Shown here: positions 1 through 64,000 of the stretch, in pieces
Numbering within the stretch: position 1 is the first letter of the stretch
Layout: the number at the start of each line of letters is the position of its first letter
DNA from: Teichococcus rhizosphaerae
GTDB lineage: Bacteria > Pseudomonadota > Alphaproteobacteria > Acetobacterales > Acetobacteraceae
Assembly: GCF_002631185.1 (NCBI RefSeq)
Contig: NZ_PDNU01000037.1
Coordinates: 1-64,000, forward strand
Length of the DNA stretch: 64,000 nt
Direction of reading: 5' to 3'
The notes under the pieces: model-generated
The model's input: only the letters and a program-made list of their open reading frames with translations
The model's database searches: none
Told to the model about the DNA's origin: nothing
Position numbers and translations under genes: made by a program

Positions 1-318
1 ACCTCTGCCGGTGCATGATGTCAAGCCAGCACAGGTGCTCCGGGCTTCTTTCAGGCACACCTCCAGGGGGGCGATGAATCGCCGCGCTGGACTTGTTCCA
101 AGCCATTGTCGAGGCGCGAATTATTCACGCTAACCTCTGATTATCGTGTTAATAGAGGAGCTGGAGCCTGTTTGCCCCTATATGTCCAGGCATGGTCTCT
201 GATCCGGCACAACGTGCTGCCGGAACATCGTTCTTGCTGGCGCCGCAGCCATGCAAGACCTGCCGGGAGGGGGCTGCCATCGCATAACGGCCCCTTCCGG
301 AGCGGCAGCCGAAGCATA
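1..318. other. Left-edge region without a supported gene
   Basis: No convincing coding sequence. A minus-strand frame is open from an ATG at 106 to the left edge, but it has no clear ribosome binding site and no recognisable residues, so I do not call it. The stretch around 120-175 is AT-richer than its surroundings. A hairpin at 263-300 probably ends the minus-strand DUF1217/flbT/flaF transcripts. Confidence 0.5.
263..300 (-). terminator. Possible terminator after the DUF1217 gene
   Basis: The arms CCGGGAGGGGGC (263-274) and GGCCCCTTCCGG (289-300) form a stem of about 10 pairs with one wobble and one mismatch, 19 bases past the DUF1217 stop codon. There is no T-tract, which is common in very GC-rich genomes, so function is inferred from position and symmetry only. 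Confidence 0.4.
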
Positions 319-1398
319 TCAGAAGAAGGAAATCAGGCTTGCGGCGTTGGAGGAACCGGAGGATGCCACATACCTGTCGAGGAGCTTGGAGAGTTTGCCT
401 GCGTCCCTGAAGTCCGAAATCGGCATCCTCTTCTCAAGCTGGGCCTTCTGCTGGTCAACATTCAGCCTGCCGAAGCTGTCAGGGAGGCCGAAGGCCTTCT
501 GCACGACCTCTGCCAGGTTCCTGTCGGCGATGACGTTGTACCAGCTGGAAACCTGTGGAAGCATGCGCTTCGCGTAGATGGCCTTGCGAAGGCTGTCGGA
601 GGTTTCTCCGACGGATTCCTCGAATCGCGACTGGGTGTATCTGGCAACGATGCTTTCCACGAGCTCGCTCTTGCCGATGTTGGGGCCGCCCTGCCCTGCA
701 ACATGCAGGCGCCCCTTGGTCGAGGACACTAGGTAAGCGCGCGCCGTGCTGTCAGGATCGGCCTCGAAGCGCAACGCGCCCTCGCCACGCCCCCTGGCAT
801 CGGTCAGAACGATCTTCAGCCCGATGAGGCGGGCGGTGATGTCCTCGCGGCCGCCATCGGCCTTCCGGAAGCTGGCCTGGATCTTCTCGGCGATCTCCTG
901 CCGGCTATCGAGCCCCTCGAGGCTGACATCCTCGATGGCGACACCGCCGATGCTTCCGCTCACCGCCCGCAGGCTGCGGCCCGGCATCACCCCCTCGATG
1001 TGCAAGGTGACGCTGGACGGCACGGCGGGAATTTCCGGAATGACGATGCCGCCATAGTTCAGATCCTTGGAGATCTGGCGGTACCGGTGATCGGTCATGC
1101 GGCCGGCGGTGGAGTTCGCGTCATCGGGGTTGCTTTCGAGCACCTTCCGCATCAGCGCGTCGTAGCCGACCTGGCTGTCCAGGCCATAGGCCTTGAAGAC
1201 CATGCTCTGGAGCCGGCGATCCGCCAGCAGATCCTTCGCGGTCATCTTGGTCGGCAACTTCTCCCGCAGATAGGCGAGGTCGCGCTGCAGCGAGGCGTCC
1301 CTGCTGAAGGCCTTGAAGTCAGAGGGCGCCTTGCCTTGCAGAAGCTTCCAGCCGGCAATACCGGAGGGGATGCCTACCGTGACAGTGTTGATCGTCAT
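319..1398 (-). CDS. DUF1217 family flagellar-associated protein
   Basis: A 359-aa protein with no signal peptide. The N-terminal 120 residues carry the pattern of DUF1217 proteins found in alphaproteobacterial flagellar clusters (LQxDLxYLREKLP, then DLLADRRLQSMVFKAYGL, then a second helical unit). A beta-rich insert follows at about residues 120-220, and the C-terminal helices echo the DUF1217 pattern again (FGLPDSFGRLNVDQQ). I chose the ATG at 1398 because conserved sequence begins there; the frame stays open to 1530 but that extension is arginine-rich and overlaps flbT. It lies directly downstream of flbT, probably in one transcript with flaF and flbT. Exact role unknown; secretion by the flagellar exporter is only a guess. 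Confidence 0.7.
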   Translation of the reverse strand: MTINTVTVGIPSGIAGWKLLQGKAPSDFKAFSRDASLQRDLAYLREKLPTKMTAKDLLADRRLQSMVFKAYGLDSQVGYDALMRKVLESNPDDANSTAGRMTDHRYRQISKDLNYGGIVIPEIPAVPSSVTLHIEGVMPGRSLRAVSGSIGGVAIEDVSLEGLDSRQEIAEKIQASFRKADGGREDITARLIGLKIVLTDARGRGEGALRFEADPDSTARAYLVSSTKGRLHVAGQGGPNIGKSELVESIVARYTQSRFEESVGETSDSLRKAIYAKRMLPQVSSWYNVIADRNLAEVVQKAFGLPDSFGRLNVDQQKAQLEKRMPISDFRDAGKLSKLLDRYVASSGSSNAASLISFF

Positions 1399-1432
1399 GG
1401 CTCTACGCTGCGCCTCGCATGGGGATAGCGCC

Positions 1433-1885
1433 TCAGCCCGCCTTGTGAGGTGCGGACGGCCGCGAGGCCGCGTCGCGGCGGAAGCGTTGCGGCGGCTCCA
1501 CCTCCAGCAGCGCCGACTCGTAGAGGACAAGCTCGCGCAGCGCCGCCAGGGCGCGGTAGGTGTTGCCCTGCCGCATCTGGTGCTCCGCTTCCTCCAGCAG
1601 GTCGCGATGCTCGGCCTTCAGGAAAACATCCTTGAGGCGGTCCACCTTCTCCAGGAAGATGTCGAGGCTGCCCAGGGAGGAATGCGAGTTCAGCAGGACG
1701 TTCTGCGCGGCGAAATAGGCGCGGCGCACGGGCGTGCTCGCATCCTCGGGCAACAGCACATCCTTCTCGCGGACGATCTGCGCCCGGGTCTCGACCATCA
1801 GATAGGCGCGCCGGTCCCCGTTGGTGACAACGGCGCCGTTGATGAACAATCTCTCGCCCGGGGCCAGCTTGAGGATCAGGGACAT
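1433..1885 (-). CDS. flbT: FlbT, post-transcriptional regulator of flagellin
   Basis: A 150-aa protein that matches FlbT along its length: N-terminal LKLAPGERLFINGAVV, then ILLPEDA-like and RRAYFAAQ blocks and the QGNTYRAL segment near the C-terminus. In Caulobacter FlbT binds the flagellin mRNA leader and lowers its stability until the hook is complete; that role is family knowledge. Its ATG at 1885 overlaps the flaF stop codon by one base, indicating translational coupling. The flagellin gene lies just upstream, as in other alphaproteobacteria. Confidence 0.93.
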   Translation of the reverse strand: MSLILKLAPGERLFINGAVVTNGDRRAYLMVETRAQIVREKDVLLPEDASTPVRRAYFAAQNVLLNSHSSLGSLDIFLEKVDRLKDVFLKAEHRDLLEEAEHQMRQGNTYRALAALRELVLYESALLEVEPPQRFRRDAASRPSAPHKAG

Positions 1886-2322
1886 CAGCCGGGCTCCAAA
1901 GCGGTATCCGGGGCGGTATCCGGGGCCGGGTTCAAGCCGGCCATGACGGCACGGTTGACATCGCAAAGCGCCTGCGGGCTGCGGCGGTCGCGCAGCACGC
2001 GGTCGCTCTCGGCCAGCACCCAGTGCGTGAGGGAAAGCAGGCGCGCCTTCATGCCGTCATCCCAGCCATTGTCCTGGCTGGCCAGATCGACGGCGAAGGT
2101 CGTCCACACCATGCGGTTCTCGTGGATCGCGCCAGGCAGTGCCGCGGGCCCCGCGCCGGGCCGGTTGGCCTCTTCCAGGAGCGACGTGGCACGTGCCAGC
2201 ACGCGGTACTCGATGTCACGCGGGTTCTCGGTGCCGCGGATCACCGCGCCGTAAGCCGTGGCCGCGCCTTGCGGACGGTGCAACGGTGCGGGCGGCAGAT
2301 GGTCTCGCGCAGAGGTCAGCAT
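1885..2322 (-). CDS. flaF: FlaF, flagellin synthesis/secretion regulator
   Basis: A 145-aa FlaF-family protein: AYGAV near residue 24, PRDIEYRVLARATSLLE, and the WTTFAVDL and NGWDDGMKARLLSLTHWV blocks are characteristic. FlaF acts with FlbT to match flagellin production to assembly and chaperones flagellins in relatives. The ATG at 2322 is preceded by AGGAAGA. The extreme C-terminus is a small in-frame tandem repeat (APDTAPDTA) encoded by a repeated GGTATCCGGGGC unit at about 1900-1923. It runs straight into flbT. Confidence 0.9.
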   Translation of the reverse strand: MLTSARDHLPPAPLHRPQGAATAYGAVIRGTENPRDIEYRVLARATSLLEEANRPGAGPAALPGAIHENRMVWTTFAVDLASQDNGWDDGMKARLLSLTHWVLAESDRVLRDRRSPQALCDVNRAVMAGLNPAPDTAPDTALEPG

Positions 2323-2413
2323 CGGATTCTTCCTCGGTCACGCGCAGGAGATGCGCCGGCGGTGGCTGGCGGAAGATGCCGCTCGCGCCACGCGGCGGCC
2401 TTCATCCACGGTT

Positions 2414-2440
2414 CCGCCCGGCGCCTTCGAAGGCGGGCGG
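2414..2440 (-). terminator. Possible terminator after flagellin
   Basis: The core CGCCTTC/GAAGGCG closes symmetrically, with flanking CCGCC and GGCGG arms and a small bulge. It lies 30 bases past the flagellin stop codon and before flaF, so it could separate abundant flagellin mRNA from flaF-flbT. No T-tract. Confidence 0.4.
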
Positions 2441-2469
2441 AGCGAGGCTTGCGCCGCGCTCCTTTCCTG

Positions 2470-4176
2470 TTAGCGGAAGAGCGACAGGATGCTCTGCGGC
2501 GCCTGGTTGGCGATGGAGAGCGCCTGCGTGCCGAGCTGTTCCTGCACCTGCAGCGCCTGCAGGCGGGCCGCCTCCTCGGACATGTCGGCATCGACCATGG
2601 CGCCGAGGCCGGTGGTCAGCGTGTCGACCAGCTTGTCCAGGAACTCCTTCTGCATGTCGATGCGGTTGCCTGCCGTGCCGAAGGAAGCGGCCGCGTTCTC
2701 GATCGCCGTGCTGGCATCGGCGATCTTGTCCATCAGGACCTGGAAGTCGGTCTTGGAGGAGTTGAAGGACAGCACGTTGTCGGTGGCGCCGCTCGCCGTC
2801 AGGACCGACAGCATGCCGCTGTCCGAGACAGCCACATCGAAGGCGTTACCCGCGTCCGCCGTGTTGAGGAAGTGGTCGGTGTTCCACTCCAGGTCGCCGT
2901 CTATCGCGCCGCTGGCGTTGGCGCCCGTGCCCAGGAACAGCGCCTTCTGGATGTATTCGGCGATCTGCTTGCCGCTGACATTGGGCGCCATCACATCGGC
3001 CGCGGCCAGCGCGATGACATAGGTCTTCGGCTCCGCGGTGGTCTGCGAGCCCTCGTCGATCTTCTGGCCGGTCTTGTAGTCGCCGCCCACCACCTTCAGC
3101 TTGTAGGTGACGATCTTGTCCTCATCGGCCACGGCGGTCTGCACCTTGAGGACGAACTCGTCCTCCATCTGCAGCGGGCCATCGGCGAAGGTGACATCCA
3201 GGCGGCGGACGCCGCCCGCACGCGTGGAGGTGGGATCGCCCAGCGGATCGGTCCCCCCCGAGCCGGAGGCCGCGGCATAGGTCACCAGATCCGCGGTGCC
3301 GAGCGTGCCGGCGTTATCCACCGCGCCCAGGCGGATCGCGGAGTCGCGGTCCTTGGCGCTCAGCGTCATCGTGGTGAGGTCGCCGGTGACGCGGTCGGCG
3401 CGCAGCTTGCCGCTGAAGGTCGCATCGCCGTTCAGGTACTCGACCAGCTCCTCGACCGTGCCGACATCCTTGGTGAACTTCACCTGCAGGTCGCGGCTGG
3501 TGTTGGTCTCGTCGACATACTTGAAGGTGAGGGTGTTGCCGGCATTGATGTCGAGCGCGCTTGCCAGCGTCACGGTGGTCTTGCTGACGCCGTCGTTCAG
3601 CGCGGAGAAGGTCTGGTCGGCGCGCGAGAGCACCGTCAGGTCCTTCAGGCTGGACAGCTCGGAGCCCTCGGCGATCGTCAGGTTCTTTGCCGCGATGTTG
3701 CTGAAGACGGCCGTGGCGTTGCCGCCCACCTGGTTCACCGAGGTCAGCACGCGCTGGCCGGCATCGCTGTTCACCAGGTTCACGCCCTTGAAGGCGGCGC
3801 TCTGGGCGGTGCTGTCGATCTGCGCCAGCAGCTCGTCGATGTCGGCCTGCACCTGCGCCTTGTCCACCGCCGGGTTGGCGGCGGAGCTGACCTTGGTGCG
3901 GATCTCCTTCACCAGATCGGCGATGGTGGTCGCCGCCGCTTCGGCGGTGGAGAGGATGGAGGAGGAGACCGAGAGGTTCTCGCTCACCTGCTTGTAGTTG
4001 GCGATATCCGACCGCATGGAGGTGGCCACGGCCCAGGTGGCCGCGTTGTCCTTCGCCGTCGAAACCTTCAGGCCCGTGGAGATGCGGTTTTGCGTCTCCA
4101 GCAGGTTCTTCTGAGTCGCCTTGAGCGACTGCAGCGCCGTCATCGCGCCATTGTTGGTGAGGATCGAGCTGACCAT
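2470..4176 (-). CDS. fliC: Flagellin, filament subunit
   Basis: A 568-aa flagellin. Residues 1 to about 140 are the conserved D0/D1 helices (ILTNNGAMTALQSL, NRISTGLKV, DNAATWAVATSMRSDI, and a FKGVNLVNSD ending). The last 90 residues are the C-terminal D1/D0 region, which ends in NQAPQSILSLFR. Between them is an insertion of nearly 300 residues rich in Thr, Asp and Val, much larger than in minimal alphaproteobacterial flagellins, so the filament surface should be bulky. The start is the ATG at 4176 with AAGGG seven bases upstream; that Shine-Dalgarno lies inside a 12-bp palindrome. It is the only flagellin in the window. Confidence 0.95.
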   Translation of the reverse strand: MVSSILTNNGAMTALQSLKATQKNLLETQNRISTGLKVSTAKDNAATWAVATSMRSDIANYKQVSENLSVSSSILSTAEAAATTIADLVKEIRTKVSSAANPAVDKAQVQADIDELLAQIDSTAQSAAFKGVNLVNSDAGQRVLTSVNQVGGNATAVFSNIAAKNLTIAEGSELSSLKDLTVLSRADQTFSALNDGVSKTTVTLASALDINAGNTLTFKYVDETNTSRDLQVKFTKDVGTVEELVEYLNGDATFSGKLRADRVTGDLTTMTLSAKDRDSAIRLGAVDNAGTLGTADLVTYAAASGSGGTDPLGDPTSTRAGGVRRLDVTFADGPLQMEDEFVLKVQTAVADEDKIVTYKLKVVGGDYKTGQKIDEGSQTTAEPKTYVIALAAADVMAPNVSGKQIAEYIQKALFLGTGANASGAIDGDLEWNTDHFLNTADAGNAFDVAVSDSGMLSVLTASGATDNVLSFNSSKTDFQVLMDKIADASTAIENAAASFGTAGNRIDMQKEFLDKLVDTLTTGLGAMVDADMSEEAARLQALQVQEQLGTQALSIANQAPQSILSLFR

Positions 4177-4639
4177 GATTGCGCCCTTGCAAGGGTTCCG
4201 GTTTTGGGAGCGCCTTCTGACGCGGCTATCGCGGCAATGCGGCCCATCTGGGTGGCAGCGACAGCCATTTTTAGCATTCGCTGGATCAGCGTTGCAAGGC
4301 TGATTTGTGCCTCTGGATGTCCAGGAAGATTCCGAAAAAGCGTGACAATATCAGAGGCTTTATGGGCTGATCTTGGCGATTGCGCGACACGTCCTGGAAG
4401 GATTTCGCCTTTTATCTGCGGCGGTTCCCGGCAAAGCCAGGCTTCAATGGCGCCACCGTTTTCAGCGGCGGGCGGGATGGGAGCAGGGGCTTCGGCATCC
4501 TCTCGCGCATCGTGGCGCTTCGCCCCACGGCAGGCGCGTGGTCTGATCCGGAGAAGGCGGCGCCCCCGATCAGCCATCTCCTGCAAGTCCGCCCCCGGCA
4601 TCCCGGCATCCCGGCAGGAGGCGGGGGGGCGAGGGGGGA
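4177..4639. other. Flagellin leader and promoter region
   Basis: 463 bases without a gene between the FlgN-like gene and flagellin, both on minus. It must hold the flagellin promoter. The part at about 4260-4380 is the AT-richest. I tried sigma-54 (GG-N10-GC) and sigma-28 patterns in the minus-strand direction and found no convincing match. The TGCGAAAAA word found before other motility operons is absent here. Short direct repeats of CGGCATCC occur near 4600. Confidence 0.5.
4184..4195 (-). promoter_or_regulatory. Palindrome covering the flagellin ribosome binding site
   Basis: CCCTTGCAAGGG is a perfect 12-bp palindrome ending seven bases before the flagellin ATG. Its right arm on the mRNA (AAGGG) is the only good Shine-Dalgarno. 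It could pair locally or between molecules, or be a protein site; FlbT-type control of flagellin mRNA makes it a natural candidate. Confidence 0.4.
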
Positions 4640-5011
4640 TCACGCCGTGCGATCGAGGCTGGCAGCCAGGGTGTGGCGCAGGCGCTTGCGGCGCGGCCCG
4701 CCGCCGGGCCCGTAGACGGCGGGGTTTGCGGCTTCGGAAAGGTCCTGGCGCAGCCGTTGCTGGATGCTTTCCAGGGCGCCGATCACGGAGCCCAGCACCA
4801 GCGCGTTTTCCTCCGCCGCGCGCATCATCATGCCAACCGCCGATCTTTCCTCGGGCGTCGCGGGCAGGCCGGCGGCGGCCAGGGCGGACAGGGCCTGCCG
4901 CTTCTCCTCGATCAGCCGGTGCAACTCCGGCAGCGCCACCTGCCGCGCCGCATGCGCTTCCCGCTCCAGCGCCTGCCGCAGCCGCGCGGCCGCCTGCAAC
5001 AGCGCGCTCAC
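4640..5011 (-). CDS. FlgN-like flagellar export chaperone
   Basis: A 123-aa all-helical protein, rich in Ala, Leu, Arg and Glu, with long heptad-like stretches and a C-terminal NPAVYGPGG turn, the pattern of FlgN/FliT-class chaperones for hook-junction proteins. Similarity is by length, composition and context rather than a diagnostic motif. Translation appears to begin at a GTG (5011) that overlaps the stop codon of the rod-binding gene upstream, so the two are coupled. Located immediately upstream of flagellin. Confidence 0.6.
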   Translation of the reverse strand: MSALLQAAARLRQALEREAHAARQVALPELHRLIEEKRQALSALAAAGLPATPEERSAVGMMMRAAEENALVLGSVIGALESIQQRLRQDLSEAANPAVYGPGGGPRRKRLRHTLAASLDRTA

Positions 5012-5286
5012 CGGCCCGGCCCCGGCGCCGCGCGGCTGCCGATCTCGCGCAGGATCGCATCCCCCAGCCCCAAACCCCCCTGGCCCACCAGGGCATTTCC
5101 CAGGGCTTCATCCATGAAGCTGTCGAAAGCCTGCGCGCCGGTGCCGCGGCCGCCCAGGCCCTCCCGCGCGCTGGGCCGCGCCGCGCGCAGCAGCTCCGCG
5201 GCAAAGCTGCCCTCCAGCTTCTGCGCCAGGCGGCGCAGCTGTGCCGTGCCTGCCCCGCCTGCGGATGTCGGTGCCACAAGCTCCAT
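5008..5286 (-). CDS. Rod-binding protein, FlgJ N-terminal domain only
   Basis: A 92-aa protein with the rod-binding domain signature: LRRLAQKLEGSFAAELLRA, then FDSFMDEALGNAL and GGLGLGDAILREI. It corresponds to the N-terminal half of enterobacterial FlgJ, the rod cap or scaffold. The muramidase half is absent, as is usual in alphaproteobacteria; the transglycosylase at 30222-31244 may supply it. The ATG at 5286 is chosen for the AGGAGG upstream; the frame extends far beyond but is not coding-like. It is the first gene of a pair with the FlgN-like gene. Confidence 0.85.
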   Translation of the reverse strand: MELVAPTSAGGAGTAQLRRLAQKLEGSFAAELLRAARPSAREGLGGRGTGAQAFDSFMDEALGNALVGQGGLGLGDAILREIGSRAAPGPGR

Positions 5287-5360
5287 CGCGAACGAGCCTC
5301 CTGCCCATGATTGGCGCGCCAGCGGCACCATCGGACACGACGTTAGCAGCCCATCAGCAA

Positions 5361-5369
5361 ATTTTCGCA
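5361..5369 (-). promoter_or_regulatory. TGCGAAAAT variant upstream of the rod-binding gene
   Basis: A one-base variant of the recurrent word TGCGAAAAA, read in the direction of the rod-binding gene and 74 bases before its start codon. Confidence 0.4.
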
Positions 5370-5469
5370 TAAAACGGCGCGACATCCGGCCTCCAGAAGG
5401 GACGGCTCCTGATCTCCAGAAGGAGCCAACCCGTGCTGCGCAAGGCGTGGCCAGAGAGGAAGCGTCGCC

Positions 5470-5913
5470 ATGGAAGAGGAGGAGGCCCCCGGCCCGCCGG
5501 ATGAGCCCAAGCGGCGCCACCAGCTCCGCCGGCGTGCCCTGGCGGTGGAGTTGCGTGGGGAGTTCGACCGGCGCCTGCTGGCCGGCGAGGAGGTGGGCAG
5601 CCTGGCGCGCGCCTTCGGCATCGAGCCCTGGTATGCCCAGCGCCGGGCCAAGCGCGTGCTGAGCCGGGTGCAGAAGGGAGGGGAGGTTTCCCCCTTCCTG
5701 TCGTCCTTCCACGAGGTGGAGGACGACATGACGCCGATGCAATATGCCTGCTGCCTGTTGGGCGGCCGGGTCCGGCCGCTGCGCAACGGCTATTACGTCC
5801 TGGATGGCTTCCAGGCCGGGCCCAAGGAAGTGACGCGCGCGGCCAACCGCGTGCTGCGCGAGAAGGGGCTGGCGGAGATTCCGTATCCCGGCCTCACCCC
5901 CCTGTACCGGTAG
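5470..5913 (+). CDS. Unknown protein with possible HTH N-terminus
   Basis: A 147-aa basic protein that I do not recognise. The N-terminal half is Arg-rich and helical. The segment EVGSLARAFGIEPWYAQRRAKRVL (about residues 40-63) has the spacing of a helix-turn-helix. The C-terminal half has a compact pattern (YVLDGF, TRAANRVLREKG, IPYPGL) suggesting a small folded domain. The ATG at 5470 has AGAGGAAG upstream. It stands alone on plus between minus-strand genes and ends at a strong hairpin. A DNA-binding regulator is possible but unproven. Confidence 0.6.
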   Translation: MEEEEAPGPPDEPKRRHQLRRRALAVELRGEFDRRLLAGEEVGSLARAFGIEPWYAQRRAKRVLSRVQKGGEVSPFLSSFHEVEDDMTPMQYACCLLGGRVRPLRNGYYVLDGFQAGPKEVTRAANRVLREKGLAEIPYPGLTPLYR

Positions 5914-5920
5914 CGGAAAG

Positions 5921-5947
5921 GGCTGGCTGCCGCAGGGACAGCCAGCC
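5921..5947. terminator. Bidirectional terminator hairpin
   Basis: GGCTGGCTG (5921-5929) and CAGCCAGCC (5939-5947) are perfect inverted arms with a 9-base loop. They lie between the convergent ends of the 5470-5913 gene and bactofilin, 8 and 18 bases from the two stop codons. Confidence 0.6.
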
Positions 5948-5964
5948 GCCTCATGCTGCCGGCC

Positions 5965-6762
5965 TCAGGCCACCGGCCTGGTGGACAGCAACTGCTCGGG
6001 CGTGGCGCGCAGCTCGGTTTCCAGCTCCACCAGCCCCGGCACGCCCTCCTGGGCCAGTTCCTCCACCGCCTCGGCGGCCGCCTGGGTCGCCTGGGCCAGG
6101 GAGTGCAGCGCCGCCTCCGCCTCGGCGACCAGCGCGGCGGTGCTGACGGCGGCCGTGGCCAGCACCGTGGCCTCCGCCGCTGCCACGGCTGGCGCCACCG
6201 GCAGGGCTTCCGTTCCGCCCGCCCCGGCCATGTCCAGGCCGGACGGCGGCGCGGCGGGAGCGGGCTCCGGTTCGCGCTGCCTGTGCATGCCGCTGACCCG
6301 GGCGCCGCGCTCGATGCTGATCTCGTCATAGATCAGCTCCGCATCGACCATGGCGGTGCGCACGATCTCGATCTCGCGGGCGGTCACGCTGCCGCGCAGG
6401 GCGCCACAGCTGCGCACCCGCTCCGCCGTGACGCTGCCTTCCACAAGGCCGCCCACCTCGATCAGCAGGATGGGCGCGTGCACGCTGCCGCGCAGCACGC
6501 CTTCGACGCGGACCACGCCGCGGCTGCGCAGGCATCCCTCCATCTCGCTGTCGGCCGCCACCAGCATGATGCCGGGGGTATGGCCCGCCGCCGCCGGGCC
6601 GGGCCTGGCACGCTCCATCCTCGGCTCCAGCCGCTCCACCATGGCGCGTGCGCTGCCAGCGGGCATGCCGTCCTCGGCGGCGGTTTCCGCGGGCGCCGAA
6701 AGGTCGATCCGCTCATAGGTGATGCGCGGCTCCCCGCCGCTGGGCTTGCCGAAGAAGCTCAT
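5965..6762 (-). CDS. Bactofilin-type cytoskeletal protein
   Basis: A 265-aa protein. Residues about 62-160 are a bactofilin (DUF583) beta-helix: successive short repeats with the pattern GCLRSRGVVRVEGVLRGSV, LIEVGGLVEGSVTAERV and LRGSVTAREIEI, a right-handed helix that polymerises without nucleotides. Both tails are low complexity; the C-terminal 100 residues are Ala/Glu-rich and probably helical. Bactofilins localise wall enzymes, stalk or polar structures and in some bacteria affect motility; the role here is inferred from the flagellar setting. The ATG at 6762 encodes MSFFGKPSGG, typical of the family. Two AT-rich motifs lie upstream. Confidence 0.85.
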   Translation of the reverse strand: MSFFGKPSGGEPRITYERIDLSAPAETAAEDGMPAGSARAMVERLEPRMERARPGPAAAGHTPGIMLVAADSEMEGCLRSRGVVRVEGVLRGSVHAPILLIEVGGLVEGSVTAERVRSCGALRGSVTAREIEIVRTAMVDAELIYDEISIERGARVSGMHRQREPEPAPAAPPSGLDMAGAGGTEALPVAPAVAAAEATVLATAAVSTAALVAEAEAALHSLAQATQAAAEAVEELAQEGVPGLVELETELRATPEQLLSTRPVA

Positions 6763-6820
6763 GTCCAGTCCCGTTCTAGGAGGCCCGGCACAGGTTCACC
6801 GTACCGCTCAGGCTTTCTAC

Positions 6821-6853
6821 GATTTTCGCGCAAGAACTTCAACATTTTTCGCA
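6821..6853 (-). promoter_or_regulatory. TGCGAAAAA word and a variant upstream of bactofilin
   Basis: An exact TGCGAAAAA at 6845-6853 and a related TGCGCGAAAATC at 6821-6832, both read toward bactofilin, 82 and about 60 bases before its ATG. The first is followed by TGTTGAAG, nearly the same extension as at the 29728 site. Confidence 0.5.
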
Positions 6854-6872
6854 AAGCATGGCGACAAACAGC

Positions 6873-7787
6873 TCAGCCCTGGCCTGACAGGCGCGCCCCG
6901 GCCATGAGCAGCACCTCATCCAGATGCCGCCCCCCGCAAAGGGCACCCGCCAGCGCCGTCAGCCGCAGCGCCTCGGTTGTCAGGCCGGGGCGGCCGATCC
7001 GGCGGCCGATCTCGCCCACCGCCCGCTGCATGCCGGCCAGCTCCGGCAGGCCAGGCAACAGGAGCGAAGCCGCCCCTTTCCGCGGCGCCGGCATCAGGCC
7101 GCCTGCGGGCCTCAGCGTGAGACCGCCAGGCAGGTGCAGCCGGCCGGCGAGGCGGTCCGCCTGGGCCTCGCGGCAGGTCCTCAGCGCCTCGGCCGGCGCC
7201 GCCGTGGTCAGCATCAGCCCGATGGCAAGCCCCATGTCCTCGCTCACCTGGCCGCCCCAGGCGATGGCCTGCGCGCAACTGGCCTCATCCAGGATGCACA
7301 GCCCGTCGGGGGCGATCCTGGCGAAGGGATCATCGAGCGCGGGCAGGTAGAAGTCCCGGAACATCTCCAGCGCCGCGAACAGGGCCGCCTGCTCGGCGAG
7401 CATGGCCCCCAGATCGTCCAGCGCCGCCAGCCGCCGCCGGCGCAGGGCCGCCAGCTCCGCGGCATCCAGCAGGCCCAGGGGCCAGGCGCAGGCGGGGTCC
7501 TCCAGCAGAGGGGCCAGCCGCAGCAGCGGCGCCAGTTGCGTGCCGCCCTCGTCGCGGGGCAGGGTGCCCTGGTCGATCGCCCAGCGCCGCAGCGCCTCGG
7601 CGGCGGTTCCAAGGAAGCGCTTGCTGCCGATGCGGACCGTGCAGGCCCGTTTGGCCTCGGCCGCCTGGGCCGCCCAGCCTTGTGCGGCGTCGCGGTCGAG
7701 GAAGGCGCCGTGCCGGAAGGCGGCGTCCCCCTGCCCGATCACCACTTGCCAGCTTCCATCCCCCTGGGGACGAAGACACGTTGCCAT
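6873..7787 (-). CDS. Degenerate tyrosine-recombinase-like protein
   Basis: 304 aa from the ATG at 7787 (GAGAG upstream). The first 50 residues (GDGSWQVVIGQGD, then AFLDRDAAQGWA) resemble the arm-binding domain of phage integrases. Residues about 58-150 (LGTAAEALRRWAIDQ, LLEDPACAWPLGLLDAAELAALRRRRLA) resemble the core-binding domain. The rest keeps the outline of the catalytic domain (LGLMLTTAAPAEAL, then LTTEALRLTALAGAL), but the first catalytic Arg, the HxxR His and the terminal Tyr appear lost. I infer a domesticated or decaying integrase fold, likely unable to recombine. It is alone on minus between bactofilin and a small unknown gene. Distant homology judged by eye, so moderate confidence. 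Confidence 0.5.
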   Translation of the reverse strand: MATCLRPQGDGSWQVVIGQGDAAFRHGAFLDRDAAQGWAAQAAEAKRACTVRIGSKRFLGTAAEALRRWAIDQGTLPRDEGGTQLAPLLRLAPLLEDPACAWPLGLLDAAELAALRRRRLAALDDLGAMLAEQAALFAALEMFRDFYLPALDDPFARIAPDGLCILDEASCAQAIAWGGQVSEDMGLAIGLMLTTAAPAEALRTCREAQADRLAGRLHLPGGLTLRPAGGLMPAPRKGAASLLLPGLPELAGMQRAVGEIGRRIGRPGLTTEALRLTALAGALCGGRHLDEVLLMAGARLSGQG

Positions 7788-7975
7788 GCCTTGTTCTCTC
7801 GATTTCGTGATCAAGAGACCCTGGCACGGCCTGAAAGGCAAGCGCAGGCATTGCCGCTGTGCCAGAAAGCACGATGGAGCCCCAAAGGGCATGGCTCCGC
7901 CGTGTCATCCATTGTATTTCGCAGGATTGTGCAAGCTGTCACACAACCCTGCCGGGCCGCCCTGCGAACGGCCCC

Positions 7976-7992
7976 GCCAGCCAGGGGCTGGC
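7976..7992 (-). terminator. Hairpin after the 8039-8350 gene
   Basis: GCCAGCC and GGCTGGC form a perfect 7-bp stem with a 3-base loop, 47 bases past the stop codon of the minus-strand gene ending at 8039. Confidence 0.4.
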
Positions 7993-8038
7993 CACCGCCA
8001 CCCGGCTGGACGCCGGGATTGCCGAGCCTTGCCTGGCT

Positions 8039-8350
8039 TCAGGCGGGCACCAGCGCCTCGGCCGCCACCTCCACCCCCTTGGCGGGCGGTGCGGAAGGAG
8101 GGGAGGAAGCGCGCAGGAGCGCCACCAGATCCTCCGGCAGGCGCGCCTCGATCACGACCGTGGCGCCATCGATCTCCACCATCGCGCCGGAAAGCAGGCG
8201 GGTTTCCATCTCCACGCCTCGCGGCGCGGGATCGACGAGGCGGAGGGTTTCGCGCGCGCGGGCCAGGGCGGCGCCGCGCAGGGCTTCCAGCACCTCCGAG
8301 CGGCTGAGGCGAATGCTGTGGTTGACGAAGAAGGGGGCGGATCCGGTCAT
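8039..8350 (-). CDS. Small unknown protein
   Basis: A 103-aa protein, not recognised. The start is the ATG at 8350, with GAAGGAGAA just upstream. The first 50 residues (VNHSIRLSRSEVLEALRGAALARA) look helical and the middle (MVEIDGATVVIEARLPEDL) looks like a short beta-hairpin; the tail is Ala/Pro-rich. No signal peptide or membrane segment. It is divergent from the double ParB-like gene and separated from it by 395 bases. Confidence 0.6.
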   Translation of the reverse strand: MTGSAPFFVNHSIRLSRSEVLEALRGAALARARETLRLVDPAPRGVEMETRLLSGAMVEIDGATVVIEARLPEDLVALLRASSPPSAPPAKGVEVAAEALVPA

Positions 8351-8745
8351 CGGGAGGGATTCTCCTTCCTGTGAGCCCATGAGATCGGGCGGTCGGCCAG
8401 CATGCCCCCGCTCGGGCCGCAACCTGTTTCCGCGAAGCGTTCTCGCTGGCGGCAGGAGGTGGCGAGGCAGGGCATCGGCACGGTTTCTAGCACGGCACCC
8501 AGGGCGCCACCATTTCCAAGATTCGAGAAATTCGTAAATGCTTTCAATACAATAATTTCAATGCATCTGCGGGCGCAGCGGCCAGGGAGATGATTTCCAT
8601 GCGGGATGGCGATGAGGAAAACGGAAAGCTAAGATTTTTTGCGTATGGATTAACGGGCGAAAAAAGGCTAGATGCGACCAGGGACATGGAACCCCCTGTC
8701 CGGCGGGACCAGGCCGGCCAGTTGCAGCCAGGGAGAAAGGGCAGG
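8351..8745. promoter_or_regulatory. Divergent intergenic region with AT-rich tracts
   Basis: 395 bases between divergent genes, with clear AT-rich tracts at about 8515-8570 and 8615-8680 that stand out from the GC-rich background and probably hold promoters. GGCGAAAAA at 8657-8665, one base from the recurrent TGCGAAAAA word, points toward the plus-strand gene. An alternative start for that gene at 8599, with GGGAG upstream, would place the second AT tract inside the coding region, which its composition argues against. Confidence 0.45.
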
Positions 8746-10491
8746 ATGGCACGGGCAGGCGGAACAGCGCGAAAGGTGGCAAGGCCGGCGGCGCCGCAGG
8801 CCGGCCGGATCGTCCAGCTCCAGGGCCAGGGCGCCGATAGCCCCAGCTTCTCCATCGAGCTGGTGACGCCGCAGGGCGCGGCCGAGCTGCTGCACCGCAG
8901 GCGCCCGAGCGCGGGCGACAACCCCAACGCCATCAACGCCTATGCCGAGGCGATGCGGGAAGGCCGCTGGATCCTCAACGGCATGCCCATCATCCTTTCC
9001 CGCGCCGGGGTGCTGCTGGACGGGGTGCAGCGGCTGCGCGCCTGCATCAAGGCCGGCGTGCCCTTCCTGACCGTGCTGGCGCAGAACATCCCCGACGACG
9101 TGCTGCACACCATCGACCAGCAGCGGCGCCGATCCTTCGCCGGCGTACTGGAGGCGCGCGGCGTGCCGCATGCCCACGCCCTGCAATCGGCCCTCGTCAA
9201 GCTGATCCGCTACGATGACGGCAAGATGCTGCGCGGCGCCGGCACCGCCTCCTGGTCGCGCATGGACCGGGTGCTGCGCGCCAATCCCGATCTCGAGCAG
9301 GCGGTGAAGATGTCGCTGGAGAGCGAGGCGAGCATCCTCTCCGAGGCGGTGCGCACGCCGCTGCTGTTCATGGGCTTCCGCGTCGACAAGGCGGCGACCC
9401 GCCGCTTCCTCGATGCCGTCGCCTGGCCCGAGAAGCACTCGCCCCTGGAGCCCGGCGCCCGCATCCGCGACCTGATCGACGTCACGCGCGGCGACCCGGC
9501 CACCCGCCTGAAGCCGGTCATGCTGTTCGCGCTCTGCATCAAGGCGCTGAACGCCACGATCAGCGGCCGGCACGCGCGCAGCTACACCTGGATCGACCGC
9601 ACCGCCAACCCGACCAAGGGCGAGGATTTCCCCCGCCTCGAAGGCTATGCCGGGCTGCACGACCCCGGCCATGGCAGCGACACCGAGGAGGCCACGCGCA
9701 TCCTGCGTGCGGCGGTGGAGCGGCTGTCCGGGGAGGAGAATGTCTATCCGCTGGCGGTCGAGACGATCTCGCCGCGGATGGCGGAGGAATACCTCGCCCA
9801 CAACACGCGCAACCGCAAGATCGTGGCCGCCCACGTGGATGCCATCGCGCGCGACATCCGCGCCGGCAACTGGATGATGAACGCGCAGCCCATCTGCTTC
9901 AGCCGCTCGGGCCGCCTGCTGAACGGGCAGCACCGGCTTTCCGCCGTGATCCAGGCGGGCGAGGCGATCGAGGTGCCGGTGATGCGCGGCCTGCCCGAGG
10001 AGGCCTACGACACCTACGACATCCACGCCAAGAAGGGCCCGCAGCTCGGTGCCGCCTTCGAGAATTTCGGCGACCGTCCGCTGGTCGCCGCCGCCGCCGT
10101 GCTGCTCTGGAAGCGCGAGCTGAAGCCCGCCGGCACCCGCAACGCCAAGCCGACGCCGGCCGAGGTGATGCGGATCGTCGAGCAGCATCCGCGCCTGCTG
10201 GAGATGCGCACCTTCGGCCGCAAGATGATCGAGTTCGGCCGCGGCTCCGTGCTGGCCTATGCCGCCTACTGCATCGAGCGCGACGACCCCGAGCTGGGCC
10301 GCGTCTTCCTGGAGCGCTTCGAGAGCGGCGCCGACCTGCCGCGCGGGCACCTGATCCTGGAGCTGCGCAAGCGCATGCAGATCCTGCGGCGCGAGCGGAC
10401 CAGCCAGGAGGAGCAGCTGCGCGAGGTGCTCGCCGCCTGGGCGCGCTTCCGCGAGAAGCCGGACCTGGACCGGCTGAACGCCCCAGGCTGA
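8746..10491 (+). CDS. Tandem double ParB-N-like nuclease/DNA-binding protein
   Basis: 581 aa from the ATG at 8746 (GGGAG and AAAGGG upstream). Two homologous halves are visible. The first begins at about residue 36 (VTPQGAAELLHRRRPS, then GRWILNGMPIILSRAGVLLDGVQRLRA). The second begins at about residue 337 (ISPRMAEEYLAHNTRN, then GNWMMNAQPICFSRSGRLLNGQHRLSA). The DGQHRL-type box, with its preceding strand and following helix, resembles the ParB N-terminal fold of a family common in phages and plasmids. In the first half QH is changed to VQ, so that half may be degenerate. Alternative in-frame starts exist at 8590 and 8599. It lies inside the flagellar region; role unknown. Confidence 0.65.
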   Translation: MARAGGTARKVARPAAPQAGRIVQLQGQGADSPSFSIELVTPQGAAELLHRRRPSAGDNPNAINAYAEAMREGRWILNGMPIILSRAGVLLDGVQRLRACIKAGVPFLTVLAQNIPDDVLHTIDQQRRRSFAGVLEARGVPHAHALQSALVKLIRYDDGKMLRGAGTASWSRMDRVLRANPDLEQAVKMSLESEASILSEAVRTPLLFMGFRVDKAATRRFLDAVAWPEKHSPLEPGARIRDLIDVTRGDPATRLKPVMLFALCIKALNATISGRHARSYTWIDRTANPTKGEDFPRLEGYAGLHDPGHGSDTEEATRILRAAVERLSGEENVYPLAVETISPRMAEEYLAHNTRNRKIVAAHVDAIARDIRAGNWMMNAQPICFSRSGRLLNGQHRLSAVIQAGEAIEVPVMRGLPEEAYDTYDIHAKKGPQLGAAFENFGDRPLVAAAAVLLWKRELKPAGTRNAKPTPAEVMRIVEQHPRLLEMRTFGRKMIEFGRGSVLAYAAYCIERDDPELGRVFLERFESGADLPRGHLILELRKRMQILRRERTSQEEQLREVLAAWARFREKPDLDRLNAPG

Positions 10492-10526
10492 GGGGCGAGG
10501 CTGAAGGGGGAGGCTGAGCGGCCCCG

Positions 10527-10548
10527 GCGCCGCCATCAGCGGCGGCGC
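10527..10548. terminator. Bidirectional terminator hairpin
   Basis: GCGCCGCC (10527-10534) and GGCGGCGC (10541-10548) are perfect arms with a 6-base loop. The hairpin sits between the convergent double ParB-like gene and the FliJ-like gene and covers the latter's stop codon. Confidence 0.5.
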
Positions 10549-10952
10549 TGAAGCTCCGCGTCCTCCAGCCGCAGCTCCGCCTGGCGGGCCAGGGCGCGCG
10601 CGGCGGCCTGCCGCTTCTGCTCCAGGCTGATCTCGAGCCGCTTGATGGTGGCGAAATCCTCGCGCAGCGCGTCGCGGATGGCCTCCTCCGCGGCCAGCCT
10701 GTCCGCCGCCACCCGCTCCAGTTCCCGCGCCTTCCGCCGCGCCGCGCCGATCCAGGCCGACCACCGTGCCATGGCCTCGGGGTCGCCCTGCGCGGCTTCC
10801 GCCTCGGCGGTCACCAGCGCGCCGAAGCCATCCCGCCGGGACGCCGCCGCCTCCCGCTCCCGCTCCGCCTCCGCCAGACGGACGCGCCGGCCATCGGCCT
10901 CCTGCCGCGCCAGGCGCAGCAACAGCGGCAGCCCCCCCATCGCACCGCGCAT
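10536..10952 (-). CDS. fliJ: FliJ-like flagellar export protein
   Basis: About 138 aa, almost entirely a charged coiled coil (EREREAAASRRDGFGALVTAEAEAA, RRKARELERVAADRLAAEEAIRDALREDF), matching FliJ in length and fold; in the export apparatus FliJ is the central stalk in the FliI hexamer. Identity rests on fold, size and context. Start choice: ATG at 10952 or 10955, preceded by AGAGGG; a TTG at 10958 is also in frame. It is separate from fliI and fliH, which is unusual but seen in rearranged clusters. An exact TGCGAAAAA word lies 47 bases upstream. Confidence 0.6.
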   Translation of the reverse strand: MRGAMGGLPLLLRLARQEADGRRVRLAEAEREREAAASRRDGFGALVTAEAEAAQGDPEAMARWSAWIGAARRKARELERVAADRLAAEEAIRDALREDFATIKRLEISLEQKRQAAARALARQAELRLEDAELQRRR

Positions 10953-10999
10953 CATCAACCCTCTTGGCCCGCATCCGGCCCTGTTCTAGTATGTATCCG

Positions 11000-11008
11000 T
11001 TTTTCGCA
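11000..11008 (-). promoter_or_regulatory. TGCGAAAAA word upstream of the FliJ-like gene
   Basis: Exact word on minus, directed into the FliJ-like gene, 47 bases before its ATG; it continues CGGATACATACTAGAAC. The divergent protease gene begins just to the right. Confidence 0.5.
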
Positions 11009-11025
11009 AAATGATCGAGATGCCG

Positions 11026-11850
11026 ATGACACGCTGGAAGCTGGCGGCGCTGGTGGGAATGGCTGCGGCCGGGCTGGCCACGATCCTGGGCGGCGGAAGT
11101 CTCGGCGAGGTGGCGCGCCCGGCGGCGGCCGCCATGCCGGGTGGCGGGGCGGTGACGGGCTCGGCCTTTCTGGTGGCGCCCGGCCTGCTGGTCACCAATG
11201 TGCATGTGGTGCTGCACTGCCGCGCGCAGGGGCGGCCGGTGCAGGTGGCGGGCCTGGCCGGGCCCTGGCGGGTGCTGGCGGAAGAGGGCAGCTCGGACCT
11301 GGTGCTTCTGTCGGGGCCGCCAAGCGGCGAGGCCTTCCTGTCGCTTTCCACCGCCCAGCGCCTGCCGCGCGACATGCCGGTGCTGGCGCTCGGCTATCCG
11401 GCGCGCGCGGCGCGCGCCGGCCAGATGGAGGCCGCGCCGGGGCGCATCCGCCGGGCGGCGCTGACCGTGCATGATCCGGAGGGCGGCCATGCGCCCAGCT
11501 TCGTCATGACCGACCGGCAGGGGCGGGAGGTGGAAGCCCGCTGGGAAGACGGCATCCGCTATTTCGGCTCCGAGAAGGCCGGCCGGCTGCGCTGGCGGCT
11601 GGAGATCGACGCCGCCACGGGGGGCGGCAATTCCGGCGGCCCGGTTCTGGACGCGGCGGGCAATGTGGTGGGCGTGGTCTATGCCGGCGGCCAGGGCTCG
11701 ACCGCGGCCGTGCCCTTGGCTGATCTGCGGGAGCTGCTGGCGCGGGCCGGGGTGGCGCCCCGCCTGCGCACGCCGGCGGGCCTGGCGGCACCGGACTGGA
11801 GCGCCGTGCGCGCCCGGGCGGCGCCCGCGGTGCGGCGCCTGTTCTGCTGA
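11026..11850 (+). CDS. Secreted trypsin-like serine protease
   Basis: 274 aa from the ATG at 11026. An N-terminal hydrophobic signal of about 35 residues is followed by a chymotrypsin-fold protease: His60 in VTNVHVV, Asp91 in SSDLVLL and Ser204 in GGGNSGGPVLD form the triad, with GVVYAGG after the nucleophile. No PDZ domain, so it is not a DegP-type protein. It probably acts in the periplasm or outside the cell; substrate unknown. An ATG at 11011 is an alternative start. It is a single gene, divergent from the FliJ-like gene and convergent with the next unknown gene, five bases apart. Confidence 0.85.
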   Translation: MTRWKLAALVGMAAAGLATILGGGSLGEVARPAAAAMPGGGAVTGSAFLVAPGLLVTNVHVVLHCRAQGRPVQVAGLAGPWRVLAEEGSSDLVLLSGPPSGEAFLSLSTAQRLPRDMPVLALGYPARAARAGQMEAAPGRIRRAALTVHDPEGGHAPSFVMTDRQGREVEARWEDGIRYFGSEKAGRLRWRLEIDAATGGGNSGGPVLDAAGNVVGVVYAGGQGSTAAVPLADLRELLARAGVAPRLRTPAGLAAPDWSAVRARAAPAVRRLFC

Positions 11851-11854
11851 GCGG

Positions 11855-12520
11855 TCAGGCGGCGGCGGGCGCCTGCCGCTCCTGGGGCCGCCCCGGGGCC
11901 GCCGCCGCCAGGATGCCGCCGCAGGGCCGCAGGGCCCGGATGGCGGCGGCAAGCGTGGCCTCGCCTTCCGCCTCCAGCGCCGCCAGCACATCCCGCAGCG
12001 CCGCGTCCAGCGACAGACAGGCCGTGCCGCCTTCCAGGCGGGCCAGCAGCGTGGCGGGAGAGGCGGCATCCGGCGAGGTGTGCAGCCACAAGGTCTGCTC
12101 GCGCTCCCGCATGGCATGCGGCGCATGCGCGGCATTGCCGCCAGCGCGGCACTCCAGGCGGTAGAACATGCCGTTGCCGGCGGGGCGCCCGCTTTGCCCG
12201 GGGGCGCCCGCCAGCGGTTCCCAGGGCCCGCTGCCCAGCAGGGCCAGCAGAACGGGCTTGCGCTCCTCGGGGAAGGGGCCCTCAAGGATGGCCCGGCTCA
12301 TGGCGGCCAGGCCGATCGCGCGCATCTGCGCGCCGATGCGCAGCAGATGTGAACGCAGCGCCCGCGCCTCGGCGGAGGCGGGGCCTTCCAGCGGCGAGGC
12401 AAGGCCCGGATCCGGGTGGTCCGACAGGAGCAGCCCGACATCATGGCTGACCCGCTGCAGCCAGAGCCGGTCCATCGCCTGGTTGGCGGCATTCAGCAGA
12501 AGGCCCAGTCCGAATGCCAT
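11855..12520 (-). CDS. Unknown protein
   Basis: 221 aa from the ATG at 12520 (GGAG upstream). Not recognised. It begins with a mildly hydrophobic helix (FGLGLLLNAANQAMDRLWLQ). The middle (FYRLECRAGG, TLWLHTSPDAAS, ATLLARLEGG) looks like strands, and the C-terminus is a helical domain (LSLDAALRDVLAALEAEGEATLAAAIRALRPCGG). No obvious export signal. It sits within the motility region but has no sequence link to flagella that I can see. Confidence 0.6.
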   Translation of the reverse strand: MAFGLGLLLNAANQAMDRLWLQRVSHDVGLLLSDHPDPGLASPLEGPASAEARALRSHLLRIGAQMRAIGLAAMSRAILEGPFPEERKPVLLALLGSGPWEPLAGAPGQSGRPAGNGMFYRLECRAGGNAAHAPHAMREREQTLWLHTSPDAASPATLLARLEGGTACLSLDAALRDVLAALEAEGEATLAAAIRALRPCGGILAAAAPGRPQERQAPAAA

Positions 12521-12766
12521 CGGGAAACTCCGTTCCAGGGCGAGCCGGGCCGCCGGAGCCGCCCGCAACCTTTCTGGCTTTCTCTCGCCGGTTGTCGCTG
12601 AGGACCATTATTGCGGCACCGCGGTTAACAAATCGCTGAACCTCTTTCCGGTGTCTTCAGAAGGACAAGCTGCCGTGAATGTCCTCAACGCCCCGCGCGA
12701 CGCCACGTTCTCCTGACCAGGCCGGCACGGCCCAGGCAGCAAAATCTTTCGTGGAGCAAGTCAAGG

Positions 12767-13114
12767 ATGAGAGCCGCAGTGCTTGTGACAGTTCTGCCCG
12801 CCCTGATGGCGATGGCGGGCCCGACCCTGGCACAGCCCCGGCAGCTTCCGGTCCTAGACACACGGGAGTTCGATGCAGGGACCTTCGACGTCAGGGCCTT
12901 CGACCCGCTCGGCATGCCGGAACGGCGCGCCTTCCTGCTGGCGGAGGGAGGGGAGAACCGGGCTTCGGACCTGCCGCCCCCGCAGGACTACGCCGCCGCG
13001 CAGACGGGGCAGGCACCGCTTTCCGCCGCCTCTGGCGGGGCGGCGCGGATGGCGCCGGAGCGCGGCCTTTTCACCGATGGCTGGAGCCGGAACGGCTTCG
13101 GGACACAACGCTGA
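12767..13114 (+). CDS. Small secreted protein of unknown function
   Basis: A 115-aa protein with a clear signal peptide (hydrophobic residues 4-18, likely cleavage after LAQ near residue 23). The mature part contains a short repeat of the pattern FDAGTFDVRAFD, then PERRAFLLAEGG and a Pro/Ala-rich tail. The ATG at 12767 is preceded by AAGG. Function unknown. Confidence 0.55.
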   Translation: MRAAVLVTVLPALMAMAGPTLAQPRQLPVLDTREFDAGTFDVRAFDPLGMPERRAFLLAEGGENRASDLPPPQDYAAAQTGQAPLSAASGGAARMAPERGLFTDGWSRNGFGTQR

Positions 13115-13122
13115 GTCATTCT

Positions 13123-13149
13123 CTATTTTGAGACACATCTCCTATTTTG
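13123..13149. repeat. Direct repeat CTATTTTG in an intergenic region
   Basis: CTATTTTG at 13123-13130 and again at 13142-13149, 19 bases apart start to start, in an AT-rich pocket between two small plus-strand genes. It could be a regulator site; no further support. Confidence 0.3.
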
Positions 13150-13240
13150 GATTCCCGCTCCGCTCCCTTTAATCCACCCGGGGCACCGACCGTGCCGCGA
13201 AAGCCGCACCCACGCAGCCGGGCAAGGATGATGAGCAACC

Positions 13241-13579
13241 ATGGACACAGGTTTTGGCAGGGGCTTCGTGGTGATCCACGCGGCTCTGGGCCTTTATGTC
13301 GGGCGCACCCCGAGCCTTTCCTACTGGTCGAAGCTGAACGCCGCCGGCCGCGACGCGGTGGCCACGTTTCCCTCGGAGGCGATGGCGCGCTGGCATGTCG
13401 AGGTCTGGGAAGGCGGATGGCCGGAGGATGAGCGCCATGCCGGGCTTTCCCTGTGTGCCGTCGCCATCGACCGCCCCGGCGGCTGGGCCAGCGTGGCGGC
13501 GCTGCGCGCGGCGGGGCTGGATGCGCATCTGGGGGAGCTCGCGCATCCGGCCTGGAGGAGACAGGCGGGGCATTGCTGA
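13241..13579 (+). CDS. Small unknown protein
   Basis: A 112-aa protein starting at an ATG with GGGCAAGGATGATGAGC upstream. Alternating strands and helices (GFVVIHAALGLYVG, AMARWHVEVWEGG, LSLCAVAIDRPGGW) suggest a small alpha/beta fold, perhaps like the DUF4170-type protein at 59710 in style but without clear identity. It ends 30 bases before the convergent flgI stop codon. Confidence 0.5.
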   Translation: MDTGFGRGFVVIHAALGLYVGRTPSLSYWSKLNAAGRDAVATFPSEAMARWHVEVWEGGWPEDERHAGLSLCAVAIDRPGGWASVAALRAAGLDAHLGELAHPAWRRQAGHC

Positions 13580-13604
13580 GGCGCGGCCCCTGCGGGGCCG
13601 CGCC
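13580..13604. terminator. Bidirectional terminator hairpin
   Basis: GGCGCGGCCCC and GGGGCCGCGCC are perfect 11-bp arms with a 3-base loop, between the stop codons of the 13241 gene and flgI. A strong terminator candidate for the long minus-strand flagellar transcript. Confidence 0.7.
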
Positions 13605-13608
13605 CGGT

Positions 13609-14721
13609 TCAGATGAACTGCAACTCCGCATGCAGGGCGCCGCTCGCCTTCAGGGCCATCAGCACCGAGATCAGGTCGCGCGGCGCCAGCCCCAGCGCGT
13701 TCAGCCCATCCACCAGGTCCTTGAGGGTGGTGGCGCGCGGCAGGGTGGCGAGGCGGCGGCCACGCTGGTCGTCCACCTCCACCTGGGTGCGCGGAACCAC
13801 CACCGTCTCCCCGTTGGAGAAGGGGCCGGGCTGGCTGACCATGGGGCTTTCCGTCACGCGGATCACCAGGTTGCCATGGGTGATGGCGACCGGCTCGACG
13901 CGCACCTGGGCGCCCACCACGATGGTACCCGTCCGCTCGTCGATCACCACGCGCGCCGGCGTCTCGGGCCGGACCTGCAGCGCCTCCATCTGCGCCACCA
14001 GCGAAGGCAGCCGGTCACGATAGCCGGGCGGCACGCGCATCTCCACCGTGCCGAGGTCGAGCGCCGCGGCGCTGCCGGCGCCGAAGCGGCCGTTCAATGC
14101 CTCCTCGATGCGCACGGCCGTGGTGAAGTCGGGCGCGCGGAGGGCCAGGCGCAGGCTCTCCAGGCTGCGCAGGTCGACCGGCACCTCGCGCTCCACCAGC
14201 CCGCCCCCGGGCACGCGGCCCTGGGTGGTCACGCCGCTGCTGATGCTCTGCGCCTGGCCGGCCGCCTGGAAGCCGCCCACCACCACCGGCCCCTGCGCCA
14301 CGGCATAGACCTCGCCATCGGCGCCCATCAGCGGCGTCACCACCAGCGTGCCGCCATTGAGGCTCTTGGAATCGCCCAGGGACGAGACCTGCACGTCGAT
14401 CGGCGTGCCCTGCCGCGCGAAGGGCGGCAGGGTGGCGGTGACGATGACGGCGGCGGTGTTGCGGGTCTGCACCCGGGCATCGGCCACGTTGATGCCCATG
14501 CGCTCCAGCATCGCCGCCAGGCTCTGCTGCGTGAAGGGCGTGTTGCGCAGCTGGTCGCCCGTGCCCTGCAGGCCGATCACCAGCCCGTAGCCCAGCAGTT
14601 GGTTGCCGCGCACCCCCTCGATGGTGACGACATCCTTCAGCCGCACCTGCGCCCAGGCAGGCGCCGCCAGGAGCAGCCCCAGCGGCGCCAGCAGAAGGGC
14701 GAGGCGCCAAAGCGGGCGCAT
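13609..14721 (-). CDS. flgI: Flagellar P-ring protein FlgI
   Basis: A 370-aa FlgI of standard length. A signal peptide ends near APAWA (residue 24), followed by the hallmark VRLKDVVTIEGVRGNQLLGYGLVIGLQGTGD region, then TPFTQQSLAAMLERMGIN and VTATLPPFARQGTPIDVQVSSLGDSKSL, and the C-terminal VDGLNALGLAPRDLISVLMALKASGALHAELQ. It is exported to the periplasm, where it forms the bushing around the rod in the peptidoglycan layer. It is the last gene of the minus-strand run and ends at a strong hairpin. Confidence 0.97.
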   Translation of the reverse strand: MRPLWRLALLLAPLGLLLAAPAWAQVRLKDVVTIEGVRGNQLLGYGLVIGLQGTGDQLRNTPFTQQSLAAMLERMGINVADARVQTRNTAAVIVTATLPPFARQGTPIDVQVSSLGDSKSLNGGTLVVTPLMGADGEVYAVAQGPVVVGGFQAAGQAQSISSGVTTQGRVPGGGLVEREVPVDLRSLESLRLALRAPDFTTAVRIEEALNGRFGAGSAAALDLGTVEMRVPPGYRDRLPSLVAQMEALQVRPETPARVVIDERTGTIVVGAQVRVEPVAITHGNLVIRVTESPMVSQPGPFSNGETVVVPRTQVEVDDQRGRRLATLPRATTLKDLVDGLNALGLAPRDLISVLMALKASGALHAELQFI

Positions 14722-14733
14722 GGATGCGCCCCT

Positions 14734-15081
14734 TCAGTGCTGGTAGCGCAGGCCGGCGGCGACCAGCGCCTCCGGCGGCATGGTCCGCGGCTCCAGCCCG
14801 AGAAGCGCGCGCAGGTCGGCGCGCGCCTTGTCGGCCTTGGCGCGGTGCAGGGCGCGCTGCCCGGCATCCAGCTCCGCCGTGGCGCCGAGGATGAGGATGG
14901 CCTGCCAGAGCCGGAGCGCCGCCTCGCGGGCCGCAGGCGTGGCCAGCATGAAGCCCTCGGCGCAGCGCTCCACCGGGCAGCCCAGGCCGCTGGCGATGGC
15001 GGCATAGGCCGCGATGTCCTCCTCCTCCAGGGCGAGGGGAACAAAGGAGGGGATGGACGAGGCGGCGGTGAGGGGCTGCAT
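14734..15081 (-). CDS. Unknown protein between flgL and flgI
   Basis: A 115-aa, mostly helical protein (EEEDIAAYAAIASGLGCPVE, REAALRLWQAILILGA, ALHRAKADKARADLRALLGL). Not recognised, but its tight placement (32 bases after flgL, 12 before flgI) means it is co-transcribed with hook-junction and P-ring genes. A chaperone or assembly role is a guess. Confidence 0.6.
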   Translation of the reverse strand: MQPLTAASSIPSFVPLALEEEDIAAYAAIASGLGCPVERCAEGFMLATPAAREAALRLWQAILILGATAELDAGQRALHRAKADKARADLRALLGLEPRTMPPEALVAAGLRYQH

Positions 15082-15113
15082 GCCGGGTTCTCCGTCAGGG
15101 TCTTGAAGGATGG

Positions 15114-16196
15114 TCAGAGGTAGTTGACGAGGCTCAGCTCCGAGAGCCGGGCCGTGATCGCGTAGGTGGCCTCGAGCTGGATCCGCAGCGTGCCGATCCG
15201 GTCGGAGACGGTGTAGTAGTCCGTGCCTTCCAGATCGTTGATCTGGGCCGTCGCCGCGGCGATGGCGCGGTCCTGGATCGCCGCGACATTGCTGAGGCGC
15301 TGCTGCTTGCTGCCCAGCACGCCGGCCAGGACCGTGAGCTGCGCGCGGGCGCCGCGCATCAGCTCGCCCGCCTCGTCCAGCAGCGCCGCCCTGGCGTCCT
15401 CGTCGAGCTCTGCGGCGGGAGCGTCCAGCAGGGACAGCAGCGAGAGCGACTTGAAGGCGTCGCGGAAGCTCTGGTTGTCGGCGCGCACGTTGTATTCGAG
15501 CGTCTCGCCCGCGCCGATGCGGACCCTGCTCGGCGCGTCGGATTCCGCGTCCGTGCTGCCCGCCATGTCGGTCCTGCTGGCCGAGCGGTAGACCAAGCCG
15601 TAGAACGAGCTTCCATCCGCCGCGCGCTGCACATTGGCAAACATCGCGTCGAAGCTGCCGATCAGGCCGGCGGCGCCGGCGGCATCCAGCGCGCCGGAGG
15701 CGGCCGCCAGATCCTTCTGGTCCTGCGCCCAGCCCAGAAGCGCCGTGGCCGGGGCGATGGGGGGCTGGGCGTTGTCGGTGCCGCCGAACAGGTTCTGGCC
15801 GTCCCAGTGGGTGTTCAGCAGGTCCGTCATGCTGCCCAGGATCTCGCGGGCGTTGCTGGCGATGATGGCGAAGCCGTTGCCCTTGAGCACATCGGTCTTC
15901 AGGATCTCCGGGCTCATCTGGTCCATCAGCGCGCCGACCGAGTCCAGCGCCGTCTGCGTGGCCTTCAGCCGCTCGCCGGCGAGGCTGGTGGCGTTCTTGA
16001 GGGCCTCGCCCTGCTGGATGTCGTCATACAGCCTGTAGAGAAGCGCGGCGCCGACGCCGAGCTCCCGCGCCGGATCGGCCTTGCGGCCGGAGGACATCTC
16101 GGCGGTGAGGCGCGCCAGATCGGTCTCGAGGCCGCGGATATGGGCCTGGCGCGCGATGGAGACGCCCGCCGCGGCAACACGCTCAAACATGGTCAT
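15114..16196 (-). CDS. flgL: Hook-filament junction protein FlgL
   Basis: A 360-aa FlgL/HAP3-type protein. The N-terminal flagellin-like helices (LETDLARLTAEMSSGRKADPARELG, with LKATQTALDSVGALMDQM further on) and the C-terminal flagellin-like segment (YYTVSDRIGTLRIQLEATYAITARLSELSLVNYL) flank a middle domain containing NLFGGTDNAQPPI, a typical FlgL landmark. It forms the second junction layer between hook and filament. It follows flgK by 15 bases in the same transcript. Confidence 0.92.
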   Translation of the reverse strand: MTMFERVAAAGVSIARQAHIRGLETDLARLTAEMSSGRKADPARELGVGAALLYRLYDDIQQGEALKNATSLAGERLKATQTALDSVGALMDQMSPEILKTDVLKGNGFAIIASNAREILGSMTDLLNTHWDGQNLFGGTDNAQPPIAPATALLGWAQDQKDLAAASGALDAAGAAGLIGSFDAMFANVQRAADGSSFYGLVYRSASRTDMAGSTDAESDAPSRVRIGAGETLEYNVRADNQSFRDAFKSLSLLSLLDAPAAELDEDARAALLDEAGELMRGARAQLTVLAGVLGSKQQRLSNVAAIQDRAIAAATAQINDLEGTDYYTVSDRIGTLRIQLEATYAITARLSELSLVNYL

Positions 16197-16211
16197 GGCC
16201 CTTTCCCGGCA

Positions 16212-17666
16212 TCAGCGGATCTGCTCGAGCTGTTCCAGCATGCGCGCCGCCGCCTGGATGACCTGGACGGAGGCCGCATAGGTCTGCTGCACGACAAGGA
16301 GGCGCTGCATCTCCTCGTCGATGTTGACGGCGGTCTTGTTGGTCAGGTCCTCGCGGGCCTGCAGGGCGAGCCGCCCCCGCGCCTCGGCGCGGTCGCTCCA
16401 GATGGCGCGCTCGCCCTGCATCAGGCCGATGCTCTGGGACGCGGCCTGGGACAGGCTCATGGAGGAGGGAAGCCCGGTGGCGCCGCCATAGGCCCGCGCC
16501 TTCTCCAGCGCGTCCAGGGCGCGCAGGATCACCGTGTTGTCGGCCGCCTGCCCTTCCAGCATGGCCGGCGTGGCATGCATGCCGGCGCGCAGCGCCGAGA
16601 GCGCGCCGCCCTGCTCCGGGTCTGCCGCGGGGTTGATGGCGATCTTGCGGGAAAGCCCCAGAAAGGGAGCGCCCGCATCCCAATCCGCCTCGCCCGTCAC
16701 GGCGAACAGGCCGGCCTGCTGGCCGCTCAGCGTCGTGTCCGCCTCCTGGAAGGACTGGATGAGCCGTGCCGCCACCTGGTCGATCATGTCGGTGAAGCGG
16801 GGCAGCGTGACATCGCGCAGCTGCAGGGAGGCGGCGATGCTGCCGCTGTCCGACATCCTCAGCGCCTGGCCTTCCACCGTGACGGCGGAAAGGGCCGCGG
16901 GATGGCGGGATTCGGCCGGCATGGTCGGCGTGTGGGTGAAGGACAGGGGGTGGATGACGGTGCTGTCGTAGAGGGTCGTCCCGCCATCGGTCATCAGCAG
17001 CAGATGGCCGGGGCCGTTGTCGAAGACGCGCAGGGGCAGGCGGCCGGAGATGTCGGCCAGCAGCGTGTCGCGGCGGTCCTCGAACTCGGCCGTGGAGGCG
17101 CCACGGGCGCTGGCGACCGCCATCTGGCGGTCCATCTCGGCCAGGCTGCCGAGGGCGGCGTTCACCGCCTCCACATCCTGCGCGACCGACAGGTCGGCCT
17201 TGGCGCGCGCCTCCGAGATGGCGCTGTCCATGGCGTGGAAGGCCTCGACCAGATCCTGCGCCGCGGCCAGCGCCTGGGCCTGCGCCACCGCGTTGTCGGG
17301 CGCCGAGGAGAGGGTGGTCATGGCCTCCTTGAAGCTGCCCAGCTTCGAGGACAGCGAGCGCTCGTCGGAAGGCTGCCCCACCGTGGCGTTGTAGGCCTCG
17401 AGCATCTCCCGCATGCGGCCGGCATAGGCTTCCATGCCATCGGCCATGCGCGAGGCGGCGGCGAGGGCGGCATCGCCGGCGCGCTGCGTGGCGCCGGCCA
17501 TGACGCCGGAGCCCACCCCGGCCACCAGCTGCTCGCTGCGCGGCATGTCGCGCCGCACATAGCCCGGCGTGTTCGCATTGGCGATGTTGTTCGCCAGGAT
17601 CATCGACTGCCGCTGCTCGGCGGCCAGCGAGGAGAGCGCGTTGGACAGGGCGGCGCTAATGGTCAT
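16212..17666 (-). CDS. flgK: Hook-filament junction protein FlgK
   Basis: A 484-aa FlgK. N-terminal ALSNALSSLAAEQRQSMILANNIANANTPGYVRRD is the axial-protein signature; the C-terminus has the AVNIDEEMQRLLVVQQTYAASVQVIQAAARMLEQL helix. A large middle part with the FlgK-type MTDGGTTLYD segment identifies it against other axial proteins. It forms the first junction layer on the hook. The gene lies between flgE and flgL, the usual order. Confidence 0.95.
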   Translation of the reverse strand: MTISAALSNALSSLAAEQRQSMILANNIANANTPGYVRRDMPRSEQLVAGVGSGVMAGATQRAGDAALAAASRMADGMEAYAGRMREMLEAYNATVGQPSDERSLSSKLGSFKEAMTTLSSAPDNAVAQAQALAAAQDLVEAFHAMDSAISEARAKADLSVAQDVEAVNAALGSLAEMDRQMAVASARGASTAEFEDRRDTLLADISGRLPLRVFDNGPGHLLLMTDGGTTLYDSTVIHPLSFTHTPTMPAESRHPAALSAVTVEGQALRMSDSGSIAASLQLRDVTLPRFTDMIDQVAARLIQSFQEADTTLSGQQAGLFAVTGEADWDAGAPFLGLSRKIAINPAADPEQGGALSALRAGMHATPAMLEGQAADNTVILRALDALEKARAYGGATGLPSSMSLSQAASQSIGLMQGERAIWSDRAEARGRLALQAREDLTNKTAVNIDEEMQRLLVVQQTYAASVQVIQAAARMLEQLEQIR

Positions 17667-17720
17667 GGCTGGACCCTCATGCGGTGCGTGGCAGACCGGT
17701 GACGGGACGGCGGCGCGCCG

Positions 17721-19187
17721 TTACCGCTTCAGGTTCGCCGCCTCCTCCATCATCTGGTCCGCCGTGCGCACCACCGAGGCGTTGGAGCTGTAGGCGCGCT
17801 GGGTCTCGATCAGGTTGGTCAGCTCGGTGCCGATATCGACATTCGAGGATTCGAGCGCCCCGCCCGAGGTGGTGCCGGCGGCGCCGGAGCCGGGATCGAG
17901 CAGGCGGACCGAGCCCGCGTCGAGCGACATCTCATAGGCGTCGCCCCGCACCGGGTTCAGCCCGTTGGCGTTGGGGAACACGGCCAGCTTGAGGTTGTAG
18001 ATCGGCCGCGACTTGCCGTTCGAGAAGGTGGCGATGACCTGCCCCTCATCCGAGACGGAGACGCGCTCCAGCAGCCCGAAGGCCGAGCCGTCCTTCTCGA
18101 TCTTGGTCGGCACGTAGTTGCCGCTGAGCTGCGTCATGCCCTCGAAGCTGCCGAGATTGCCCAGGGTGATCGGCAGCTCCCGGCCGGCGAGGCCGCTGCC
18201 GGAGGGGATGCCCACCTTGACCGTCAGCGTGCCGTTGGCCGTGTTGTAGTCGCCAAGCGCCGCGCCGGGGGCGCTGGTGCCGCGCAGCTGCGGGTCGTCC
18301 AGCACGCCGGCGAGGCCCGGCGCGTAGGGCGTGCCGTCATTCGGGTCGGGGTTGTTGGCGCCGTCGAAGACATTGGCGATGGTGCCCGCCTTGTCGCCCT
18401 CCTTCCAGAACTCCAGCCCGACCAGGCCGACGCGCTTGCTCTTGTCGTAGGGGTCGGTGCTGGCGATGTCGCCCGAGGCGCTGTCGAAGATCTCCAGCTG
18501 CCAGGTGCTCGTCGCGGCGCCGGCCGCCGTGGCGGGAAGCGTCGGCGTGAAGCGGTAGGTCAGGGTCTGCGCGCCGCCCGTGTCGTCGTAGTAGTCGACA
18601 TTGGTGACGAACATGTTGTCCAGCTCGCCCGGCGAGGTGGTGTGCTCGGTCCGCTGCTTCGGCAGGTTGACCCAGAAGCGCATCTCGGTGGTCGGCGCCG
18701 AGGCGACGCTGATGTTGTTGACGTTGACCGTGCTCAGGCTCTCGACGTTGTTGTCGCCGGCGACGCCGACCGGGTTGCCGTCCGAGCCCAGCTTGACGCC
18801 CTGCAGGTAGTAGCCGGCCGAGTTCACCAGGTTGCCCATCGCATCGGGGCGGAAGGAGCCGGCGCGGGTGGCCAGGTACTTGCCGCCGCTGCCCGCCTCC
18901 TCGTTGACGACCAGGAAGCCGTTGCCGTTCACCGCGATGTCGGTGTCGGTGCCGGTGGCCTGCACCTGGCCCACCTTGCTGATCTCCACGCGGTTCTTGG
19001 CGGCGGTGCCGGCCATGGCGTAGGCGCCGCCGCTGGAGCCTTCCAGCACCAGGCTCTCGAACTGCGTGTCGACCCGCTTGTAGCCGACGGTCGAGCTGTT
19101 GGCGATGTTGTTGGAGATGCCCGAGAGCTTGGTGGCTTGCGCGTTCAGGCCGGAGGTGCTGGTACGCAGGGCGTTGATGGCCGTCAT
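17721..19187 (-). CDS. flgE: Flagellar hook protein FlgE
   Basis: A 488-aa hook protein. The N-terminus has ALRTSTSGLNAQATKLSGISNNIANSSTVGYKR, followed by VQATGTDTDIAVNGNGFLVV and the FRPDAMGNLVNSAGYYLQG block. The C-terminus has the hook ending LESSNVDIGTELTNLIETQRAYSSNASVVRTADQMM. A hook domain insertion fills residues about 150-400. It polymerises into the universal joint. It is followed by flgK and preceded by motB. Confidence 0.95.
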   Translation of the reverse strand: MTAINALRTSTSGLNAQATKLSGISNNIANSSTVGYKRVDTQFESLVLEGSSGGAYAMAGTAAKNRVEISKVGQVQATGTDTDIAVNGNGFLVVNEEAGSGGKYLATRAGSFRPDAMGNLVNSAGYYLQGVKLGSDGNPVGVAGDNNVESLSTVNVNNISVASAPTTEMRFWVNLPKQRTEHTTSPGELDNMFVTNVDYYDDTGGAQTLTYRFTPTLPATAAGAATSTWQLEIFDSASGDIASTDPYDKSKRVGLVGLEFWKEGDKAGTIANVFDGANNPDPNDGTPYAPGLAGVLDDPQLRGTSAPGAALGDYNTANGTLTVKVGIPSGSGLAGRELPITLGNLGSFEGMTQLSGNYVPTKIEKDGSAFGLLERVSVSDEGQVIATFSNGKSRPIYNLKLAVFPNANGLNPVRGDAYEMSLDAGSVRLLDPGSGAAGTTSGGALESSNVDIGTELTNLIETQRAYSSNASVVRTADQMMEEAANLKR

Positions 19188-19298
19188 CGGCGGTCCCTCA
19201 CAGAGCGGCGAGATGTGGATGATGGCCGGCGCGGGCCGGCCGGACGGTATCGGGACCGGCGCCGGCTTCTGCCGGCAGGCCGGGGGCGTTGCGGCACT

Positions 19299-20204
19299 TC
19301 ACCGCCGCGTCTCGGGCGCGTTGCGCCGCGCCGCGGCGGCGCGCGTCTCGGCCGCCACGTCGGAGCGCAGCACCGTCACGGAGATCCGCCGGTTGCGCGG
19401 ATCGTTCGGCGCCTCGGGCACGAGCGGCTCGACCGAGGCCTTGCCCTCGATGCGGAACATCCGGGCGGGCGCGACGCCGCTGCGCTCCAGCGCGCGGCGC
19501 GCGCCGTTGGCGCGGTCGGTCGACAATTCCCAGTTGCCATGGCTCCCGCGCGAGAAGGGCAGCGCATCGGTATGGCCCGCCACCACCACCTCGTTCGGCA
19601 CGGTGGCCAGCACGCTGCCCACCACCTCCAGGATGCGCGCGAGGCGCGGCGTGGGATCGCTGGCGCCGGGCAGGAACATGGGTGCGCCGTCGCGGTCGAA
19701 GATCTGCAGGCGCAGGCCTTCCGGCGTCAGTTCGAGCTGCACGTTCTGCGCCAGCTCGCGCATCGCCTCGCTCCGCATCACGCGCTCCAGCTCGGCTTTC
19801 ATGGCCTCGAAGCGCTGGCGCTCGATCGGGTCGCGCAGGATGGGCGCCTCCTCGGCGGTGCTCGCCGCCTCGCTCGCCTCGTTCTCCTGCCGCAGGCCGC
19901 CATCCTCGGTGCGCGTCAGGGAGTCGCGCTGGTCGTCGCCCGCCACCAGCACGGAGCGGCCGCCATCGAGGGCGCCGTTGCCGGAAGGCAGGTCGAGGAT
20001 GCTGGAGGCGGTGAAGAACTGGGCGATGCCCTCGCGCTGGGATTCCGTGGTGCTGGAGAGCAGCCACATCACCAGGAAGAACGCCATCATGGCCGTCACG
20101 AAGTCGGCATAGGCGATCTTCCACTGGCCGCCATGCTCGTCGTCATGCTCGCCATGGTGCCGCTTGACGATGATCGGGCGTTTCAGGTGGTCGTCAGCGC
20201 TCAT
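19299..20204 (-). CDS. motB: Stator protein MotB
   Basis: A 301-aa MotB. The short cytoplasmic start (KRPIIVKRHHGEH) leads to the single transmembrane helix with the proton-binding Asp in WKIAYADFVTAMMAFFLVMWLLS. The C-terminal OmpA-like peptidoglycan-binding domain shows VVVAGHTDALPF and the WELSTDRANGARRALERSGV and PNDPRNRRISVTVL motifs. It pairs with MotA, which is encoded 11 kb away on the other strand, an unusual split. An exact TGCGAAAAA word lies 48 bases upstream and suggests its own promoter within the long flagellar run. Confidence 0.96.
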   Translation of the reverse strand: MSADDHLKRPIIVKRHHGEHDDEHGGQWKIAYADFVTAMMAFFLVMWLLSSTTESQREGIAQFFTASSILDLPSGNGALDGGRSVLVAGDDQRDSLTRTEDGGLRQENEASEAASTAEEAPILRDPIERQRFEAMKAELERVMRSEAMRELAQNVQLELTPEGLRLQIFDRDGAPMFLPGASDPTPRLARILEVVGSVLATVPNEVVVAGHTDALPFSRGSHGNWELSTDRANGARRALERSGVAPARMFRIEGKASVEPLVPEAPNDPRNRRISVTVLRSDVAAETRAAAARRNAPETRR

Positions 20205-20252
20205 GCGACAGGATGGCCCGTTCCGTGGCGGAGATCATGTTTAGCCTGTTCG

Positions 20253-20261
20253 TTTTTCGCA
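20253..20261 (-). promoter_or_regulatory. TGCGAAAAA word upstream of motB
   Basis: Exact word, directed into motB, just past the stop codon of the upstream gene. The preceding sequence TGGCACTTGAAATGCG has GG and GC ten bases apart, as at sigma-54 promoters; most other copies of the word lack this. Confidence 0.5.
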
Positions 20262-20263
20262 TT

Positions 20264-20998
20264 TCAAGTGCCATGCCCCTGATCCGCGTGCCGCACCGTC
20301 AGGCTGCCTTGCAGGCGCAGCGCTGCAAGCACGGCATGAAAAGCCTCCTGGAGATCGGCGCAAGAATTTCGCGCAAGCGGACGCTCCGTTTCCATCACCG
20401 CGTCAAGGCGCTCCTCCTCCAGGCGGGCCCGCCACTCGATCCGCCCCGTGGCGGGAAGGTGGAGCCGCACGGCCAGAGCGTGCCGGTCGGGCCGCAGGGC
20501 ACGGCCCGCCCGGTCGGGGCGCCAGAACACCGACATCCAGAGCAGCTCGCCTTCCGGCCCCAGCAGCGGCACGCTCCGCCCGCTCCAGAGCGAGGGATCG
20601 CCGAGCATGGCGGGCGGCGCGGGCGCCGCCTCCAGCAGGGCGGCCAGCGCCCCCGCCTCAAGCCCGTGCGCCTGCGCCAGCGCCTCCAGGGCGGCGGCGC
20701 CGAGCCAGCGCACCGGCTCGGGGCGCAGCAGGGCCAGCGCCAGGGGCAGGGCCAGGCCGCCGCCGCCGCCCGGCAGCAGCGGCTCCGCCCCGGCCTCCCG
20801 CCACGCTCCGGCCCGCAGAACAGGGTCGTCCGGGGAAGCGGCCTCCGCCGCGCCGCGGCCCAGCGGCGGCACGGCGCTGAGGGCCCGGGCCGCCGCGGCA
20901 TAGCCGGCACCAGCCTCGCGCCCGGCCGGCGCCAGGGCAGGAAGGGCCGGAACGGGCGGAATGGGGCCCGGGCCGCCCCCGCCCTCATCCGCCGCCAT
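20264..20998 (-). CDS. FliK C-terminus-like protein of unknown role
   Basis: A 244-aa protein. The first 120 residues are Ala/Gly/Pro-rich low complexity. The last 90 (LAVRLHLPATGRIEWRARLEEERLDAVMETER, then LQEAFHAVLAALRLQGSLTVRH) recall the FliK hook-length-control C-terminal fold: a strand LPxxGRxxxxxRL, a second strand, and a helix. It is in the fliF-flgI run between fliG and motB, with the true fliK at 49800-51470. It could be a second FliK-like secretion-control factor; that is inference. Confidence 0.5.
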   Translation of the reverse strand: MAADEGGGGPGPIPPVPALPALAPAGREAGAGYAAAARALSAVPPLGRGAAEAASPDDPVLRAGAWREAGAEPLLPGGGGGLALPLALALLRPEPVRWLGAAALEALAQAHGLEAGALAALLEAAPAPPAMLGDPSLWSGRSVPLLGPEGELLWMSVFWRPDRAGRALRPDRHALAVRLHLPATGRIEWRARLEEERLDAVMETERPLARNSCADLQEAFHAVLAALRLQGSLTVRHADQGHGT

Positions 20999-21033
20999 GC
21001 GCCTCGCCCCCCATGCCCCTCCCAGCTCCCGCC

Positions 21034-22065
21034 TCAGCCCTCGCCCACCTCGTCCTCGTCGAGGATGAAGATGCGGCCCTCATCGGCTAGGCGCTTGGCG
21101 ATGATGATGAGGTCGGCCTGCGCGTCCTCGACCGTCTTGCGCCGCTGGGCGGGCATGCTCTCGATCTCGTCGCGCATCATGGTGGCGGCGCGTTCCGACA
21201 TGCTGCCCAGGAACAGCTCGCGCAGCTCGGGGCTGGCGGCGGTGAGCGCGATCTGCAGCTTGTCGGCCGGGCATTCCTGCACCAGCGTGGCGAAGGTGCT
21301 GCGGTCGACGCGGATCAGGTCGTCGAAGGTGAACATGATGCGCTTGATGCGGCCGGCCGCCATCGGCTCGCGCGCCTCGATCTGGCGCATCAGGTGCTCG
21401 ACCAGGCCCTTGTCGGCGCGGTTCATGATCTCGGCCACGATCTGCGAGCTGTCGCGCTCGTAGGAGCGGCTGAGATTGGTGATGAACTCCTTCTGCAGCG
21501 TCTGCTCGATGTCCTGCAGCACGCCCTTCTGGATGCTGTCCATCCGCACCATGCGCAGCACGATCTCGTCGATGGAGGATTTCGGCAGCAGGGTCAGCAC
21601 GCGCGCCGCGTGCTGGGCGGGCAGCTTGGCCAGGATCACGGCCGAGGTCTGCGCCAGCTCGGTGCGCAGGTAGGTAGCCAGCACCTCGGGCGAGATGTTG
21701 GCCAGCTTCTCCCACATGGTCTTGCCCTCGGGACCGCGGATCTCGTCCATGATCTCGCTGACCTTGTCGTTGGGCAGCATCCGGCGCAGCAGGCGCTCGG
21801 TGGTCTCGGCCGTGCCGATCACGGTGCCGGTGCGCCCGACCTCGTTGCGGAACCGGCCGATGACCCGCTCCACCTGGTCGATGTCCACCTTGCCGAGATT
21901 GGCCATGGCGCGGCTGACGCGGCGGATCTCGTGATCCTCCAGCTTGTCGAACAGCACCTGGATGCGGTTCTCGTCGAGCGCCATGAACAGCACCGCCACA
22001 TCGGCGAGCGGATCGGATCTGAGGTCGGCGGGACGCACGGCGCGGCGTGCTTCGGGGGCTTTCAT
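21034..22065 (-). CDS. fliG: Motor switch protein FliG
   Basis: 343 aa from the ATG at 22065 (the frame runs on to 22410 but that part is FlhX/FliP sequence in another frame). The three-part FliG structure is visible: an N-terminal FliF-binding domain, the middle domain with MWEKLANISPEVLATYLRTELAQTSAVILAKL, and the C-terminal torque domain with MFTFDDLIRVDRSTFATLVQE and LRELFLGSMSERAATMMRDEIE. It transmits stator torque to FliF. It overlaps the FlhX-like gene upstream by 4 bases. Confidence 0.96.
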   Translation of the reverse strand: MKAPEARRAVRPADLRSDPLADVAVLFMALDENRIQVLFDKLEDHEIRRVSRAMANLGKVDIDQVERVIGRFRNEVGRTGTVIGTAETTERLLRRMLPNDKVSEIMDEIRGPEGKTMWEKLANISPEVLATYLRTELAQTSAVILAKLPAQHAARVLTLLPKSSIDEIVLRMVRMDSIQKGVLQDIEQTLQKEFITNLSRSYERDSSQIVAEIMNRADKGLVEHLMRQIEAREPMAAGRIKRIMFTFDDLIRVDRSTFATLVQECPADKLQIALTAASPELRELFLGSMSERAATMMRDEIESMPAQRRKTVEDAQADLIIIAKRLADEGRIFILDEDEVGEG

Positions 22066-22364
22066 CGGTCGGTGCTCCGCGGGTCGGGGCGCAGGCGGAA
22101 GAGGGGCAGCAGCAGGGCCGCCAGGACCGGCGCCAGCTCGGGCGGCAGGCTCGCGCCGCGCTCCAGCCGCGCCAGGCTCTCGGGCAGGTCGGCCTCGGGC
22201 GGCAGCGCCACGCCCTGGCTCTCGGCGATGGCGCGCACGCGGCCGGCCAGGAGCCGCGGCTCGGCCGCGCCTTCCTGGGGCGCGCCTTCCTGGGCGGCCA
22301 CGCGGCGCAGCGCGGCGGCCAGGGCGCGGCGGCGCCGGGGGCGGCGTGCCACGGGGATGCTCAT
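22062..22364 (-). CDS. FlhX-like protein (FlhB C-terminal domain homologue)
   Basis: A 100-aa protein. A basic, Arg-rich N-terminus is followed by a segment resembling the end of the FlhB cytoplasmic domain (VRAIAESQGVALPPEADLPESLARLERGASLPPELAPVLAALLLPLF, compare the end of FlhB at 48330-48420). The autocleavage NPTH motif is absent. Such stand-alone FlhB-C proteins (FlhX) occur in many bacteria and can partly substitute for FlhB-C. Its ATG overlaps the fliP stop codon and its stop overlaps the fliG start, so it is translationally coupled on both sides. Confidence 0.6.
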   Translation of the reverse strand: MSIPVARRPRRRRALAAALRRVAAQEGAPQEGAAEPRLLAGRVRAIAESQGVALPPEADLPESLARLERGASLPPELAPVLAALLLPLFRLRPDPRSTDR

Positions 22365-23197
22365 GCGGTGAAGCTCCGCGCCAGTGCGCCGGCCACCAGC
22401 GACCAGCCATCGATCAGCACGAAGAAGATCAGCTTGAACGGCAGGCTGACCACCGAAGGGGGCAGCATCATCATGCCCATGCCCATCAGCACGGAGCTGA
22501 TGGCGATGTCGATGGCCAGGAACGGCAGGAACAGCAGGAAGCCGATCTGGAAGGCCTTGTTCAGCTCGGAGATGACGAAGGCGGCGGTCAGGATGTGCAG
22601 CGGCACCGCGGTGCGCGCGCCCTCGCCCGCCGCGGCCGCCTCCGGCCGGGGCGGGCTCCACTTGGCGATGTCGATGAACAGCGCCAGGTCGCGCTCCCGC
22701 ACATTGGCCTCCATGAAGCCCCGGAAGGGCAGGATGGCGCGCTCCGCCGCCTGCTCCTCGCTGATGGAGCCCTCGATCAGCGGGCGTGCCGCCTCGTTCC
22801 AGCTCCGCTCCAGCACCGGCGCCATGACAAAGGCGGACAGGAACAGCGCCAGGCTCACGATCACCGTGTTGGGGGGCGATTGCTGCAGGCCGAGCGCCGT
22901 GCGCAGCATGGAGAGCACCACGACGATGCGGGTGAAGGAGGTGGCCACCACCAGCAGGCCGGGCGCCATCGCCAGCAGCGTGGTGATGGCGATCAGCGCC
23001 ACCACATTGGTGGTCAGGCTCTGCCCGCCGCTGGCCACGGCCTGGCCGCCGGACGGGCCGAGGCTGAGCGAGACGCTCTGGCCCAGCGCGGGCGCGGCCA
23101 GCACCAGCAGGAGCGCCACGCAAAGCCCGCTCCAGCGGAAGGAGGGGCGCCGCGGCGCCGCCAGGGGCGGCATCCCGCGGAAGGGGGGAAGCGGCAT
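22361..23197 (-). CDS. fliP: Flagellar export gate protein FliP
   Basis: 278 aa from the ATG at 23197; an ATG at 23173 is also possible. A signal-like hydrophobic N-terminus (LCVALLLVLAAPALGQ) is followed by the FliP core: VALIAITTLLAMAPGLLVVATSFTRIVVVLSMLR, the PPNTVIVSLALFLSAFVM helix, a periplasmic stretch, and the last two helices with the MGMGMMMLPPSVVSLPFKLIFFVLIDGW signature. With FliQ and FliR it makes the export pore. FliO, its usual assembly partner, is not present in this window. Confidence 0.96.
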   Translation of the reverse strand: MPLPPFRGMPPLAAPRRPSFRWSGLCVALLLVLAAPALGQSVSLSLGPSGGQAVASGGQSLTTNVVALIAITTLLAMAPGLLVVATSFTRIVVVLSMLRTALGLQQSPPNTVIVSLALFLSAFVMAPVLERSWNEAARPLIEGSISEEQAAERAILPFRGFMEANVRERDLALFIDIAKWSPPRPEAAAAGEGARTAVPLHILTAAFVISELNKAFQIGFLLFLPFLAIDIAISSVLMGMGMMMLPPSVVSLPFKLIFFVLIDGWSLVAGALARSFTA

Positions 23198-23222
23198 TCT
23201 GCGCGCTTTCAGGACAGGGGCT

Positions 23223-23504
23223 TCAGCTGGACGAGGAGACGATCTCGGTGATCGAGATCGACAGCCGCCCGTCATCGGTGATCTGGATCTCGCCGCGGGC
23301 GATCAGCCGCTCATTGGCCATCAGGTCGATCGGCTCGCCGACCTTCTTGTCGAACTCGATCACCGAGCCGCGGCTGAGGTTGAACAGCGCGGCCATCGGC
23401 AGGCGCTTGTTGCCGAGCACCACCTGGACATTCACGGGGATGTCCATGATGCGGGGCTTGCGCTCGGCGAGGAACGGGTTCTCGGTGGGGGCGCTCTCGC
23501 TCAC
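23223..23504 (-). CDS. fliN: Motor switch protein FliN
   Basis: A 93-aa FliN. After a short tail the SpoA domain is complete: IMDIPVNVQVVLGNKRLPMAALFNLSRGSVIEFDKKVGEPIDLMANERLIARGEIQI. It forms the lower C ring and docks FliH. It overlaps fliH by 4 bases. FliM is encoded on the other strand of the same region, so the switch genes are split between two divergent transcripts. Confidence 0.95.
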   Translation of the reverse strand: MSESAPTENPFLAERKPRIMDIPVNVQVVLGNKRLPMAALFNLSRGSVIEFDKKVGEPIDLMANERLIARGEIQITDDGRLSISITEIVSSSS

Positions 23505-24169
23505 TGCTGTGTCTCCTGTGGCATGTCATCCGCCGGCGTGTCGCCCAGAACGGCCAGCACCCGCGCCATCAGCGCCGCCGGGTCGTAGAGGAGGCCGCCA
23601 TCGGCCCAGCGGGCCTCGGCCCTGCCCTGCGGCATCCGCTCATCGGGCAGCAGCCGCAGGCGGGCGGGCATCCGGCCTTCCGGAAAGCCATCCTGGCGCG
23701 CCGCATCCAGCGTCGCCGGATGGGCGTGCAGGGTGATGCCGTCCGCCTCGCGCTCGGCCAGCGCGGCGGCCAGCAGCGCCGCCACCTCGCCGCCCGCGGC
23801 GCGCGCCAGCAGAACCGGAAAGACGGCCTCCAGCGCCGCGGCGACCAGGCCGCGCAGATGGGCATCCTGCCGGAGGCGCTCCTCGTCGCGCTGGCGGAGC
23901 AGCGCCTCCAGCGCCGCGGCCGCCGCCGCGGCGCCCCGCTGCGCATGCAGGGCAAGGGCCGCCTGCATGTCCTGCTCCAGCCGTGCGCGGCCCGCGGCCT
24001 CGCCCTCGCCGCGGCCGCGGGCCAGGCCTTCCTCGAGCCCGCGCTGCCGGCCCGCCTCATGCGCCTGGGCGCGGATGCGCTCCTCGGCGGCGAGCCGGGC
24101 CGCGGCCGTTCCGTCCTCGTCGGCCAGCAGGGCGTACAGGGAGGGCGGCTGGAAGGGGCGCGCCATCAT
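23501..24169 (-). CDS. fliH: FliH-like regulator of the export ATPase
   Basis: A 222-aa protein. The N-terminal half is a Gly/Arg/Glu/Ala helix with GxxxG-like spacing (EAGRQRGLEEGLARGRGEGEAAGRARLEQD), a FliH hallmark. The C-terminal half is a V-ATPase E-subunit-like domain (LVAAALEAVFPVLLARAAGGEVAALLAAALAE, ITLHAHPATL, then RWADGGLLYDP). It inhibits and docks FliI. Position between fliF and fliN, with 4-base overlaps on both sides, supports the assignment. Confidence 0.8.
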   Translation of the reverse strand: MMARPFQPPSLYALLADEDGTAAARLAAEERIRAQAHEAGRQRGLEEGLARGRGEGEAAGRARLEQDMQAALALHAQRGAAAAAAALEALLRQRDEERLRQDAHLRGLVAAALEAVFPVLLARAAGGEVAALLAAALAEREADGITLHAHPATLDAARQDGFPEGRMPARLRLLPDERMPQGRAEARWADGGLLYDPAALMARVLAVLGDTPADDMPQETQQ

Positions 24170-25758
24170 GCCGGCGTGCCCTCCTCGATCCAGGACCGCA
24201 CCACCGCCAGCGCCTCGTCGGGCCGATGGTCGATGATCTCGTTCAGCGCGTTCAGCGAGGACAGCCGGATCTGGATGTCCTGGCCCACGGTCGCGATGGC
24301 ATCGTCCATCGTTTCCACGGCGGCGGCCTCGGCGGCCGCGGCGGCGGCTGCCGCGGCGGCGGCGGCCGCGGCCTGGATCCGCCGCCGCCGGCGGTGGAGA
24401 AGAAGCCCGCCCGCTGAAGCCAGCAGGAGACCGCCCCCCAGAAGGGCAAGCCGCGTCCCGTTCAGGACGATGCCGTCCGCCTCGGACGAGGCGAGGGTGC
24501 CCAGCCCTTCATCCGGCAGGAAGCGCAGCGTGTCGACGGTCACCAGGTCGCCGCGCTGCTGGCTGAAGCCCACGGCCGAGCGCACCAGCGCCGCCAGCCG
24601 GTCCAGCTCCTCCTTCGGGCGGGGCTGCGCATTGCCGTCCGCGTCCGGCGCGCCATCGACCACCACGGCCACGCTGATGCGCCGCACCGCGCCCGGCTCG
24701 CGCACCGTCTCCTCCACCTTCGAGGAGATCTCGAAGTTCACCGTCTCGTTGGTGCGCTGGCTGGAGGAGGTGCTGCGGCTGGCGTTCTGGTTCGCCTGCT
24801 GGTTCGGCAGGTTCTGGCCCACCGTCACCGGCGCCTGGCCGCGGCCATCCTCGCTGGTTTCCTGCTCGTTCTGGCTTTGCCGGCCGCGTTCCACCTGCCC
24901 CATGGGGTCGAAGGTTTCCTGCCGCGCCACCATGCGGGAGCCGTCGATCTCGACCGAGGCCACGGCCCGCACCCTGCCACGGCCGACGATCGGCTCCAGC
25001 AGGTCGAGAACCGATTTTCGCAAATTCGCCTCATGCGCCTGGCGGATCTCGCTGACGCGGCCGGCCGCGGCGCCCAGGCCGCCATCGGCGGCGAGCACCA
25101 CGCCCGCCGGGTCCACCACCGACACGTCCTCCTGCCGCAGCCGCGGCACCGCGCCCGCCACCAGCAGCCGGATGGCCGCCGCCTGCGCCGCGCCCAGGCG
25201 CTGATTGCCCGTGGTGGTGACGGTGACGGAGGCGGTGGGCGGCGGCGCGTCGCGCGAGAAGCTCTCGCGCTCGGGCAGCACGATGTGCACCCGCGCGGCG
25301 CGTATGCCTTGCATGGTGATGATGGTGCGGGCCAGCTCCCCTTCCAGCGCGCGCAGCCTCTGGATGCGCTGCATGAAGGAGGTCATCTGCATCGGGCTGG
25401 CCTGGTCCAGCAGCTCGTAGCCGGCGCCGGCCTGGCGCGGCAGGCCATCGGCGGCGAGCTGCATGCGCAGCCGCGCCACCTGCTCGGCCGGCACGAGGAT
25501 GGAGCCGTCCGCCCGCGCCTCGACCGGAACCTTCAGCTCCTCGAGCCGCGCCGTGATGCGCCCGGCCTCGGCCGGCTCCAGCCCGGCATAGAGAAGCCCG
25601 TTCGGCGTGCCGGCGGAGCGGGCGACCATCACCACCGCCAGCAGCGCCGCCAGGGCCACCGCCACCATGGCGCCGATTTTCGCAGGGCCCAGCCGCCCCA
25701 GGCTGCTTCCCAGCCCACCCAGATCGAAACCAGGCCCCAGGGTCTTTACTTGCTGCAT
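24166..25758 (-). CDS. fliF: MS-ring protein FliF
   Basis: 530 aa from the ATG at 25758 (AAGG upstream; an in-frame ATG at 25800 lacks support). First transmembrane helix (IGAMVAVALAALLAVVMV), then two ring-building motifs including LYAGLEPAEAGRITARLEELKVPVEARADGSILVP and LEGELARTIITMQGIRAARVHIVLPERESFS. The second transmembrane helix (LALLGGGLLLASAGGLLLH) is followed by a run of 14 alanines and the FliG-binding tail LNALNEIIDHRPDEALAVVRSWI. It is the first gene of the long minus-strand run that ends at flgI. Confidence 0.96.
   Translation of the reverse strand: MQQVKTLGPGFDLGGLGSSLGRLGPAKIGAMVAVALAALLAVVMVARSAGTPNGLLYAGLEPAEAGRITARLEELKVPVEARADGSILVPAEQVARLRMQLAADGLPRQAGAGYELLDQASPMQMTSFMQRIQRLRALEGELARTIITMQGIRAARVHIVLPERESFSRDAPPPTASVTVTTTGNQRLGAAQAAAIRLLVAGAVPRLRQEDVSVVDPAGVVLAADGGLGAAAGRVSEIRQAHEANLRKSVLDLLEPIVGRGRVRAVASVEIDGSRMVARQETFDPMGQVERGRQSQNEQETSEDGRGQAPVTVGQNLPNQQANQNASRSTSSSQRTNETVNFEISSKVEETVREPGAVRRISVAVVVDGAPDADGNAQPRPKEELDRLAALVRSAVGFSQQRGDLVTVDTLRFLPDEGLGTLASSEADGIVLNGTRLALLGGGLLLASAGGLLLHRRRRRIQAAAAAAAAAAAAAAEAAAVETMDDAIATVGQDIQIRLSSLNALNEIIDHRPDEALAVVRSWIEEGTPA
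24331..24372 (-). repeat. GCN run encoding 14 alanines in FliF
   Basis: 42 bases of mixed GCN codons encode 14 consecutive alanines just after the second membrane helix of FliF. The codons vary, so it is a maintained or slowly expanding tract rather than a pure trinucleotide repeat. Confidence 0.6.
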
Positions 25759-25959
25759 CGACCTTCTATCGCCCCATGCTGGCTGCGGATGCGTCAGCAC
25801 CGTTCTTCACGGCCCCGCCACGTCCCTCGACCCTGCCTTATCCCGCCGCCATATCGCCTCAGACGTTTTTAGCATGGCATGCGAGAACGCGTCGGTTTAT
25901 ATCTGCGGCCACTCCGCTTGTCGCGCGAAAAATCGCAATCGCCGGGAGATCCGCCGCCC
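25759..25959. promoter_or_regulatory. Divergent fliF / fliL promoter region
   Basis: 201 bases between divergent fliF and fliL, with an AT-richer pocket at about 25860-25935. CGCGAAAAA at 25924-25932, one base from the recurrent TGCGAAAAA word, points into fliL 28 bases before its ATG. Confidence 0.45.
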
Positions 25960-26490
25960 ATGTCTTCGACACCCGCGGACAAATCCGCGAAAAACCAGGA
26001 AAATCCCCTCCGTGGAAAGGGCCGCAGAAGGCTTCTCCCGGCGCTGCTGCTGTTGCCGGCGCTGCTGGGCGGCGGGGCCGCCGGCGCCTGGTTCCTGCTG
26101 CCCGGCCTTTCCGGCCAGGTCACGGCCCTGCTGGGCGGCCCGCCCGCCGAGGAGGCCGGGGCGGAGGCCGCCCTCCCCGCGTCTGGCAGGGCAGGCTTCG
26201 TCGAGTTCCCGGAGATGACCCTTTCCCTGCCGAATGGCGGCCGCCCCCGCCAGCTTCGCCTGAAGCTGGCGGTGGAGGTGGCGGGCGATCCGGCGCTGGT
26301 GCAGCCCGACCTGCTGAGCCCGCGGATCTATGACAGCCTCATCCTCTACCTGCGCACCCTGCGCGACGGCGAGATGGAGGGCGCGCTGGCGATGGACCGC
26401 CTGCGCGGCGACCTGCACCGGCGCCTGGAGCTGGTGCTGGGCCCCGGGCGGATCCGCGACGTCCTGATCACCGGCTTCGTGGTGGCCTGA
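25960..26490 (+). CDS. fliL: Flagellar basal-body protein FliL
   Basis: 176 aa from the ATG at 25960 (GGGAG upstream). A basic cytoplasmic start is followed by one transmembrane helix (LLPALLLLPALLGGGAAGAWFLL) and a periplasmic domain with FVEFPEMTLSLPN, LKLAVEVAGDPALVQ and the helix-strand ending RIRDVLITGFVVA, as in FliL. It encircles and supports stators in other bacteria. First gene of the plus-strand set fliL-fliM-DUF6468-motE; fliM follows two bases later. Confidence 0.9.
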   Translation: MSSTPADKSAKNQENPLRGKGRRRLLPALLLLPALLGGGAAGAWFLLPGLSGQVTALLGGPPAEEAGAEAALPASGRAGFVEFPEMTLSLPNGGRPRQLRLKLAVEVAGDPALVQPDLLSPRIYDSLILYLRTLRDGEMEGALAMDRLRGDLHRRLELVLGPGRIRDVLITGFVVA

Positions 26491-26492
26491 GC

Positions 26493-27554
26493 ATGAGCGG
26501 CTCCGACATCCCTTCCGAGGGCGGCCAGGACCCGGCCGTCGACCCGATGGCCGACTGGGGCGCCGCCGGCGTCGCCATGGGGCAGGGCGACATCGACAGC
26601 CTGTTCGGCGGGCCGGAAGGGCCGGCCGAGCCGGAAGCGCCACGGCGCGGCCTCGAGGCGCTGGTCGGCGGCGCGGTCAGCTACGAGAAGCTGCCGATGC
26701 TCGACATCGCGGTGGATCGGCTGGCGCGGCTGATGACCAGCTCCAGCCGCAAGTTCACCGCCGACAACGCCGATGTGGTCATCGACCGCGCCCGCCCCGT
26801 GCGCGTCGGCGCCTTTCTCGACACCATCACCCTGCCGGCGCTGATCGGCATCATCCGCATCGAGGAATGGGACGGCTATTGCCTGGCCGCGCTCGACTCC
26901 CGGCTGATCGGCTCGCTGGTGGACATCCTGCTGGGCGGGCGCCGCAACGCGCTGCAGCCGATCGAGGGGCGGCCCTACACGGCCATCGAGCGCACCTTCG
27001 TCGAGAAGTTCGTCTCGGTGGTCACCCACGATCTCAGCAAGGCCTTCGAGGCGGTCTCGCCCGCCAGTTTCCGGCTGGAGCGCTTCGAGATCACGCCGAG
27101 CTACGCGCTGATCACCAAGCCCACCGCCGCGGCGCTCACCTTCCGCGCCGAGATCACCATGGAAGGCCGCGGCGGCTACATCGACTTCCTGCTGCCCTAC
27201 GCCTCGCTGGAGCCGGTGCGCGACCTGCTGAGCCAGGAGGTGCTCGGCAAGAAGCAGGGCGGCGACACGATCTGGCGCAGCCACCTGGCGGAGGAGCTGC
27301 CCCGCGCCTCGGTCGGGCTGACCGCCGTGATCGAGCAGCGCACCGTGCCCTTCTCCGAGATCGCCGCCTGGCAGCCCGGCTCCGTCCTCGTGCTGGACCG
27401 CCGGCAGGAGGACCCGATCGACGTGCATTGCGAGGGGCTGATGGTCTGCCGCGCGGTGATCGCCACCAAGGACGACCGGGTGGTGCTGCGCGTGGAGGAG
27501 TGCGTGATCGAGAAGGGCTGGCCCGGCGACGCGCCGGCCGCCCAGGACGGGTGA
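26493..27554 (+). CDS. fliM: Motor switch protein FliM
   Basis: A 353-aa FliM. Near residue 30 the GQGDIDSLFGG segment matches the EIDALL-type N-terminal region near the CheY-binding part. The middle domain is seen in LPMLDIAVDRLARLMTSSSRKFT and IRIEEWDGYCLAALDSRLIGSLVDILLGG, and the C-terminal SpoA domain in LEPVRDLLSQEVLG and PGSVLVLDRRQEDPIDVHCEGLMVCRAVI. It receives CheY-P and forms the C ring with FliN. The only FliM in the window. Confidence 0.95.
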   Translation: MSGSDIPSEGGQDPAVDPMADWGAAGVAMGQGDIDSLFGGPEGPAEPEAPRRGLEALVGGAVSYEKLPMLDIAVDRLARLMTSSSRKFTADNADVVIDRARPVRVGAFLDTITLPALIGIIRIEEWDGYCLAALDSRLIGSLVDILLGGRRNALQPIEGRPYTAIERTFVEKFVSVVTHDLSKAFEAVSPASFRLERFEITPSYALITKPTAAALTFRAEITMEGRGGYIDFLLPYASLEPVRDLLSQEVLGKKQGGDTIWRSHLAEELPRASVGLTAVIEQRTVPFSEIAAWQPGSVLVLDRRQEDPIDVHCEGLMVCRAVIATKDDRVVLRVEECVIEKGWPGDAPAAQDG

Positions 27555-27566
27555 GGAGAAACCCCC

Positions 27567-28163
27567 ATGACGCTGACACAGATCCTCGACGCTTCCGCGC
27601 TTGCGGTGCTGGCCGCGCAGGGGGGATGGATCGTCCTGCTCTACCGCCGCATGGGCCGCCTGCGGGCCGCGCTGGAAGGCGCGGGCGCGGTGATCGCGCA
27701 GCTCGACGACGCCTCGCGCCGGCTGGACGCCTCGGCGGGCGGCATCGTGCAGAAGGTGCGCGACGGCATCGCCGAGGTGGACAGCAAGATCACCGCCTGC
27801 CGCCGCCTCTCGCAGGAGCTGTCCACCGCCTCGCGCAATGCCGAGGATGTGGCCCTGCGGCTCGACCAGGCGCTGCGGCAGAACCGCAAGTTGCAGGCCG
27901 CGCGCGCCGCCGCGCCGCCACGCGAGCTGGTGGAGCCGCTCGGCCTGGCGGAGCGGCTTTCCGCCAAGCCGCAGCCTTCCCTGCCAGCCTCCCTGCCCCC
28001 CTTCCTGGCGCCGCCCCTGCCGGCCCTCGACCTTCCCCTCGAGCCGCTGGCCGGGCCGCCGCTGGAGCAGGTCCTGGCGGCGGAGCTGCTCTTCGCCGAG
28101 CCCGCGCCGGAGCCCGGCCCCCCCGCGCCGGCGCCACGCACCATCCGCGTGAAGCTCGACTGA
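27567..28163 (+). CDS. DUF6468-type membrane protein
   Basis: A 198-aa protein with one N-terminal membrane helix (ASALAVLAAQGGWIVLLY), a helical region of about 70 residues (RLRAALEGAGAVIAQLDDASRRLDASAGGIV, ITACRRLSQELSTASRNAEDVALRLDQALRQ) and a long Pro/Ala-rich tail. This architecture, directly after fliM and before motE, fits the DUF6468 family of Rhodospirillales flagellar clusters. Function unknown. GAGGAG lies upstream of the ATG. Confidence 0.65.
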   Translation: MTLTQILDASALAVLAAQGGWIVLLYRRMGRLRAALEGAGAVIAQLDDASRRLDASAGGIVQKVRDGIAEVDSKITACRRLSQELSTASRNAEDVALRLDQALRQNRKLQAARAAAPPRELVEPLGLAERLSAKPQPSLPASLPPFLAPPLPALDLPLEPLAGPPLEQVLAAELLFAEPAPEPGPPAPAPRTIRVKLD

Positions 28164-28182
28164 ACGCCAGGACAACCGCACC

Positions 28183-28944
28183 ATGACCCTGCACCCGCTC
28201 GATCCCGCCCTGTCCCGGCCTGGCTTGTCCTTGCCTGGCCCGCCCTTGCCTGGCCCGCCCTTGCATGGCCTGCTCGGGCCGCGCCTGGGCCTGCCGCTGA
28301 TGGCGCTGGGCCTCGTGGCGCTGCTGCCGGGGCGGCTTTCCGGCCTGATGGAGGAGCCGGGCTGGGCCGCGCTGGCTGGCGCCGTCCCGGCCTTTTCCCG
28401 CGCCGCCGAGCCGCCCGGCCCCTTGCCCGGGCCGCCGGTTGCGCTGCGGGAGGGGGTGATCGCCACCCCCACCGTTTCCCCGGTGCTGGCGGCGCCGGTG
28501 CGCGCCAACCCGCTGGGCGAGGAGCGGCCGGGCGAGGCGCGGCTGATGGCCGAGGTGATGCGCCGGCAGGCCGAGATCGACCGGCGCGAGCGTGGCCTGG
28601 AGGCGCGCGAGGCGCGGCTTCAGGCGGCCGAGGGCATGGCGCGCGCGCAGATCGCCGAGCTGTCGCGGCTGCGCATGGAGATCGAGCAGCTGGTGGTGCG
28701 CGAAAGCGCCGCGGCCGAGGCGGACATGGAGGCGCTGGTGGCCCTGTATGTGAACATGCGCCCGCAACAGGCCGCCAAGGTGCTGGAGCGGCTGGAGGCG
28801 CCGCGGGCGGCCATCATCCTGCTCAGGATCCCCGAGCGGCAGGCGGGGCCGATCATGGCGCAGATGGAGCCGCCGGCGGCGCTGGCGGTGACCCAGGAGA
28901 TCGCCGGGCGGCGGGAAGCCTTCCGCGCCCTGCCCGCGCCCTGA
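28183..28944 (+). CDS. motE: MotE-like flagellar motor chaperone
   Basis: A 253-aa protein. A Pro/Leu-rich N-terminus leads to a hydrophobic helix (LGLPLMALGLVALLPG), then a Pro-rich linker and a coiled coil (RRQAEIDRRERGLEAREARLQAAE). The C-terminal MgtE-N/FliG-like domain reads LVALYVNMRPQQAAKVLERLEAPRAAIILLRIPERQAGPIMAQM. In rhizobia MotE is a periplasmic chaperone needed for MotC folding; relatives occur in most alphaproteobacterial flagellar loci. The first 30 codons contain a 15-bp tandem repeat. Confidence 0.8.
   Translation: MTLHPLDPALSRPGLSLPGPPLPGPPLHGLLGPRLGLPLMALGLVALLPGRLSGLMEEPGWAALAGAVPAFSRAAEPPGPLPGPPVALREGVIATPTVSPVLAAPVRANPLGEERPGEARLMAEVMRRQAEIDRRERGLEAREARLQAAEGMARAQIAELSRLRMEIEQLVVRESAAAEADMEALVALYVNMRPQQAAKVLERLEAPRAAIILLRIPERQAGPIMAQMEPPAALAVTQEIAGRREAFRALPAP
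28229..28270 (+). repeat. 15-bp tandem repeat in motE
   Basis: CCTTGCCTGGCCCGC occurs twice in tandem, followed by a partial third copy, encoding LPGPP-type repeats near the N-terminus of MotE. Length is a multiple of three, so frame is kept. Confidence 0.6.
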
Positions 28945-28965
28945 GAGCCGGCCTGGGGCGGGTGG

Positions 28966-29002
28966 CCGCTGCCGCCGGCCTGCCTCCGGCCGGCGGCAGC
29001 GG
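28966..29002. terminator. Strong bidirectional terminator hairpin
   Basis: CCGCTGCCGCCGGCC and GGCCGGCGGCAGCGG are perfect 15-bp arms around a 7-base loop, between the convergent ends of motE and the 29005 gene. Confidence 0.75.
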
Positions 29003-29004
29003 GC

Positions 29005-29673
29005 TCAGCGCCCGGCTGTCGGGACAGGGCTGCCCTGGGCCAGCATGGCCCTGGCCGCCTGGGCGGAGATGGCCTTGCAGCCGGTGGGCTGGTAGAGCGC
29101 GTATCCGCCTTCCGCCAGCGCCATGATCCGCTGGCGCGAGGCGGGCAGCAGGAACTCGAAGTCCCCTTCCAGCAACGCGGCGGCCGCCTGCGCCTCCGGC
29201 GGCAGGTGCAGGCCCCGCCCGGCCATGTGGCGCAGGAGGGCCAGCAGCGCATCCAGCGTGGCGGCGTGGGCCAGCGGCGCGTGCTTCGCGGCCGCGCCGC
29301 CGGGGCGTAGGGCCAGCGACCAGCCAGGCTCCCCGCCCTGCCCCTCGGCCAGTTCCAGGCACCACGAGCCTTGCCATGCCTGCCACAGACGGGGGGTGGC
29401 CTGCACGAAGCGCAGCACCGCCCCAGGCGCGGCCGGGTGGGCGGGCGCGGGGTCGAGCCGGATGCCGAGCGTGGCGAAGCGGGAACGGGGCCCCTGGTTG
29501 CGCCACCACATCCAGCCCGCCACGCCCGCCATCAGGGCCAGGGAGGCCAGCGGCACGGGATCGGCGGCGCGGGCCAGTTCCGGCATGCCGCCAAGGCTCG
29601 CGCCGAGGCCAGCGGCACCCAGCGCGGCCAGCGCGGAAAGGGGGAGACGGCGGAACAGGGAGGAAGGGGTCAT
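29005..29673 (-). CDS. Unknown membrane-anchored protein
   Basis: 222 aa from the ATG at 29673; an in-frame ATG at 29718 is an alternative. N-terminal hydrophobic stretches (LSALAALGAAGLGASLGG and VPLASLALMAGVAGWMWW) suggest two membrane segments or a signal plus an anchor. The rest is soluble and alpha/beta in character (FATLGIRLDPAPAH, LRFVQATPRLWQAWQGSWCLELAEG), with a helical end. Not recognised. An exact TGCGAAAAA word is just upstream. Confidence 0.6.
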   Translation of the reverse strand: MTPSSLFRRLPLSALAALGAAGLGASLGGMPELARAADPVPLASLALMAGVAGWMWWRNQGPRSRFATLGIRLDPAPAHPAAPGAVLRFVQATPRLWQAWQGSWCLELAEGQGGEPGWSLALRPGGAAAKHAPLAHAATLDALLALLRHMAGRGLHLPPEAQAAAALLEGDFEFLLPASRQRIMALAEGGYALYQPTGCKAISAQAARAMLAQGSPVPTAGR

Positions 29674-29727
29674 GGCGGTGTCTCCGCGGCGGAAGGGCAG
29701 CGCGCCACCATCGTCCATCTTCAACAA

Positions 29728-29736
29728 TTTTTCGCA
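29728..29736 (-). promoter_or_regulatory. TGCGAAAAA word upstream of the 29005 gene
   Basis: Exact word directed into the minus-strand gene, 54 bases before the chosen ATG, followed by TTGTTGAAG, almost as at bactofilin. Confidence 0.5.
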
Positions 29737-29821
29737 AAACCTGCCGGGGTTGTGCGCATTCTTAGGAGAGATGACCTGGAACGCGCAGGAGGGGCAGGCG
29801 GGAACCCGGCTTGTGAAGTTG

Positions 29822-29846
29822 TGCGAAAAATGCATAATGCGAAAAT
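29822..29846 (+). promoter_or_regulatory. Two TGCGAAAAA-type words upstream of the 29883 gene
   Basis: TGCGAAAAA at 29822-29830 and TGCGAAAAT at 29838-29846, 16 bases apart start to start, same direction, 36-52 bases before the ATG of the plus-strand gene. The divergent gene on the other side has its own copy. Confidence 0.5.
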
Positions 29847-29882
29847 CGCCGGAAACGAGCCACGCTGCCGCGGAGACCCATC

Positions 29883-30191
29883 ATGCCGGAACCGACCATC
29901 CCCTTTCCCGAGGCGCCCTTCTGGGAGGATGCCGTGGGCGCCATGCTGGTGCGCGCCGCCGCCCAGGGCCGGCGGGATGGCATGGACCAGATGATCCGCC
30001 AGGAGGCCGATCCCACCGGCCCGGCCACCCCCGCCGCCGATGCTGTGCTGCCGCCGGAATTGCGGCCCATGCTGCGGATCGCGCTGCGGCAATGCTACAT
30101 CGCCGGCCGCCTGCACGGGGCCGAGGTGCGGCGCGAGAACGACCGCCGCCTCGCCCGCCAGGAGCCGCCCCTCGGCGCCCTGCCGGGCTGA
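29883..30191 (+). CDS. Small unknown protein
   Basis: A 102-aa soluble, helical protein (FWEDAVGAMLVRAAAQGRRDGMDQMI, LRPMLRIALRQCYIAGRLHGAEVRREN). Not recognised. The ATG at 29883 follows GGAGACCCATC. It carries the same upstream word as motility operons, so I infer co-regulation with the flagellum. It is convergent with the transglycosylase gene. Confidence 0.6.
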   Translation: MPEPTIPFPEAPFWEDAVGAMLVRAAAQGRRDGMDQMIRQEADPTGPATPAADAVLPPELRPMLRIALRQCYIAGRLHGAEVRRENDRRLARQEPPLGALPG

Positions 30192-30221
30192 GCCCGGCCG
30201 GCGCGGCGGCCTGCCCCGCCT

Positions 30222-31244
30222 TCAGGGGCGGGTGCCGGTGGCATAGGCCCTGCGCGCGCCCGCCGCCGCGTCGGCGCCTTGTGCCGCGCCAGAGTCGCGC
30301 AGCGCCTCCAGCACTCCGGCCGGAAGGCTCTGCCCCTCCTCCCCGCCCCGCATCGCGCCGATGCGGTTCATGCGGGTGAACACCTCCACCAGGGCGGAAA
30401 CCATCGCCTGCTCCTGGGTGTGCGCCACCCGGGCCGGCGCGCCGCTGCCCCACCAGCGCGGCTCCTCGCTGGCCTGGGGCGTGCCGGACTTGACCGGCTG
30501 GCCGAGGGCGGCCGCATCCAGGGCGACGGGACCGCTCGGCGTGTCAAGACCGAGCTGCGCATAGGTCTGGCCCACGCGCTCCCGCAGGCGGTCCATCACC
30601 TGCTGGACGGAAAGGGGCGCCCCGTTGGCGCCGCGAAAGATGGCCGGGTTGGCGCGCGCCGCATCGGGCAGCACCTGGCTGGCGGCCATGCCCGGATCGT
30701 TCCGGCCGGCGCGCAGCATGTCCGTGGCGCCGCGCACGCCGAGGAAGTGCCCCAGATAGAGCTCCGTCGCGTCCGGCTTGCGGCCCAGCACGGGCGAGAG
30801 GCTGTCCGAGATGTCCTTCAGGTGCTCGGCGCCCATGCGGGCGGAAAGCTCCGGGTCGTCGCGCAGCGCCAGGATGCGGCCGCGCAGCGCGGGATCGGCG
30901 ATGGTGTAGCGGCCGCCCGTGCGGCTGATGGCGGCCGCCTCATTGGCCAGGCCGTGCGCGGCGCCATGCTCCCGCACCACGCCGAGCCAGGTCTGGTCGA
31001 TGAACTGGAACAGGCCGCGCGCCGAGGATGTGGCCGCCTGCGCCTCGGGGCGGAAGCCGCTTTCCATCGCCGCCTTGGCGGCCAGCACCTCGAAGCCCAT
31101 CCCCGTGGCCTTGGCGGCGCTGCGCAGGGCGCCGGTTACCTGGCTGTCCACCGTGTAGCGGCCCAGCTTCTCGGCCGGCGGGCGGGCGGTGGCCGTCTGG
31201 CCGGCCTTGTCCAGCGCGGTGCCGAGGACGACGGGAAGGGGCAT
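30222..31244 (-). CDS. Lytic transglycosylase (SLT domain)
   Basis: 340 aa from the ATG at 31244, with AGGAGG upstream. The SLT fold is clear at residues 34-100: FEVLAAKAAMESGFRPEAQA holds the catalytic Glu61, followed by SSARGLFQFIDQTWL; the later region with TELYLGHFLGVRGATDML continues the lysozyme-like domain. No obvious signal peptide, as in flagellar transglycosylases that may be exported otherwise. It likely opens the peptidoglycan for the rod and complements the FlgJ-N-only protein at 5008. Divergent from motA, 49 bases apart. Confidence 0.85.
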   Translation of the reverse strand: MPLPVVLGTALDKAGQTATARPPAEKLGRYTVDSQVTGALRSAAKATGMGFEVLAAKAAMESGFRPEAQAATSSARGLFQFIDQTWLGVVREHGAAHGLANEAAAISRTGGRYTIADPALRGRILALRDDPELSARMGAEHLKDISDSLSPVLGRKPDATELYLGHFLGVRGATDMLRAGRNDPGMAASQVLPDAARANPAIFRGANGAPLSVQQVMDRLRERVGQTYAQLGLDTPSGPVALDAAALGQPVKSGTPQASEEPRWWGSGAPARVAHTQEQAMVSALVEVFTRMNRIGAMRGGEEGQSLPAGVLEALRDSGAAQGADAAAGARRAYATGTRP

Positions 31245-31259
31245 GGCGAACCTCCTGTT

Positions 31260-31268
31260 TGCGAAAAA
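31260..31268 (+). promoter_or_regulatory. TGCGAAAAA word upstream of motA
   Basis: Exact word 25 bases before the chosen motA start and 12 bases before its GGGAGG ribosome site. This closeness means the word cannot be a -35 box for motA unless transcription starts inside the leader. Confidence 0.5.
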
Positions 31269-31293
31269 TGATCGTAGCACGGGAGGATGCGAA

Positions 31294-32253
31294 ATGATAA
31301 GAGCCTTGCAGCGGCCAGTTCCTGGCCCGACCGTCGCAACATGCGGGGCCGCCCAGTCGATGATCCAGATCGCCGGAATTCTCGGAGTTTTCGTTGCCGT
31401 CTTTGGCGGTTACCTGATCGCAGGCGGCAAGATGGGGGTGATCCTGCATGCTGTCGGGCCGGAGATGATGATCATCGGCGGCAGCGGCTTCATGACGCTG
31501 CTGATCGGCGGCGACGGCGCCCTGGTGGCCAAGACGGTGAAGTCGTTCGGGACCGTCTTCAAGGGACCGCGCTGGAACCGGAAGGATTTCAGCGACGTGC
31601 TGTGCCTGCTCTACCTGCTCCTGCGCACGCACCAGAAGGAGGGCGCGGCGAAGCTCGAGAAGCACATCGAGAAGCCCGAGGCCTCGCCGATCTTCACCCG
31701 CTACGCGCGGCTGACGCAGGACCCGGCACTGCGCGGCCTGGTCTGCGACACGATGCGGACCATCACCCTCAACAACAAGGATCCGCACCGCGTCGGCGAG
31801 ATGATGGAAACCACCATCGAGAAGCGCCACAACGAGAATCTGAAGCCCGCCAAGGCCATCCAGACCATGGCCGACGCCTTTCCCGCCCTCGGGATCGTGG
31901 CGGCGGTGCTGGGCGTCATCAAGGCCATGGGCGCCATCAGCGAGAGCCCCGAGGTGCTGGGTCGGATGATCGGCGCGGCGCTGGTGGGCACCTTTCTCGG
32001 CGTCTTCCTGTCCTACGGCCTGATCGGGCCGATGGCCGCCCGCCTGAAGGCGATCTTCGAGGAGGAAAGGCGGATGCTCGAGGTCACGCGGGTGGTGATC
32101 ACCAGCTATCTGGAGAATCTCTCCCCCCAGATCTGCGTCGAGGTCGGCCGCCAGGCGGTGCCTTCCCGGCACCAGCCGAGCTTCGACCAGATGGAGGAGC
32201 AGCTGCGCGAGGCCGGCCGGGTGAAGACCGACGGCGAGGGCGGCGGGGAGTAA
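31294..32253 (+). CDS. motA: Stator protein MotA
   Basis: 319 aa from the ATG at 31294, which has a clean GGAGG; the conserved MotA sequence begins at the second ATG (31360, IAGILGVFVAVFGGYLIAGG), which lacks a ribosome site, so an N-terminal extension of 22 residues is likely. Four membrane helices are visible, with the cytoplasmic loop ILTRYARLTQDP-like segment and the TMADAFPALGIVAAVLGVIKAMGAI and FLGVFLSYGLIGPMAARLKAI helices that line the proton channel. MotB is 11 kb away on the minus strand. First gene of motA-(32260)-flgF-flgG-flgA-flgH. Confidence 0.93.
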   Translation: MIRALQRPVPGPTVATCGAAQSMIQIAGILGVFVAVFGGYLIAGGKMGVILHAVGPEMMIIGGSGFMTLLIGGDGALVAKTVKSFGTVFKGPRWNRKDFSDVLCLLYLLLRTHQKEGAAKLEKHIEKPEASPIFTRYARLTQDPALRGLVCDTMRTITLNNKDPHRVGEMMETTIEKRHNENLKPAKAIQTMADAFPALGIVAAVLGVIKAMGAISESPEVLGRMIGAALVGTFLGVFLSYGLIGPMAARLKAIFEEERRMLEVTRVVITSYLENLSPQICVEVGRQAVPSRHQPSFDQMEEQLREAGRVKTDGEGGGE

Positions 32254-32259
32254 GCGCGG

Positions 32260-34791
32260 ATGCGCCGTTCCCTGCTGCTGGCCAGCCTGGTCCTGCCGCC
32301 GCTGCTCGCCCAGCCGGCCGTGGCGCAGATGCCGCCCCCGCCGCCCGCCATGCCGGCCGCCGTGCCTGGCGCGGCGCCGGGTGCCATGCCCGATGCCGCC
32401 CCCGATGCCGCGCCTGGGGTGCGCGTCCGCAGCGGCCAGCACCCGGACCGCGGGCGCGTGGTGCTGCATCTGGGCAGCATTCCGCCGCACAGCCTGCGGC
32501 GCGTGGGGCAGGACCACGAGATCCGCCTGCGTGGCCTGCACCGCCTGGACATCTCCGCGCTGCGCCGCCTGCGCGAGGTGAAGGGTGCAGAGGTGCGGCA
32601 GGAGGCGGGCGAGACGGTGCTGCTGCTGCGCGCCGCCTGCGACTGCGTGGCCGAAAGCGGGGTGGTGGAGGGCATGCTGTTCGTCGATCTGCGGCCGGCG
32701 AGCAGCGCGCCTCCTCCCGCCCCGGCCCCGGCCCCCGCGCAGGTTCCGGCCGCCGCGCGGGAGGCCGGGCAACTCGCCGCCGCCCGCCGCCGCCTGCTCG
32801 ATGACGCGGTGCGGCTCGGGCTGATGAACCCCGGCCAGGCCGAGGCCATGCTGCGTGGCGCCCCGGCGGTCGCGGCGTTGCCCTTCCCCCCCGCGTCTCC
32901 CGCTCCGGTGTCTCCCGCTCAGGCGTCTCCCGCTCCGGCCTCGCCTCCGGCCCCCGCCCTTTCCGCCCGCCCGCCGGCCGATGACCTGGTGTCGCTGCGC
33001 GAAAGCATGCTGGGCCGCCTGGCCTTGCTGAACGGGCCGCCGGCCGCCCCCGCGCCCTCTGCTTCCACGCCCTCCGCCTCCACGCCGCCGCGCATGGGCG
33101 GGTCCGCCCCGCTGCCCAATCCGAGCTTCGCGGCACCGGCCGGCACGCCCCCCCGCCCCGCCTGCCTGGAGCCCGCCTTCAGCCTGCGGGACTGGGCGGG
33201 CGAGGCGGGCTTCGTCGAGCAGCTGGCGGCCCGGCGCGGCGCCCTCGCCCTGGCCGACCACGGGGCCGCCGAAACCGCCGCCCTGGCCGAGCTCTATGCT
33301 TTCCACGAGCTGAACCGGGAAGCGCTCGCCGTGCTCTCCGCCCCGCTGCTGGAGCAGCCCGGCGGCGCCTTGCGCGAGCGGCTGGAGCGCGTCCGCGACG
33401 TGGCGCGCCTGCTGGGGCGGGAGCCGATCAGCCCGGCCTCGCCCCTGCTGGCCGAGGCCGCGGAGTGCGCCCGCCCCGATCTGCCGCTCTGGCGCGCCCT
33501 CGTGGCGGCGGTGGGCGGCGATGCCGCGGCGCTCGCAAGGCTGGCCCCCCAGGCCCGCGCGGCGCTGCGCGATGTGCCGCCCGATCTGCGCCTCGCCTTC
33601 GCGGTGATCATGGCCGAGGCGGCGGAGGAGGACGCCGAGACCCTGCGCACCCTTCTCGCCGCCATCCGGACCGCGCCGGAGGAGCAGCGCCCGGACCAGC
33701 AGGCCCGGCGCGGCCTGCTGATGGCCAGGATGGCCCGCCTGGAAGGCAACCGTGCCGAGGAGGCGCTGCACCTGGAGCGTGCCGCCCGCGCCGGCCGCAG
33801 CGTGCCGGCCCTGCAGGCCCGCATGCGCCTGGCGGCCCTGAGCCTTTCGCGCCCCGGCGCGGAAGGGCAGCGCGCCGAGGCGCAGCTGATGGATTTCGCG
33901 CGCGCCTACCGCTTCGACCCGCTGGGCGAGGAGGCGGCCATTCTCTATGCGCAGCACCTGCTGGAGCGGGGCGAGCTTGCCGCCGCCCTCGCCGTGGCCG
34001 AAGGCGCGAGCCAGACCAACCGGCGCTCGGGCATGGAGAGCCGGGGCGCCCGGCTGGCGGCGCAGGCGCTGCGCCTGCTGCTGGTCGATGCCCAGGGCCT
34101 CGAGCTGCCGCCCGCGGGCGAGCGGCTGGCGCTCTACTGGCAGTATGAGGGCTATGCCACGCCCGGCGAGCGGGGCGACGACATCCGCCAGGGCGCGCTG
34201 CGGCTGATGCTGGAGGAGGGGCTGGCCGACGCGGCGCTGGATGTCAGCCGCCAGCTGACGCCGGCCAGCGCCGGCCGGCCCGAGGCGGCCTTGCTGGTCG
34301 CGCGGGCGGAGGCGATGGCCCCGCAGGGCGACCCGCAGCGGGCCATGGCCCTGCTGCGCGCGCTGCCGGAAAGCCCCGGCACCCGCCGCGCCGCCGCCAT
34401 GGCGCTGGGCCGCATGGGCAGGCCGCTGGAGGCGGCGCAGGCGCTGGAGGCGCTGCAGGCGCTGCCCGACCGCCTGGCGCGCACCGCATGGCTGTTCCAG
34501 GCGCAGGCCTGGCCCGGGGCGGCCGATGCCTATGCCGAGCTGCTGCGCGACCCGGCCCTGGATGCCGACAGGCGGGCCGAGGCGACGGCCAGGCTGGCCA
34601 GCGCCGCCGCGCTGGCGGGGCAGCGCCCTGGCGTGGCGCCGGAGCTGCTGGCGCCGGAGGCGGGTGCGGCGGCGCTCCTGCAGCTGAGTGGCGACACGGC
34701 CGGCGCGGCGCGTGGCGTGGCCGCCGCGCGCTCCGCCATCGCACGCAGCCGGCAGATCGAGGGCCTGCTGCCCGAGACCGCGAGGAACTGA
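32260..34791 (+). CDS. Large secreted helical-repeat protein in the motA-flgF operon
   Basis: An 843-aa protein with a signal peptide (LLLASLVLPPLLAQPAVAQ). Residues 25-150 are a Pro/Ala linker plus a small beta domain (GRVVLHLGSIPPHSLRRVGQDHEIRLRGL). Pro/Ser repeats (SPAPVSPAQASPAPASP) follow at about 205-230, then some 550 residues of TPR-like helical hairpins (ETAALAELYAFHELNREALAVLSAP, LLARMARLEGNRAEEALHLERAARAG, AALAVAEGASQTN). I do not recognise a named family. It lies 6 bases after motA and 1 base before flgF, so it is surely motility-linked; a MotC-like periplasmic stator or MotE partner is a plausible but untested idea. Confidence 0.7.
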   Translation: MRRSLLLASLVLPPLLAQPAVAQMPPPPPAMPAAVPGAAPGAMPDAAPDAAPGVRVRSGQHPDRGRVVLHLGSIPPHSLRRVGQDHEIRLRGLHRLDISALRRLREVKGAEVRQEAGETVLLLRAACDCVAESGVVEGMLFVDLRPASSAPPPAPAPAPAQVPAAAREAGQLAAARRRLLDDAVRLGLMNPGQAEAMLRGAPAVAALPFPPASPAPVSPAQASPAPASPPAPALSARPPADDLVSLRESMLGRLALLNGPPAAPAPSASTPSASTPPRMGGSAPLPNPSFAAPAGTPPRPACLEPAFSLRDWAGEAGFVEQLAARRGALALADHGAAETAALAELYAFHELNREALAVLSAPLLEQPGGALRERLERVRDVARLLGREPISPASPLLAEAAECARPDLPLWRALVAAVGGDAAALARLAPQARAALRDVPPDLRLAFAVIMAEAAEEDAETLRTLLAAIRTAPEEQRPDQQARRGLLMARMARLEGNRAEEALHLERAARAGRSVPALQARMRLAALSLSRPGAEGQRAEAQLMDFARAYRFDPLGEEAAILYAQHLLERGELAAALAVAEGASQTNRRSGMESRGARLAAQALRLLLVDAQGLELPPAGERLALYWQYEGYATPGERGDDIRQGALRLMLEEGLADAALDVSRQLTPASAGRPEAALLVARAEAMAPQGDPQRAMALLRALPESPGTRRAAAMALGRMGRPLEAAQALEALQALPDRLARTAWLFQAQAWPGAADAYAELLRDPALDADRRAEATARLASAAALAGQRPGVAPELLAPEAGAAALLQLSGDTAGAARGVAAARSAIARSRQIEGLLPETARN

Positions 34792-34792
34792 G

Positions 34793-35545
34793 ATGGACAG
34801 TCCCAGCACCGTCAGCCTTTCAGGCCAGATCGCGCTGCGCCAGCAGCTCGATGTCACCGCCAACAATCTGGCCAACGCCAACACCACGGCCTTCCGGGGC
34901 GACCGCACCCTGTTCCAGAGCCATGTCAGCCGGCTGGCCGTCCCGGGGCGCGAGATCGCCTTCGTGCAGGACCGCGCGACCTATGTCGACGCCAGGCAGG
35001 GCGCGATCGCCGCCACGGGCAACCCGCTCGACGTGGCCATCGAGGGCGAGGCCTACCTGGCGGTCGAGCGGCAGGGCGGGAGCCGCGGCTACACGCGCGA
35101 CGGGCGGCTGAAGGTGGGGCCTGACAACACACTGATGGACAGCGCCGGGCGCCCGCTCCTGGACGAGGGGGGGGCGCGCATCCTGCTGCCCGAGCGCGCC
35201 GCCGCCGTCGAGATCCGCGCCGATGGCACCATCCTGGCCACCATCGATGGCCGGGTGGAGCAGGCGGGGCGCATCGGGCTGTTCCGGGCGGGCGACATGC
35301 GCGGCGTGCGCAAGGGGGGCGATGGCCTGCTCGAGCTGCCCGCCGCCGAGGTGCGGCCGGTGCCCCCCGGCACGCCCGGCATCCGCCTGGCGCAGGGCGC
35401 GCTGGAGGCTTCCACGGTGCAGCCGGTGGTGGAGCTGTCCAACCTGACCATGGTCCAGCGCAGCTACGAGGCCATGCAGCGCATCGTCTCGGACGACGAT
35501 GCGCGCCTGCGCCGGATGATCGAGGCGCTGGGGCGCCCGAACTGA
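34793..35545 (+). CDS. flgF: Proximal rod protein FlgF
   Basis: 250 aa. The N-terminus (LSGQIALRQQLDVTANNLANANTTAFRGDR) is the rod-type axial motif; LDVAIEGEAYLAVERQGGSRGYTRDGRLKV and the C-terminal GALEASTVQPVVELSNLTMVQRSYEAMQRIV complete the FlgF pattern. Shorter than FlgG and upstream of it, as usual. ATG at 34793, right after the stop codon of the helical-repeat protein; GAGGAAC upstream. Confidence 0.94.
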   Translation: MDSPSTVSLSGQIALRQQLDVTANNLANANTTAFRGDRTLFQSHVSRLAVPGREIAFVQDRATYVDARQGAIAATGNPLDVAIEGEAYLAVERQGGSRGYTRDGRLKVGPDNTLMDSAGRPLLDEGGARILLPERAAAVEIRADGTILATIDGRVEQAGRIGLFRAGDMRGVRKGGDGLLELPAAEVRPVPPGTPGIRLAQGALEASTVQPVVELSNLTMVQRSYEAMQRIVSDDDARLRRMIEALGRPN

Positions 35546-35604
35546 CCCGCACCCCGCCGGGCAACCCCGTTCCGGCCTGAGCCGATCTTGGAAGGATACG
35601 CACC

Positions 35605-36387
35605 ATGCGCGCCATGAGCATCGCCGCCACCGGCATGCAGGCCCAGCAGACCAATGTCGAGGTCATCGCCAACAACATCGCGAATGTCTCGACCACCGCC
35701 TTCACGCGCCGCAAGGCCGAGTTCCAGGACCTGATCTACCAGTCCTCGGAGCGGGTGGGCTCGGCCTCCTCCGAGGCCGGCACGCTGCTGCCGGTCGGCA
35801 CGCAGGTGGGCCTCGGCGTGCGCAGCTCGGCGGTCAACCGCATCACCCTGCAGGGCACCCTGTCGGACACCGGCAACCGCTACGACCTGGCCCTGGAAGG
35901 GCGCGGCTATTTCGGCGTGACGCTGCCCGACGGCACCACCGCCTATACCCGCGACGGCAGCTTCAAGCTGTCCCAGGAAGGGCAGCTGGTGACCAGCGAG
36001 GGCTACCCGATCGAGCCCAACATCAACATCCCCGCCGATGCGCGGGACGTGACGGTGAACCAGGCGGGCGAGGTGATCGTCACCCAGGCCAACGGCCAGC
36101 AGCAGAATGCCGGGCGCCTGAACCTCTACCTCTTTCCCAACGAGGCGGGGCTCGAGGCCACGGGCGGCAACAAGTTCCTGGAAACGGAAGCCTCCGGCCA
36201 GCCCAATGGCGGCCTGCCTTCCGACCCGGGCTATGCGAAGATCCGCCAGGGGTACCTGGAGGCCTCGAACGTCAACGTGGTCCAGGAGATCACCCAGCTC
36301 ATCGCCGCCCAGCGCGCCTATGAGATGAACTCCAAGGTGATCGAGGCCACCGACCAGATGCTGCAGACCGTCAACAGCGTGCGGTGA
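35605..36387 (+). CDS. flgG: Distal rod protein FlgG
   Basis: A 260-aa FlgG: AMSIAATGMQAQQTNVEVIANNIANVSTTAFTRRKAEFQDLIYQ, the LPVGTQVGLGVRSSAV loop, YDLALEGRGYFGVTLPDGTTAYTRDGSFKL, and the C-terminal YLEASNVNVVQEITQLIAAQRAYEMNSKVIEATDQMLQTVN. Standard length. Preceded by GGAAGG. Confidence 0.97.
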   Translation: MRAMSIAATGMQAQQTNVEVIANNIANVSTTAFTRRKAEFQDLIYQSSERVGSASSEAGTLLPVGTQVGLGVRSSAVNRITLQGTLSDTGNRYDLALEGRGYFGVTLPDGTTAYTRDGSFKLSQEGQLVTSEGYPIEPNINIPADARDVTVNQAGEVIVTQANGQQQNAGRLNLYLFPNEAGLEATGGNKFLETEASGQPNGGLPSDPGYAKIRQGYLEASNVNVVQEITQLIAAQRAYEMNSKVIEATDQMLQTVNSVR

Positions 36388-36398
36388 TGGAGGAGAGC

Positions 36399-36848
36399 AT
36401 GCGCCTCGCCCCGGCTGCGCCGCCCCTGCTGGCGGCCGCCCTGCTGCTTTCCCTCCCGGCCTGGGGGCGGGAGGTCTGGCACGCCACCCGGGCCCTGCAG
36501 CCGGGCGACGTGCTGCGGCCGCAGGACGTGGAGGCGGTGGTGCCGCGCCGCGACGGCCCCGCCTTCATCGATGCCGAGCGCGACATCATCGGCCAGGAGG
36601 TGCGGCGGCGCATCCGCGCCAACGCCCCCATCCCCGAGCGCGACATCGGCGAGCGCGTGGCGGTGCGGGCCGCGCAGATGGTGCGCGTGTTCTGGAAAAG
36701 CGCGGGAGTGACGCTGGAGATGGAGGGCCGCGCCATGGAGGCGGGGGCGGTGGGCGAGGAGATCCGCGTCCACAACGCCGGCAGCGGCCGCACCATCCGC
36801 GCCCTGGTGGTGGCCGACGGCACCGCGGAAGTGCGGGGCCGGCCGTGA
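36399..36848 (+). CDS. flgA: P-ring assembly chaperone FlgA
   Basis: 149 aa from the ATG at 36399 (GGAGG upstream; an ATG at 36387 and a GTG at 36384 are also in frame). A signal peptide (PAAPPLLAAALLLSLPAWG) is followed by an SAF-type domain (ALQPGDVLRPQDVEAVVPRRDG, VRRRIRANAPIPERDIG) and the C-terminal SAGVTLEMEGRAMEAGAVGEEIRVHN and TIRALVVADGTAEV blocks. It helps FlgI assemble in the periplasm. Shorter than enteric FlgA, typical of alphaproteobacteria. Confidence 0.9.
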   Translation: MRLAPAAPPLLAAALLLSLPAWGREVWHATRALQPGDVLRPQDVEAVVPRRDGPAFIDAERDIIGQEVRRRIRANAPIPERDIGERVAVRAAQMVRVFWKSAGVTLEMEGRAMEAGAVGEEIRVHNAGSGRTIRALVVADGTAEVRGRP

Positions 36849-37612
36849 TGCGCCGGCGCCTTTCCGCCTTTCCCGCGAGGCTGCTGCTGGCCGGCTGGCT
36901 GGGCCTGGCGCTGGCCGGCTGCGACAGCTTCGGCCACATCCAGCAGCCGCCGCCCATCTCCGCCCCCGGTGCCCTGGCCGGCATCCCCGCCCTGACCGGC
37001 AGCGACGACCCGATCGAGGTTTCCACCCGGCCCCGCCTGGAAGGCACCGGGCCCACCATGATGGGCTCGCTGTGGCGCCCCGGCAGCCGCACCTTCTTCC
37101 GCGACCAGCGTGCCCGCGCCGTGGGGGACCTGCTGACCGTCGAGATCGAGATCGACGACAGCGCGCAGTTCGACAACCGGCTGGAGCTGGAGCGCGAAAG
37201 CAGGCAGACGCTCAACGTGCCCTCCCTGTTCGGCTTGCAGGGCATCCTGGGCAAGGCCTTCGGCGGGGCGGTCGATCCGGCGCTGGAGCTGGGCGGCGGC
37301 AGCACCAGCAACGGCACCGGCCGCGTCCGCCGCACGGAGAAGATCCGCCTGCAGGTGGCCGCCACGGTGGTGCGCGTGCTGCCGAGCGGCAATCTGGAGA
37401 TCGCCGGCTCGCAGGAGATCCGCGTGAACAACGAGCTGCGCGAGCTGCAGCTGCGCGGCCTGATCCGCCCGGAGGACATCCGGCCCAGCAACCGCATCGC
37501 CTCGGAGAAGATCGCCGAGGCGCGCATCGCCTATGGCGGGCGGGGCGTGGCGAGCGACCTGCAGCGGCCGCGCTGGGGGCAGCAGATCATCGAGCGCGTG
37601 ATCCCCTACTGA
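36848..37612 (+). CDS. flgH: L-ring lipoprotein FlgH
   Basis: 254 aa. The lipobox LAGC (residues 22-25) directs lipidation and outer-membrane anchoring. The core has MMGSLWRPGSRTFFRDQRARAVGDLLTVEIEIDDSAQFDN and the C-terminal LPSGNLEIAGSQEIRVNNELRELQLRGLIRPEDI and IAYGGRGVASDLQRPRWGQQIIERVIPY, all standard. The ATG overlaps the flgA stop codon by one base; a GTG three bases earlier is possible. Last gene of the motA operon; its end overlaps the convergent 37606 gene by 7 bases. Confidence 0.96.
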   Translation: MRRRLSAFPARLLLAGWLGLALAGCDSFGHIQQPPPISAPGALAGIPALTGSDDPIEVSTRPRLEGTGPTMMGSLWRPGSRTFFRDQRARAVGDLLTVEIEIDDSAQFDNRLELERESRQTLNVPSLFGLQGILGKAFGGAVDPALELGGGSTSNGTGRVRRTEKIRLQVAATVVRVLPSGNLEIAGSQEIRVNNELRELQLRGLIRPEDIRPSNRIASEKIAEARIAYGGRGVASDLQRPRWGQQIIERVIPY

Positions 37613-38199
37613 GGCGGGCGGGCGGAGAGGCGGTCGGATGACAGGGCCTCCCGCAAAGCCTCCGCCGTCGGCAGGTCGAGGCCGGAGGCGAGCAGCGCCG
37701 GCCCGCCTTCCCCGCCATCCAGGAACAGGCAGGCCTCGGCGGCGTGCTGCTGGGCCGCGATCCGCGCCGCCAGGCCGTGGATGCCGGAGGCGCCCCGCGC
37801 ATAAGGGCCTGCTTCGGGGCGGGCGACGCGCAGCGCGGCGCTGGCCGGCCAGGGCAGGAACCGGCCCTCCCGCTCCACGCCCCCGGGCCGCAGCCGGAAG
37901 CGCTGCACCCGCCGCGCCCTCCGGCCCCGCAGCAGCGCCCAGGCGGCCAGGCCCGCAATGCCCAGCCCGCCCGCCGCCGCCAGCAGGGAAACGCCGTCAT
38001 GGCGGGACGGGCTCAGCAGCACCCCCAGCGCCGGCAGGCCGAACAGCCCGGCCAGCAGCAGGGCCGCCGCCCGGAAGGCCAGCGGCGGCCGGGCGGGATG
38101 CACCGTGTACAGCACCTCCTCCCCATCCACGCGGCGCTGGAAGGCGCCGGAGGCTCGCGGGGCGGCAGGCGCATCCACGGCGCGGGAAAGGATGGGCAT
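37606..38199 (-). CDS. Two-helix membrane protein of unknown function
   Basis: A 197-aa protein with two adjacent membrane helices (AFRAAALLLAGLFGLPALGVLL and VSLLAAAGGLGIAGLAAWALL) followed by a basic stretch and a cytoplasmic domain (RFRLRPGGVEREGRFLPWPASAALRVARPE) with a PH-like strand pattern. Not recognised. It is downstream of fdhD on minus, with 65 bases between, and could belong with it rather than with flagellar genes. Confidence 0.6.
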   Translation of the reverse strand: MPILSRAVDAPAAPRASGAFQRRVDGEEVLYTVHPARPPLAFRAAALLLAGLFGLPALGVLLSPSRHDGVSLLAAAGGLGIAGLAAWALLRGRRARRVQRFRLRPGGVEREGRFLPWPASAALRVARPEAGPYARGASGIHGLAARIAAQQHAAEACLFLDGGEGGPALLASGLDLPTAEALREALSSDRLSARPPQ

Positions 38200-38264
38200 G
38201 CGGGGCTCCGGGCGGGTGCGGCGCCGCAGGATAGGCGCGCCCCGCCCGCCGGGCCACGCTCAAG

Positions 38265-39092
38265 TCAGTGGATGCGCCCCGGATGGGTGAAGATCTCGCA
38301 ACAGGCGCCGCGCGCCAGGGCGACCAGGGTGATGCCGCATTGCTCCGCCACCCGGATGGCGAGCGCCGTGGGGGCGGACACCGCCACCAGCAGGGGCGCG
38401 CCGATCATGGCGGCCTTCTGCACCATCTCCACCGAGACGCGGCTGGTCAGCAGCAGCGCCCCCCCCGCCGCCAGGCCCTGCCCCCCTCTCCGCTCCTGGC
38501 GCGCCAGGGCGCCGGCCAGCTTGTCCAGGGCATTGTGGCGGCCGACATCCTCGCGCAGAAGGACAAGCCCTTCCCCGCTCCGCCAGAAGCCCGCGGCGTG
38601 GGCCGCCCGCGTTTCCCGGTGCAGGGCCTGCGCGGCGGACAGCGCCTCCATGCCGGCCTCGATCTCGGAAGCGGGAAGACGCGTCGGGTCGGCCACCGCA
38701 GGCAGGCTGCGCGACGCCGCCTCCAGGCTCTCGATGCCGCACAGCCCGCAGCCCAGCGGACCCGCCAGGCGGCGGCGGCGGCTGGCCAGCGCCGCCGCGC
38801 GATGCTCCGCCAGTTCCATCCGCAGCTCGATGCCGGCGGGCCGCGGCACGACGTCGAGCGACAGCATCTCCGCAGGCTCGCCGATCAGTCCTTCCGTCAG
38901 GCTGAAGCCGAGGCCCAGCTCCTCGAGCGCCATGGGGCTGGCCATCATCACGGCGTGGGTGGAGCGGCCATAGGTGAGCGCCACGGCGGTTTCCTCCGCC
39001 ACGGTCCGGAAGCCCGCCTCCGCCCGGTCGCCCTGCCGCGCCAGGCGGGGCAGGACGAGGCTGGGCCGGGCCGACGCGTCCTGCATCATCAT
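38265..39092 (-). CDS. fdhD: FdhD, formate dehydrogenase sulfurtransferase
   Basis: 275 aa from the ATG cluster at 39086-39092 (GGGAGG upstream); a longer frame to 39119 would need a TTG. FdhD passes sulfur from IscS to the molybdenum cofactor of formate dehydrogenases. Seen here: VMMASPMALEELGLGFSLTEGLI, the essential Cys motif GCGLCGIE, and the C-terminal REDVGRHNALDKLAGAL and SRVSVEMVQKAAMIGAPLLVAVSAPTALAIRVAE blocks. Divergent from the molybdopterin oxidoreductase gene it probably serves. Confidence 0.95.
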   Translation of the reverse strand: MMMQDASARPSLVLPRLARQGDRAEAGFRTVAEETAVALTYGRSTHAVMMASPMALEELGLGFSLTEGLIGEPAEMLSLDVVPRPAGIELRMELAEHRAAALASRRRRLAGPLGCGLCGIESLEAASRSLPAVADPTRLPASEIEAGMEALSAAQALHRETRAAHAAGFWRSGEGLVLLREDVGRHNALDKLAGALARQERRGGQGLAAGGALLLTSRVSVEMVQKAAMIGAPLLVAVSAPTALAIRVAEQCGITLVALARGACCEIFTHPGRIH

Positions 39093-39191
39093 GGCGTGTT
39101 CCTCCCGCTGCGCCGACAAGGAAGACGCGTGGCGGCGGCGGCGGTTTCGCGGGAACCTCCCGTGCCACCCCGCGTTGGAGACGAAACCGCA

Positions 39192-39216
39192 CGACGTTGC
39201 ACGCGCGACATTGCAC
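39192..39216 (+). promoter_or_regulatory. Direct repeat before the molybdopterin oxidoreductase gene
   Basis: CGACGTTGCAC (39192-39202) and CGACATTGCAC (39206-39216), 10 of 11 identical, 14 bases apart, 13 bases before the ATG. A candidate operator in the 137-base divergent region shared with fdhD. Confidence 0.35.
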
Positions 39217-39229
39217 AGGGAGGCGAGAC

Positions 39230-41551
39230 ATGCCGCAGGATGCCGTGAAGATTGAGCCCTACAAGGGCCCGGCGGGCGGCTGGGGCTCGGCGCAATCCCT
39301 GCTGCAATCCATCCGGCGCGACGGCGCGGCGCAGGACGTGCTGCGGCTGCTGCCGCAGCAGAACAAGAAGGACGGCTTCGCCTGCGTCAGCTGCGCCTGG
39401 GCCAAGCCGGCCGAGCCGCACCCCTTCGAGTTCTGTGAGAACGGCGCCAAGGCCACCACCTGGGAGCTGACGGACCGCCGCGCCACGCCGGAGTTCTTCG
39501 CCCGGCACACCGTGGCGGAGCTGCGGCGCTGGAACGACCACGACCTCGAATACAGCGGCCGGCTGACCGAGCCGCTGCGCTACGACCCGGAAACGGACCG
39601 CTATGTCGCCACCTCCTGGCCCGAGGCCTTTCGCGCCATCGGCGCCGAGCTGAGGGGGCTGAGCCCGGAGGAGGTCATCTTCTACGCCTCCGGCCGCGCC
39701 TCGCTGGAGACGAGCTACATGTACCAGCTCTTCGCCCGGCTCCATGGCAGCAACCACCTGCCCGACAGCTCCAACATGTGCCACGAGACGACCAGCGTCG
39801 CCCTGCCGCAAAGCCTCGGCGTGCCGGTGGGCACGGTGCTGCTCGAGGATTTCGAGCACACCGACTGCATCCTCTCCTTTGGCCAGAACACCGGCACGAA
39901 CAGCCCGCGCATGCTGCACCCGCTGCAGAAGGCGGCGAAGCGCAACGTGCCCATCATCGTCTTCAACCCGCTGCGCGAGCGCGGGCTGGAGCGTTTCGTC
40001 AATCCGCAGAACCCGGTGGAGATGGCCGGCAACGCCCTGGCCGGCCAGGACACGCGGCTGGACAGCCAGTACCACCAGCTCAAGGCCGGCGGCGACGGCG
40101 CGGCCATCATGGGGCTCTGCAAGGCGGTCATCGCCGCGGACGACAAGGCGCGCGCGGCCGGCCGGCGGCCCGTCATCGACCATGACTTCATCGCGCAGCA
40201 CACGCATGGCTTCGAGAGCTTCGCCGAGAGCGCGCGGGCCATCGGGTGGTCCCTGATCGAGCAGCGCTCGGGCTTGTCGCGCGCGGCGCTGGAGGGCGCG
40301 GCAAACGTCTATTGCAACGCCCGCGCCGTCATCGCCAAGTTCGGCATGGGGCTGACGCAGCACCGCGACGGCGTGGAGACCGTGCGGCTGCTGATCAACC
40401 TGCTGCTCCTGCGCGGCAATATCGGCCGGCGCGGCGCCGGCATCCTGCCGGTGCGCGGCCATTCCAACGTGCAGGGCCAGCGCACCGTCGGCATCTCCGA
40501 GAAGCCGAAGCTCGTGCCGCTCGACCGGCTGGCGGAGCAGTACGGCTTCGAGCCGCCGCGCTGGGAGGGGTGGAGCACGGTGGATGCCTGCCAGGCCGTC
40601 ATCGATGGCAAGGCGCGCGGCTTCATCGGCCTGGGCGGCAACTTCACCCGCGCCGTGCCGGACACGGAGCGCGTGGAGGCGGCCTGGCCCGGCCTGCAGC
40701 TGACCGTGCATGTGGCGACCAAGCTCAACCGCAGCCACCTGCTGCCGGGAAAGGTCAGCTACCTGCTGCCCTGCCTCGGGCGGCTCGAGATCGACCGGCA
40801 GGCCGGCGGCCCGCAGGCGGTGTCCATCGAGGACAGCACGGCCTGCATCCATGGCTCGCGCGGCAAGCGCGAGCCGGCGAGCCCGCATCTCCTGTCCGAG
40901 CCCCGCATCGTGGCCGAGATGGCCAAGGCCACCCTGCCCGCCAATCCGCGCCTCGACTGGGATGGCTGGGTGGCCGATTACGGCCGGGTGCGCGACGCGA
41001 TCGAGGCGACCTACCCGAAGGACTTCAAGGATTTCAACAAGCGGCTCTTCGAGCCCGGCGGCTTCCCCCGCCCGCTCGGCGCGCGCGACCGGATCTGGGC
41101 CACCGACACCGGCAAGGCCAATTTCGTGACGCCCGGCACCGTCTCCAAGGCGCAGGACCCGCAGCCGGCGGACGTGCTGCAGCTCATCACCCTGCGCAGC
41201 AACGACCAGTTCAACACCACCGTCTATGGCTACCATGACCGCTTCCGGGGCGTGCAGGGCACCCGCATGGTGCTGTTCATGAACCGCGCCGACATGAAGC
41301 GGCTGGACCTCAAGGAGGGCGAACTGGTTTCGCTGGCCTGCGCCATCGAGGATGGCGTGACGCGGCGCCTGGGCGGCTTCCGCGTGACGCCCTATGGCGT
41401 GCCGGAAGGCTGCTGCGCCGCCTATTACCCCGAATGCAACCCGCTGATCCCGCTCAGCCACCACGCGGAAGGCAGCAAGGTGCCGGCGGCCAAGGCCGTG
41501 CCCATCCGCATTGACCGGGCCGCCGCGCCCCGCCCCTTCGGCGCGGTCTGA
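39230..41551 (+). CDS. YdeP/FdhF-type molybdopterin oxidoreductase
   Basis: 773 aa from the ATG at 39230 (GGGAGG). It matches the stand-alone formate-dehydrogenase-alpha-like family (YdeP): KIEPYKGPAGGWGS start, FACVSCAWAKPAEPHPFEFCENG with a reduced cysteine set instead of a full 4Fe-4S motif, FYASGRASLETSYMYQLFARLHGSNHLPDSSNMCHETTS, and the C-terminal molydopterin dinucleotide-binding domain (LQLITLRSNDQFNTTVYGYHDRF). The substrate is not established for the family; YdeP has been tied to acid resistance. No electron-transfer subunit lies nearby. Pairs with fdhD; unrelated to the flagellar genes on both sides. Confidence 0.88.
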   Translation: MPQDAVKIEPYKGPAGGWGSAQSLLQSIRRDGAAQDVLRLLPQQNKKDGFACVSCAWAKPAEPHPFEFCENGAKATTWELTDRRATPEFFARHTVAELRRWNDHDLEYSGRLTEPLRYDPETDRYVATSWPEAFRAIGAELRGLSPEEVIFYASGRASLETSYMYQLFARLHGSNHLPDSSNMCHETTSVALPQSLGVPVGTVLLEDFEHTDCILSFGQNTGTNSPRMLHPLQKAAKRNVPIIVFNPLRERGLERFVNPQNPVEMAGNALAGQDTRLDSQYHQLKAGGDGAAIMGLCKAVIAADDKARAAGRRPVIDHDFIAQHTHGFESFAESARAIGWSLIEQRSGLSRAALEGAANVYCNARAVIAKFGMGLTQHRDGVETVRLLINLLLLRGNIGRRGAGILPVRGHSNVQGQRTVGISEKPKLVPLDRLAEQYGFEPPRWEGWSTVDACQAVIDGKARGFIGLGGNFTRAVPDTERVEAAWPGLQLTVHVATKLNRSHLLPGKVSYLLPCLGRLEIDRQAGGPQAVSIEDSTACIHGSRGKREPASPHLLSEPRIVAEMAKATLPANPRLDWDGWVADYGRVRDAIEATYPKDFKDFNKRLFEPGGFPRPLGARDRIWATDTGKANFVTPGTVSKAQDPQPADVLQLITLRSNDQFNTTVYGYHDRFRGVQGTRMVLFMNRADMKRLDLKEGELVSLACAIEDGVTRRLGGFRVTPYGVPEGCCAAYYPECNPLIPLSHHAEGSKVPAAKAVPIRIDRAAAPRPFGAV

Positions 41552-41558
41552 CGCGCGG

Positions 41559-41593
41559 CTGAGGCCGCATGACCTCCAGCGCGGCCCTCAGCG
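41559..41593. terminator. Terminator between the oxidoreductase gene and fliI
   Basis: GCTGAGGCCGC (41559-41569) and GCGGCCCTCAGC (41582-41593) pair with one bulged base. It lies between convergent genes and overlaps the fliI stop codon. Confidence 0.5.
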
Positions 41594-42913
41594 TGGCTGG
41601 AGGATCGGTTCGAGCCGGGCGAAGGCCTCCGCCGCCGTGCTGCGCTCGTCAATGCCCTGGCCCAGCAGCGCCTCCAGCGCCGGGTGGCGGTCGATGGCGG
41701 CGTCCACCTCGGGGTCGCTGCCGCCGCGATAGGCGCCGAGGCGGATCATCTCCGCCATATCCGCATGGCAGGCCAGCAGGCGGCGGGCCTGGGCGAGCAG
41801 CGCGTTCTCCGCGGGTGTGTGGCAGCGGGGCAGCGAGCGGCTGACGGAGCGCAGGATGTCGATCGCCGGCCAGCGCCCCCGCTCGCCGATGCGGCGGTCC
41901 AGCACGATATGCCCGTCGAGGATGCCGCGCACGGCGTCCGCGATCGGCTCGTCATGGTCGTCGCCATCGACCAGCACGGTGAACACGGCGGTGATGTCGC
42001 CCTCTCCCTCCATCCCTGGCCCCGCGCGCTCCAGCAGGGCCGGCAGCTCGGTGAAGACGGAGGGGGTGAAGGAGCGCGCCGTCGCCGGCTCGCCCGCCGC
42101 CAGGCCGATCTCACGCTGCGCCTGCGCCAGGCGCGTGATGGAATCGAGCAGCAGGAAGACCTGCCTGCCGGCGGCGCGGAAATGCTCGGCCACCGCCAGC
42201 GTGGCCTGCGCGGCGCGCCGCCGCGCCAGGGCCGGCTGGTCCGAGGTGGAGACCACCACCACGGAGCGGCGCCGCCCCGCCTCGCCCAGCGCGTGGTCCA
42301 GGAACTCGCGCACCTCCCGCCCTCGCTCGCCAACCAGGCCCACGACGATGACATCGGCCTCCACGAAGCGGGCCAGCATCCCCATCAGCGTCGACTTCCC
42401 GACACCGGAGGCCGCGAAGACGCCCATGCGCTGGCCGCGGCAGAGGGGGGTGAAGATGTCGAGCGCGCGCAACCCCGTTTCCAGCCGCCCCCCCACCAGG
42501 CGGCGGCGCATGGCGGGAGGCGGCGGCTGGCGCAGCCGGACGCCCTGCCGGCCCTGCGGCAGGGCGCCCAGCCCGTCCAGCGGCCGGCCCAGGCTGTCGA
42601 TCACCCGGCCCATCCAGGCCTCGCAGGGGTAGAGCTCCAGCGGCTCCTCCAGCCAGAGCCGCGCCCCGGGTCCCAGCCCCTCCGTGCCGCCCTCCGGCAC
42701 CGCGATGGCCGTCCGGTCCTGGAAGGCCACGATCTCCCCGTGCAGGGCCTCACGGCCGGCGCGCTGCACACGGACGCGGTCGCCGACCGCCAGCGTCTCG
42801 CCCAGCCCCGTGGCCGAGAGTGCCGCGCCCCGCACGGCGGAGAGCGTGCCGAAGCGCTGCCAGCGCGGCAGCCGGGCCAGCTGCGCCGCCACGTCGCCCA
42901 GAGGTGAGACCAC
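41588..42913 (-). CDS. fliI: Flagellar export ATPase FliI
   Basis: 441 aa from a GTG at 42913 that has GGAAGGGG six bases upstream; the frame reaches 42973 but the extra part is not conserved. F1-beta-like ATPase: Walker A in FAASGVGKSTLMG (about residues 166-178), Walker B in VFLLLDSITRLAQAQREIGLAAGEPATARSFTPSVF, and the DEPIADAVRGILDGHIVLDRRI segment typical of FliI. It unfolds and feeds substrates into the gate. Single-gene transcript, far from fliH and fliJ. Confidence 0.96.
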   Translation of the reverse strand: MVSPLGDVAAQLARLPRWQRFGTLSAVRGAALSATGLGETLAVGDRVRVQRAGREALHGEIVAFQDRTAIAVPEGGTEGLGPGARLWLEEPLELYPCEAWMGRVIDSLGRPLDGLGALPQGRQGVRLRQPPPPAMRRRLVGGRLETGLRALDIFTPLCRGQRMGVFAASGVGKSTLMGMLARFVEADVIVVGLVGERGREVREFLDHALGEAGRRRSVVVVSTSDQPALARRRAAQATLAVAEHFRAAGRQVFLLLDSITRLAQAQREIGLAAGEPATARSFTPSVFTELPALLERAGPGMEGEGDITAVFTVLVDGDDHDEPIADAVRGILDGHIVLDRRIGERGRWPAIDILRSVSRSLPRCHTPAENALLAQARRLLACHADMAEMIRLGAYRGGSDPEVDAAIDRHPALEALLGQGIDERSTAAEAFARLEPILQPR

Positions 42914-43063
42914 CGAAAGCCCCTTCCGCGAAAAATTCCTGGTTCCCGCCCCGGCCCATGCCGGGCGCGGCAAGTTTCCGGGAAAGAGTTATGCGAAAAA
43001 TCTCGACAAGAGCAAGAGGCTGACGCTATTCGTCGGGCTCACGGCAAGAGGCGCTGCGATCCC
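42914..43063. promoter_or_regulatory. Divergent fliI / flgB promoter region with TGCGAAAAA
   Basis: An exact TGCGAAAAA at 42992-43000 points into flgB, 63 bases before its ATG, and the preceding CGGGAAAGAGTTATGCG keeps GG and GC ten bases apart, as in sigma-54 promoters. A variant CGCGAAAAA lies at 42927-42935, also on plus. Confidence 0.5.
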
Positions 43064-43468
43064 ATGCTCGACGGCATCGACGTCTTCCGCATCACCGGCG
43101 CCCGCATGCGGCATCTGGCGGAGCGGCAGAACATCCTGGCGCAGAACATCGCCAATGCCGACACGCCCCTCTACCGGGCGCGGGACGTGAAGCCCTTCCA
43201 GTTCAACAGCGCCCTGCTGCGCAGCCAGCCCGGCGCGCCCGCGCTGCAGCTGGCCTCGACCCGGCCCGGCCATATGGGCCGCGCCCGCGAGGGCGTGGCG
43301 GTCACCGCCGACCGCGCCGAGGGCTACAGCGAGGATCCGGACGGCAACACCGTCAATCTGGAGGAACAGATGGTCAAGCAGGCCGACGTGGCGAAAGCCT
43401 ACGACCTGGCCACCCTGGTCTACCGGCGCGGCACCGCCCTGCTGCGCACCGCCGCCGGAGGCCGCTGA
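43064..43468 (+). CDS. flgB: Proximal rod protein FlgB
   Basis: A 134-aa FlgB: MRHLAERQNILAQNIANADTPLYRARDVKPFQF at the N-terminus and EDPDGNTVNLEEQMVKQADVAKAYDLATLVYRRGTALLRTA at the C-terminus. First gene of flgB-flgC-fliE-fliQ-flhA-fliR-flhB-fliL2 on plus. AAGAGG upstream. Confidence 0.95.
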   Translation: MLDGIDVFRITGARMRHLAERQNILAQNIANADTPLYRARDVKPFQFNSALLRSQPGAPALQLASTRPGHMGRAREGVAVTADRAEGYSEDPDGNTVNLEEQMVKQADVAKAYDLATLVYRRGTALLRTAAGGR

Positions 43469-43908
43469 TGATCCGCCTCAACCCCGTCTCCGGCGCCGGG
43501 CCGCTGACCCAGGCCATGGCCACCGCCGCCTCGGGCATGAGCACCCAGGCGCTGCGCATGCGCGTGGCGGCCGAGAACATCGCCAACGCCACCTCCACCG
43601 CCAGCGTGGCCGGCGGCGACCCCTACCGGCGCAAGCTCCTGACCTTCGGCCGGATGGTGGACCGCAGCACCGGCGCCGAGCTGGTGCGGATGGACAGCAT
43701 CCGCGGTGACCAGCGCGACTTCCGCACCCGCTTCGACCCGGCCCATCCGGCGGCAGACGAGACCGGCTACGTCAAGCTGCCGAACGTCGACCCGCTGATC
43801 GAGCAGGCGGACCTGCGCGGCGCCGGGCGCAGCTACGAGGCCTCCATCAGCGTGATGCAGCAGGCCCGCGCGCTCTACGGCAAGACACTCGACATCCTGA
43901 GGGCGTAA
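43468..43908 (+). CDS. flgC: Proximal rod protein FlgC
   Basis: A 146-aa FlgC: MATAASGMSTQALRMRVAAENIANATSTA, PYRRKLLTFG, and the C-terminal DETGYVKLPNVDPLIEQADLRGAGRSYEASISVMQQARALYGKTLDILRA. Its ATG overlaps the flgB stop codon by one base. Confidence 0.95.
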   Translation: MIRLNPVSGAGPLTQAMATAASGMSTQALRMRVAAENIANATSTASVAGGDPYRRKLLTFGRMVDRSTGAELVRMDSIRGDQRDFRTRFDPAHPAADETGYVKLPNVDPLIEQADLRGAGRSYEASISVMQQARALYGKTLDILRA

Positions 43909-43913
43909 ACGCC

Positions 43914-44204
43914 ATGACCACTCCCCTCGCGGCGATCCCGCCCGTCTCCGCCGCCCTCCGCGCCTATGGCGCCACCGGCGCGCCCGCATCCGATTTCGGC
44001 AGCATGGTGGGCGACGCGGCGCGCGCCTCGCTCGCCACGCTGCGCAAGGCCGAGGCCACCGCCGCGCGCGGCGTCGCCGGCACGGCGGATGTGCAGGAGG
44101 TGGTGCAGGCCGCCGCCGCCGCCGAGCTGACGGTGCAGACCCTGACGCAGCTGCGCGACAAGGTGGTCGGCGCCTACACGGACGTGCTGCGCATGGCGGT
44201 GTGA
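43914..44204 (+). CDS. fliE: MS ring-rod junction protein FliE
   Basis: A 96-aa FliE: FGSMVGDAARASLATLRKAEATAARGVAGTADVQEVVQAAAAAELTVQTLTQLRDKVVGAYTDVLRM, the standard small helical protein linking MS ring, gate and rod. Five bases after flgC. Confidence 0.92.
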   Translation: MTTPLAAIPPVSAALRAYGATGAPASDFGSMVGDAARASLATLRKAEATAARGVAGTADVQEVVQAAAAAELTVQTLTQLRDKVVGAYTDVLRMAV

Positions 44205-44267
44205 GCGCCGCCATGCCTCCTTCCGCCCGCCCGCTCGCCCGCCTGCCAGAATGGCCGGAGCCGCACG

Positions 44268-44531
44268 ATGAATGAAGGCGATGTCGTCGAGGTGCTGCGC
44301 AGCGGCTTCTACGCCACCATGCTGGTGGCGGGGCCGCCCCTGCTGGCCGCCCTGTTCACGGGCGTCGCCGTTTCCGTGCTGCAGGCGCTGACGCAGATCC
44401 AGGAGATGACGCTCTCCTACGTGCCGAAGATCGTGGTGACGCTGGTGGCGACCATGCTGTCCCTGCCCTTCGGCTTCGCCGCGCTGCGCTCCTATACCGA
44501 GGAGATCGCGCAAATGATCGTCGGGCTCTGA
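44268..44531 (+). CDS. fliQ: Export gate protein FliQ
   Basis: An 87-aa FliQ with two membrane helices: GFYATMLVAGPPLLAALFTGVAVSVLQALTQIQEMTLSYVPKIVVTLVATML, then the PFGFAALRSYTEEIAQMI end. Part of the FliPQR pore. flhA follows after 3 bases. Confidence 0.95.
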   Translation: MNEGDVVEVLRSGFYATMLVAGPPLLAALFTGVAVSVLQALTQIQEMTLSYVPKIVVTLVATMLSLPFGFAALRSYTEEIAQMIVGL

Positions 44532-44534
44532 TCC

Positions 44535-46598
44535 ATGGCGGTGCTGCGCAGGCTGCGGGACAGCCTTGGCCACCAGGACATGCTGTTCGCCGCGGCCATG
44601 GTGCTGCTGCTGGCGGTGCTGGTGCTGCCGATGCCGAGCTGGCTGGTCGATCTCGGCCTGGCCACCTCCATCACCCTGTCCGTGCTGATCCTGATGGTCG
44701 CCATCTGGATCGAGCGGCCGCTCGACTTCTCGGTCTTCCCCACCGTGCTGCTGGTGGCCACGCTGCTGCGGCTGGCGCTGAACCTGGCCACCACGCGGCT
44801 GATCCTGGCCGACGGGCATCGCGGTCTTGAGGCGGCGGGCAGCGTCATCCACGGCTTCGCCGTGTTCGTGGTGGGCGGCGACTTCGTCATCGGCGTCATC
44901 GTCTTCACCATCCTGATCATCGTCAACTTCATCGTCGTGACCAAGGGCGCCGGGCGCATCGCCGAGGTCGCGGCGCGCTTCAACCTCGACGCCATGCCCG
45001 GCAAGCAGATGGCGATCGACGCCGACCTTTCCGCCGGCACCATCGACGATGCCGAGGCCAAGCGCCGGCGCAAGGAGCTGGAAGACGAGAACTCCTTCTT
45101 CGGCGCCATGGACGGCGCCTCCAAATTCGTCCGCGGCGATGCCGTGGCGGCCATCATCATCACCATCATCAACGTGCTGGGCGGCATCGTCGTTGGCACG
45201 CTGCGGCACGGCATGCCGCTCCAGGGCGCGGCCGGAACCTATGTGACGCTGGCGGTGGGCGACGGGATCGTCAGCCAGATCCCGGGGCTGATCGTCTCGG
45301 TGGGCGCCGGCATGCTGGTCTCCAAGGGCAGCGTGCGCGGCTCGACCGACAAGGCCTTCATCGCCCAGCTCGGCGCCCAGCCCAAGCCGCTCTACCTGGC
45401 GGCGGGCCTGTCCGGCCTGTTCGCCGTGCTGCCTGGCCTGCCCTTCCTGCCCTTCGTGGCGCTCGGGCTGGTGGCGGCGGGGGGCGGCTGGCTGGCGCAG
45501 AGCAGCCTGCGCCGCGCTGCCGCCGCGGCCGGGAACGGCCCCGCGGCAGCCGAGGCGGCGCCGCGCGAGGAAAGCCTGTCCGAGCTGATCCGCGTCGATG
45601 ACGTGCGGCTCGAGCTCGGCATGGGCCTGGTCTCGCTGACCGCCGGGCGGCAGGGCGGGCTGTCCGACAAGATCAAGAAGCTGCGCCGCGCCTTCGGGCT
45701 GGAATACGGCTTCGTGCTGCCCGCCGTGCGCATCAAGGACAACATGGATCTCGCATCCGGCGAATACTCCATCCAGGTGCAGGGCGTGGAGGTGGCGCGC
45801 GAGACGCTGATGCTGGGCCGCCTGCTGGCCTTCGCCCCCGGCGGGCAGGAGGTCACCATCCCCGGCATCGACACGCAGGAACCCTCCTTCCACATCCGCG
45901 CGCGCTGGATCGAGCCGGCGCTGCGCGAGGCGGCGATGGCGCAGGGCCTCACGGTGGTGGATGTGGAGACGGTGCTGACCACCCACATGTCCGAGGTGCT
46001 GAAGGGCTACATGTCCCAGCTCCAGGGCTATGCCGCCACGCAGAAGCTGCTGGACGGCCTGGAGAAGGAACACCAGCGCCTGGTGGCCGACCTGATCCCC
46101 GTCACCCTGCCGCTGGCCACGGTGCAGAAGGTGCTCGCCACCCTGCTCCTGGAGCGCATCTCGATCCGCAACCTGCCGCTGATCCTGGAGGCGCTGCACG
46201 AGGGGGCGGGCTTCACCCGCAACGTTTCGCTGCTGACCGAGCATGTCCGCCAGCGCCTCTCGCTGCAGATCTGCCGCGGGCTGGCGCAGGATGACGGCTA
46301 CATCACCGCCCTGCTGCTCTCGCCGGAATGGGAAAGGGAGGTGGGCGGCGCCATTGTCGAGGAAGGCGACCAGCGCAGCTTCGCCATGGCGCCCTCCAAG
46401 GTGCAGGAGCTGGTCGGCGCCACGCGCGCCCGCATCGCCGAGGCCGCCGCCAAGGGGGACTGGCCCGCGGTTCTGACGTCCGCAGCCGCCCGCCCCTTCG
46501 TGCGGCACCTGGTGGAGCGCATCAACCCCACCATCGCCGTCATCTCCCACGCCGAGGTGCACCAGCGGGCCAAGCTCCGCACCGTGGGCCAGATCTGA
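44535..46598 (+). CDS. flhA: Export gate protein FlhA
   Basis: A 687-aa FlhA. Membrane half with VLVLPMPSWLVDLGLATSITLSVLILMVAIWIERPLDFSVFPTVLLVATLLRLALNLATTRLIL and the conserved FHIPEP-region equivalent VVTKGAGRIAEVAARFNLDAMPGKQMAIDADLSAGTIDDAEAKRRRKELEDENSFFGAMDGASKFVRGDAVA. The cytosolic half has RLELGMGLVSL and the PLILEALHEGA segment. It forms the nonameric export ring that binds chaperone-substrate complexes. Translation follows directly on fliQ. Confidence 0.97.
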   Translation: MAVLRRLRDSLGHQDMLFAAAMVLLLAVLVLPMPSWLVDLGLATSITLSVLILMVAIWIERPLDFSVFPTVLLVATLLRLALNLATTRLILADGHRGLEAAGSVIHGFAVFVVGGDFVIGVIVFTILIIVNFIVVTKGAGRIAEVAARFNLDAMPGKQMAIDADLSAGTIDDAEAKRRRKELEDENSFFGAMDGASKFVRGDAVAAIIITIINVLGGIVVGTLRHGMPLQGAAGTYVTLAVGDGIVSQIPGLIVSVGAGMLVSKGSVRGSTDKAFIAQLGAQPKPLYLAAGLSGLFAVLPGLPFLPFVALGLVAAGGGWLAQSSLRRAAAAAGNGPAAAEAAPREESLSELIRVDDVRLELGMGLVSLTAGRQGGLSDKIKKLRRAFGLEYGFVLPAVRIKDNMDLASGEYSIQVQGVEVARETLMLGRLLAFAPGGQEVTIPGIDTQEPSFHIRARWIEPALREAAMAQGLTVVDVETVLTTHMSEVLKGYMSQLQGYAATQKLLDGLEKEHQRLVADLIPVTLPLATVQKVLATLLLERISIRNLPLILEALHEGAGFTRNVSLLTEHVRQRLSLQICRGLAQDDGYITALLLSPEWEREVGGAIVEEGDQRSFAMAPSKVQELVGATRARIAEAAAKGDWPAVLTSAAARPFVRHLVERINPTIAVISHAEVHQRAKLRTVGQI

Positions 46599-46608
46599 GC
46601 CGGCGCGC

Positions 46609-47370
46609 ATGGAAGCGGCGCTGACGCTGGAGCAGTGGCTGGGCGCCGAGCTTTACCGCCTGCTGCTGGTGTTCTGCCGGGTCTCCACCGCCTTCATGCT
46701 GCTGCCCGGCCTCGGCGAGGCGCAGGTCTCGGTGCGGGTCCGCGTCCCGGCGGGGCTGCTGGTGGCCTATTGCATCGCCCCGCTGGCGGGGCCGGCGCCG
46801 GCCATGCCCGGCATCTGGGCCGCCGCCGCCGCCGTGGCGCTGGAGGTGGCGAGCGGCGCCTTTCTCGGCACCCTGTCGCGCCTGCTGCTTTCGGCGGTGC
46901 AGGTGGCGGGGCAGATCATCGGGCAGAGCATCGGCATCAGCAACGCCTTCGTCTTCGGCGTGGGCCCGGACAGCTCCGCCGTGCTGGGCGCCACCCTCTA
47001 CGCCGCCTGCCTGGTGGCGCTGTTCGCGGTGGACGGGCACCATCTGGGCCTGCGCGCCCTGGCCGACAGCTATGCGCTCGTGCCGCTCGGCATGCCGCTG
47101 CCAAGCGCCGCCGCGGCCCGCTCCGCGAGCGAGGGCATGGCGGCCGCGTTCCGCCTGGCCATGCAGCTTTCCATGCCGTTCCTGATCCTGTCGGTCCTGT
47201 TCAACGTGGCGCTGGCCGGCATCAACCGCGCCCTGCCGGCCATGCCGGTCTTCATGATCGGGGCGCCGGCGCTGCTCATGGTGGGGCTGCACCTGCTGGA
47301 AGTGACGGCGCCCTCGCTGGTGTCCGAGATCATCGCCGCCTATGGCGCCGCCATCGCGCTGAGGCCCTGA
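46609..47370 (+). CDS. fliR: Export gate protein FliR
   Basis: A 253-aa FliR with about six membrane helices: LLLVFCRVSTAFMLLPGLGEAQVSVRVRVPAGLLVAYCIAPLAG, GQIIGQSIGISNAFVFGVGPDSSAVLGATLYAACLVALFAVDGHHLGLRALADSYALVPLG, and the C-terminal NRALPAMPVFMIGAPALLMVGL. Completes the FliPQR pore. Ends 5 bases before flhB. Confidence 0.95.
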   Translation: MEAALTLEQWLGAELYRLLLVFCRVSTAFMLLPGLGEAQVSVRVRVPAGLLVAYCIAPLAGPAPAMPGIWAAAAAVALEVASGAFLGTLSRLLLSAVQVAGQIIGQSIGISNAFVFGVGPDSSAVLGATLYAACLVALFAVDGHHLGLRALADSYALVPLGMPLPSAAAARSASEGMAAAFRLAMQLSMPFLILSVLFNVALAGINRALPAMPVFMIGAPALLMVGLHLLEVTAPSLVSEIIAAYGAAIALRP

Positions 47371-47375
47371 GCGCC

Positions 47376-48494
47376 ATGGCGGAGGAAAGCGGCCAGGAGA
47401 AAACCCTCGAAGCCTCCCACCGCAAGCTGCAGCAGGCGCGCGAGCGGGGCGACCTGCCCATGTCGCGGGAAGGGTCGAGCTTCGGCATCTATGCGGCGAT
47501 GCTGCTCCTGCTGTGGCTGGCGGGAAGCATGGTGGGGGGGCGCGTGGGCGATCTGCTGCTGCCGCTGGTCGAGCAGCCCGAGGCCTTCCTGCTGCTGAAC
47601 GAGGAAGGCCTCCGGCAGGCGGGCGCCTCGCTGGCCCAGGCGCTGGCGCTGGCCCTGCTGCCGGTGTTCGGCCTTCTCGTGGCGGGCAGCCTGCTGCCCC
47701 ACCTCCTCCAGAACACCGTGGTTCTCGCGCCCGAGCGGCTGCGGGTGAAGCTCTCCAACATCTCGCCCCTGGCCGGGATGCGGCGGATCTTCGGCCTCAA
47801 GGCGTTGTTCGAGTTCGGCAAGAACCTGCTGAAGGCCCTGGCCGTGGCGGCCGCCTGCTGGCTCGTCGGCGTGCCGCTCTACGAGCAGAGCGCGGCGCTG
47901 GCCGGCCTTGATCCGGCGGCCTTCCCCACCCTGGCCGGCGAGGCCCTCGCCACCATCCTCTTCGCCGTCACCGCCGTCTCGCTGGTGGTGGCGGCGATCG
48001 ACATCAGCTTCCAGCGCTTCGAGTACCACCGCCGGCAGCGCATGACGATCCAGGAGATGCGGGAGGAGCTGCGCTCGACGGATGGCGACCCGCATGTGAA
48101 GGCCGCGCAGAAGAAGAGGAGGCGGCAGGTTTCCCAGCGCCAGATGCTGGCGGACGTGCCCCGCTCCACCGTGGTCATCACCAACCCCACCCACTTCGCG
48201 GTGGCCCTGCGCTACGAGCGGGGCCAGGATGACGCGCCGGTCTGCCTGGCCAAGGGCACCGACCGGCTGGCCCTGCGGATCCGCGAGCAGGCGCGGGCCG
48301 CGGGCGTTCCGGTGATGGAGGACCGGCCGCTGGCGCGCGCGCTGCACGCCTCGGTGGAGGTGGGGCAGATCATCCCGCCTGACCATTTCGAGGCGGTGGC
48401 CAAGGTCATCGGCATCGTCTGGGCGCAGAAGGGGCTGCGGCCCGCCTCCCCCAGGCAGGGCCAGGGAAGCCGGGATCAGACGTCGCAAAAATGA
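47376..48494 (+). CDS. flhB: Export switch protein FlhB
   Basis: A 372-aa FlhB. N-terminal EKTLEASHRKLQQARERGDLPMSRE, four membrane helices, and the cytoplasmic domain with the autocleavage NPTH in STVVITNPTHFAVALRYERG, ending in LARALHASVEVGQIIPPDHFEAVAKVIGIVWAQK. It switches export from rod/hook to filament substrates together with FliK. A stand-alone homologue of its last part is encoded at 22062-22364. Confidence 0.96.
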   Translation: MAEESGQEKTLEASHRKLQQARERGDLPMSREGSSFGIYAAMLLLLWLAGSMVGGRVGDLLLPLVEQPEAFLLLNEEGLRQAGASLAQALALALLPVFGLLVAGSLLPHLLQNTVVLAPERLRVKLSNISPLAGMRRIFGLKALFEFGKNLLKALAVAAACWLVGVPLYEQSAALAGLDPAAFPTLAGEALATILFAVTAVSLVVAAIDISFQRFEYHRRQRMTIQEMREELRSTDGDPHVKAAQKKRRRQVSQRQMLADVPRSTVVITNPTHFAVALRYERGQDDAPVCLAKGTDRLALRIREQARAAGVPVMEDRPLARALHASVEVGQIIPPDHFEAVAKVIGIVWAQKGLRPASPRQGQGSRDQTSQK

Positions 48495-48561
48495 GATTAG
48501 TCTGTTGACCTGGGATTTTGCGGGTGCGAAACAGGGAGCCGTCCAATGCACGAGGTCGTGG

Positions 48562-48978
48562 ATGTCCCCTTATTCTCGCCGCTCCCTGATGGGCGGGCTG
48601 GTGGCCGCGGCGCTGGTCCCGGCCGTGCTGGCGCCCCCCCGTTCCGCCCGGGCCGCCGAAGCGGCCAAGAAGGAATTCGAATACGTCACGCTGGGCGACT
48701 TCACGGTGAACCTGCCGGCACAGAACCGGCGCATGTCCTATGTCGTCGTCTCGGTCACGCTGGAGACGCAGGCGGCCCAGAGCCAGAACTTCCGGGATCT
48801 TTCGCCCCGGCTGAAGCAGGCGGTGCTGCAGCGCCTGATGGCCATGTCGGAACGCCAGGAGCTGCGCCCGGGGCACACCGACCCCGCCCGGCTGCGCGAT
48901 AAGCTGTTCGACAGCCTCGCGCGCATTCAGGAGGAAGGGCTCAAGGACGTGGTGATCACCCGCCTCATCCACAGCTGA
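48562..48978 (+). CDS. Second FliL-like protein with a Tat-type signal
   Basis: 138 aa from the ATG at 48562 (GAGG upstream). The N-terminus SRRSLMGGLVAAALVPAVL fits a twin-arginine signal better than a membrane anchor. The mature part (YVTLGDFTVNLPAQNRRMSYVVVSVTLETQ, RLKQAVLQRLMAMSERQEL, LKDVVITRLIHS) matches the FliL periplasmic domain. The other FliL (25960) has an ordinary membrane helix. It follows flhB in the same direction and may be a soluble or Tat-anchored FliL paralogue. Confidence 0.65.
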   Translation: MSPYSRRSLMGGLVAAALVPAVLAPPRSARAAEAAKKEFEYVTLGDFTVNLPAQNRRMSYVVVSVTLETQAAQSQNFRDLSPRLKQAVLQRLMAMSERQELRPGHTDPARLRDKLFDSLARIQEEGLKDVVITRLIHS

Positions 48979-49045
48979 GGACCGGCGGCGGTTGAGGACT
49001 GGCGGCCGCTGGGGCTGGCGGCCTGGGATTGGCGGCCTGGGGTTG

Positions 49046-49071
49046 GCGGCCCTGCCCGGGCACAGGGCCGC
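49046..49071. terminator. Bidirectional terminator hairpin
   Basis: GCGGCCCTG and CAGGGCCGC are perfect 9-bp arms with an 8-base loop between convergent fliL2 and flgD. Just before it, TGGCGGCCTGGG-type direct repeats fill about 49015-49050. Confidence 0.55.
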
Positions 49072-49081
49072 ACAGGCCGCC

Positions 49082-49771
49082 TCAGACGCCGAGGCGCGCG
49101 ATGTCCGCGGCGCTGACGACGCCGCCATGGTCCAGCACCAGGTTCGTCTGGCCCTGGCTGTCGCGCCGGACCTCCGTGATCTTGCCCTTGCTGGTCACGG
49201 TGCCGGCCACCTGGCGGACGCCCTCGGCGTTCTCCCCCACCACGCGGACGGCGTAGCCCCCCGCCGCCAGGGCCACGCCGTTGCCGTCCCTGCCGTCGAA
49301 GGTCAGGGCCGTGCTGCCCGCCCCGGCGCTGATCCGCCGCACCACCTCGCCCGCGCCGTTCAGGATCTCGAGGCGCGTATTGGCCAGGTTCGTGGCCGGG
49401 ATCTCGACCGTCACCGGCACGCTGGCGCCGGCTCCGGGCAGCACCAGGCGCGTCATCTCCGTCTGCACCGTCCTGCCGAGCAGTGCGGCGTTCTCCGCCA
49501 GGCTCTCGCCGCCCGCCAGCGAGGTGGCGATGCCTTGCAGCAGGCTGTTCGTCTTTGTCTGCTGCTCGACCTGCGAGAACTGCGCGAGCTGTGCCACGAA
49601 CTGGGTCGGGTCGGTCGGCTCCAGCGGGTTCTGGAACTTCATCTGCGCCGTCAGCAGCGTCAGGAAGCGGTCGAAATCCGTGCTGGAGGAGCTGAGCCGG
49701 GCGGTGGGCGCGGGGGTGCCGCTGGCCGCGCCGGCGCTGGCTGTCGCGGTCACGTTGGAAACACTGGCCAT
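49082..49771 (-). CDS. flgD: Hook scaffolding protein FlgD
   Basis: 229 aa from the ATG at 49771. N-terminal FDRFLTLLTAQMKFQNPLEPTDPTQFVAQLAQFSQVEQQTKTNSLLQ is diagnostic for FlgD, followed by the Ig/FlgD-like beta domain with GTSTLTFDGRDGNGVALAAGGYAVRVV-type sequence. It caps the growing hook. Last gene of cheY-cheZ-fliK-flgD on minus. Confidence 0.94.
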   Translation of the reverse strand: MASVSNVTATASAGAASGTPAPTARLSSSSTDFDRFLTLLTAQMKFQNPLEPTDPTQFVAQLAQFSQVEQQTKTNSLLQGIATSLAGGESLAENAALLGRTVQTEMTRLVLPGAGASVPVTVEIPATNLANTRLEILNGAGEVVRRISAGAGSTALTFDGRDGNGVALAAGGYAVRVVGENAEGVRQVAGTVTSKGKITEVRRDSQGQTNLVLDHGGVVSAADIARLGV

Positions 49772-49799
49772 GCTGTGCACTCCGGATGGCGTGGGGGCG

Positions 49800-51470
49800 T
49801 CAGGCGACGATGTCGATCAGGCTGTCGGAGGGGACGCGGCGGGAAGCCTCGGCGGCGGGGGGGCCTTCCTCCTCGCCGGCAGCGGCGGCCATGGCCGGGG
49901 CCGGCTCGGGCTCGCGCGCTTCCCGCTCCGCCCAGGACAGGGAGCCGTGCTGCAGGTCGAGGCCATTGCCGCCCAGTTGCAGCCCGGCCTGCTCCATCTG
50001 CTGCATCAGGCTATGGCGCTCCTGGCGCAGCGCCTCGAAGGTTTCGGCGCGCTCGGCCAGCATCACCACCTGCACCGTGCCCTCGCGGAAGGTGAGGCGC
50101 AGCTCGACCCGCCCGAGCTCCGGCGGCCGGAGATCGACCGCGATGGTGTCCACGCCCTGTTCGGCCGCCTCCCGGACACGCAGCACGATCTGCGGCGCCG
50201 CCTCGGCCGCCAGGCGGGGATGCGCCCCGGCCTGGACCAGCGCCCTTGGCGCGGCGGGATCCGGAGCCACGAGCGCCGGCGCCGGCAGGCCGCCGCCCGC
50301 GGCGAGAAGAACAGGCTCCGGACGCGCCGCCGCCTCGGGTGTGGAGGAAAGACGTGGGTCCGGCACCGGAACGCGGCGATGCGGCAGCTCTCCCTCCACC
50401 TTTGTCGGGCCGTGAAGCGGCGCCATGCCTTCCTCCGGCGGCGCCAGCCGGAGTGGGTCGATGCTGTCCGCCACAATGGCCGGCAAGGCCACGGCTTCAG
50501 GAGGGGGAGCGGCTCCGGCTGCCGCGGGCGGCGCTGCCGGCGTGGCGAGCCCCGGCGGGCCGGCCTCCCCGGACGGGCGGCGAGGCTGCGGCCGCGCGGT
50601 GTTCGCAAGCGGAGCGGGCCTGGCTTCCCCCGTGGCGGGCAGGATCGGCGCGGCCGCCGGAGGCTCCGCCCCGATGGTCGGCAGGGCGCTGGCGCCGACG
50701 TCCGGGAACAGGGCAAGGGCCGGTGAAGGTCCGTCCGTCACCGGGCGCGGAGCGGAAGCGGCCGGCATGGCCGCTGTGCCGGGCACGATGGCCAGCGCGG
50801 CCCTGACGGGCTCCGCCGATGCGCCGGGCTGGGCATCGGCCTCGGCATCGACATTGGCATCAGCATCAGCATCAGCATTGGCACCGAGGGACGCATCTGG
50901 CGCCGCGGCCTCATCCGGAAGGGGTGCCGCATCCGCCGCAGCAGGCACCAGCGATGGGGCGGGCGCTTCGCCCGGAGGGGGTATCGCGGCCGCTTCGGGC
51001 GGCGTCTCGGCCGACCATTCCGCGAGGCCGGGGCCGCCAGCCGGCACAGGGGCGGGCGCCAGGGCGAGCGCAGGAGCGGGCGCAGGGGCGGGCAGGGCCG
51101 GCCCGCAGGGCGGCAATGGCGTGGCAAGATCGGGAAGCGGGTCAGCGTCCGCCTGTGGCGGCGCCATGGCCATGCTTTGCCGCAGGGCCAGCAAATGGCC
51201 CGCTTCCTCGGCGGCCGCGGCCAGGGCCTCCCAGGGCATCGCCTGGTCCTGCAGGGCGGGTGCGTCCGTGCCTGGCCGGTTCGCTGGCGGAACAGGGGCG
51301 GCCAGGGCGGCGGGGGCGAAGGCCGGGGCGGTGCCCTGCCCCGCCAGCAGCACCGCGAAGGCCGCCGGATCGACAGCCGGCACCATCGCGGCCGGCATGC
51401 CCTTGCCGGGGCGCCCGGCCGGTGTCGGCGCGGCTTGCAGGAGGGGCTCGCCACCCGGAGGAATGGCCAT
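49800..51470 (-). CDS. fliK: Hook-length control protein FliK
   Basis: 556 aa from the ATG at 51470 (AGGAAG). Residues 1-440 are Ala/Pro-rich low-complexity sequence, including a DADADANVDAEAD run from repeated GCATCA units near 50850-50885, suited to a molecular ruler. The last 110 residues are the FliK C-terminal domain (APQIVLRVREAAEQGVDTIAVDLRPPELGRVELRLTFREGTVQVVMLAERAETFEALRQERHSLMQQMEQAGLQL). It acts on FlhB to stop hook growth. Confidence 0.88.
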   Translation of the reverse strand: MAIPPGGEPLLQAAPTPAGRPGKGMPAAMVPAVDPAAFAVLLAGQGTAPAFAPAALAAPVPPANRPGTDAPALQDQAMPWEALAAAAEEAGHLLALRQSMAMAPPQADADPLPDLATPLPPCGPALPAPAPAPALALAPAPVPAGGPGLAEWSAETPPEAAAIPPPGEAPAPSLVPAAADAAPLPDEAAAPDASLGANADADADANVDAEADAQPGASAEPVRAALAIVPGTAAMPAASAPRPVTDGPSPALALFPDVGASALPTIGAEPPAAAPILPATGEARPAPLANTARPQPRRPSGEAGPPGLATPAAPPAAAGAAPPPEAVALPAIVADSIDPLRLAPPEEGMAPLHGPTKVEGELPHRRVPVPDPRLSSTPEAAARPEPVLLAAGGGLPAPALVAPDPAAPRALVQAGAHPRLAAEAAPQIVLRVREAAEQGVDTIAVDLRPPELGRVELRLTFREGTVQVVMLAERAETFEALRQERHSLMQQMEQAGLQLGGNGLDLQHGSLSWAEREAREPEPAPAMAAAAGEEEGPPAAEASRRVPSDSLIDIVA

Positions 51471-51549
51471 GGAATTCTTCCTGTCCTGCGCCTCTGTCGG
51501 GCTCCGGCGTCGCGGAGCGCGGGAGGCGCGGTAAAACGTCCGCGGAGGC

Positions 51550-52221
51550 TCAGCCGAACAGGTCGTCCACCGCGCTCTGGCCAAGCCCGCCCTGTGCCGC
51601 CGTGCTTGGGCCATTCAGCAGGTGGGCATCGGGGCGTGAGGGGGCGGCCCTCAACAGGGTGCCGCCTTCCTCCGGGCCGATGCCGAGCAGGGCGACCAGC
51701 GCGGCGACCCGCGCCTCGACCTGCCGCAGGGTCGAGAGCACCTTGCGCACGCGCTGGCCGGTCAGGTCCTGGAAGGCGCAGGCCAGCACGATCGCGGTCG
51801 CGGCCTCGTCCACTTCCGCCAGGTCCGCCGTGGTGTCGGCGGAGGTGCCGGCATGCAGGCGCGCGGCCGCGGCCTGCGCGCGCTCGGCCTGGCGCAGGAT
51901 CTCGAGCGCGGCGCCCTCGGTGTCGCCGATCACCGCGTCCAGCGTGTCGCCCAGCTCGCCCGACGGTGGCGAGAGGCCCACCACCTCGGCCCGCGTCTCG
52001 GCCAGCAGCTTCGACATGGCCTGCATCTCGCCGAAGGCCTGCCGCAGCCTCTCATCGGCGCCATCCTCACCGATCCCGTCTTCACCGGCCCCGTCCAGCC
52101 TCCTGCCGTCGAGCCCCAGCAGCCGCTCGACCTCCGAGGAGATGGCCGCCGCCTGCCCGGCGATGCGGGCCAGGCCGGACTGGAGCGTTGGCGTCGCCCG
52201 CACCTTGGGGTGCTCAGCCAA
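51550..52221 (-). CDS. cheZ: CheZ, CheY-P phosphatase
   Basis: A 223-aa CheZ-family protein. A long helical hairpin with the catalytic segment [19 protein letters not shown]: Asp152 and Gln156 fit the DxxxQ pair that dephosphorylates CheY. The extreme C-terminus QSAVDDLFG resembles the CheY-docking peptide of CheZ. The annotated start is a TTG overlapping the cheY stop codon; a GTG at 52203 is an alternative. Directly follows cheY. No CheA or CheW is in the window, so the kinase is elsewhere. Confidence 0.82.
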
Positions 52222-52576
52222 CCACGGAAGCGATTTTCGCCTTCAGCGTTTCCGCCGTGAAAGGCTTCACGATGTACTGCGAGGCCCCCGCCTGTTTGGC
52301 GGCGATGACGTTCTCCGTCTTGCTCTCCGCCGTCACCATGATGAACGGCATCCTCGACAGGTTCGCGTCCCCCCGCACCTCCTTGAGCAGCTCAAGGCCC
52401 GTCATCGGCTCCATGTTCCAGTCGGAGATGACGAGGTCGTAGCGGGAGACCTTGATCTTCTCCAGCGCCTCGGCGCCGTTGCCGGCTTCCTCGACATCCT
52501 TGAAGCCGATCTGGTCCAGGAGATTTCGCACGATACGCCGCATCGTGGGATAGTCGTCGACCACCAGAATCTTCAC
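52214..52576 (-). CDS. cheY: Chemotaxis response regulator CheY
   Basis: A 120-aa stand-alone receiver starting at a GTG (52576) with GGGGGA upstream. Asp7, Asp8 and the phosphoacceptor Asp52 ([11 protein letters not shown]), the Thr in MVTAES and the Lys in IVKPF are all in place. Phospho-CheY binds FliM/FliN. The frame runs to 52804 but only this part is conserved. An exact TGCGAAAAA word lies 48 bases upstream. Confidence 0.95.
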
Positions 52577-52624
52577 GCGCCGGTCCCCCTTATGCGTCTC
52601 GCCGGCATCATCGCATTCTAGACG

Positions 52625-52633
52625 TTTTTCGCA
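52625..52633 (-). promoter_or_regulatory. TGCGAAAAA word upstream of cheY
   Basis: Exact word directed into cheY, between the unknown 52671 gene and cheY, followed by CGTCTAGAATG. Suggests cheY-cheZ-fliK-flgD has its own promoter. Confidence 0.5.
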
Positions 52634-52670
52634 AGACCTATTGGTGGCGTCCCGCCGGTTTCCCGCGCGC

Positions 52671-53963
52671 TCATGCCTCGAGCGCCATCTCCGCCACGGC
52701 GGGGGCGAGGCCATACCAGGCCGCATTGCCTTCGCCGCAGCCCGCCGGGTCGAAGCGCTGCGCCAAGCCCCAGGCCGGCACGGCGCACTGCACGGGCGCG
52801 CCACAGGCCCCGGCCAGCTGCCGCGCCAGGGCGATGCAGGCCGCGAAGCTCATGGAAGCCGGCAGGAGGGCGCAGCAATCCTCCGCGCCGCAGCGCATCT
52901 GCCGGTCCGCGCCCAGCTGCCAAAGGGGCTGGGGCGGCAGGGCCGCGTTCTCCGAAACCAGCTCCGCCGCCAGCCCCGCCGGCAGCGCCGTGCGGAGGAG
53001 GCGCAGGAAATTCTGCCGCGCGGCCGGCCGCCAGGCGCCCCCCCAATCCCCGCGGGCGATGCCCAGCATCGCCAGCGGCCGGGCCGCCTGGCCCATCGCC
53101 GCGGCGGCGCGTGGCCAGGAGCCGAGCGCCGCCAGCCCCGCCGGGGCGTGCCAGGGCGTGGCGAAGCAGGCTGGCAGCAGGCCGAGCTGGTCGGCCAGCA
53201 GGCTCGCCATGCAGTGGTCGCCATCGGTCCAGTGATCGACCAGGGCGAAGCGCAGCGAGTCGCTCACCTCGTTGCCGAGCAACTCGTCCAGATGCGCGAA
53301 CAGGCCGGAGGACAGGAGCTGGTAGCGCTCATCGCCCTGCGGCGCGTCCCAGATCTCGCGCGGGACGCATCCGCCATCGGCCGGCAGGCTCTCGCCCGAG
53401 GCGCTGATGGCGAGCGCCAGGGGGGGCGGAGCGGGCCGCATCCGCCACATCACCGCGCCCCAGGCTGACCAGCGCAGCAGCGCCGGCCCCTGCCCCTGGC
53501 CGCAGGCCGGATGGAAAGGCGCGAGGGCCGCGGCATCGGGCACCAGCGTGGCGCACTGGGCGTGGCGGGCGGTCTCGCCGGCGGACACCAGGGCAAGCCC
53601 TTCCCGCCCATGCGCCACGTGCAGCACGCCCGGCAGCGCGGCCAGCGCCTCGCGCAAGGCGCCGGGATGCGGCAGCCACAGGGCGGAGGCCGGCTCGCAG
53701 AGCAACACCGCCTGGCCCTGGCGCAGCGCCAGGGAGCCACCGGGGATGACCATCAGCCCCGTCGCGCGGTCGGAAAGGGGGGGGATGCATTGCAGGCGCC
53801 GCACCGCCTCGCGCCGCTCCTCGGGCGAGGGCAGCTGGCGCAGCTGGGCGTCGAACCGGCGCAGAAGGGCCATGCCGGGCGGGCTGCCCAGATCGAGACC
53901 GGCGAGGTCCTGCAACGGCATGCCATACGATGGAACATAACCATTTGGTTTGTTCATCATCAT
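52671..53963 (-). CDS. Large unknown protein upstream of cheY
   Basis: A 430-aa soluble protein with no signal peptide or membrane segment, not recognised. Cys- and Trp-rich for this genome. Blocks include [62 protein letters not shown] and [15 protein letters not shown]; the C-terminus has [30 protein letters not shown]. Start: the first of three adjacent ATGs, with AAAGG upstream. Divergent from the 54130-55184 pair with 166 bases between; the three unknown genes may form one module. Confidence 0.65.
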
Positions 53964-54129
53964 ATATTCGCCTTTAGGTTGCCTGCCCCTCAGCTAGCGC
54001 TCTCCTCCGTGTGGCGTCAATCCTTCTTGCCTGTCTCCCGGACCGGCAGGCGGCGGCAGGGAAATTATCGGTTTGTGAAGGGGCCGCATGGCACCACCCG
54101 GGGCGTGTGATCGCTTCAGGAGAAACCGA

Positions 54130-54489
54130 ATGCAGATCAACCGTCGGAGCGCCAGCGAGGCCAGCCTGGTCCAGGACGGGCGCGAGCTTCTCGACCTGAC
54201 GGCCGTGGAGGCGGGCGAGGCGGAGTTCGCGCAGTTGCTCGACCGGCTGGAGGCATGGCTGGCCATGGCCGGGGGCGCCCCGCGCATCGCCCTGGCCTAT
54301 CGCGAGGGGCTGCTGGGGCAGGTCGAGGCCGACCTGCCGCTCCAGCTCCTGGTGGTGGAGGAGGATCCGCATGACGATCCTCCCCTGCGGCTGCTGCGCC
54401 GCTCCGTGCCGGCGGGCCCGGCGGCGCTGGAGGCCATGCTGGCCGTGACCGAGCGCCGCTTGCAGGCACAGCCGGGGCGGGCGCCATGA
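54130..54489 (+). CDS. Small unknown protein
   Basis: 119 aa from the ATG at 54130 (AGGAGA upstream). Helical: ASLVQDGRELLDLTAVEAGEAEFAQLLDRLEAWLAMAGG, then strands IALAYREGLLGQVEADLPLQLLVVEED and a helical end. Not recognised. It overlaps the next gene by 4 bases, so the two are translationally coupled. Confidence 0.6.
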   Translation: MQINRRSASEASLVQDGRELLDLTAVEAGEAEFAQLLDRLEAWLAMAGGAPRIALAYREGLLGQVEADLPLQLLVVEEDPHDDPPLRLLRRSVPAGPAALEAMLAVTERRLQAQPGRAP

Positions 54490-55184
54490 GCCGGCCAGAG
54501 CGGCAGGGCCGCCTGGAGCTCGACGCGCCGCTGCGCCGCCCCCTGCCCCGCCCGGATGCGGAGGCGCTCGTGGCGCTGCTGACGGGGCATGCGCTGGCCC
54601 GTCCCCCCGCGCACCCCCTGTTCTCGGTGCCCGAGGCGAGCGCGGTGCTGATGGGCGAGAGCCTCGACCACCTGACCCATGGCTCCCGCATCCTGCAGGA
54701 GGAGGACGGGCCGCGGCTCTGCGCCTCGGCGAGCCTGCCGGCACGGCCGGGGCTGATGGAGGCGGCGCTGGACTGGCTGGGCGGCCTGCTGCGGCTGGAG
54801 CCGGGAGAGGTGGCCGGCTTCACCGTGCCGGCGGGCAGCCACCGGCATGACGTGCGGCTCCTGGTGTGGGATGGCGGGCGGCTGCGCCCGCTCGGCGCCC
54901 TGCCCGACCTGCGGGCCGGCGCCCTGGAAGGCGGGTGCAGCATGGAGGCCTTCCGGCGCGCCGCCGGCCTGCCGGATGTGGGGGAGCCGCCCGGGGTGCT
55001 GCGGCCCGTCATGCGGCGCGTGGCCCTGGCGCAGCTGCGCCGTCAGGCCCTGCCCGTCTCGCAGGCGCTGCTCGACGGAGCCTTCGACGGACAGGTGCTG
55101 TTCCGGGCCTGGCTCGCCGCGGCCGCCGAAGCCGCGCAGGGCTTCACCACCGCCGCGCCGCCGCTCGCGCTGCATGTCGCCTGA
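54486..55184 (+). CDS. Unknown protein coupled to the previous gene
   Basis: A 232-aa soluble protein, not recognised. Segments: DAEALVALLTGHALARPPAHPLFSVPEASAVLMGESLDHL, LMEAALDWLGGLLRLEPGEVAGFTVPAGSHRHDVRLLVWDGGRLRPLG, and a helical C-terminus. Start overlaps the upstream stop codon. Followed by the minC promoter region. Confidence 0.6.
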   Translation: MSRPERQGRLELDAPLRRPLPRPDAEALVALLTGHALARPPAHPLFSVPEASAVLMGESLDHLTHGSRILQEEDGPRLCASASLPARPGLMEAALDWLGGLLRLEPGEVAGFTVPAGSHRHDVRLLVWDGGRLRPLGALPDLRAGALEGGCSMEAFRRAAGLPDVGEPPGVLRPVMRRVALAQLRRQALPVSQALLDGAFDGQVLFRAWLAAAAEAAQGFTTAAPPLALHVA

Positions 55185-55224
55185 GGGATCGGTCTTCATC
55201 CATGGCGGCAAACGCGAAATCTCT

Positions 55225-55301
55225 TGCGAAAAAACGCGGTGAGAGGTATCCCTGCCTTCCCCGCAGGAAGCGGGAATGGCTTCGCCGGGATATGCGAAAA
55301 A
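55225..55301 (+). promoter_or_regulatory. Two TGCGAAAAA words upstream of minC
   Basis: Exact copies at 55225-55233 and 55293-55301, both directed into minC, 99 and 31 bases before its ATG. These tie minCDE to the same signal as the motility operons. Confidence 0.55.
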
Positions 55302-55332
55302 CCTGGGAAGCGCCGGCAGAAGGCAGGCGTGC

Positions 55333-56031
55333 ATGAGGCATGACAACACTCGGGCGGCGGCGGCGCAGGCTTCTCTCCGCCTGCGCGGCCGTTCCCATCC
55401 CTTTCTGACCCTGGAGGTGGCCGAGATGGACCCGGCCACCTTCGAGGAGGCGCTCGCGGCGAAGCTGAGCAGCACCGCCAGCTTCTTCCGCCATGCGCCG
55501 GTCCTGCTGGACCTGACGGCCCTGCCCGCCGGGGCGGCGCCGGAGATCCCCCGGCTGCTGGCCGTGATCCGCCGGCTGGGGCTGGTTCCGGCCGCCTTTC
55601 GCGCCCGCTGGCCGGAGATCGACCGCGCCGCCCTGGCGGCCGGGCTCGGGCGGATGCTGGAGCCCGAGGCCAGCCAGGATGTCGCCCTGCCCTGCGACCG
55701 CCGCCCCACCGTCATCGTCAGCGAGCCCGTGCGCTCGGGCCAGCGCATCTACGCGGCGGAGGCCGACCTGGTCGTGCTGCACTCCGTCTCGCCCGGGGCG
55801 CAGCTGCTGGCCGATGGCTGCATCCATGTCTATGGCGCGCTGCGCGGCTCGGCCAGCGCGGGGGTGGGGGACGACCCGCATGCCCGCGTCTTTGCGAAAA
55901 TCATGGACCCGGAAATGCTCTCCATCGCCGGCCTCTGGCTCGGCGCCGAGGAGATTCCGGCCGAATGGGTGAGGCGGCCGGCCCAGCTGCGCATCGCCGA
56001 TGGCTGGCTGCGCTTCGCCCCGCTTCCCTGA
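55333..56031 (+). CDS. minC: Septum-site inhibitor MinC
   Basis: 232 aa from the ATG at 55333 (GAAGG upstream; ATG at 55276 also in frame). The N-terminal domain (LRLRGRSHPFLTLEVAEMDPATFEEALAAKLSSTASFFRHAPVLLDLTALP) and the C-terminal beta-helix (RSGQRIYAAEADLVVLHSVSPGAQLLADGCIHVYGALRGSASAG, then IMDPEMLSIAGLWLG) are both standard. It blocks FtsZ polymerisation away from mid-cell in complex with MinD. Confidence 0.94.
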   Translation: MRHDNTRAAAAQASLRLRGRSHPFLTLEVAEMDPATFEEALAAKLSSTASFFRHAPVLLDLTALPAGAAPEIPRLLAVIRRLGLVPAAFRARWPEIDRAALAAGLGRMLEPEASQDVALPCDRRPTVIVSEPVRSGQRIYAAEADLVVLHSVSPGAQLLADGCIHVYGALRGSASAGVGDDPHARVFAKIMDPEMLSIAGLWLGAEEIPAEWVRRPAQLRIADGWLRFAPLP

Positions 56032-56086
56032 CCCCGCCCTCGCCCGATCCCACGGCACCACACCGCACGACAACAGGGAGAACCCG

Positions 56087-56938
56087 ATGTCCGCGACCGT
56101 CATCACCATCACCTCCGGCAAGGGCGGGGTCGGCAAGACGACCACCACCGCCGCCTTCGGCGCCGCCCTCGCCCTGCGCGGCAAGCGCGTCTGCCTGGTC
56201 GACTTCGATGTGGGCCTGCGCAACCTGGACCTGGTGCTCGGGATCGAGAAGCGGGTGGTCTACGACTTCCTGCACGTCGCCAACGGCCAGGCCAAGCTGC
56301 AGCAGGCGCTGATCCGCGACAAGCGGATCGAGAACCTCCACGTCCTGGCCACCTCCCAGACGCATGAGAAGGACGCGCTGACCCTCGAGGGCGTGAACCG
56401 CGTGATGGCCCAGCTGCGCGAGGAGTTCGACTACATCCTCTGCGACAGCCCCGCCGGCATCGAGCACGGCGCCATGATGGCGCTCTACCACGCCGACCAT
56501 GCCATCGTCGTCTGCAACCCCGAGGTCAGCTCGATCCGCGATGCCGACCGCATCCTGGGCTTCATCTCCGCCAAGTCGCGGCGCGCGGAGGAGGGGCGCG
56601 AGCCGGTGCGCGAGCACCTGCTCGTCACCCGCTTCGACCAGGAGCGGGTGCGGAGCGGCGAGATGGTCGGGCTGGGCGACATCCAGGACATCCTCTCGGC
56701 CGAGCTGCTGGGCGTGGTGCCGGAAAGCAAGGCCGTGCTGAAGGCCTCGAATGCCGGCGTGCCGGCCAGCCTGGACGAGGAAACCGATGCCGGCCGCGCC
56801 TATCGCGATGCCGTGTCGCGCTTTCTGGGCGAGGTGCGCCAGCCCGTCCGCCTGCCCAGCATGGCGCCGGTGCGGCATGTGCTGGAAGCCAGCGCCGAGC
56901 CGCGCGGCTTCCTGCGCCGGCTGTTCCGGTTCGCCTGA
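56087..56938 (+). CDS. minD: Septum-site ATPase MinD
   Basis: A 283-aa MinD. Deviant Walker A KGGVGKTT (residues 12-19), VCLVDFDVGLRNLDLVLGIEKRVVYDFLHV, the switch region DSPAGIEHGAMMALYHADHAIVVCNPEVSSIRDADRILG, and the C-terminal amphipathic membrane helix GFLRRLFRF. AGGGAG upstream. Cycles on and off the membrane with MinC and MinE. It is not FlhG: it lacks that family's N-terminal helix and is paired with MinC and MinE. Confidence 0.97.
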   Translation: MSATVITITSGKGGVGKTTTTAAFGAALALRGKRVCLVDFDVGLRNLDLVLGIEKRVVYDFLHVANGQAKLQQALIRDKRIENLHVLATSQTHEKDALTLEGVNRVMAQLREEFDYILCDSPAGIEHGAMMALYHADHAIVVCNPEVSSIRDADRILGFISAKSRRAEEGREPVREHLLVTRFDQERVRSGEMVGLGDIQDILSAELLGVVPESKAVLKASNAGVPASLDEETDAGRAYRDAVSRFLGEVRQPVRLPSMAPVRHVLEASAEPRGFLRRLFRFA

Positions 56939-56959
56939 CACCCCGAGGAGACCGATGCC

Positions 56960-57205
56960 ATGCCCCTGATCGCCCTGATCCAGCGCCGCCGCAACACGGC
57001 CGGCCTCGCCGCGGCGCGCCTGCGCAAGCAGGTGAGCGCCGACCGCATGGCGGTGCTGGGCGACGACATCACGCAACGCATTCAGGAGGCCTGCCTGCGG
57101 GAGATCCGCAAGCTGGCCCGCGGCGGCCATGTGCGCGTCAAGATCGGCACCTCGCCGGCGCTGGAGCTGCGCGAGATCGACATCGACCTGACGCCGGGGC
57201 GCTGA
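56960..57205 (+). CDS. minE: MinE, topological specificity factor
   Basis: An 81-aa MinE: a short N-terminal membrane/MinD-binding part (ALIQRRRNTAGLAAARLRKQVSADRMAVLGDDITQRIQEACLREIRKL) and a small dimerisation domain (VRVKIGTSPALELREIDIDL). It stimulates MinD ATPase and drives oscillation. Third gene of minCDE. Confidence 0.9.
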   Translation: MPLIALIQRRRNTAGLAAARLRKQVSADRMAVLGDDITQRIQEACLREIRKLARGGHVRVKIGTSPALELREIDIDLTPGR

Positions 57206-57214
57206 GGCGGCGCC

Positions 57215-57448
57215 ATGCTGATCTCGGCTTCCCAGTGCCGCATGGCCCGCGCCGCCCTCGGCATGAGCATGCGCGAGCTCGCCATGGCGGCCGGCGTTTC
57301 CGTCAACACGCTGGGCCGCATCGAGGGGGATGGCAACGTCACCAGCCGCACCCTGGTCAGGGTGCAGGAGATCCTGGCACGCAGCGGCGTGGTGTTCCGG
57401 CGCGACGGCTCCGTCGGCATCGGCCAGCCGCCGCGGGAGGACCCCTAG
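57215..57448 (+). CDS. XRE-family HTH regulator
   Basis: A 77-aa protein that is a single Cro/CI helix-turn-helix: ISASQCRMARAALGMSMRELAMAAGVSVNTLGRIEGDGNVTSRTLVRVQEILARSGVVF. Ten bases after minE in the same direction, so possibly in its transcript. Convergent with repA (30 bases). It could regulate min or the replicon; not known. Confidence 0.85.
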   Translation: MLISASQCRMARAALGMSMRELAMAAGVSVNTLGRIEGDGNVTSRTLVRVQEILARSGVVFRRDGSVGIGQPPREDP

Positions 57449-57477
57449 GGCCTGCCGGCCAGGCCGGCCGGCCACGG

Positions 57478-58509
57478 TCAGGCCGCGCGGCGGCGGGAAC
57501 CCGGCCTGGAGGCGCCTGGGGAGGCGCCTGGGGAGGCACCTAGGGAAGCGGCGGCATCGTGGAGGCCGGGGGCGGGAAGCGCCTCGGGAGCGGCCTCCAC
57601 CTCGTCCTCCTCCAGCAGCGGCATGGCTTCCACCGGGACCAGGCTGGTGATGTTGGTGGTGGGGTAGAACGCCACCAGCCAGGACTTCAGCGCGGTCTGC
57701 CCGACCGGCTTCGGGAAGCCCTTGTCCAGCGCCCGCCGCGCCCGCGGATCGATCAGCGCGATGCCGTAGTCGGGCAGGCTGCGCCGGTGCGTGGCGTAGG
57801 CGTTGATCTCCGCCTTGAAGCGGCGCAGGTCCTGCGTGGTGCCCACCCGCGCCCGCAGCTTCGACAGCCCCATCCGGAAGCCGCCCGGCGGGCCGCTGCG
57901 GGCGATCTCGTAGAGGCGCTTGGCGACCGGCGGCAGCTCGAAGTAGCGCGGGCTGTAGGTCAGGAAGTGCTTGTCCTGCACGATCGCGCGGAAGAGCCAG
58001 GCGCAGAGGGTGAGCTCCACCGCCCGCATCTGCTTGGCCCCGTCCCGGCCGCGGCGGTAGAGGATCTTGTATTCGTCGAGCCAGCCGAAGCCGCGGTCCT
58101 CGCCTTCCCCGCCGGTTTCGATGTTGGTGCGGATGAAGGTGGATTTCAGCCGGGCGAGCGATTCCTCAAGCCTGTCATAGGCCGAGCCGCCGGGCGTGCT
58201 GCCGGTGGTGATGAAGAAATCATGCGCCGTGAAGGTGATGCGCGGCGAGGGCGCCTGTCCGCGGTTGATCTTGTCGGCGATCAGCGAGGCGGAATAGACC
58301 AGCAGCTCCTTGTCCCAGATCGAGGCGACGCCATGCTTGGTGCCGACGACCTCGATCCAGGTCTTGCCGTCGTCGTAGCGCGGCAGTTCGGTCTCCTTCT
58401 CCCGCCGCAGCGAGAAGAAGTTGTAGACCATGGTGTTCCGGTCGCCCTTGACCTTGCCCACCAGCGGGCTGTCGGTCTTGGAGAAGTCAAACGTCTGCTG
58501 CTCGTCCAT
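57478..58509 (-). CDS. repA: Replication initiator RepA (RPA family)
   Basis: 343 aa from the ATG at 58509. Matches the replication initiator protein A family of alphaproteobacterial plasmids: FDFSKTDSPLVGKVKGDRNTMVYNFFSL, WIEVVGTKHGVASIWDKELLVYSASLI, FTAHDFFITTGSTPGGSAYDRLEESLARLKSTFIRTNI, and FRMGLSKLRARVGTTQDLRRFKAEINAY. Two winged-helix domains are expected to bind the iterons just upstream. The C-terminus is a Gly/Ala/Ser/Pro repeat tail from a 12-bp repeat at 57508-57543. Confidence 0.92.
   Translation of the reverse strand: MDEQQTFDFSKTDSPLVGKVKGDRNTMVYNFFSLRREKETELPRYDDGKTWIEVVGTKHGVASIWDKELLVYSASLIADKINRGQAPSPRITFTAHDFFITTGSTPGGSAYDRLEESLARLKSTFIRTNIETGGEGEDRGFGWLDEYKILYRRGRDGAKQMRAVELTLCAWLFRAIVQDKHFLTYSPRYFELPPVAKRLYEIARSGPPGGFRMGLSKLRARVGTTQDLRRFKAEINAYATHRRSLPDYGIALIDPRARRALDKGFPKPVGQTALKSWLVAFYPTTNITSLVPVEAMPLLEEDEVEAAPEALPAPGLHDAAASLGASPGASPGASRPGSRRRAA
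57508..57543 (-). repeat. 12-bp tandem repeat in the repA 3-prime end
   Basis: Plus-strand units GGAGGCGCCTGG, GGAGGCGCCTGG and GGAGGCACCTAG in tandem, encoding GASP-type repeats in the RepA tail. Confidence 0.6.
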
Positions 58510-58579
58510 GGCCCCAGCGCGTCCTGCTGCACCGTTGTGGACGAGCCGGCCGGGAGATGCCAGCGCTGGATGCGGGGCT

Positions 58580-58818
58580 GTCGGCGTCACGACGAGTCTT
58601 TTCCCGCCCCTCCTCGTCGTGACGCCGACAGGCGGGGCATGGGGCAGGCCGGACAGGCGGACAGAGTTATCCACAGCCCCTCACTCGTCGTGACGCCGAC
58701 ACCCTGCACCGCACTCGTCGTGACGCCGACATATCCTCGTCGTGACGCCGACATATCCTCGTCGTGACGCCGACACATCCTCGTCGTGACGCCGACGCAT
58801 CCTCGTCGTGACGCCGAC
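58580..58818. repeat. Iteron array (RepA binding sites)
   Basis: Seven direct copies of the 17-bp CTCGTCGTGACGCCGAC start at 58613, 58684, 58714, 58736, 58758, 58780 and 58802; the last five are spaced exactly 22 bp, two helical turns. One perfect inverted copy is at 58580-58596, closest to repA, where it could serve autoregulation. This is the arrangement of an iteron-controlled plasmid origin next to its initiator. Confidence 0.92.
58667..58675 (+). promoter_or_regulatory. DnaA box
   Basis: TTATCCACA, the perfect DnaA-binding consensus, between the first and second direct iterons. Confidence 0.85.
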
Positions 58819-58861
58819 GCGAACAGGGAGCAAGTCCATGAAATCAAAGCCTGAATCCGGC

Positions 58862-58913
58862 CCCATAACTGTATAACTCTTTGACTCTTTGACTCTTGAA
58901 ACACTTCTAAAAG
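58862..58913 (+). other. AT-rich unwinding region
   Basis: About 52 bases with strongly reduced GC, containing CTCTTTGACT repeated, directly beyond the iteron array. Its place matches the DNA unwinding element of iteron origins. Confidence 0.6.
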
Positions 58914-59023
58914 GTCTGGCGGAGAAAACGCCCGTCCAGCCGGGAAAGCAGGATGCGGCCAAGTTCGGGAAAGCCCTGAAAAGGGCCATGAGAAGCGGAG
59001 ACCAGAAGCCGCTTTCCGCAAGT

Positions 59024-59155
59024 GTCGGCGTAATGACGAGTCTGATCGCGCTATCAAGCGCTAAATCAACTCTGGGTTGATAAACAGCAACTCAATTCAA
59101 AATCTCGAGTTGATTCCTGGTGTAGCCAGGAAATTGCGGTCGTCGCGACACCGAC
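59024..59155. repeat. Degenerate distal iterons
   Basis: GTCGGCGTAATGACGAG (59024-59040), inverted, matches the iteron at 15 of 17 positions; GTCGTCGCGACACCGAC (59139-59155), direct, at 14 of 17. Both lie beyond the AT-rich tract, so iteron-like sites flank the likely unwinding region. Confidence 0.55.
59064..59115. repeat. Inverted repeat AATCAACTC / GAGTTGATT
   Basis: Perfect 9-bp arms at 59064-59072 and 59107-59115, 34 bases apart, in an AT-rich stretch on the far side of the origin. Related TTGAT and CAACTC words lie between. Function unknown; it could be a protein site. Confidence 0.45.
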
Positions 59156-59270
59156 AGGCCGAGGGTCTTTTCCATCAGGCAGGTCCAAAGCGCGGAGCCT
59201 CCTGCGTTCTTCTGAAAACAAGACCCGCAGCAACAACAGGATCGTCCAGGACGTTCCGGGGTGGAATTTA

Positions 59271-59279
59271 TGCGAAAAA
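59271..59279 (+). promoter_or_regulatory. TGCGAAAAA word upstream of the 59355 gene
   Basis: Exact word 75 bases before the ATG of the small membrane protein, followed by CGTTGGAAG. Confidence 0.45.
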
Positions 59280-59354
59280 CGTTGGAAGACGGGGCGCCAT
59301 GGCCTAAAAGGTCAGGCGCGGCGGCAAAGCCGTGAGACAGGACGGGAGAACCCC

Positions 59355-59633
59355 ATGCTTGATGGACGCCTGCTTGGCCCGCTCTTGCTTGCAACGGGCA
59401 GCACCGGGCTGCTGATGCCGGATCTTCCCCTCGGCTGGCTGGCGCCTCAGGATACCGCGCTGATCGGCCTCGCCCTCATCAGCCTGGGCGCCGGCCTTGC
59501 GCTGGCCGGCTGGCGGTCTGATCTCGCCGACGCCTCCTTCCAGGGCTATGCTGCGCTGCGTCAGATGATCCGGGGCGCGAGGCCTGGAGGGCCTGCCCGC
59601 CGGATGAAGATCCGCATACGGTGCGCGCGCTGA
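59355..59633 (+). CDS. Small membrane protein of unknown function
   Basis: 92 aa from an ATG with GGGAGA upstream. Two hydrophobic segments (LLGPLLLATGSTGLLMPDLPLGWL and TALIGLALISLGAGLALAGW), then a short basic tail. Not recognised. Confidence 0.55.
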   Translation: MLDGRLLGPLLLATGSTGLLMPDLPLGWLAPQDTALIGLALISLGAGLALAGWRSDLADASFQGYAALRQMIRGARPGGPARRMKIRIRCAR

Positions 59634-59709
59634 CAGCAGCAATCCCCGGCAGCCACGGGCCCACACCCCGCGAGGCCTGTCGCGCAGACCAAAATGGAAG
59701 GACTACAGC

Positions 59710-59934
59710 ATGAACGATCCCCTCAACGGCCGCGAGATCTGGGTGGTCTGGGGCGGGATTTTCCGTGACACCAGCTTCGCGGAACTGGAGGAGGGCACCG
59801 AGGAGCTGCACGGCCCCTTCCACAGCCTGGAAGCGGCCGAGAAGGTCTGGCTCGAGCGGATGCGCCGCATGGTGGACATCGCCTCGCACCGCCTCTTCGT
59901 GCTGCGCGCCCAGGCCGTGCCGGCCGGGCGGTGA
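59710..59934 (+). CDS. DUF4170-like small protein
   Basis: A 74-aa protein: IWVVWGGIFRDTSFAELEEGTEELHGPFHSLEAAEKVWLERMRRMVDIASHRLFVL follows the DUF4170 pattern (WVVGG, DTSFxxL, GTEExxGPF, A.KVW). That family is small, alphaproteobacterial and of unknown function. GGAAGG upstream. The next gene begins with a GTG that overlaps its stop codon. Confidence 0.6.
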   Translation: MNDPLNGREIWVVWGGIFRDTSFAELEEGTEELHGPFHSLEAAEKVWLERMRRMVDIASHRLFVLRAQAVPAGR

Positions 59935-60308
59935 GGCGCGGCCTTCTGGCCCGCCCGCACGCGCCGGCCGGAATGCCGGCCGGCGCGTGGCTGCGGCTCC
60001 GCTCCGCCATGGCGTGGCTGTTCGGCCTGTTCCGCATCGGTCCTGCCGCCCGGCTCCGGCGGGACCGCCGCGACCAGGCCCAGGAACGCCTGCTGGATGG
60101 CATGGCGGAGCGGATCGCGGTGCTGGAGATCGCCCTGCTGCGCGAACAACGCCAGACGCGGCATCAGGCGCTGCGGGCGGGGGAGGCGGAGGAGATGATC
60201 ATCCGCCTGCAATCAACCCTCGACCGGCTGCGGCGCGAAGGGCGCGAGCCGGGGCGGGAAAGCGGGATCGGCGTTCCCGCGCATCTATTCGCGAAACACG
60301 CGCGCTAG
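59931..60308 (+). CDS. Unknown coiled-coil protein
   Basis: 125 aa if started at the GTG (59931) overlapping the previous stop codon; an ATG at 60009 would give a shorter protein. A hydrophobic MAWLFGLFRIG patch is followed by a charged helix (LRRDRRDQAQERLLDGMAERIAVLEIALLREQRQTRHQALRAGEAEEMIIRLQSTLDRLRRE). Not recognised. Its end overlaps a convergent small gene by 24 bases. Confidence 0.45.
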   Translation: MRRGLLARPHAPAGMPAGAWLRLRSAMAWLFGLFRIGPAARLRRDRRDQAQERLLDGMAERIAVLEIALLREQRQTRHQALRAGEAEEMIIRLQSTLDRLRREGREPGRESGIGVPAHLFAKHAR

Positions 60309-60455
60309 GCGGGCCGCCCGCTCGGAGGGGGTGAGCCGCTGGGTTTCCGCAGAGCGCGCGGAAGGTTGCGCGGCGGCTTCCAGGCTCCGCCACATCGCCA
60401 CCCCGCAGAGCGCGAGAAGTGCCACAAGGATCAGGGCAAGAACGGTCCGGGGCAT
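60285..60455 (-). CDS. Tiny single-helix membrane protein
   Basis: A 56-aa frame on minus that starts MPRTVLALILVALLALCGVAM, a convincing signal-anchor helix, and continues with a soluble tail (SLEAAAQPSARSAETQR, then LTPSERAARLARVFRE). No strong ribosome site (GGCGACCGCC precedes the ATG). Not recognised; coding status is supported by the clean hydrophobic start and the charged end. Confidence 0.45.
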   Translation of the reverse strand: MPRTVLALILVALLALCGVAMWRSLEAAAQPSARSAETQRLTPSERAARLARVFRE

Positions 60456-60648
60456 GGCGGTCGCCTGAAGCTGGGCGCCGTCCTGGCGGGGAAGCCGAAG
60501 CCGGTCAGGGCATTAAGCTTTTATCAATAATTGCCTAATTCCACAAATTGAGGCTCCAGTCACCGCTGCTGCGGCCCATTCGCGGGTAACATCGCGGCGA
60601 GGCGGGCGGGAGCGTCCCCGCTCTCCGGATCATGCGGGATTCCTGCCG

Positions 60649-61395
60649 ATGCCCCTGCCCTCCACGCCGCGCTTCGTCGCGCCGCATTTCATCGAGACCG
60701 AGGGCTGCTCGGACATGGCGGGCCCGGTCCAGCGCGCCTGCGCCTTCACCACGGCGGTGCCGGGCTGGCCCCGCAACGCCGGAGGCGCGAGCCACCACCA
60801 CCGCTGCACCCTGTTTTCCGGCACGGGCCGCTGGAAGGAAGGCGAGCCCATGCGCTGGCGCACGGAAAGCTGGCCGCTTTCCAGCCGCGGGCCGGGCGGC
60901 CTGTTGCCGCCGGCCGCCGAGCCGCTGGTCATGGAGGGGCAGGCGCCGGGGCTGATGCAGGCCATCGCCCTGGCCCTGGGCGCCGCCTACAACCCGCCCT
61001 TCGCCACGGAAGGCGGAGCGGAGCCGGTGCGCTGCGTGGCGCCGGCTTTTGTGGAGATGCGCCGGGAGGCGGGCCTGCCGCGCATCTGGGCGTGCAGCCA
61101 CCTGAACACCCTGGAGCCGTCCTCCGCGGCGCAGCCCTGGACCCATCTGCAGACGATCTTCATCCGGGAATGGCCGGGGCGGGAGGCGCGGGCCAGGTTC
61201 CAGTGCGAGCTGGAGAGCCTGCCCTTCGGCACCGTGATCCCGGCCCAGGCCGTGGCGGCGCCGCGGGCGCCGCGCTGGTGGGCCGCCACGCTGGAGGAGG
61301 CCATGGGCGGAGCGCTGGAGGCGCTCTACGGCACCGCGCCGGCGGCGCACCGCCTGAAGCCGGGCCTGGGCGGGCGCGGCAAGGGCGCGGCCTGA
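60649..61395 (+). CDS. Unknown soluble protein
   Basis: A 248-aa protein, not recognised. Rich in Trp, His and Pro for this genome: VPGWPRNAGGASHHHRCTLFSGTGRWKEGEPMRWRTESWPL, VEMRREAGLPRIWACSHLNTLEPSSAAQPWTHLQTIFIREWPG. No export signal. The AT-rich tract at 60510-60545 upstream probably holds its promoter. Ends 31 bases before the convergent WGR gene. Confidence 0.6.
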   Translation: MPLPSTPRFVAPHFIETEGCSDMAGPVQRACAFTTAVPGWPRNAGGASHHHRCTLFSGTGRWKEGEPMRWRTESWPLSSRGPGGLLPPAAEPLVMEGQAPGLMQAIALALGAAYNPPFATEGGAEPVRCVAPAFVEMRREAGLPRIWACSHLNTLEPSSAAQPWTHLQTIFIREWPGREARARFQCELESLPFGTVIPAQAVAAPRAPRWWAATLEEAMGGALEALYGTAPAAHRLKPGLGGRGKGAA

Positions 61396-61426
61396 GGGCC
61401 ATCCCCGGCCTGGCGGGGCGGGGCCT

Positions 61427-61702
61427 TCAGCCCGTGGCGGCGCCCAGCAGCTCCGCCGGCAGCGGGGTTCCCAGGGCGGGGCGGTAGCCGCGCCGCAATT
61501 TCTGCCGCGCCAGGCGCTGCCCCGCCGCCTGCGCGTCCTCGGGACTCGCGTAAAGGTCGCGGCGGACCTGTCCCGCCGCCCCGTGCCGGCCCCATTCCCG
61601 CACCACGCACCACCCGCCCAGCAGATCGGCGGAGACGTAGAGCCGGTAGAAGCGGTTCATGTTGCGCGTCGGATCTTGGCGATGCAGCCAGAGGCTCAGC
61701 AT
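61427..61702 (-). CDS. WGR-domain protein
   Basis: 91 aa from the ATG at 61702; the frame extends to 61975 but that part overlaps the parA control region. The WGR fold is clear: LWLHRQDPTRNMNRFYRLYVSADLLGGWCVVREWGRHGAAGQVRRDLYASPEDAQAAGQRLARQKLRRGY. WGR domains bind nucleic acids in some proteins; small stand-alone versions are frequent on alphaproteobacterial plasmids. Divergent from parA. Confidence 0.85.
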   Translation of the reverse strand: MLSLWLHRQDPTRNMNRFYRLYVSADLLGGWCVVREWGRHGAAGQVRRDLYASPEDAQAAGQRLARQKLRRGYRPALGTPLPAELLGAATG

Positions 61703-61790
61703 GCGGGCGACACATCCGTCCGGAAACTTCCCCTGAATCTGCCCGGGCGCGCGGCCTGGCTGCAAGCGTGGCCGTTTTCCGTCGCTCTGC

Positions 61791-61815
61791 GTCAACCGAT
61801 CCTTGGGAGGTTGAC
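61791..61815. promoter_or_regulatory. Inverted repeat GTCAACC / GGTTGAC
   Basis: Perfect 7-bp arms (61791-61797 and 61809-61815) with an 11-base spacer, upstream of the large palindrome and of parA. A second candidate operator. Confidence 0.4.
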
Positions 61816-61851
61816 GACCCGGGGGGCCTCTGCCAGTCTCCGCAAAGCCCG

Positions 61852-61877
61852 GCCGTGTTCTGACGTCAGAACACGGC
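61852..61877. promoter_or_regulatory. 26-bp perfect palindrome before parA
   Basis: Arms GCCGTGTTCTGAC and GTCAGAACACGGC meet without a spacer to give a 26-bp perfect palindrome ending 24 bases before the parA GTG. It is the natural candidate for a ParB site (parS) or for the operator used by the HTH domain of this ParA. Confidence 0.7.
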
Positions 61878-61901
61878 GCAAAAGGAAGGGGAGGCCGCAC
61901 T

Positions 61902-62929
61902 GTGGAAGGCGGCACGCTGAAGGCCCTGCGGCTCGGGCTGCGGCTCAGCCAGACGGAGTTCAAGGACGCGCTCAACCGCGCGCTGGAGCGCAGCTACGAC
62001 AAGCCGCGCATCTCGCGCTGGGAGAACGGCCGGGAGCCGATCCCCGAGGAGGTGGGCCGCGCCGCCGCCGCCCTCGCTTCCGGCCAGCCGCGCCATGCCC
62101 GCACCCTGGTGCTGGCCAACCAGAAGGGCGGCGTGGGCAAGACGACCTCCGCGCTCAACCTGGCCTGCGGCATGGCCCGGCAGGGCGCGCGGGTGCTGCT
62201 GGTGGATCTCGACCCGCAGGCCACCGCCACGGTCGCGCTGATGACGGGCCACAGCGTCGAGGCCTACCGGCAGGGGCGCACCATGGCGCAGGTCCTGTTG
62301 CGGGACCGCCCCCTGGCGGAAGCCATCTTCCGGCACGACGACCCGCTGCTGGGCGGGCGGGCGGGCTTCGACCTGGCGCCGAGCCATATCGACCTCGCCG
62401 AGACGGATGGCCGGCGCGAGCCCGGCTTCGACGCCGCGCTGCGGGAGGCGCTGGAGCCGGTGCGCGGCGCCTATGACGCCATCATCCTGGATGCGCCGCC
62501 GAACCTCGGCACGCTGACCGTCATGGGGCTGGCGGCGGCGGATTGCGTCATCATCCCCGTGCGGACCGAGCCCTATGACAGCATGGGGGTGGGGCTGATC
62601 CTGGCCACCATCGGCAAGGTGCAGCGCCGCCTGAACCCTTCCCTGCGGCTGGCGGGGATCCTGCCCACGCAGTTCGGCGCCCGCAAATCGGTCGATCGCG
62701 AGGTGCTGGAGCAGCTCATCGGCGTGATGGAGGGCAAGGCGCCCGTGCTGGAAGCTGTGCCGGCCAGCGCCGTGTTCGGCCATGCCGCCCGCAACGGCCG
62801 CATCGCCCTGGAGGCCTCGCCCGGCGCCGCGGCGGCCGCAGTGTATGCGCGGCTCGCCGCCGCCCTGGCGGCAGGCGCGCCCCTGCCGGTCATGCCGCGC
62901 GAGGCCGTGGCGGAGGAGGGCTCCGGCCC

Positions 62930-62933
<4 letters not shown>
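61902..62933 (+). CDS. parA: ParA partition ATPase with N-terminal HTH
   Basis: 343 aa from a GTG with GGAAGGGGAGG upstream. Residues 4-60 form an HTH of the XRE kind (LRLGLRLSQTEFKDALNRAL, PRISRWENGREPIPEEVGRAAAALA). The deviant Walker A KGGVGKTT (75-82) and VLLVDLDPQATAT follow, then YDAIILDAPPNLGTLTVMGLAAADCVIIPV. As in type Ia partition ATPases, the HTH suggests autoregulation. Coupled to parB by a 4-base overlap. Confidence 0.93.
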
Positions 62934-63799
<866 letters not shown>

Positions 63800-63917
63800 G
63801 GGCCGGGAGCGGCATGGCCTCTCCTGTTCGGGGATGGCGGCGCCAGGGTTTTGAGCCTCCCGATGCCCTGGCGCCGCCCCCTGTCCTTCACGATTGCCGC
63901 CGGTGAAGGAAGGCGTG

Positions 63918-63957
63918 CCGGCGGCCCGCCCGGCATGGGACTGGGGCGGGCCGCCGG
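63918..63957. terminator. Strong hairpin after parB
   Basis: CCGGCGGCCCGCCC and GGGCGGGCCGCCGG are perfect 14-bp arms with a 12-base loop, between the parB end and a probable convergent gene. Confidence 0.65.
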
Positions 63958-63963
63958 AAGGGA

Positions 63964-64000
63964 TCAGAAGCCGCGGAAGAGCGTCTGCACCAGGGTGGAC
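63964..64000 (-). CDS. Possible 3-prime end of a gene cut by the window edge
   Basis: On minus a frame enters at the right edge and ends at a TGA (63964-63966), giving STLVQTLFRGF at the C-terminus. Placement just behind the hairpin fits a convergent gene, but only 11 residues are visible. Confidence 0.3.
   Translation of the reverse strand, partial: STLVQTLFRGF

Follow-up and report, generated by a model that had tools for sequence, protein, structure and literature searches.

Why does a single 9-bp word, TGCGAAAAA, recur ahead of so many genes in the 64-kb stretch of DNA analyzed here (the window)? Eleven exact copies are present at the positions and on the strands given in an initial annotation, versus 0.03 expected from dinucleotide shuffling (0 of 100 shuffles reached 11), in line with its estimate of a chance expectation well below one. 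As it had also reported, called genes contain none of them, even though called coding sequence makes up about 85% of the replicon. The genome-wide count that it had proposed yielded 14 exact copies in the 4.65-Mb genome, 11 of them inside the window, versus four for a mirrored control word. For ten of the window copies, a called gene reading the same way starts no more than 250 bp downstream; five of these ten lie between divergent genes, so that direction cannot be told from distance alone. The eleventh (59271) precedes a 92-aa open reading frame (59355-59633) missed by the gene finder used. With these qualifications, the earlier picture of each copy facing a gene start 25-99 bases downstream is roughly right, except that the copy at 55225 lies ~105 bases from the minC start suggested by relatives. 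On this Roseomonas-type replicon, the word thus precedes many flagellar operons and a Min cell-division operon. The sites and candidate regulator genes are as follows.

5361-5369, minus strand: variant TGCGAAAAT (TTTATGCGAAAATTTGCTGA) before the rod-binding protein gene
5470-5913, plus strand: candidate regulator, 147-aa helix-turn-helix protein, no Pfam family
6845-6853, minus strand: TGCGAAAAA before the bactofilin gene; by eye, upstream of -35 TTGAAG (6837-6842), with -10 TAGAAA (6814-6819) after a 17-bp spacer
11000-11008, minus strand: TGCGAAAAA before the gene initially called fliJ; -10 candidate TAGAAC (10983-10988)
20253-20261, minus strand: TGCGAAAAA before motB, within the 18-bp spacer between -35 TTGAAA (20262-20267) and -10 TAAACA (20238-20243)
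25986-25994, plus strand: variant CGCGAAAAA before fliL, with another at 25924
29728-29736, minus strand: TGCGAAAAA before the gene for a 222-aa protein (29005-29673)
29822-29830, plus strand: TGCGAAAAA before the gene for a 102-aa protein (29883-30191), followed by variant TGCGAAAAT at 29838
31260-31268, plus strand: TGCGAAAAA before motA; by eye, word-N6-TAGCAC (31275-31280)-N17-TAAGAG (31298-31303)
42992-43000, plus strand: TGCGAAAAA before flgB; -35 TCGACA (43003-43008), -10 TATTCG (43027-43032); variant CGCGAAAAA at 42927
52625-52633, minus strand: TGCGAAAAA before cheY/cheZ; TTGCGA (52629-52634) is the probable -35
55225-55233, plus strand: TGCGAAAAA before the min operon; by eye, -35 TTGCGA (55224-55229), -10 TATCCC (55247-55252), 17-bp spacer
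55293-55301, plus strand: second TGCGAAAAA before minC
55339-57205, plus strand: second Min system, downstream of the word: minC, minD and the minE-position gene
57215-57448, plus strand: candidate regulator, an XRE-type HTH_3 protein of 77 aa, encoded last in the min operon
59271-59279, plus strand: TGCGAAAAA before the 92-aa open reading frame (59355-59633), no Pfam family

The gene initially called fliJ has no Pfam match, and its orthologue is annotated as hypothetical; the minE-position gene likewise has no Pfam match, its Rhodovastum orthologue being annotated as MinE. One-mismatch matches to TGCGAAAAA number 14 in the window, of which those at 25014 and 55893 fall within called coding sequence and that at 25676 is directly ahead of the called fliF start. 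The five variants listed earlier all exist, one starting at 8656 rather than 8657, and make up 5 of these 14.

Recurrence in relatives was assessed by exact word counts. Across 11 homologous flagellar loci, TGCGAAAAA occurs 133 times, with orthologous sites among these copies not being independent observations; 120 copies are intergenic and 13 lie in called coding sequence. The intergenic set comprises 58 co-directional copies, five opposed, 51 in divergent regions and six near no start, giving a co-directional share of 58/63 among unambiguous copies. The word precedes the fliJ-like orthologue and flgB in all 11 loci, motB and cheY in ten and minC in nine. For the main flagellin gene, an exact copy lies 111-148 bp upstream in seven of the 11; the initial statement that flagellin is not preceded thus applies to this window but not to its relatives. 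Its companion statement on repA and parA extends to the relatives, no copy being assigned to either gene in any of the 11 loci.

Presence of the word follows presence of the flagellar system. Same-genus genomes with a type-1 flgB (15) carry 12-24 copies each, and the two without it carry one and three; a 40-kb stretch of the type-2 flagellar cluster in genome G016 contains none. In G009, the copies concentrate less strongly on the flagellar contig (7 of 12). Homologues of g11 in G021, G228, G051 and at G006:C144 stood alone, the 20-40 kb read containing no further gene of the type-1 cluster. Outside the genus, five genomes have the core TGCGAAA ahead of flgB, at similar distances. Rhodovastum (G173) and G403 carry mostly this shorter form, and in the flagellar part of Rhodovastum 14 of 23 TGCGAAA copies are intergenic, for a non-coding share of 19%. 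Like sites are found at similar places ahead of orthologous operons and are scarce where the system is absent, as expected of a regulon. For a purely compositional origin, intergenic, A+T-rich DNA would favor A-runs in a genome of 72% G+C, yet the mirrored word of equal composition occurs once in the same 11 loci, versus 133 for TGCGAAAAA, and the distances to flgB are alike across genera; we regard this explanation as extremely improbable. An iterated weight matrix was dropped because it drifted to mere A+T richness.

The position of the word relative to core promoters was studied in ten families by scoring -35/-10 pairs with a self-written weight matrix against 60 column permutations. The best pair exceeded all 60 permutations for flagellin, bactofilin (downstream copy), the fliJ-like gene, motB and flgB, and 59 of 60 for minC. 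It did not exceed the null for cheY, motA and the hypothetical-gene families g35 and g60, where 8, 25, 8 and 4 of 60 permutations, respectively, reached the score. RpoD-type pairs with a 16-18-bp spacer scored above 59 or 60 of 60 permutations in six of the ten families and did not in the other four. Their geometry differs between families. At flgB and, by eye, probably motA, the word lies upstream of the -35 box; the motA layout is common to eight loci, yet not above the null. At minC and flagellin, the word and a preceding T read as the -35 TTGCGA, followed by TAxxxx after a spacer of 17 or 18 bp, with eight minC relatives scored in this way. At cheY, the word probably supplies the same TTGCGA, although the score did not beat the null. 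At motB, it sits between -35 and -10, and at bactofilin one copy is upstream of the -35 and a second is often in the spacer; the bactofilin promoters of G000 and G003 scored poorly, and their boxes were read by eye only. A T directly precedes the word at 24 of 27 sites in the minC, cheY and flagellin families and at 5 of 35 sites in the flgB, g60, motA and g35 families (Fisher p 2.8e-9, with the classes set after inspection). In other genera, the in-genus layout ranked first in 7 of 14 hand-picked promoters: four of five flgB promoters (second in the fifth), motB of G323, and minC and cheY of Rhodovastum. Only weak pairs were found at G403 cheY, which has two copies, and no first-ranked matching layout at G403 flagellin or at flgK, bactofilin and motA of G323.

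Wherever boxes are readable (by eye for motA), the -10 starts 11 to 38 bases downstream of the word's first base, which lends no support to the initial suggestion of a -10-type or leader element. The accompanying view that it is not a -35 box suits flgB, motB and, by eye, motA but fails at minC, flagellin and probably cheY, where TTGCGA takes that place. A role as a -10 element, a leader element or the -35 of an alternative sigma factor is unlikely because RpoD-like boxes are readable at different offsets from the word. The last of these, a sigma factor dedicated to flagellar genes, would account for the prevailing orientation, the flagellar specificity and the -35 position at minC, cheY and flagellin. 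It would, however, need nearly fixed spacing, and a logo built from 90 sites displays, apart from the flanks of the word itself, no second box at constant spacing, while readable -10 boxes lie at differing distances between families, leaving it improbable. Loose consensus-type patterns matched 0 times (sigma-28 type) and four times (sigma-54 type) over 12 regions; with so few matches and no fixed second box in the 90 sites, promoters of both types were rejected.

Instead, judging from sequence patterns, the word likely forms the conserved center of a putative transcription factor operator, TTWTGCGAAAAAYNWTNR, that defines one regulon. It is probably the operator of a flagellum-specific activator, and the activator site suggested initially is the best-supported reading: equal density in coding regions, random orientation and lack of conservation at orthologous operons, which the initial annotation had named as evidence to the contrary, were each looked for and not observed. 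The regulon would include the type-1 flagellar gene cluster, its bactofilin, CheY/CheZ and the second Min system. A protein presumably binds the word at RpoD-like promoters, near or on the -35 region and almost always in one orientation. At flgB (and at motA, by eye), the operator would precede a weak -35 (TCGACA, TAGCAC) by about one turn; at minC, flagellin and probably cheY, it would itself constitute the -35 (TTGCGA); at motB, it would fall between -35 and -10. Orientation and weak promoter boxes point to activation rather than repression. A variant of the operator reading in which a repressor blocks the RpoD promoters of the flagellar cluster takes, in our estimate, a minor share of it. 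Like those of repressors, the sites extend over the core promoter (about -50 to -23), a placement that is unusual for a simple activator and suits a repressor too. Against this variant, repression would not call for a single orientation, yet 58 of the 63 unambiguous copies point toward the gene; in addition, the -35 boxes that adjoin or overlap the word (TCGACA, TAGCAC, TTGCGA) depart from the RpoD consensus TTGaCgS given in PMC8144410.

Which protein might bind is a more tentative matter. We infer that the regulator is encoded within the cluster, and two genes were considered, neither of which co-occurs perfectly with the word across genera. For the XRE protein (57215-57448), which would autoregulate its own operon through the minC site, family membership is supported by an HTH_3 match (PF01381, 31.3 bits versus a cut-off of 23). 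At E<=1e-8, 15 of the 17 genomes of the genus have it, the very ones that carry a type-1 flgB, and 0 of 21 other genomes do, although any cluster gene would give the same within-genus pattern. Its position at the end of the min operon recurs in Rhodovastum and G323, and SVNTL.R.E is kept in ten aligned proteins. Against it, G237 yielded no match. For the hits in G297 and G403, the 2-3 kb read contained no min genes, and both barely surpass a hit in G016, a genome without this flagellum. In addition, TGCGAAAAA is at best half palindromic, whereas XRE operators are usually palindromic. We consider this assignment possible but doubtful.

The helix-turn-helix protein (5470-5913), our first candidate, is rather unlikely. 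It has a predicted three-helix HTH domain after a basic stretch, is encoded between the bactofilin and rod-binding genes and has homologues in 13 of 17 same-genus genomes plus G323 and G237. Genomes outside the genus with a homologue carry TGCGAAAAA, while Rhodovastum and G403, in which none was found, carry mostly TGCGAAA; this link to the A-tract is drawn from two lineages and could reflect ancestry. The candidate is weakened by its absence from these same two genomes, which keep the core word and flgB layout. Nor was it found in G297, which has the full word, in G009, where 29 of the 100 kb read are N, or in G015 (71% complete). Foldseek returned no match at E<=0.001 and Pfam none at E<=0.01; relaxing Pfam to E<=10 for the protein and two orthologues brought up two hits below threshold, none to a DNA-binding family, and most of the 13 hits of a PDB profile search at E<=1 were designed repeat proteins. 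That it represents a new kind of flagellar master regulator, a small DNA-binding protein traveling with a mobile flagellar-plus-Min cluster and using the word as operator and, in some promoters, as -35, is a speculative extension that we deem unlikely. Neither candidate is more likely than an unlinked chromosomal factor. A Rhodovastum 'winged helix-turn-helix' protein near fliI was set aside, as its translation resembles, in our judgement, a transposase remnant.

Sites of class II activators overlap or adjoin the -35 box. The position and prevailing orientation of the word resemble theirs, whereas its offset varies by some 27 bp between operons. The CtrA site is TTAA-N7-TTAA; it occurs once in 12 regions, where TTAACCAT was found four times in all, and CtrA sites were rejected as an explanation. 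CtrA controls flagellar genes in alphaproteobacteria (PMC12363192), and the shared feature would be one regulator for many flagellar operons; the word itself is unlike the CtrA site. For Caulobacter RpoD promoters, PMC8144410 gives -35 TTGaCgS and -10 GCtANAWC. The likeness to such alphaproteobacterial promoters consists in TTGxxx/TAxxxx pairs 16-18 bp apart, readable at several operons; the word differs as an extra element at variable offsets that replaces the -35 in minC and flagellin. Judged by titles and abstract openings, none of the literature retrieved on Roseomonas flagella, plasmids or motility, or on the letters TGCGAAAAA, concerns this element. The likely regulon of one flagellar system can be defined from its DNA alone, and the data suggest that it includes a second Min cell-division system and that the cluster may possess a switch of its own instead of depending on CtrA alone. 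The word offers a short, testable handle toward a flagellar regulator in Acetobacteraceae. The flagellar system itself is plasmid-borne in three named records and lies on a 3.8-Mb contig in another genome.

All 11 exact positions listed in the initial annotation for the 9-bp word TGCGAAAAA (core TGCGAAA) were confirmed in the window, where dinucleotide shuffles predicted 0.03. The genome-wide count it had proposed returned 14 copies in the assembly (4.65 Mb, 113 contigs). Of these, 11 fell on the window's contig, which spans 65.8 kb and carries a RepA gene (the R. marmotae orthologue is annotated RepA) and, as read by eye, ParA- and ParB-like genes. The off-contig copy on contig C1 lies within a long transporter-like reading frame and that on C92 has nothing clear downstream. 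The third, a chromosomal copy (G000:C42:24534; ATATGCGAAAAA), starts 36 bases upstream of an ATG of a gene for a lytic transglycosylase-like protein with an SLT domain, a possible unlinked regulon member.

Placement was assessed in 11 homologous loci, comprising nine genomes including the window's own, together with the initial 50 kb of both NZ_CP061093 and NZ_CP115855. Among 133 word copies, 120 were intergenic and 13 within called coding sequence. Of the intergenic copies, 58 faced only the gene they precede, five faced away, 51 lay in divergent regions and six were near no start; the mirrored word, a control of the same composition, occurred once across all loci. Recurrence at orthologous operons, the conservation check suggested initially, was found for the fliJ-like gene and flgB (11 of 11 loci each), motB and cheY (ten each) and minC (nine), and also for motA and the 119-aa gene g60 (eight each), the 102-aa gene g35 (seven) and bactofilin (five). 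Because several loci are partial, that of genome G009 containing 29 kb of N, these per-gene counts are lower bounds. The earlier statement that flagellin is not preceded by the word holds for this window but not for its relatives, in which the word stands before flagellin in seven of the 11 loci. The name fliJ comes from the initial annotation; the protein lacks a Pfam match and its orthologue is annotated as hypothetical. The word is a real, recurrent and directional element.

Within the genus (17 genomes, the window's own counted), 15 genomes contained 12–24 copies each, namely those whose flgB shares 71% identity or more with that of the window (type-1 flagellar cluster). Genome G008, in which no flgB was found, had one copy, and G016, whose only flgB is 45% identical, had three, with none in 40 kb of its type-2 flagellar cluster. 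Judged on assemblies other than fragmented ones such as G010 and G013, copies clustered on the flagellar contig: among the matches listed, 15 of 16 were on one 88-kb contig in G004, 15 of 16 inside a 50-kb stretch of one 3.78-Mb contig in G007, and 16 of 19, 15 of 19 and seven of 12 on the flagellar contig in G012, G014 and G009, respectively.

A logo from 90 sites in seven loci gave TTWTGCGAAAAAYNWTNR; outside the flanks of the word it showed no strong box at a constant spacing. Once sites were aligned by promoter family, named by the downstream gene, RpoD-like −35/−10 pairs became readable; the Caulobacter RpoD boxes, as given in PMC8144410, are TTGaCgS (−35) and GCtANAWC (−10).

Promoter layouts in four families.
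Flagellin promoter: TTGCGA-N18-TAGAxx, in 7 of 7 sequences
minC promoter: TTGCGA-N17-TAxxCx, in 8 of 9 (in the ninth, from the window's genome G000, the script chose the downstream copy)
motB promoter: −35 TTGAAA or TTGAAT with a 17–18-bp spacer, in 10 of 10
flgB promoter: TCGACA-like −35 that starts 11–12 bases 3′ of where the word begins, in 10 of 11 (in G004, the script chose the downstream copy)

Against 60 permutations of alignment columns per family, the observed pair exceeded all 60 for flagellin, bactofilin, fliJ-like, motB and flgB and 59 for minC; permutations reached the observed value eight times for cheY, 25 for motA, eight for g35 and four for g60. The RpoD-like reading is, thus, statistically supported in six of ten families, and the motA and cheY boxes were read by eye. 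For bactofilin, the best offset belongs to the downstream copy, and only three of five sequences fit it; spacing in the fliJ-like family is mixed (16 to 18). In classes chosen after viewing the sequences, T immediately preceded the word at 24 of the 27 sites in which the word itself would form the −35 box, versus five of 35 in four other families. The motA promoter region (31275–31303) shows a block, present in eight loci, made up of a TAGCAC-like box, 17 bases and TAWGRG, with a second TGCGAAA word within the spacer.

A FlhA search of 397 Acetobacteraceae genomes yielded, among the matches listed, 85–100% identity to the window's protein in 12 same-genus genomes, 67–81% in five further genomes (G323, G237, G297, G403 and G173, the last with the coordinates of the Rhodovastum atsumiense plasmid NZ_OW485602) and at most 53% in the remainder. 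In all five, flgB is preceded by the word or by its core. In 14 hand-picked promoters scored across genera, the flgB layout (TCGAC- or TGGA-type −35 that starts 11 or 12 bases 3′ of where the word begins, 16–17 bp, TA-type −10) was the best pair in four of five genomes and second in G237. Also kept were Rhodovastum minC (TTGCGA-N17-TATGTG) and cheY (TTGCGA-N17-TATAGA) and G323 motB (TTGAAT-N17-TATAGG). Six of the 14 lacked a first-ranked matching layout: both G403 cheY copies (weak pairs only), G403 flagellin, and G323 flgK, bactofilin and motA, the last with a similar layout ranked second. TGCGAAA occurred 23 times (14 intergenic) in the flagellar part of the Rhodovastum plasmid, with 5.4 expected in all, and eight times (two intergenic) in the non-flagellar part, with 5.6 expected.

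At RpoD-like promoters, the word most likely acts as the operator of a single flagellar regulon, with activation more likely than repression. No publication on it was found in the literature searched, which mostly comprised sources other than subscription journals. Two products of the shared cluster appear to be DNA-binding proteins.

5470–5913, + strand: helix-turn-helix protein
57215–57448, + strand: XRE protein

Within the genus, the genomes with a match to the XRE protein at E ≤ 1e−8 are precisely the 15 of type 1, and in Rhodovastum and G323 its orthologue is the last gene of the min operon. No match was obtained in G237, and those in G297 and G403, with no min genes within 2–3 kb around, were barely better than one in G016. 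Two orthologues (G002:C35:2486–2713 and G013:C279:14387–14605) each have one TAG inside the matched stretch; the gene call suggests that the G002 TAG is merely the gene's end. The helix-turn-helix protein belongs to no Pfam family; its AlphaFold model (mean pLDDT 75) places helices at residues 26–37, 42–49 and 53–70. Orthologues occur in 13 of the 17 genomes of the genus and also in G323 and G237; none was found in G173, G297 or G403. Genomes without it mostly show a shorter word (two lineages, with G297 as an exception). Both are candidates only for the regulator, which may instead be an unlinked factor.

The flagellar cluster also holds a second Min system (55339–57205), whose minD shares 63% identity with a second minD copy, on contig C37. 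Two minD copies were present in 13 of 14 same-genus genomes; G008, where no flagellum was found, has only the non-cluster copy. Also inside the cluster, at 38265–41551, are a molybdopterin oxidoreductase gene of FdhF/YdeP type and a gene that by eye resembles FdhD; the stretches covered of ten other loci yielded no oxidoreductase, and the FdhD-like gene only in G012. On the Rhodovastum plasmid, a 63% match lies outside the flagellar part. Lastly, 8776–10488 encodes a large conserved protein without Pfam match, preceded by an A+T-rich region at about 8514–8660; its P. cervicalis orthologue is annotated ParB/RepB/Spo0J, and identity is 83–89% in the ten other loci and 56–57% in Rhodovastum.
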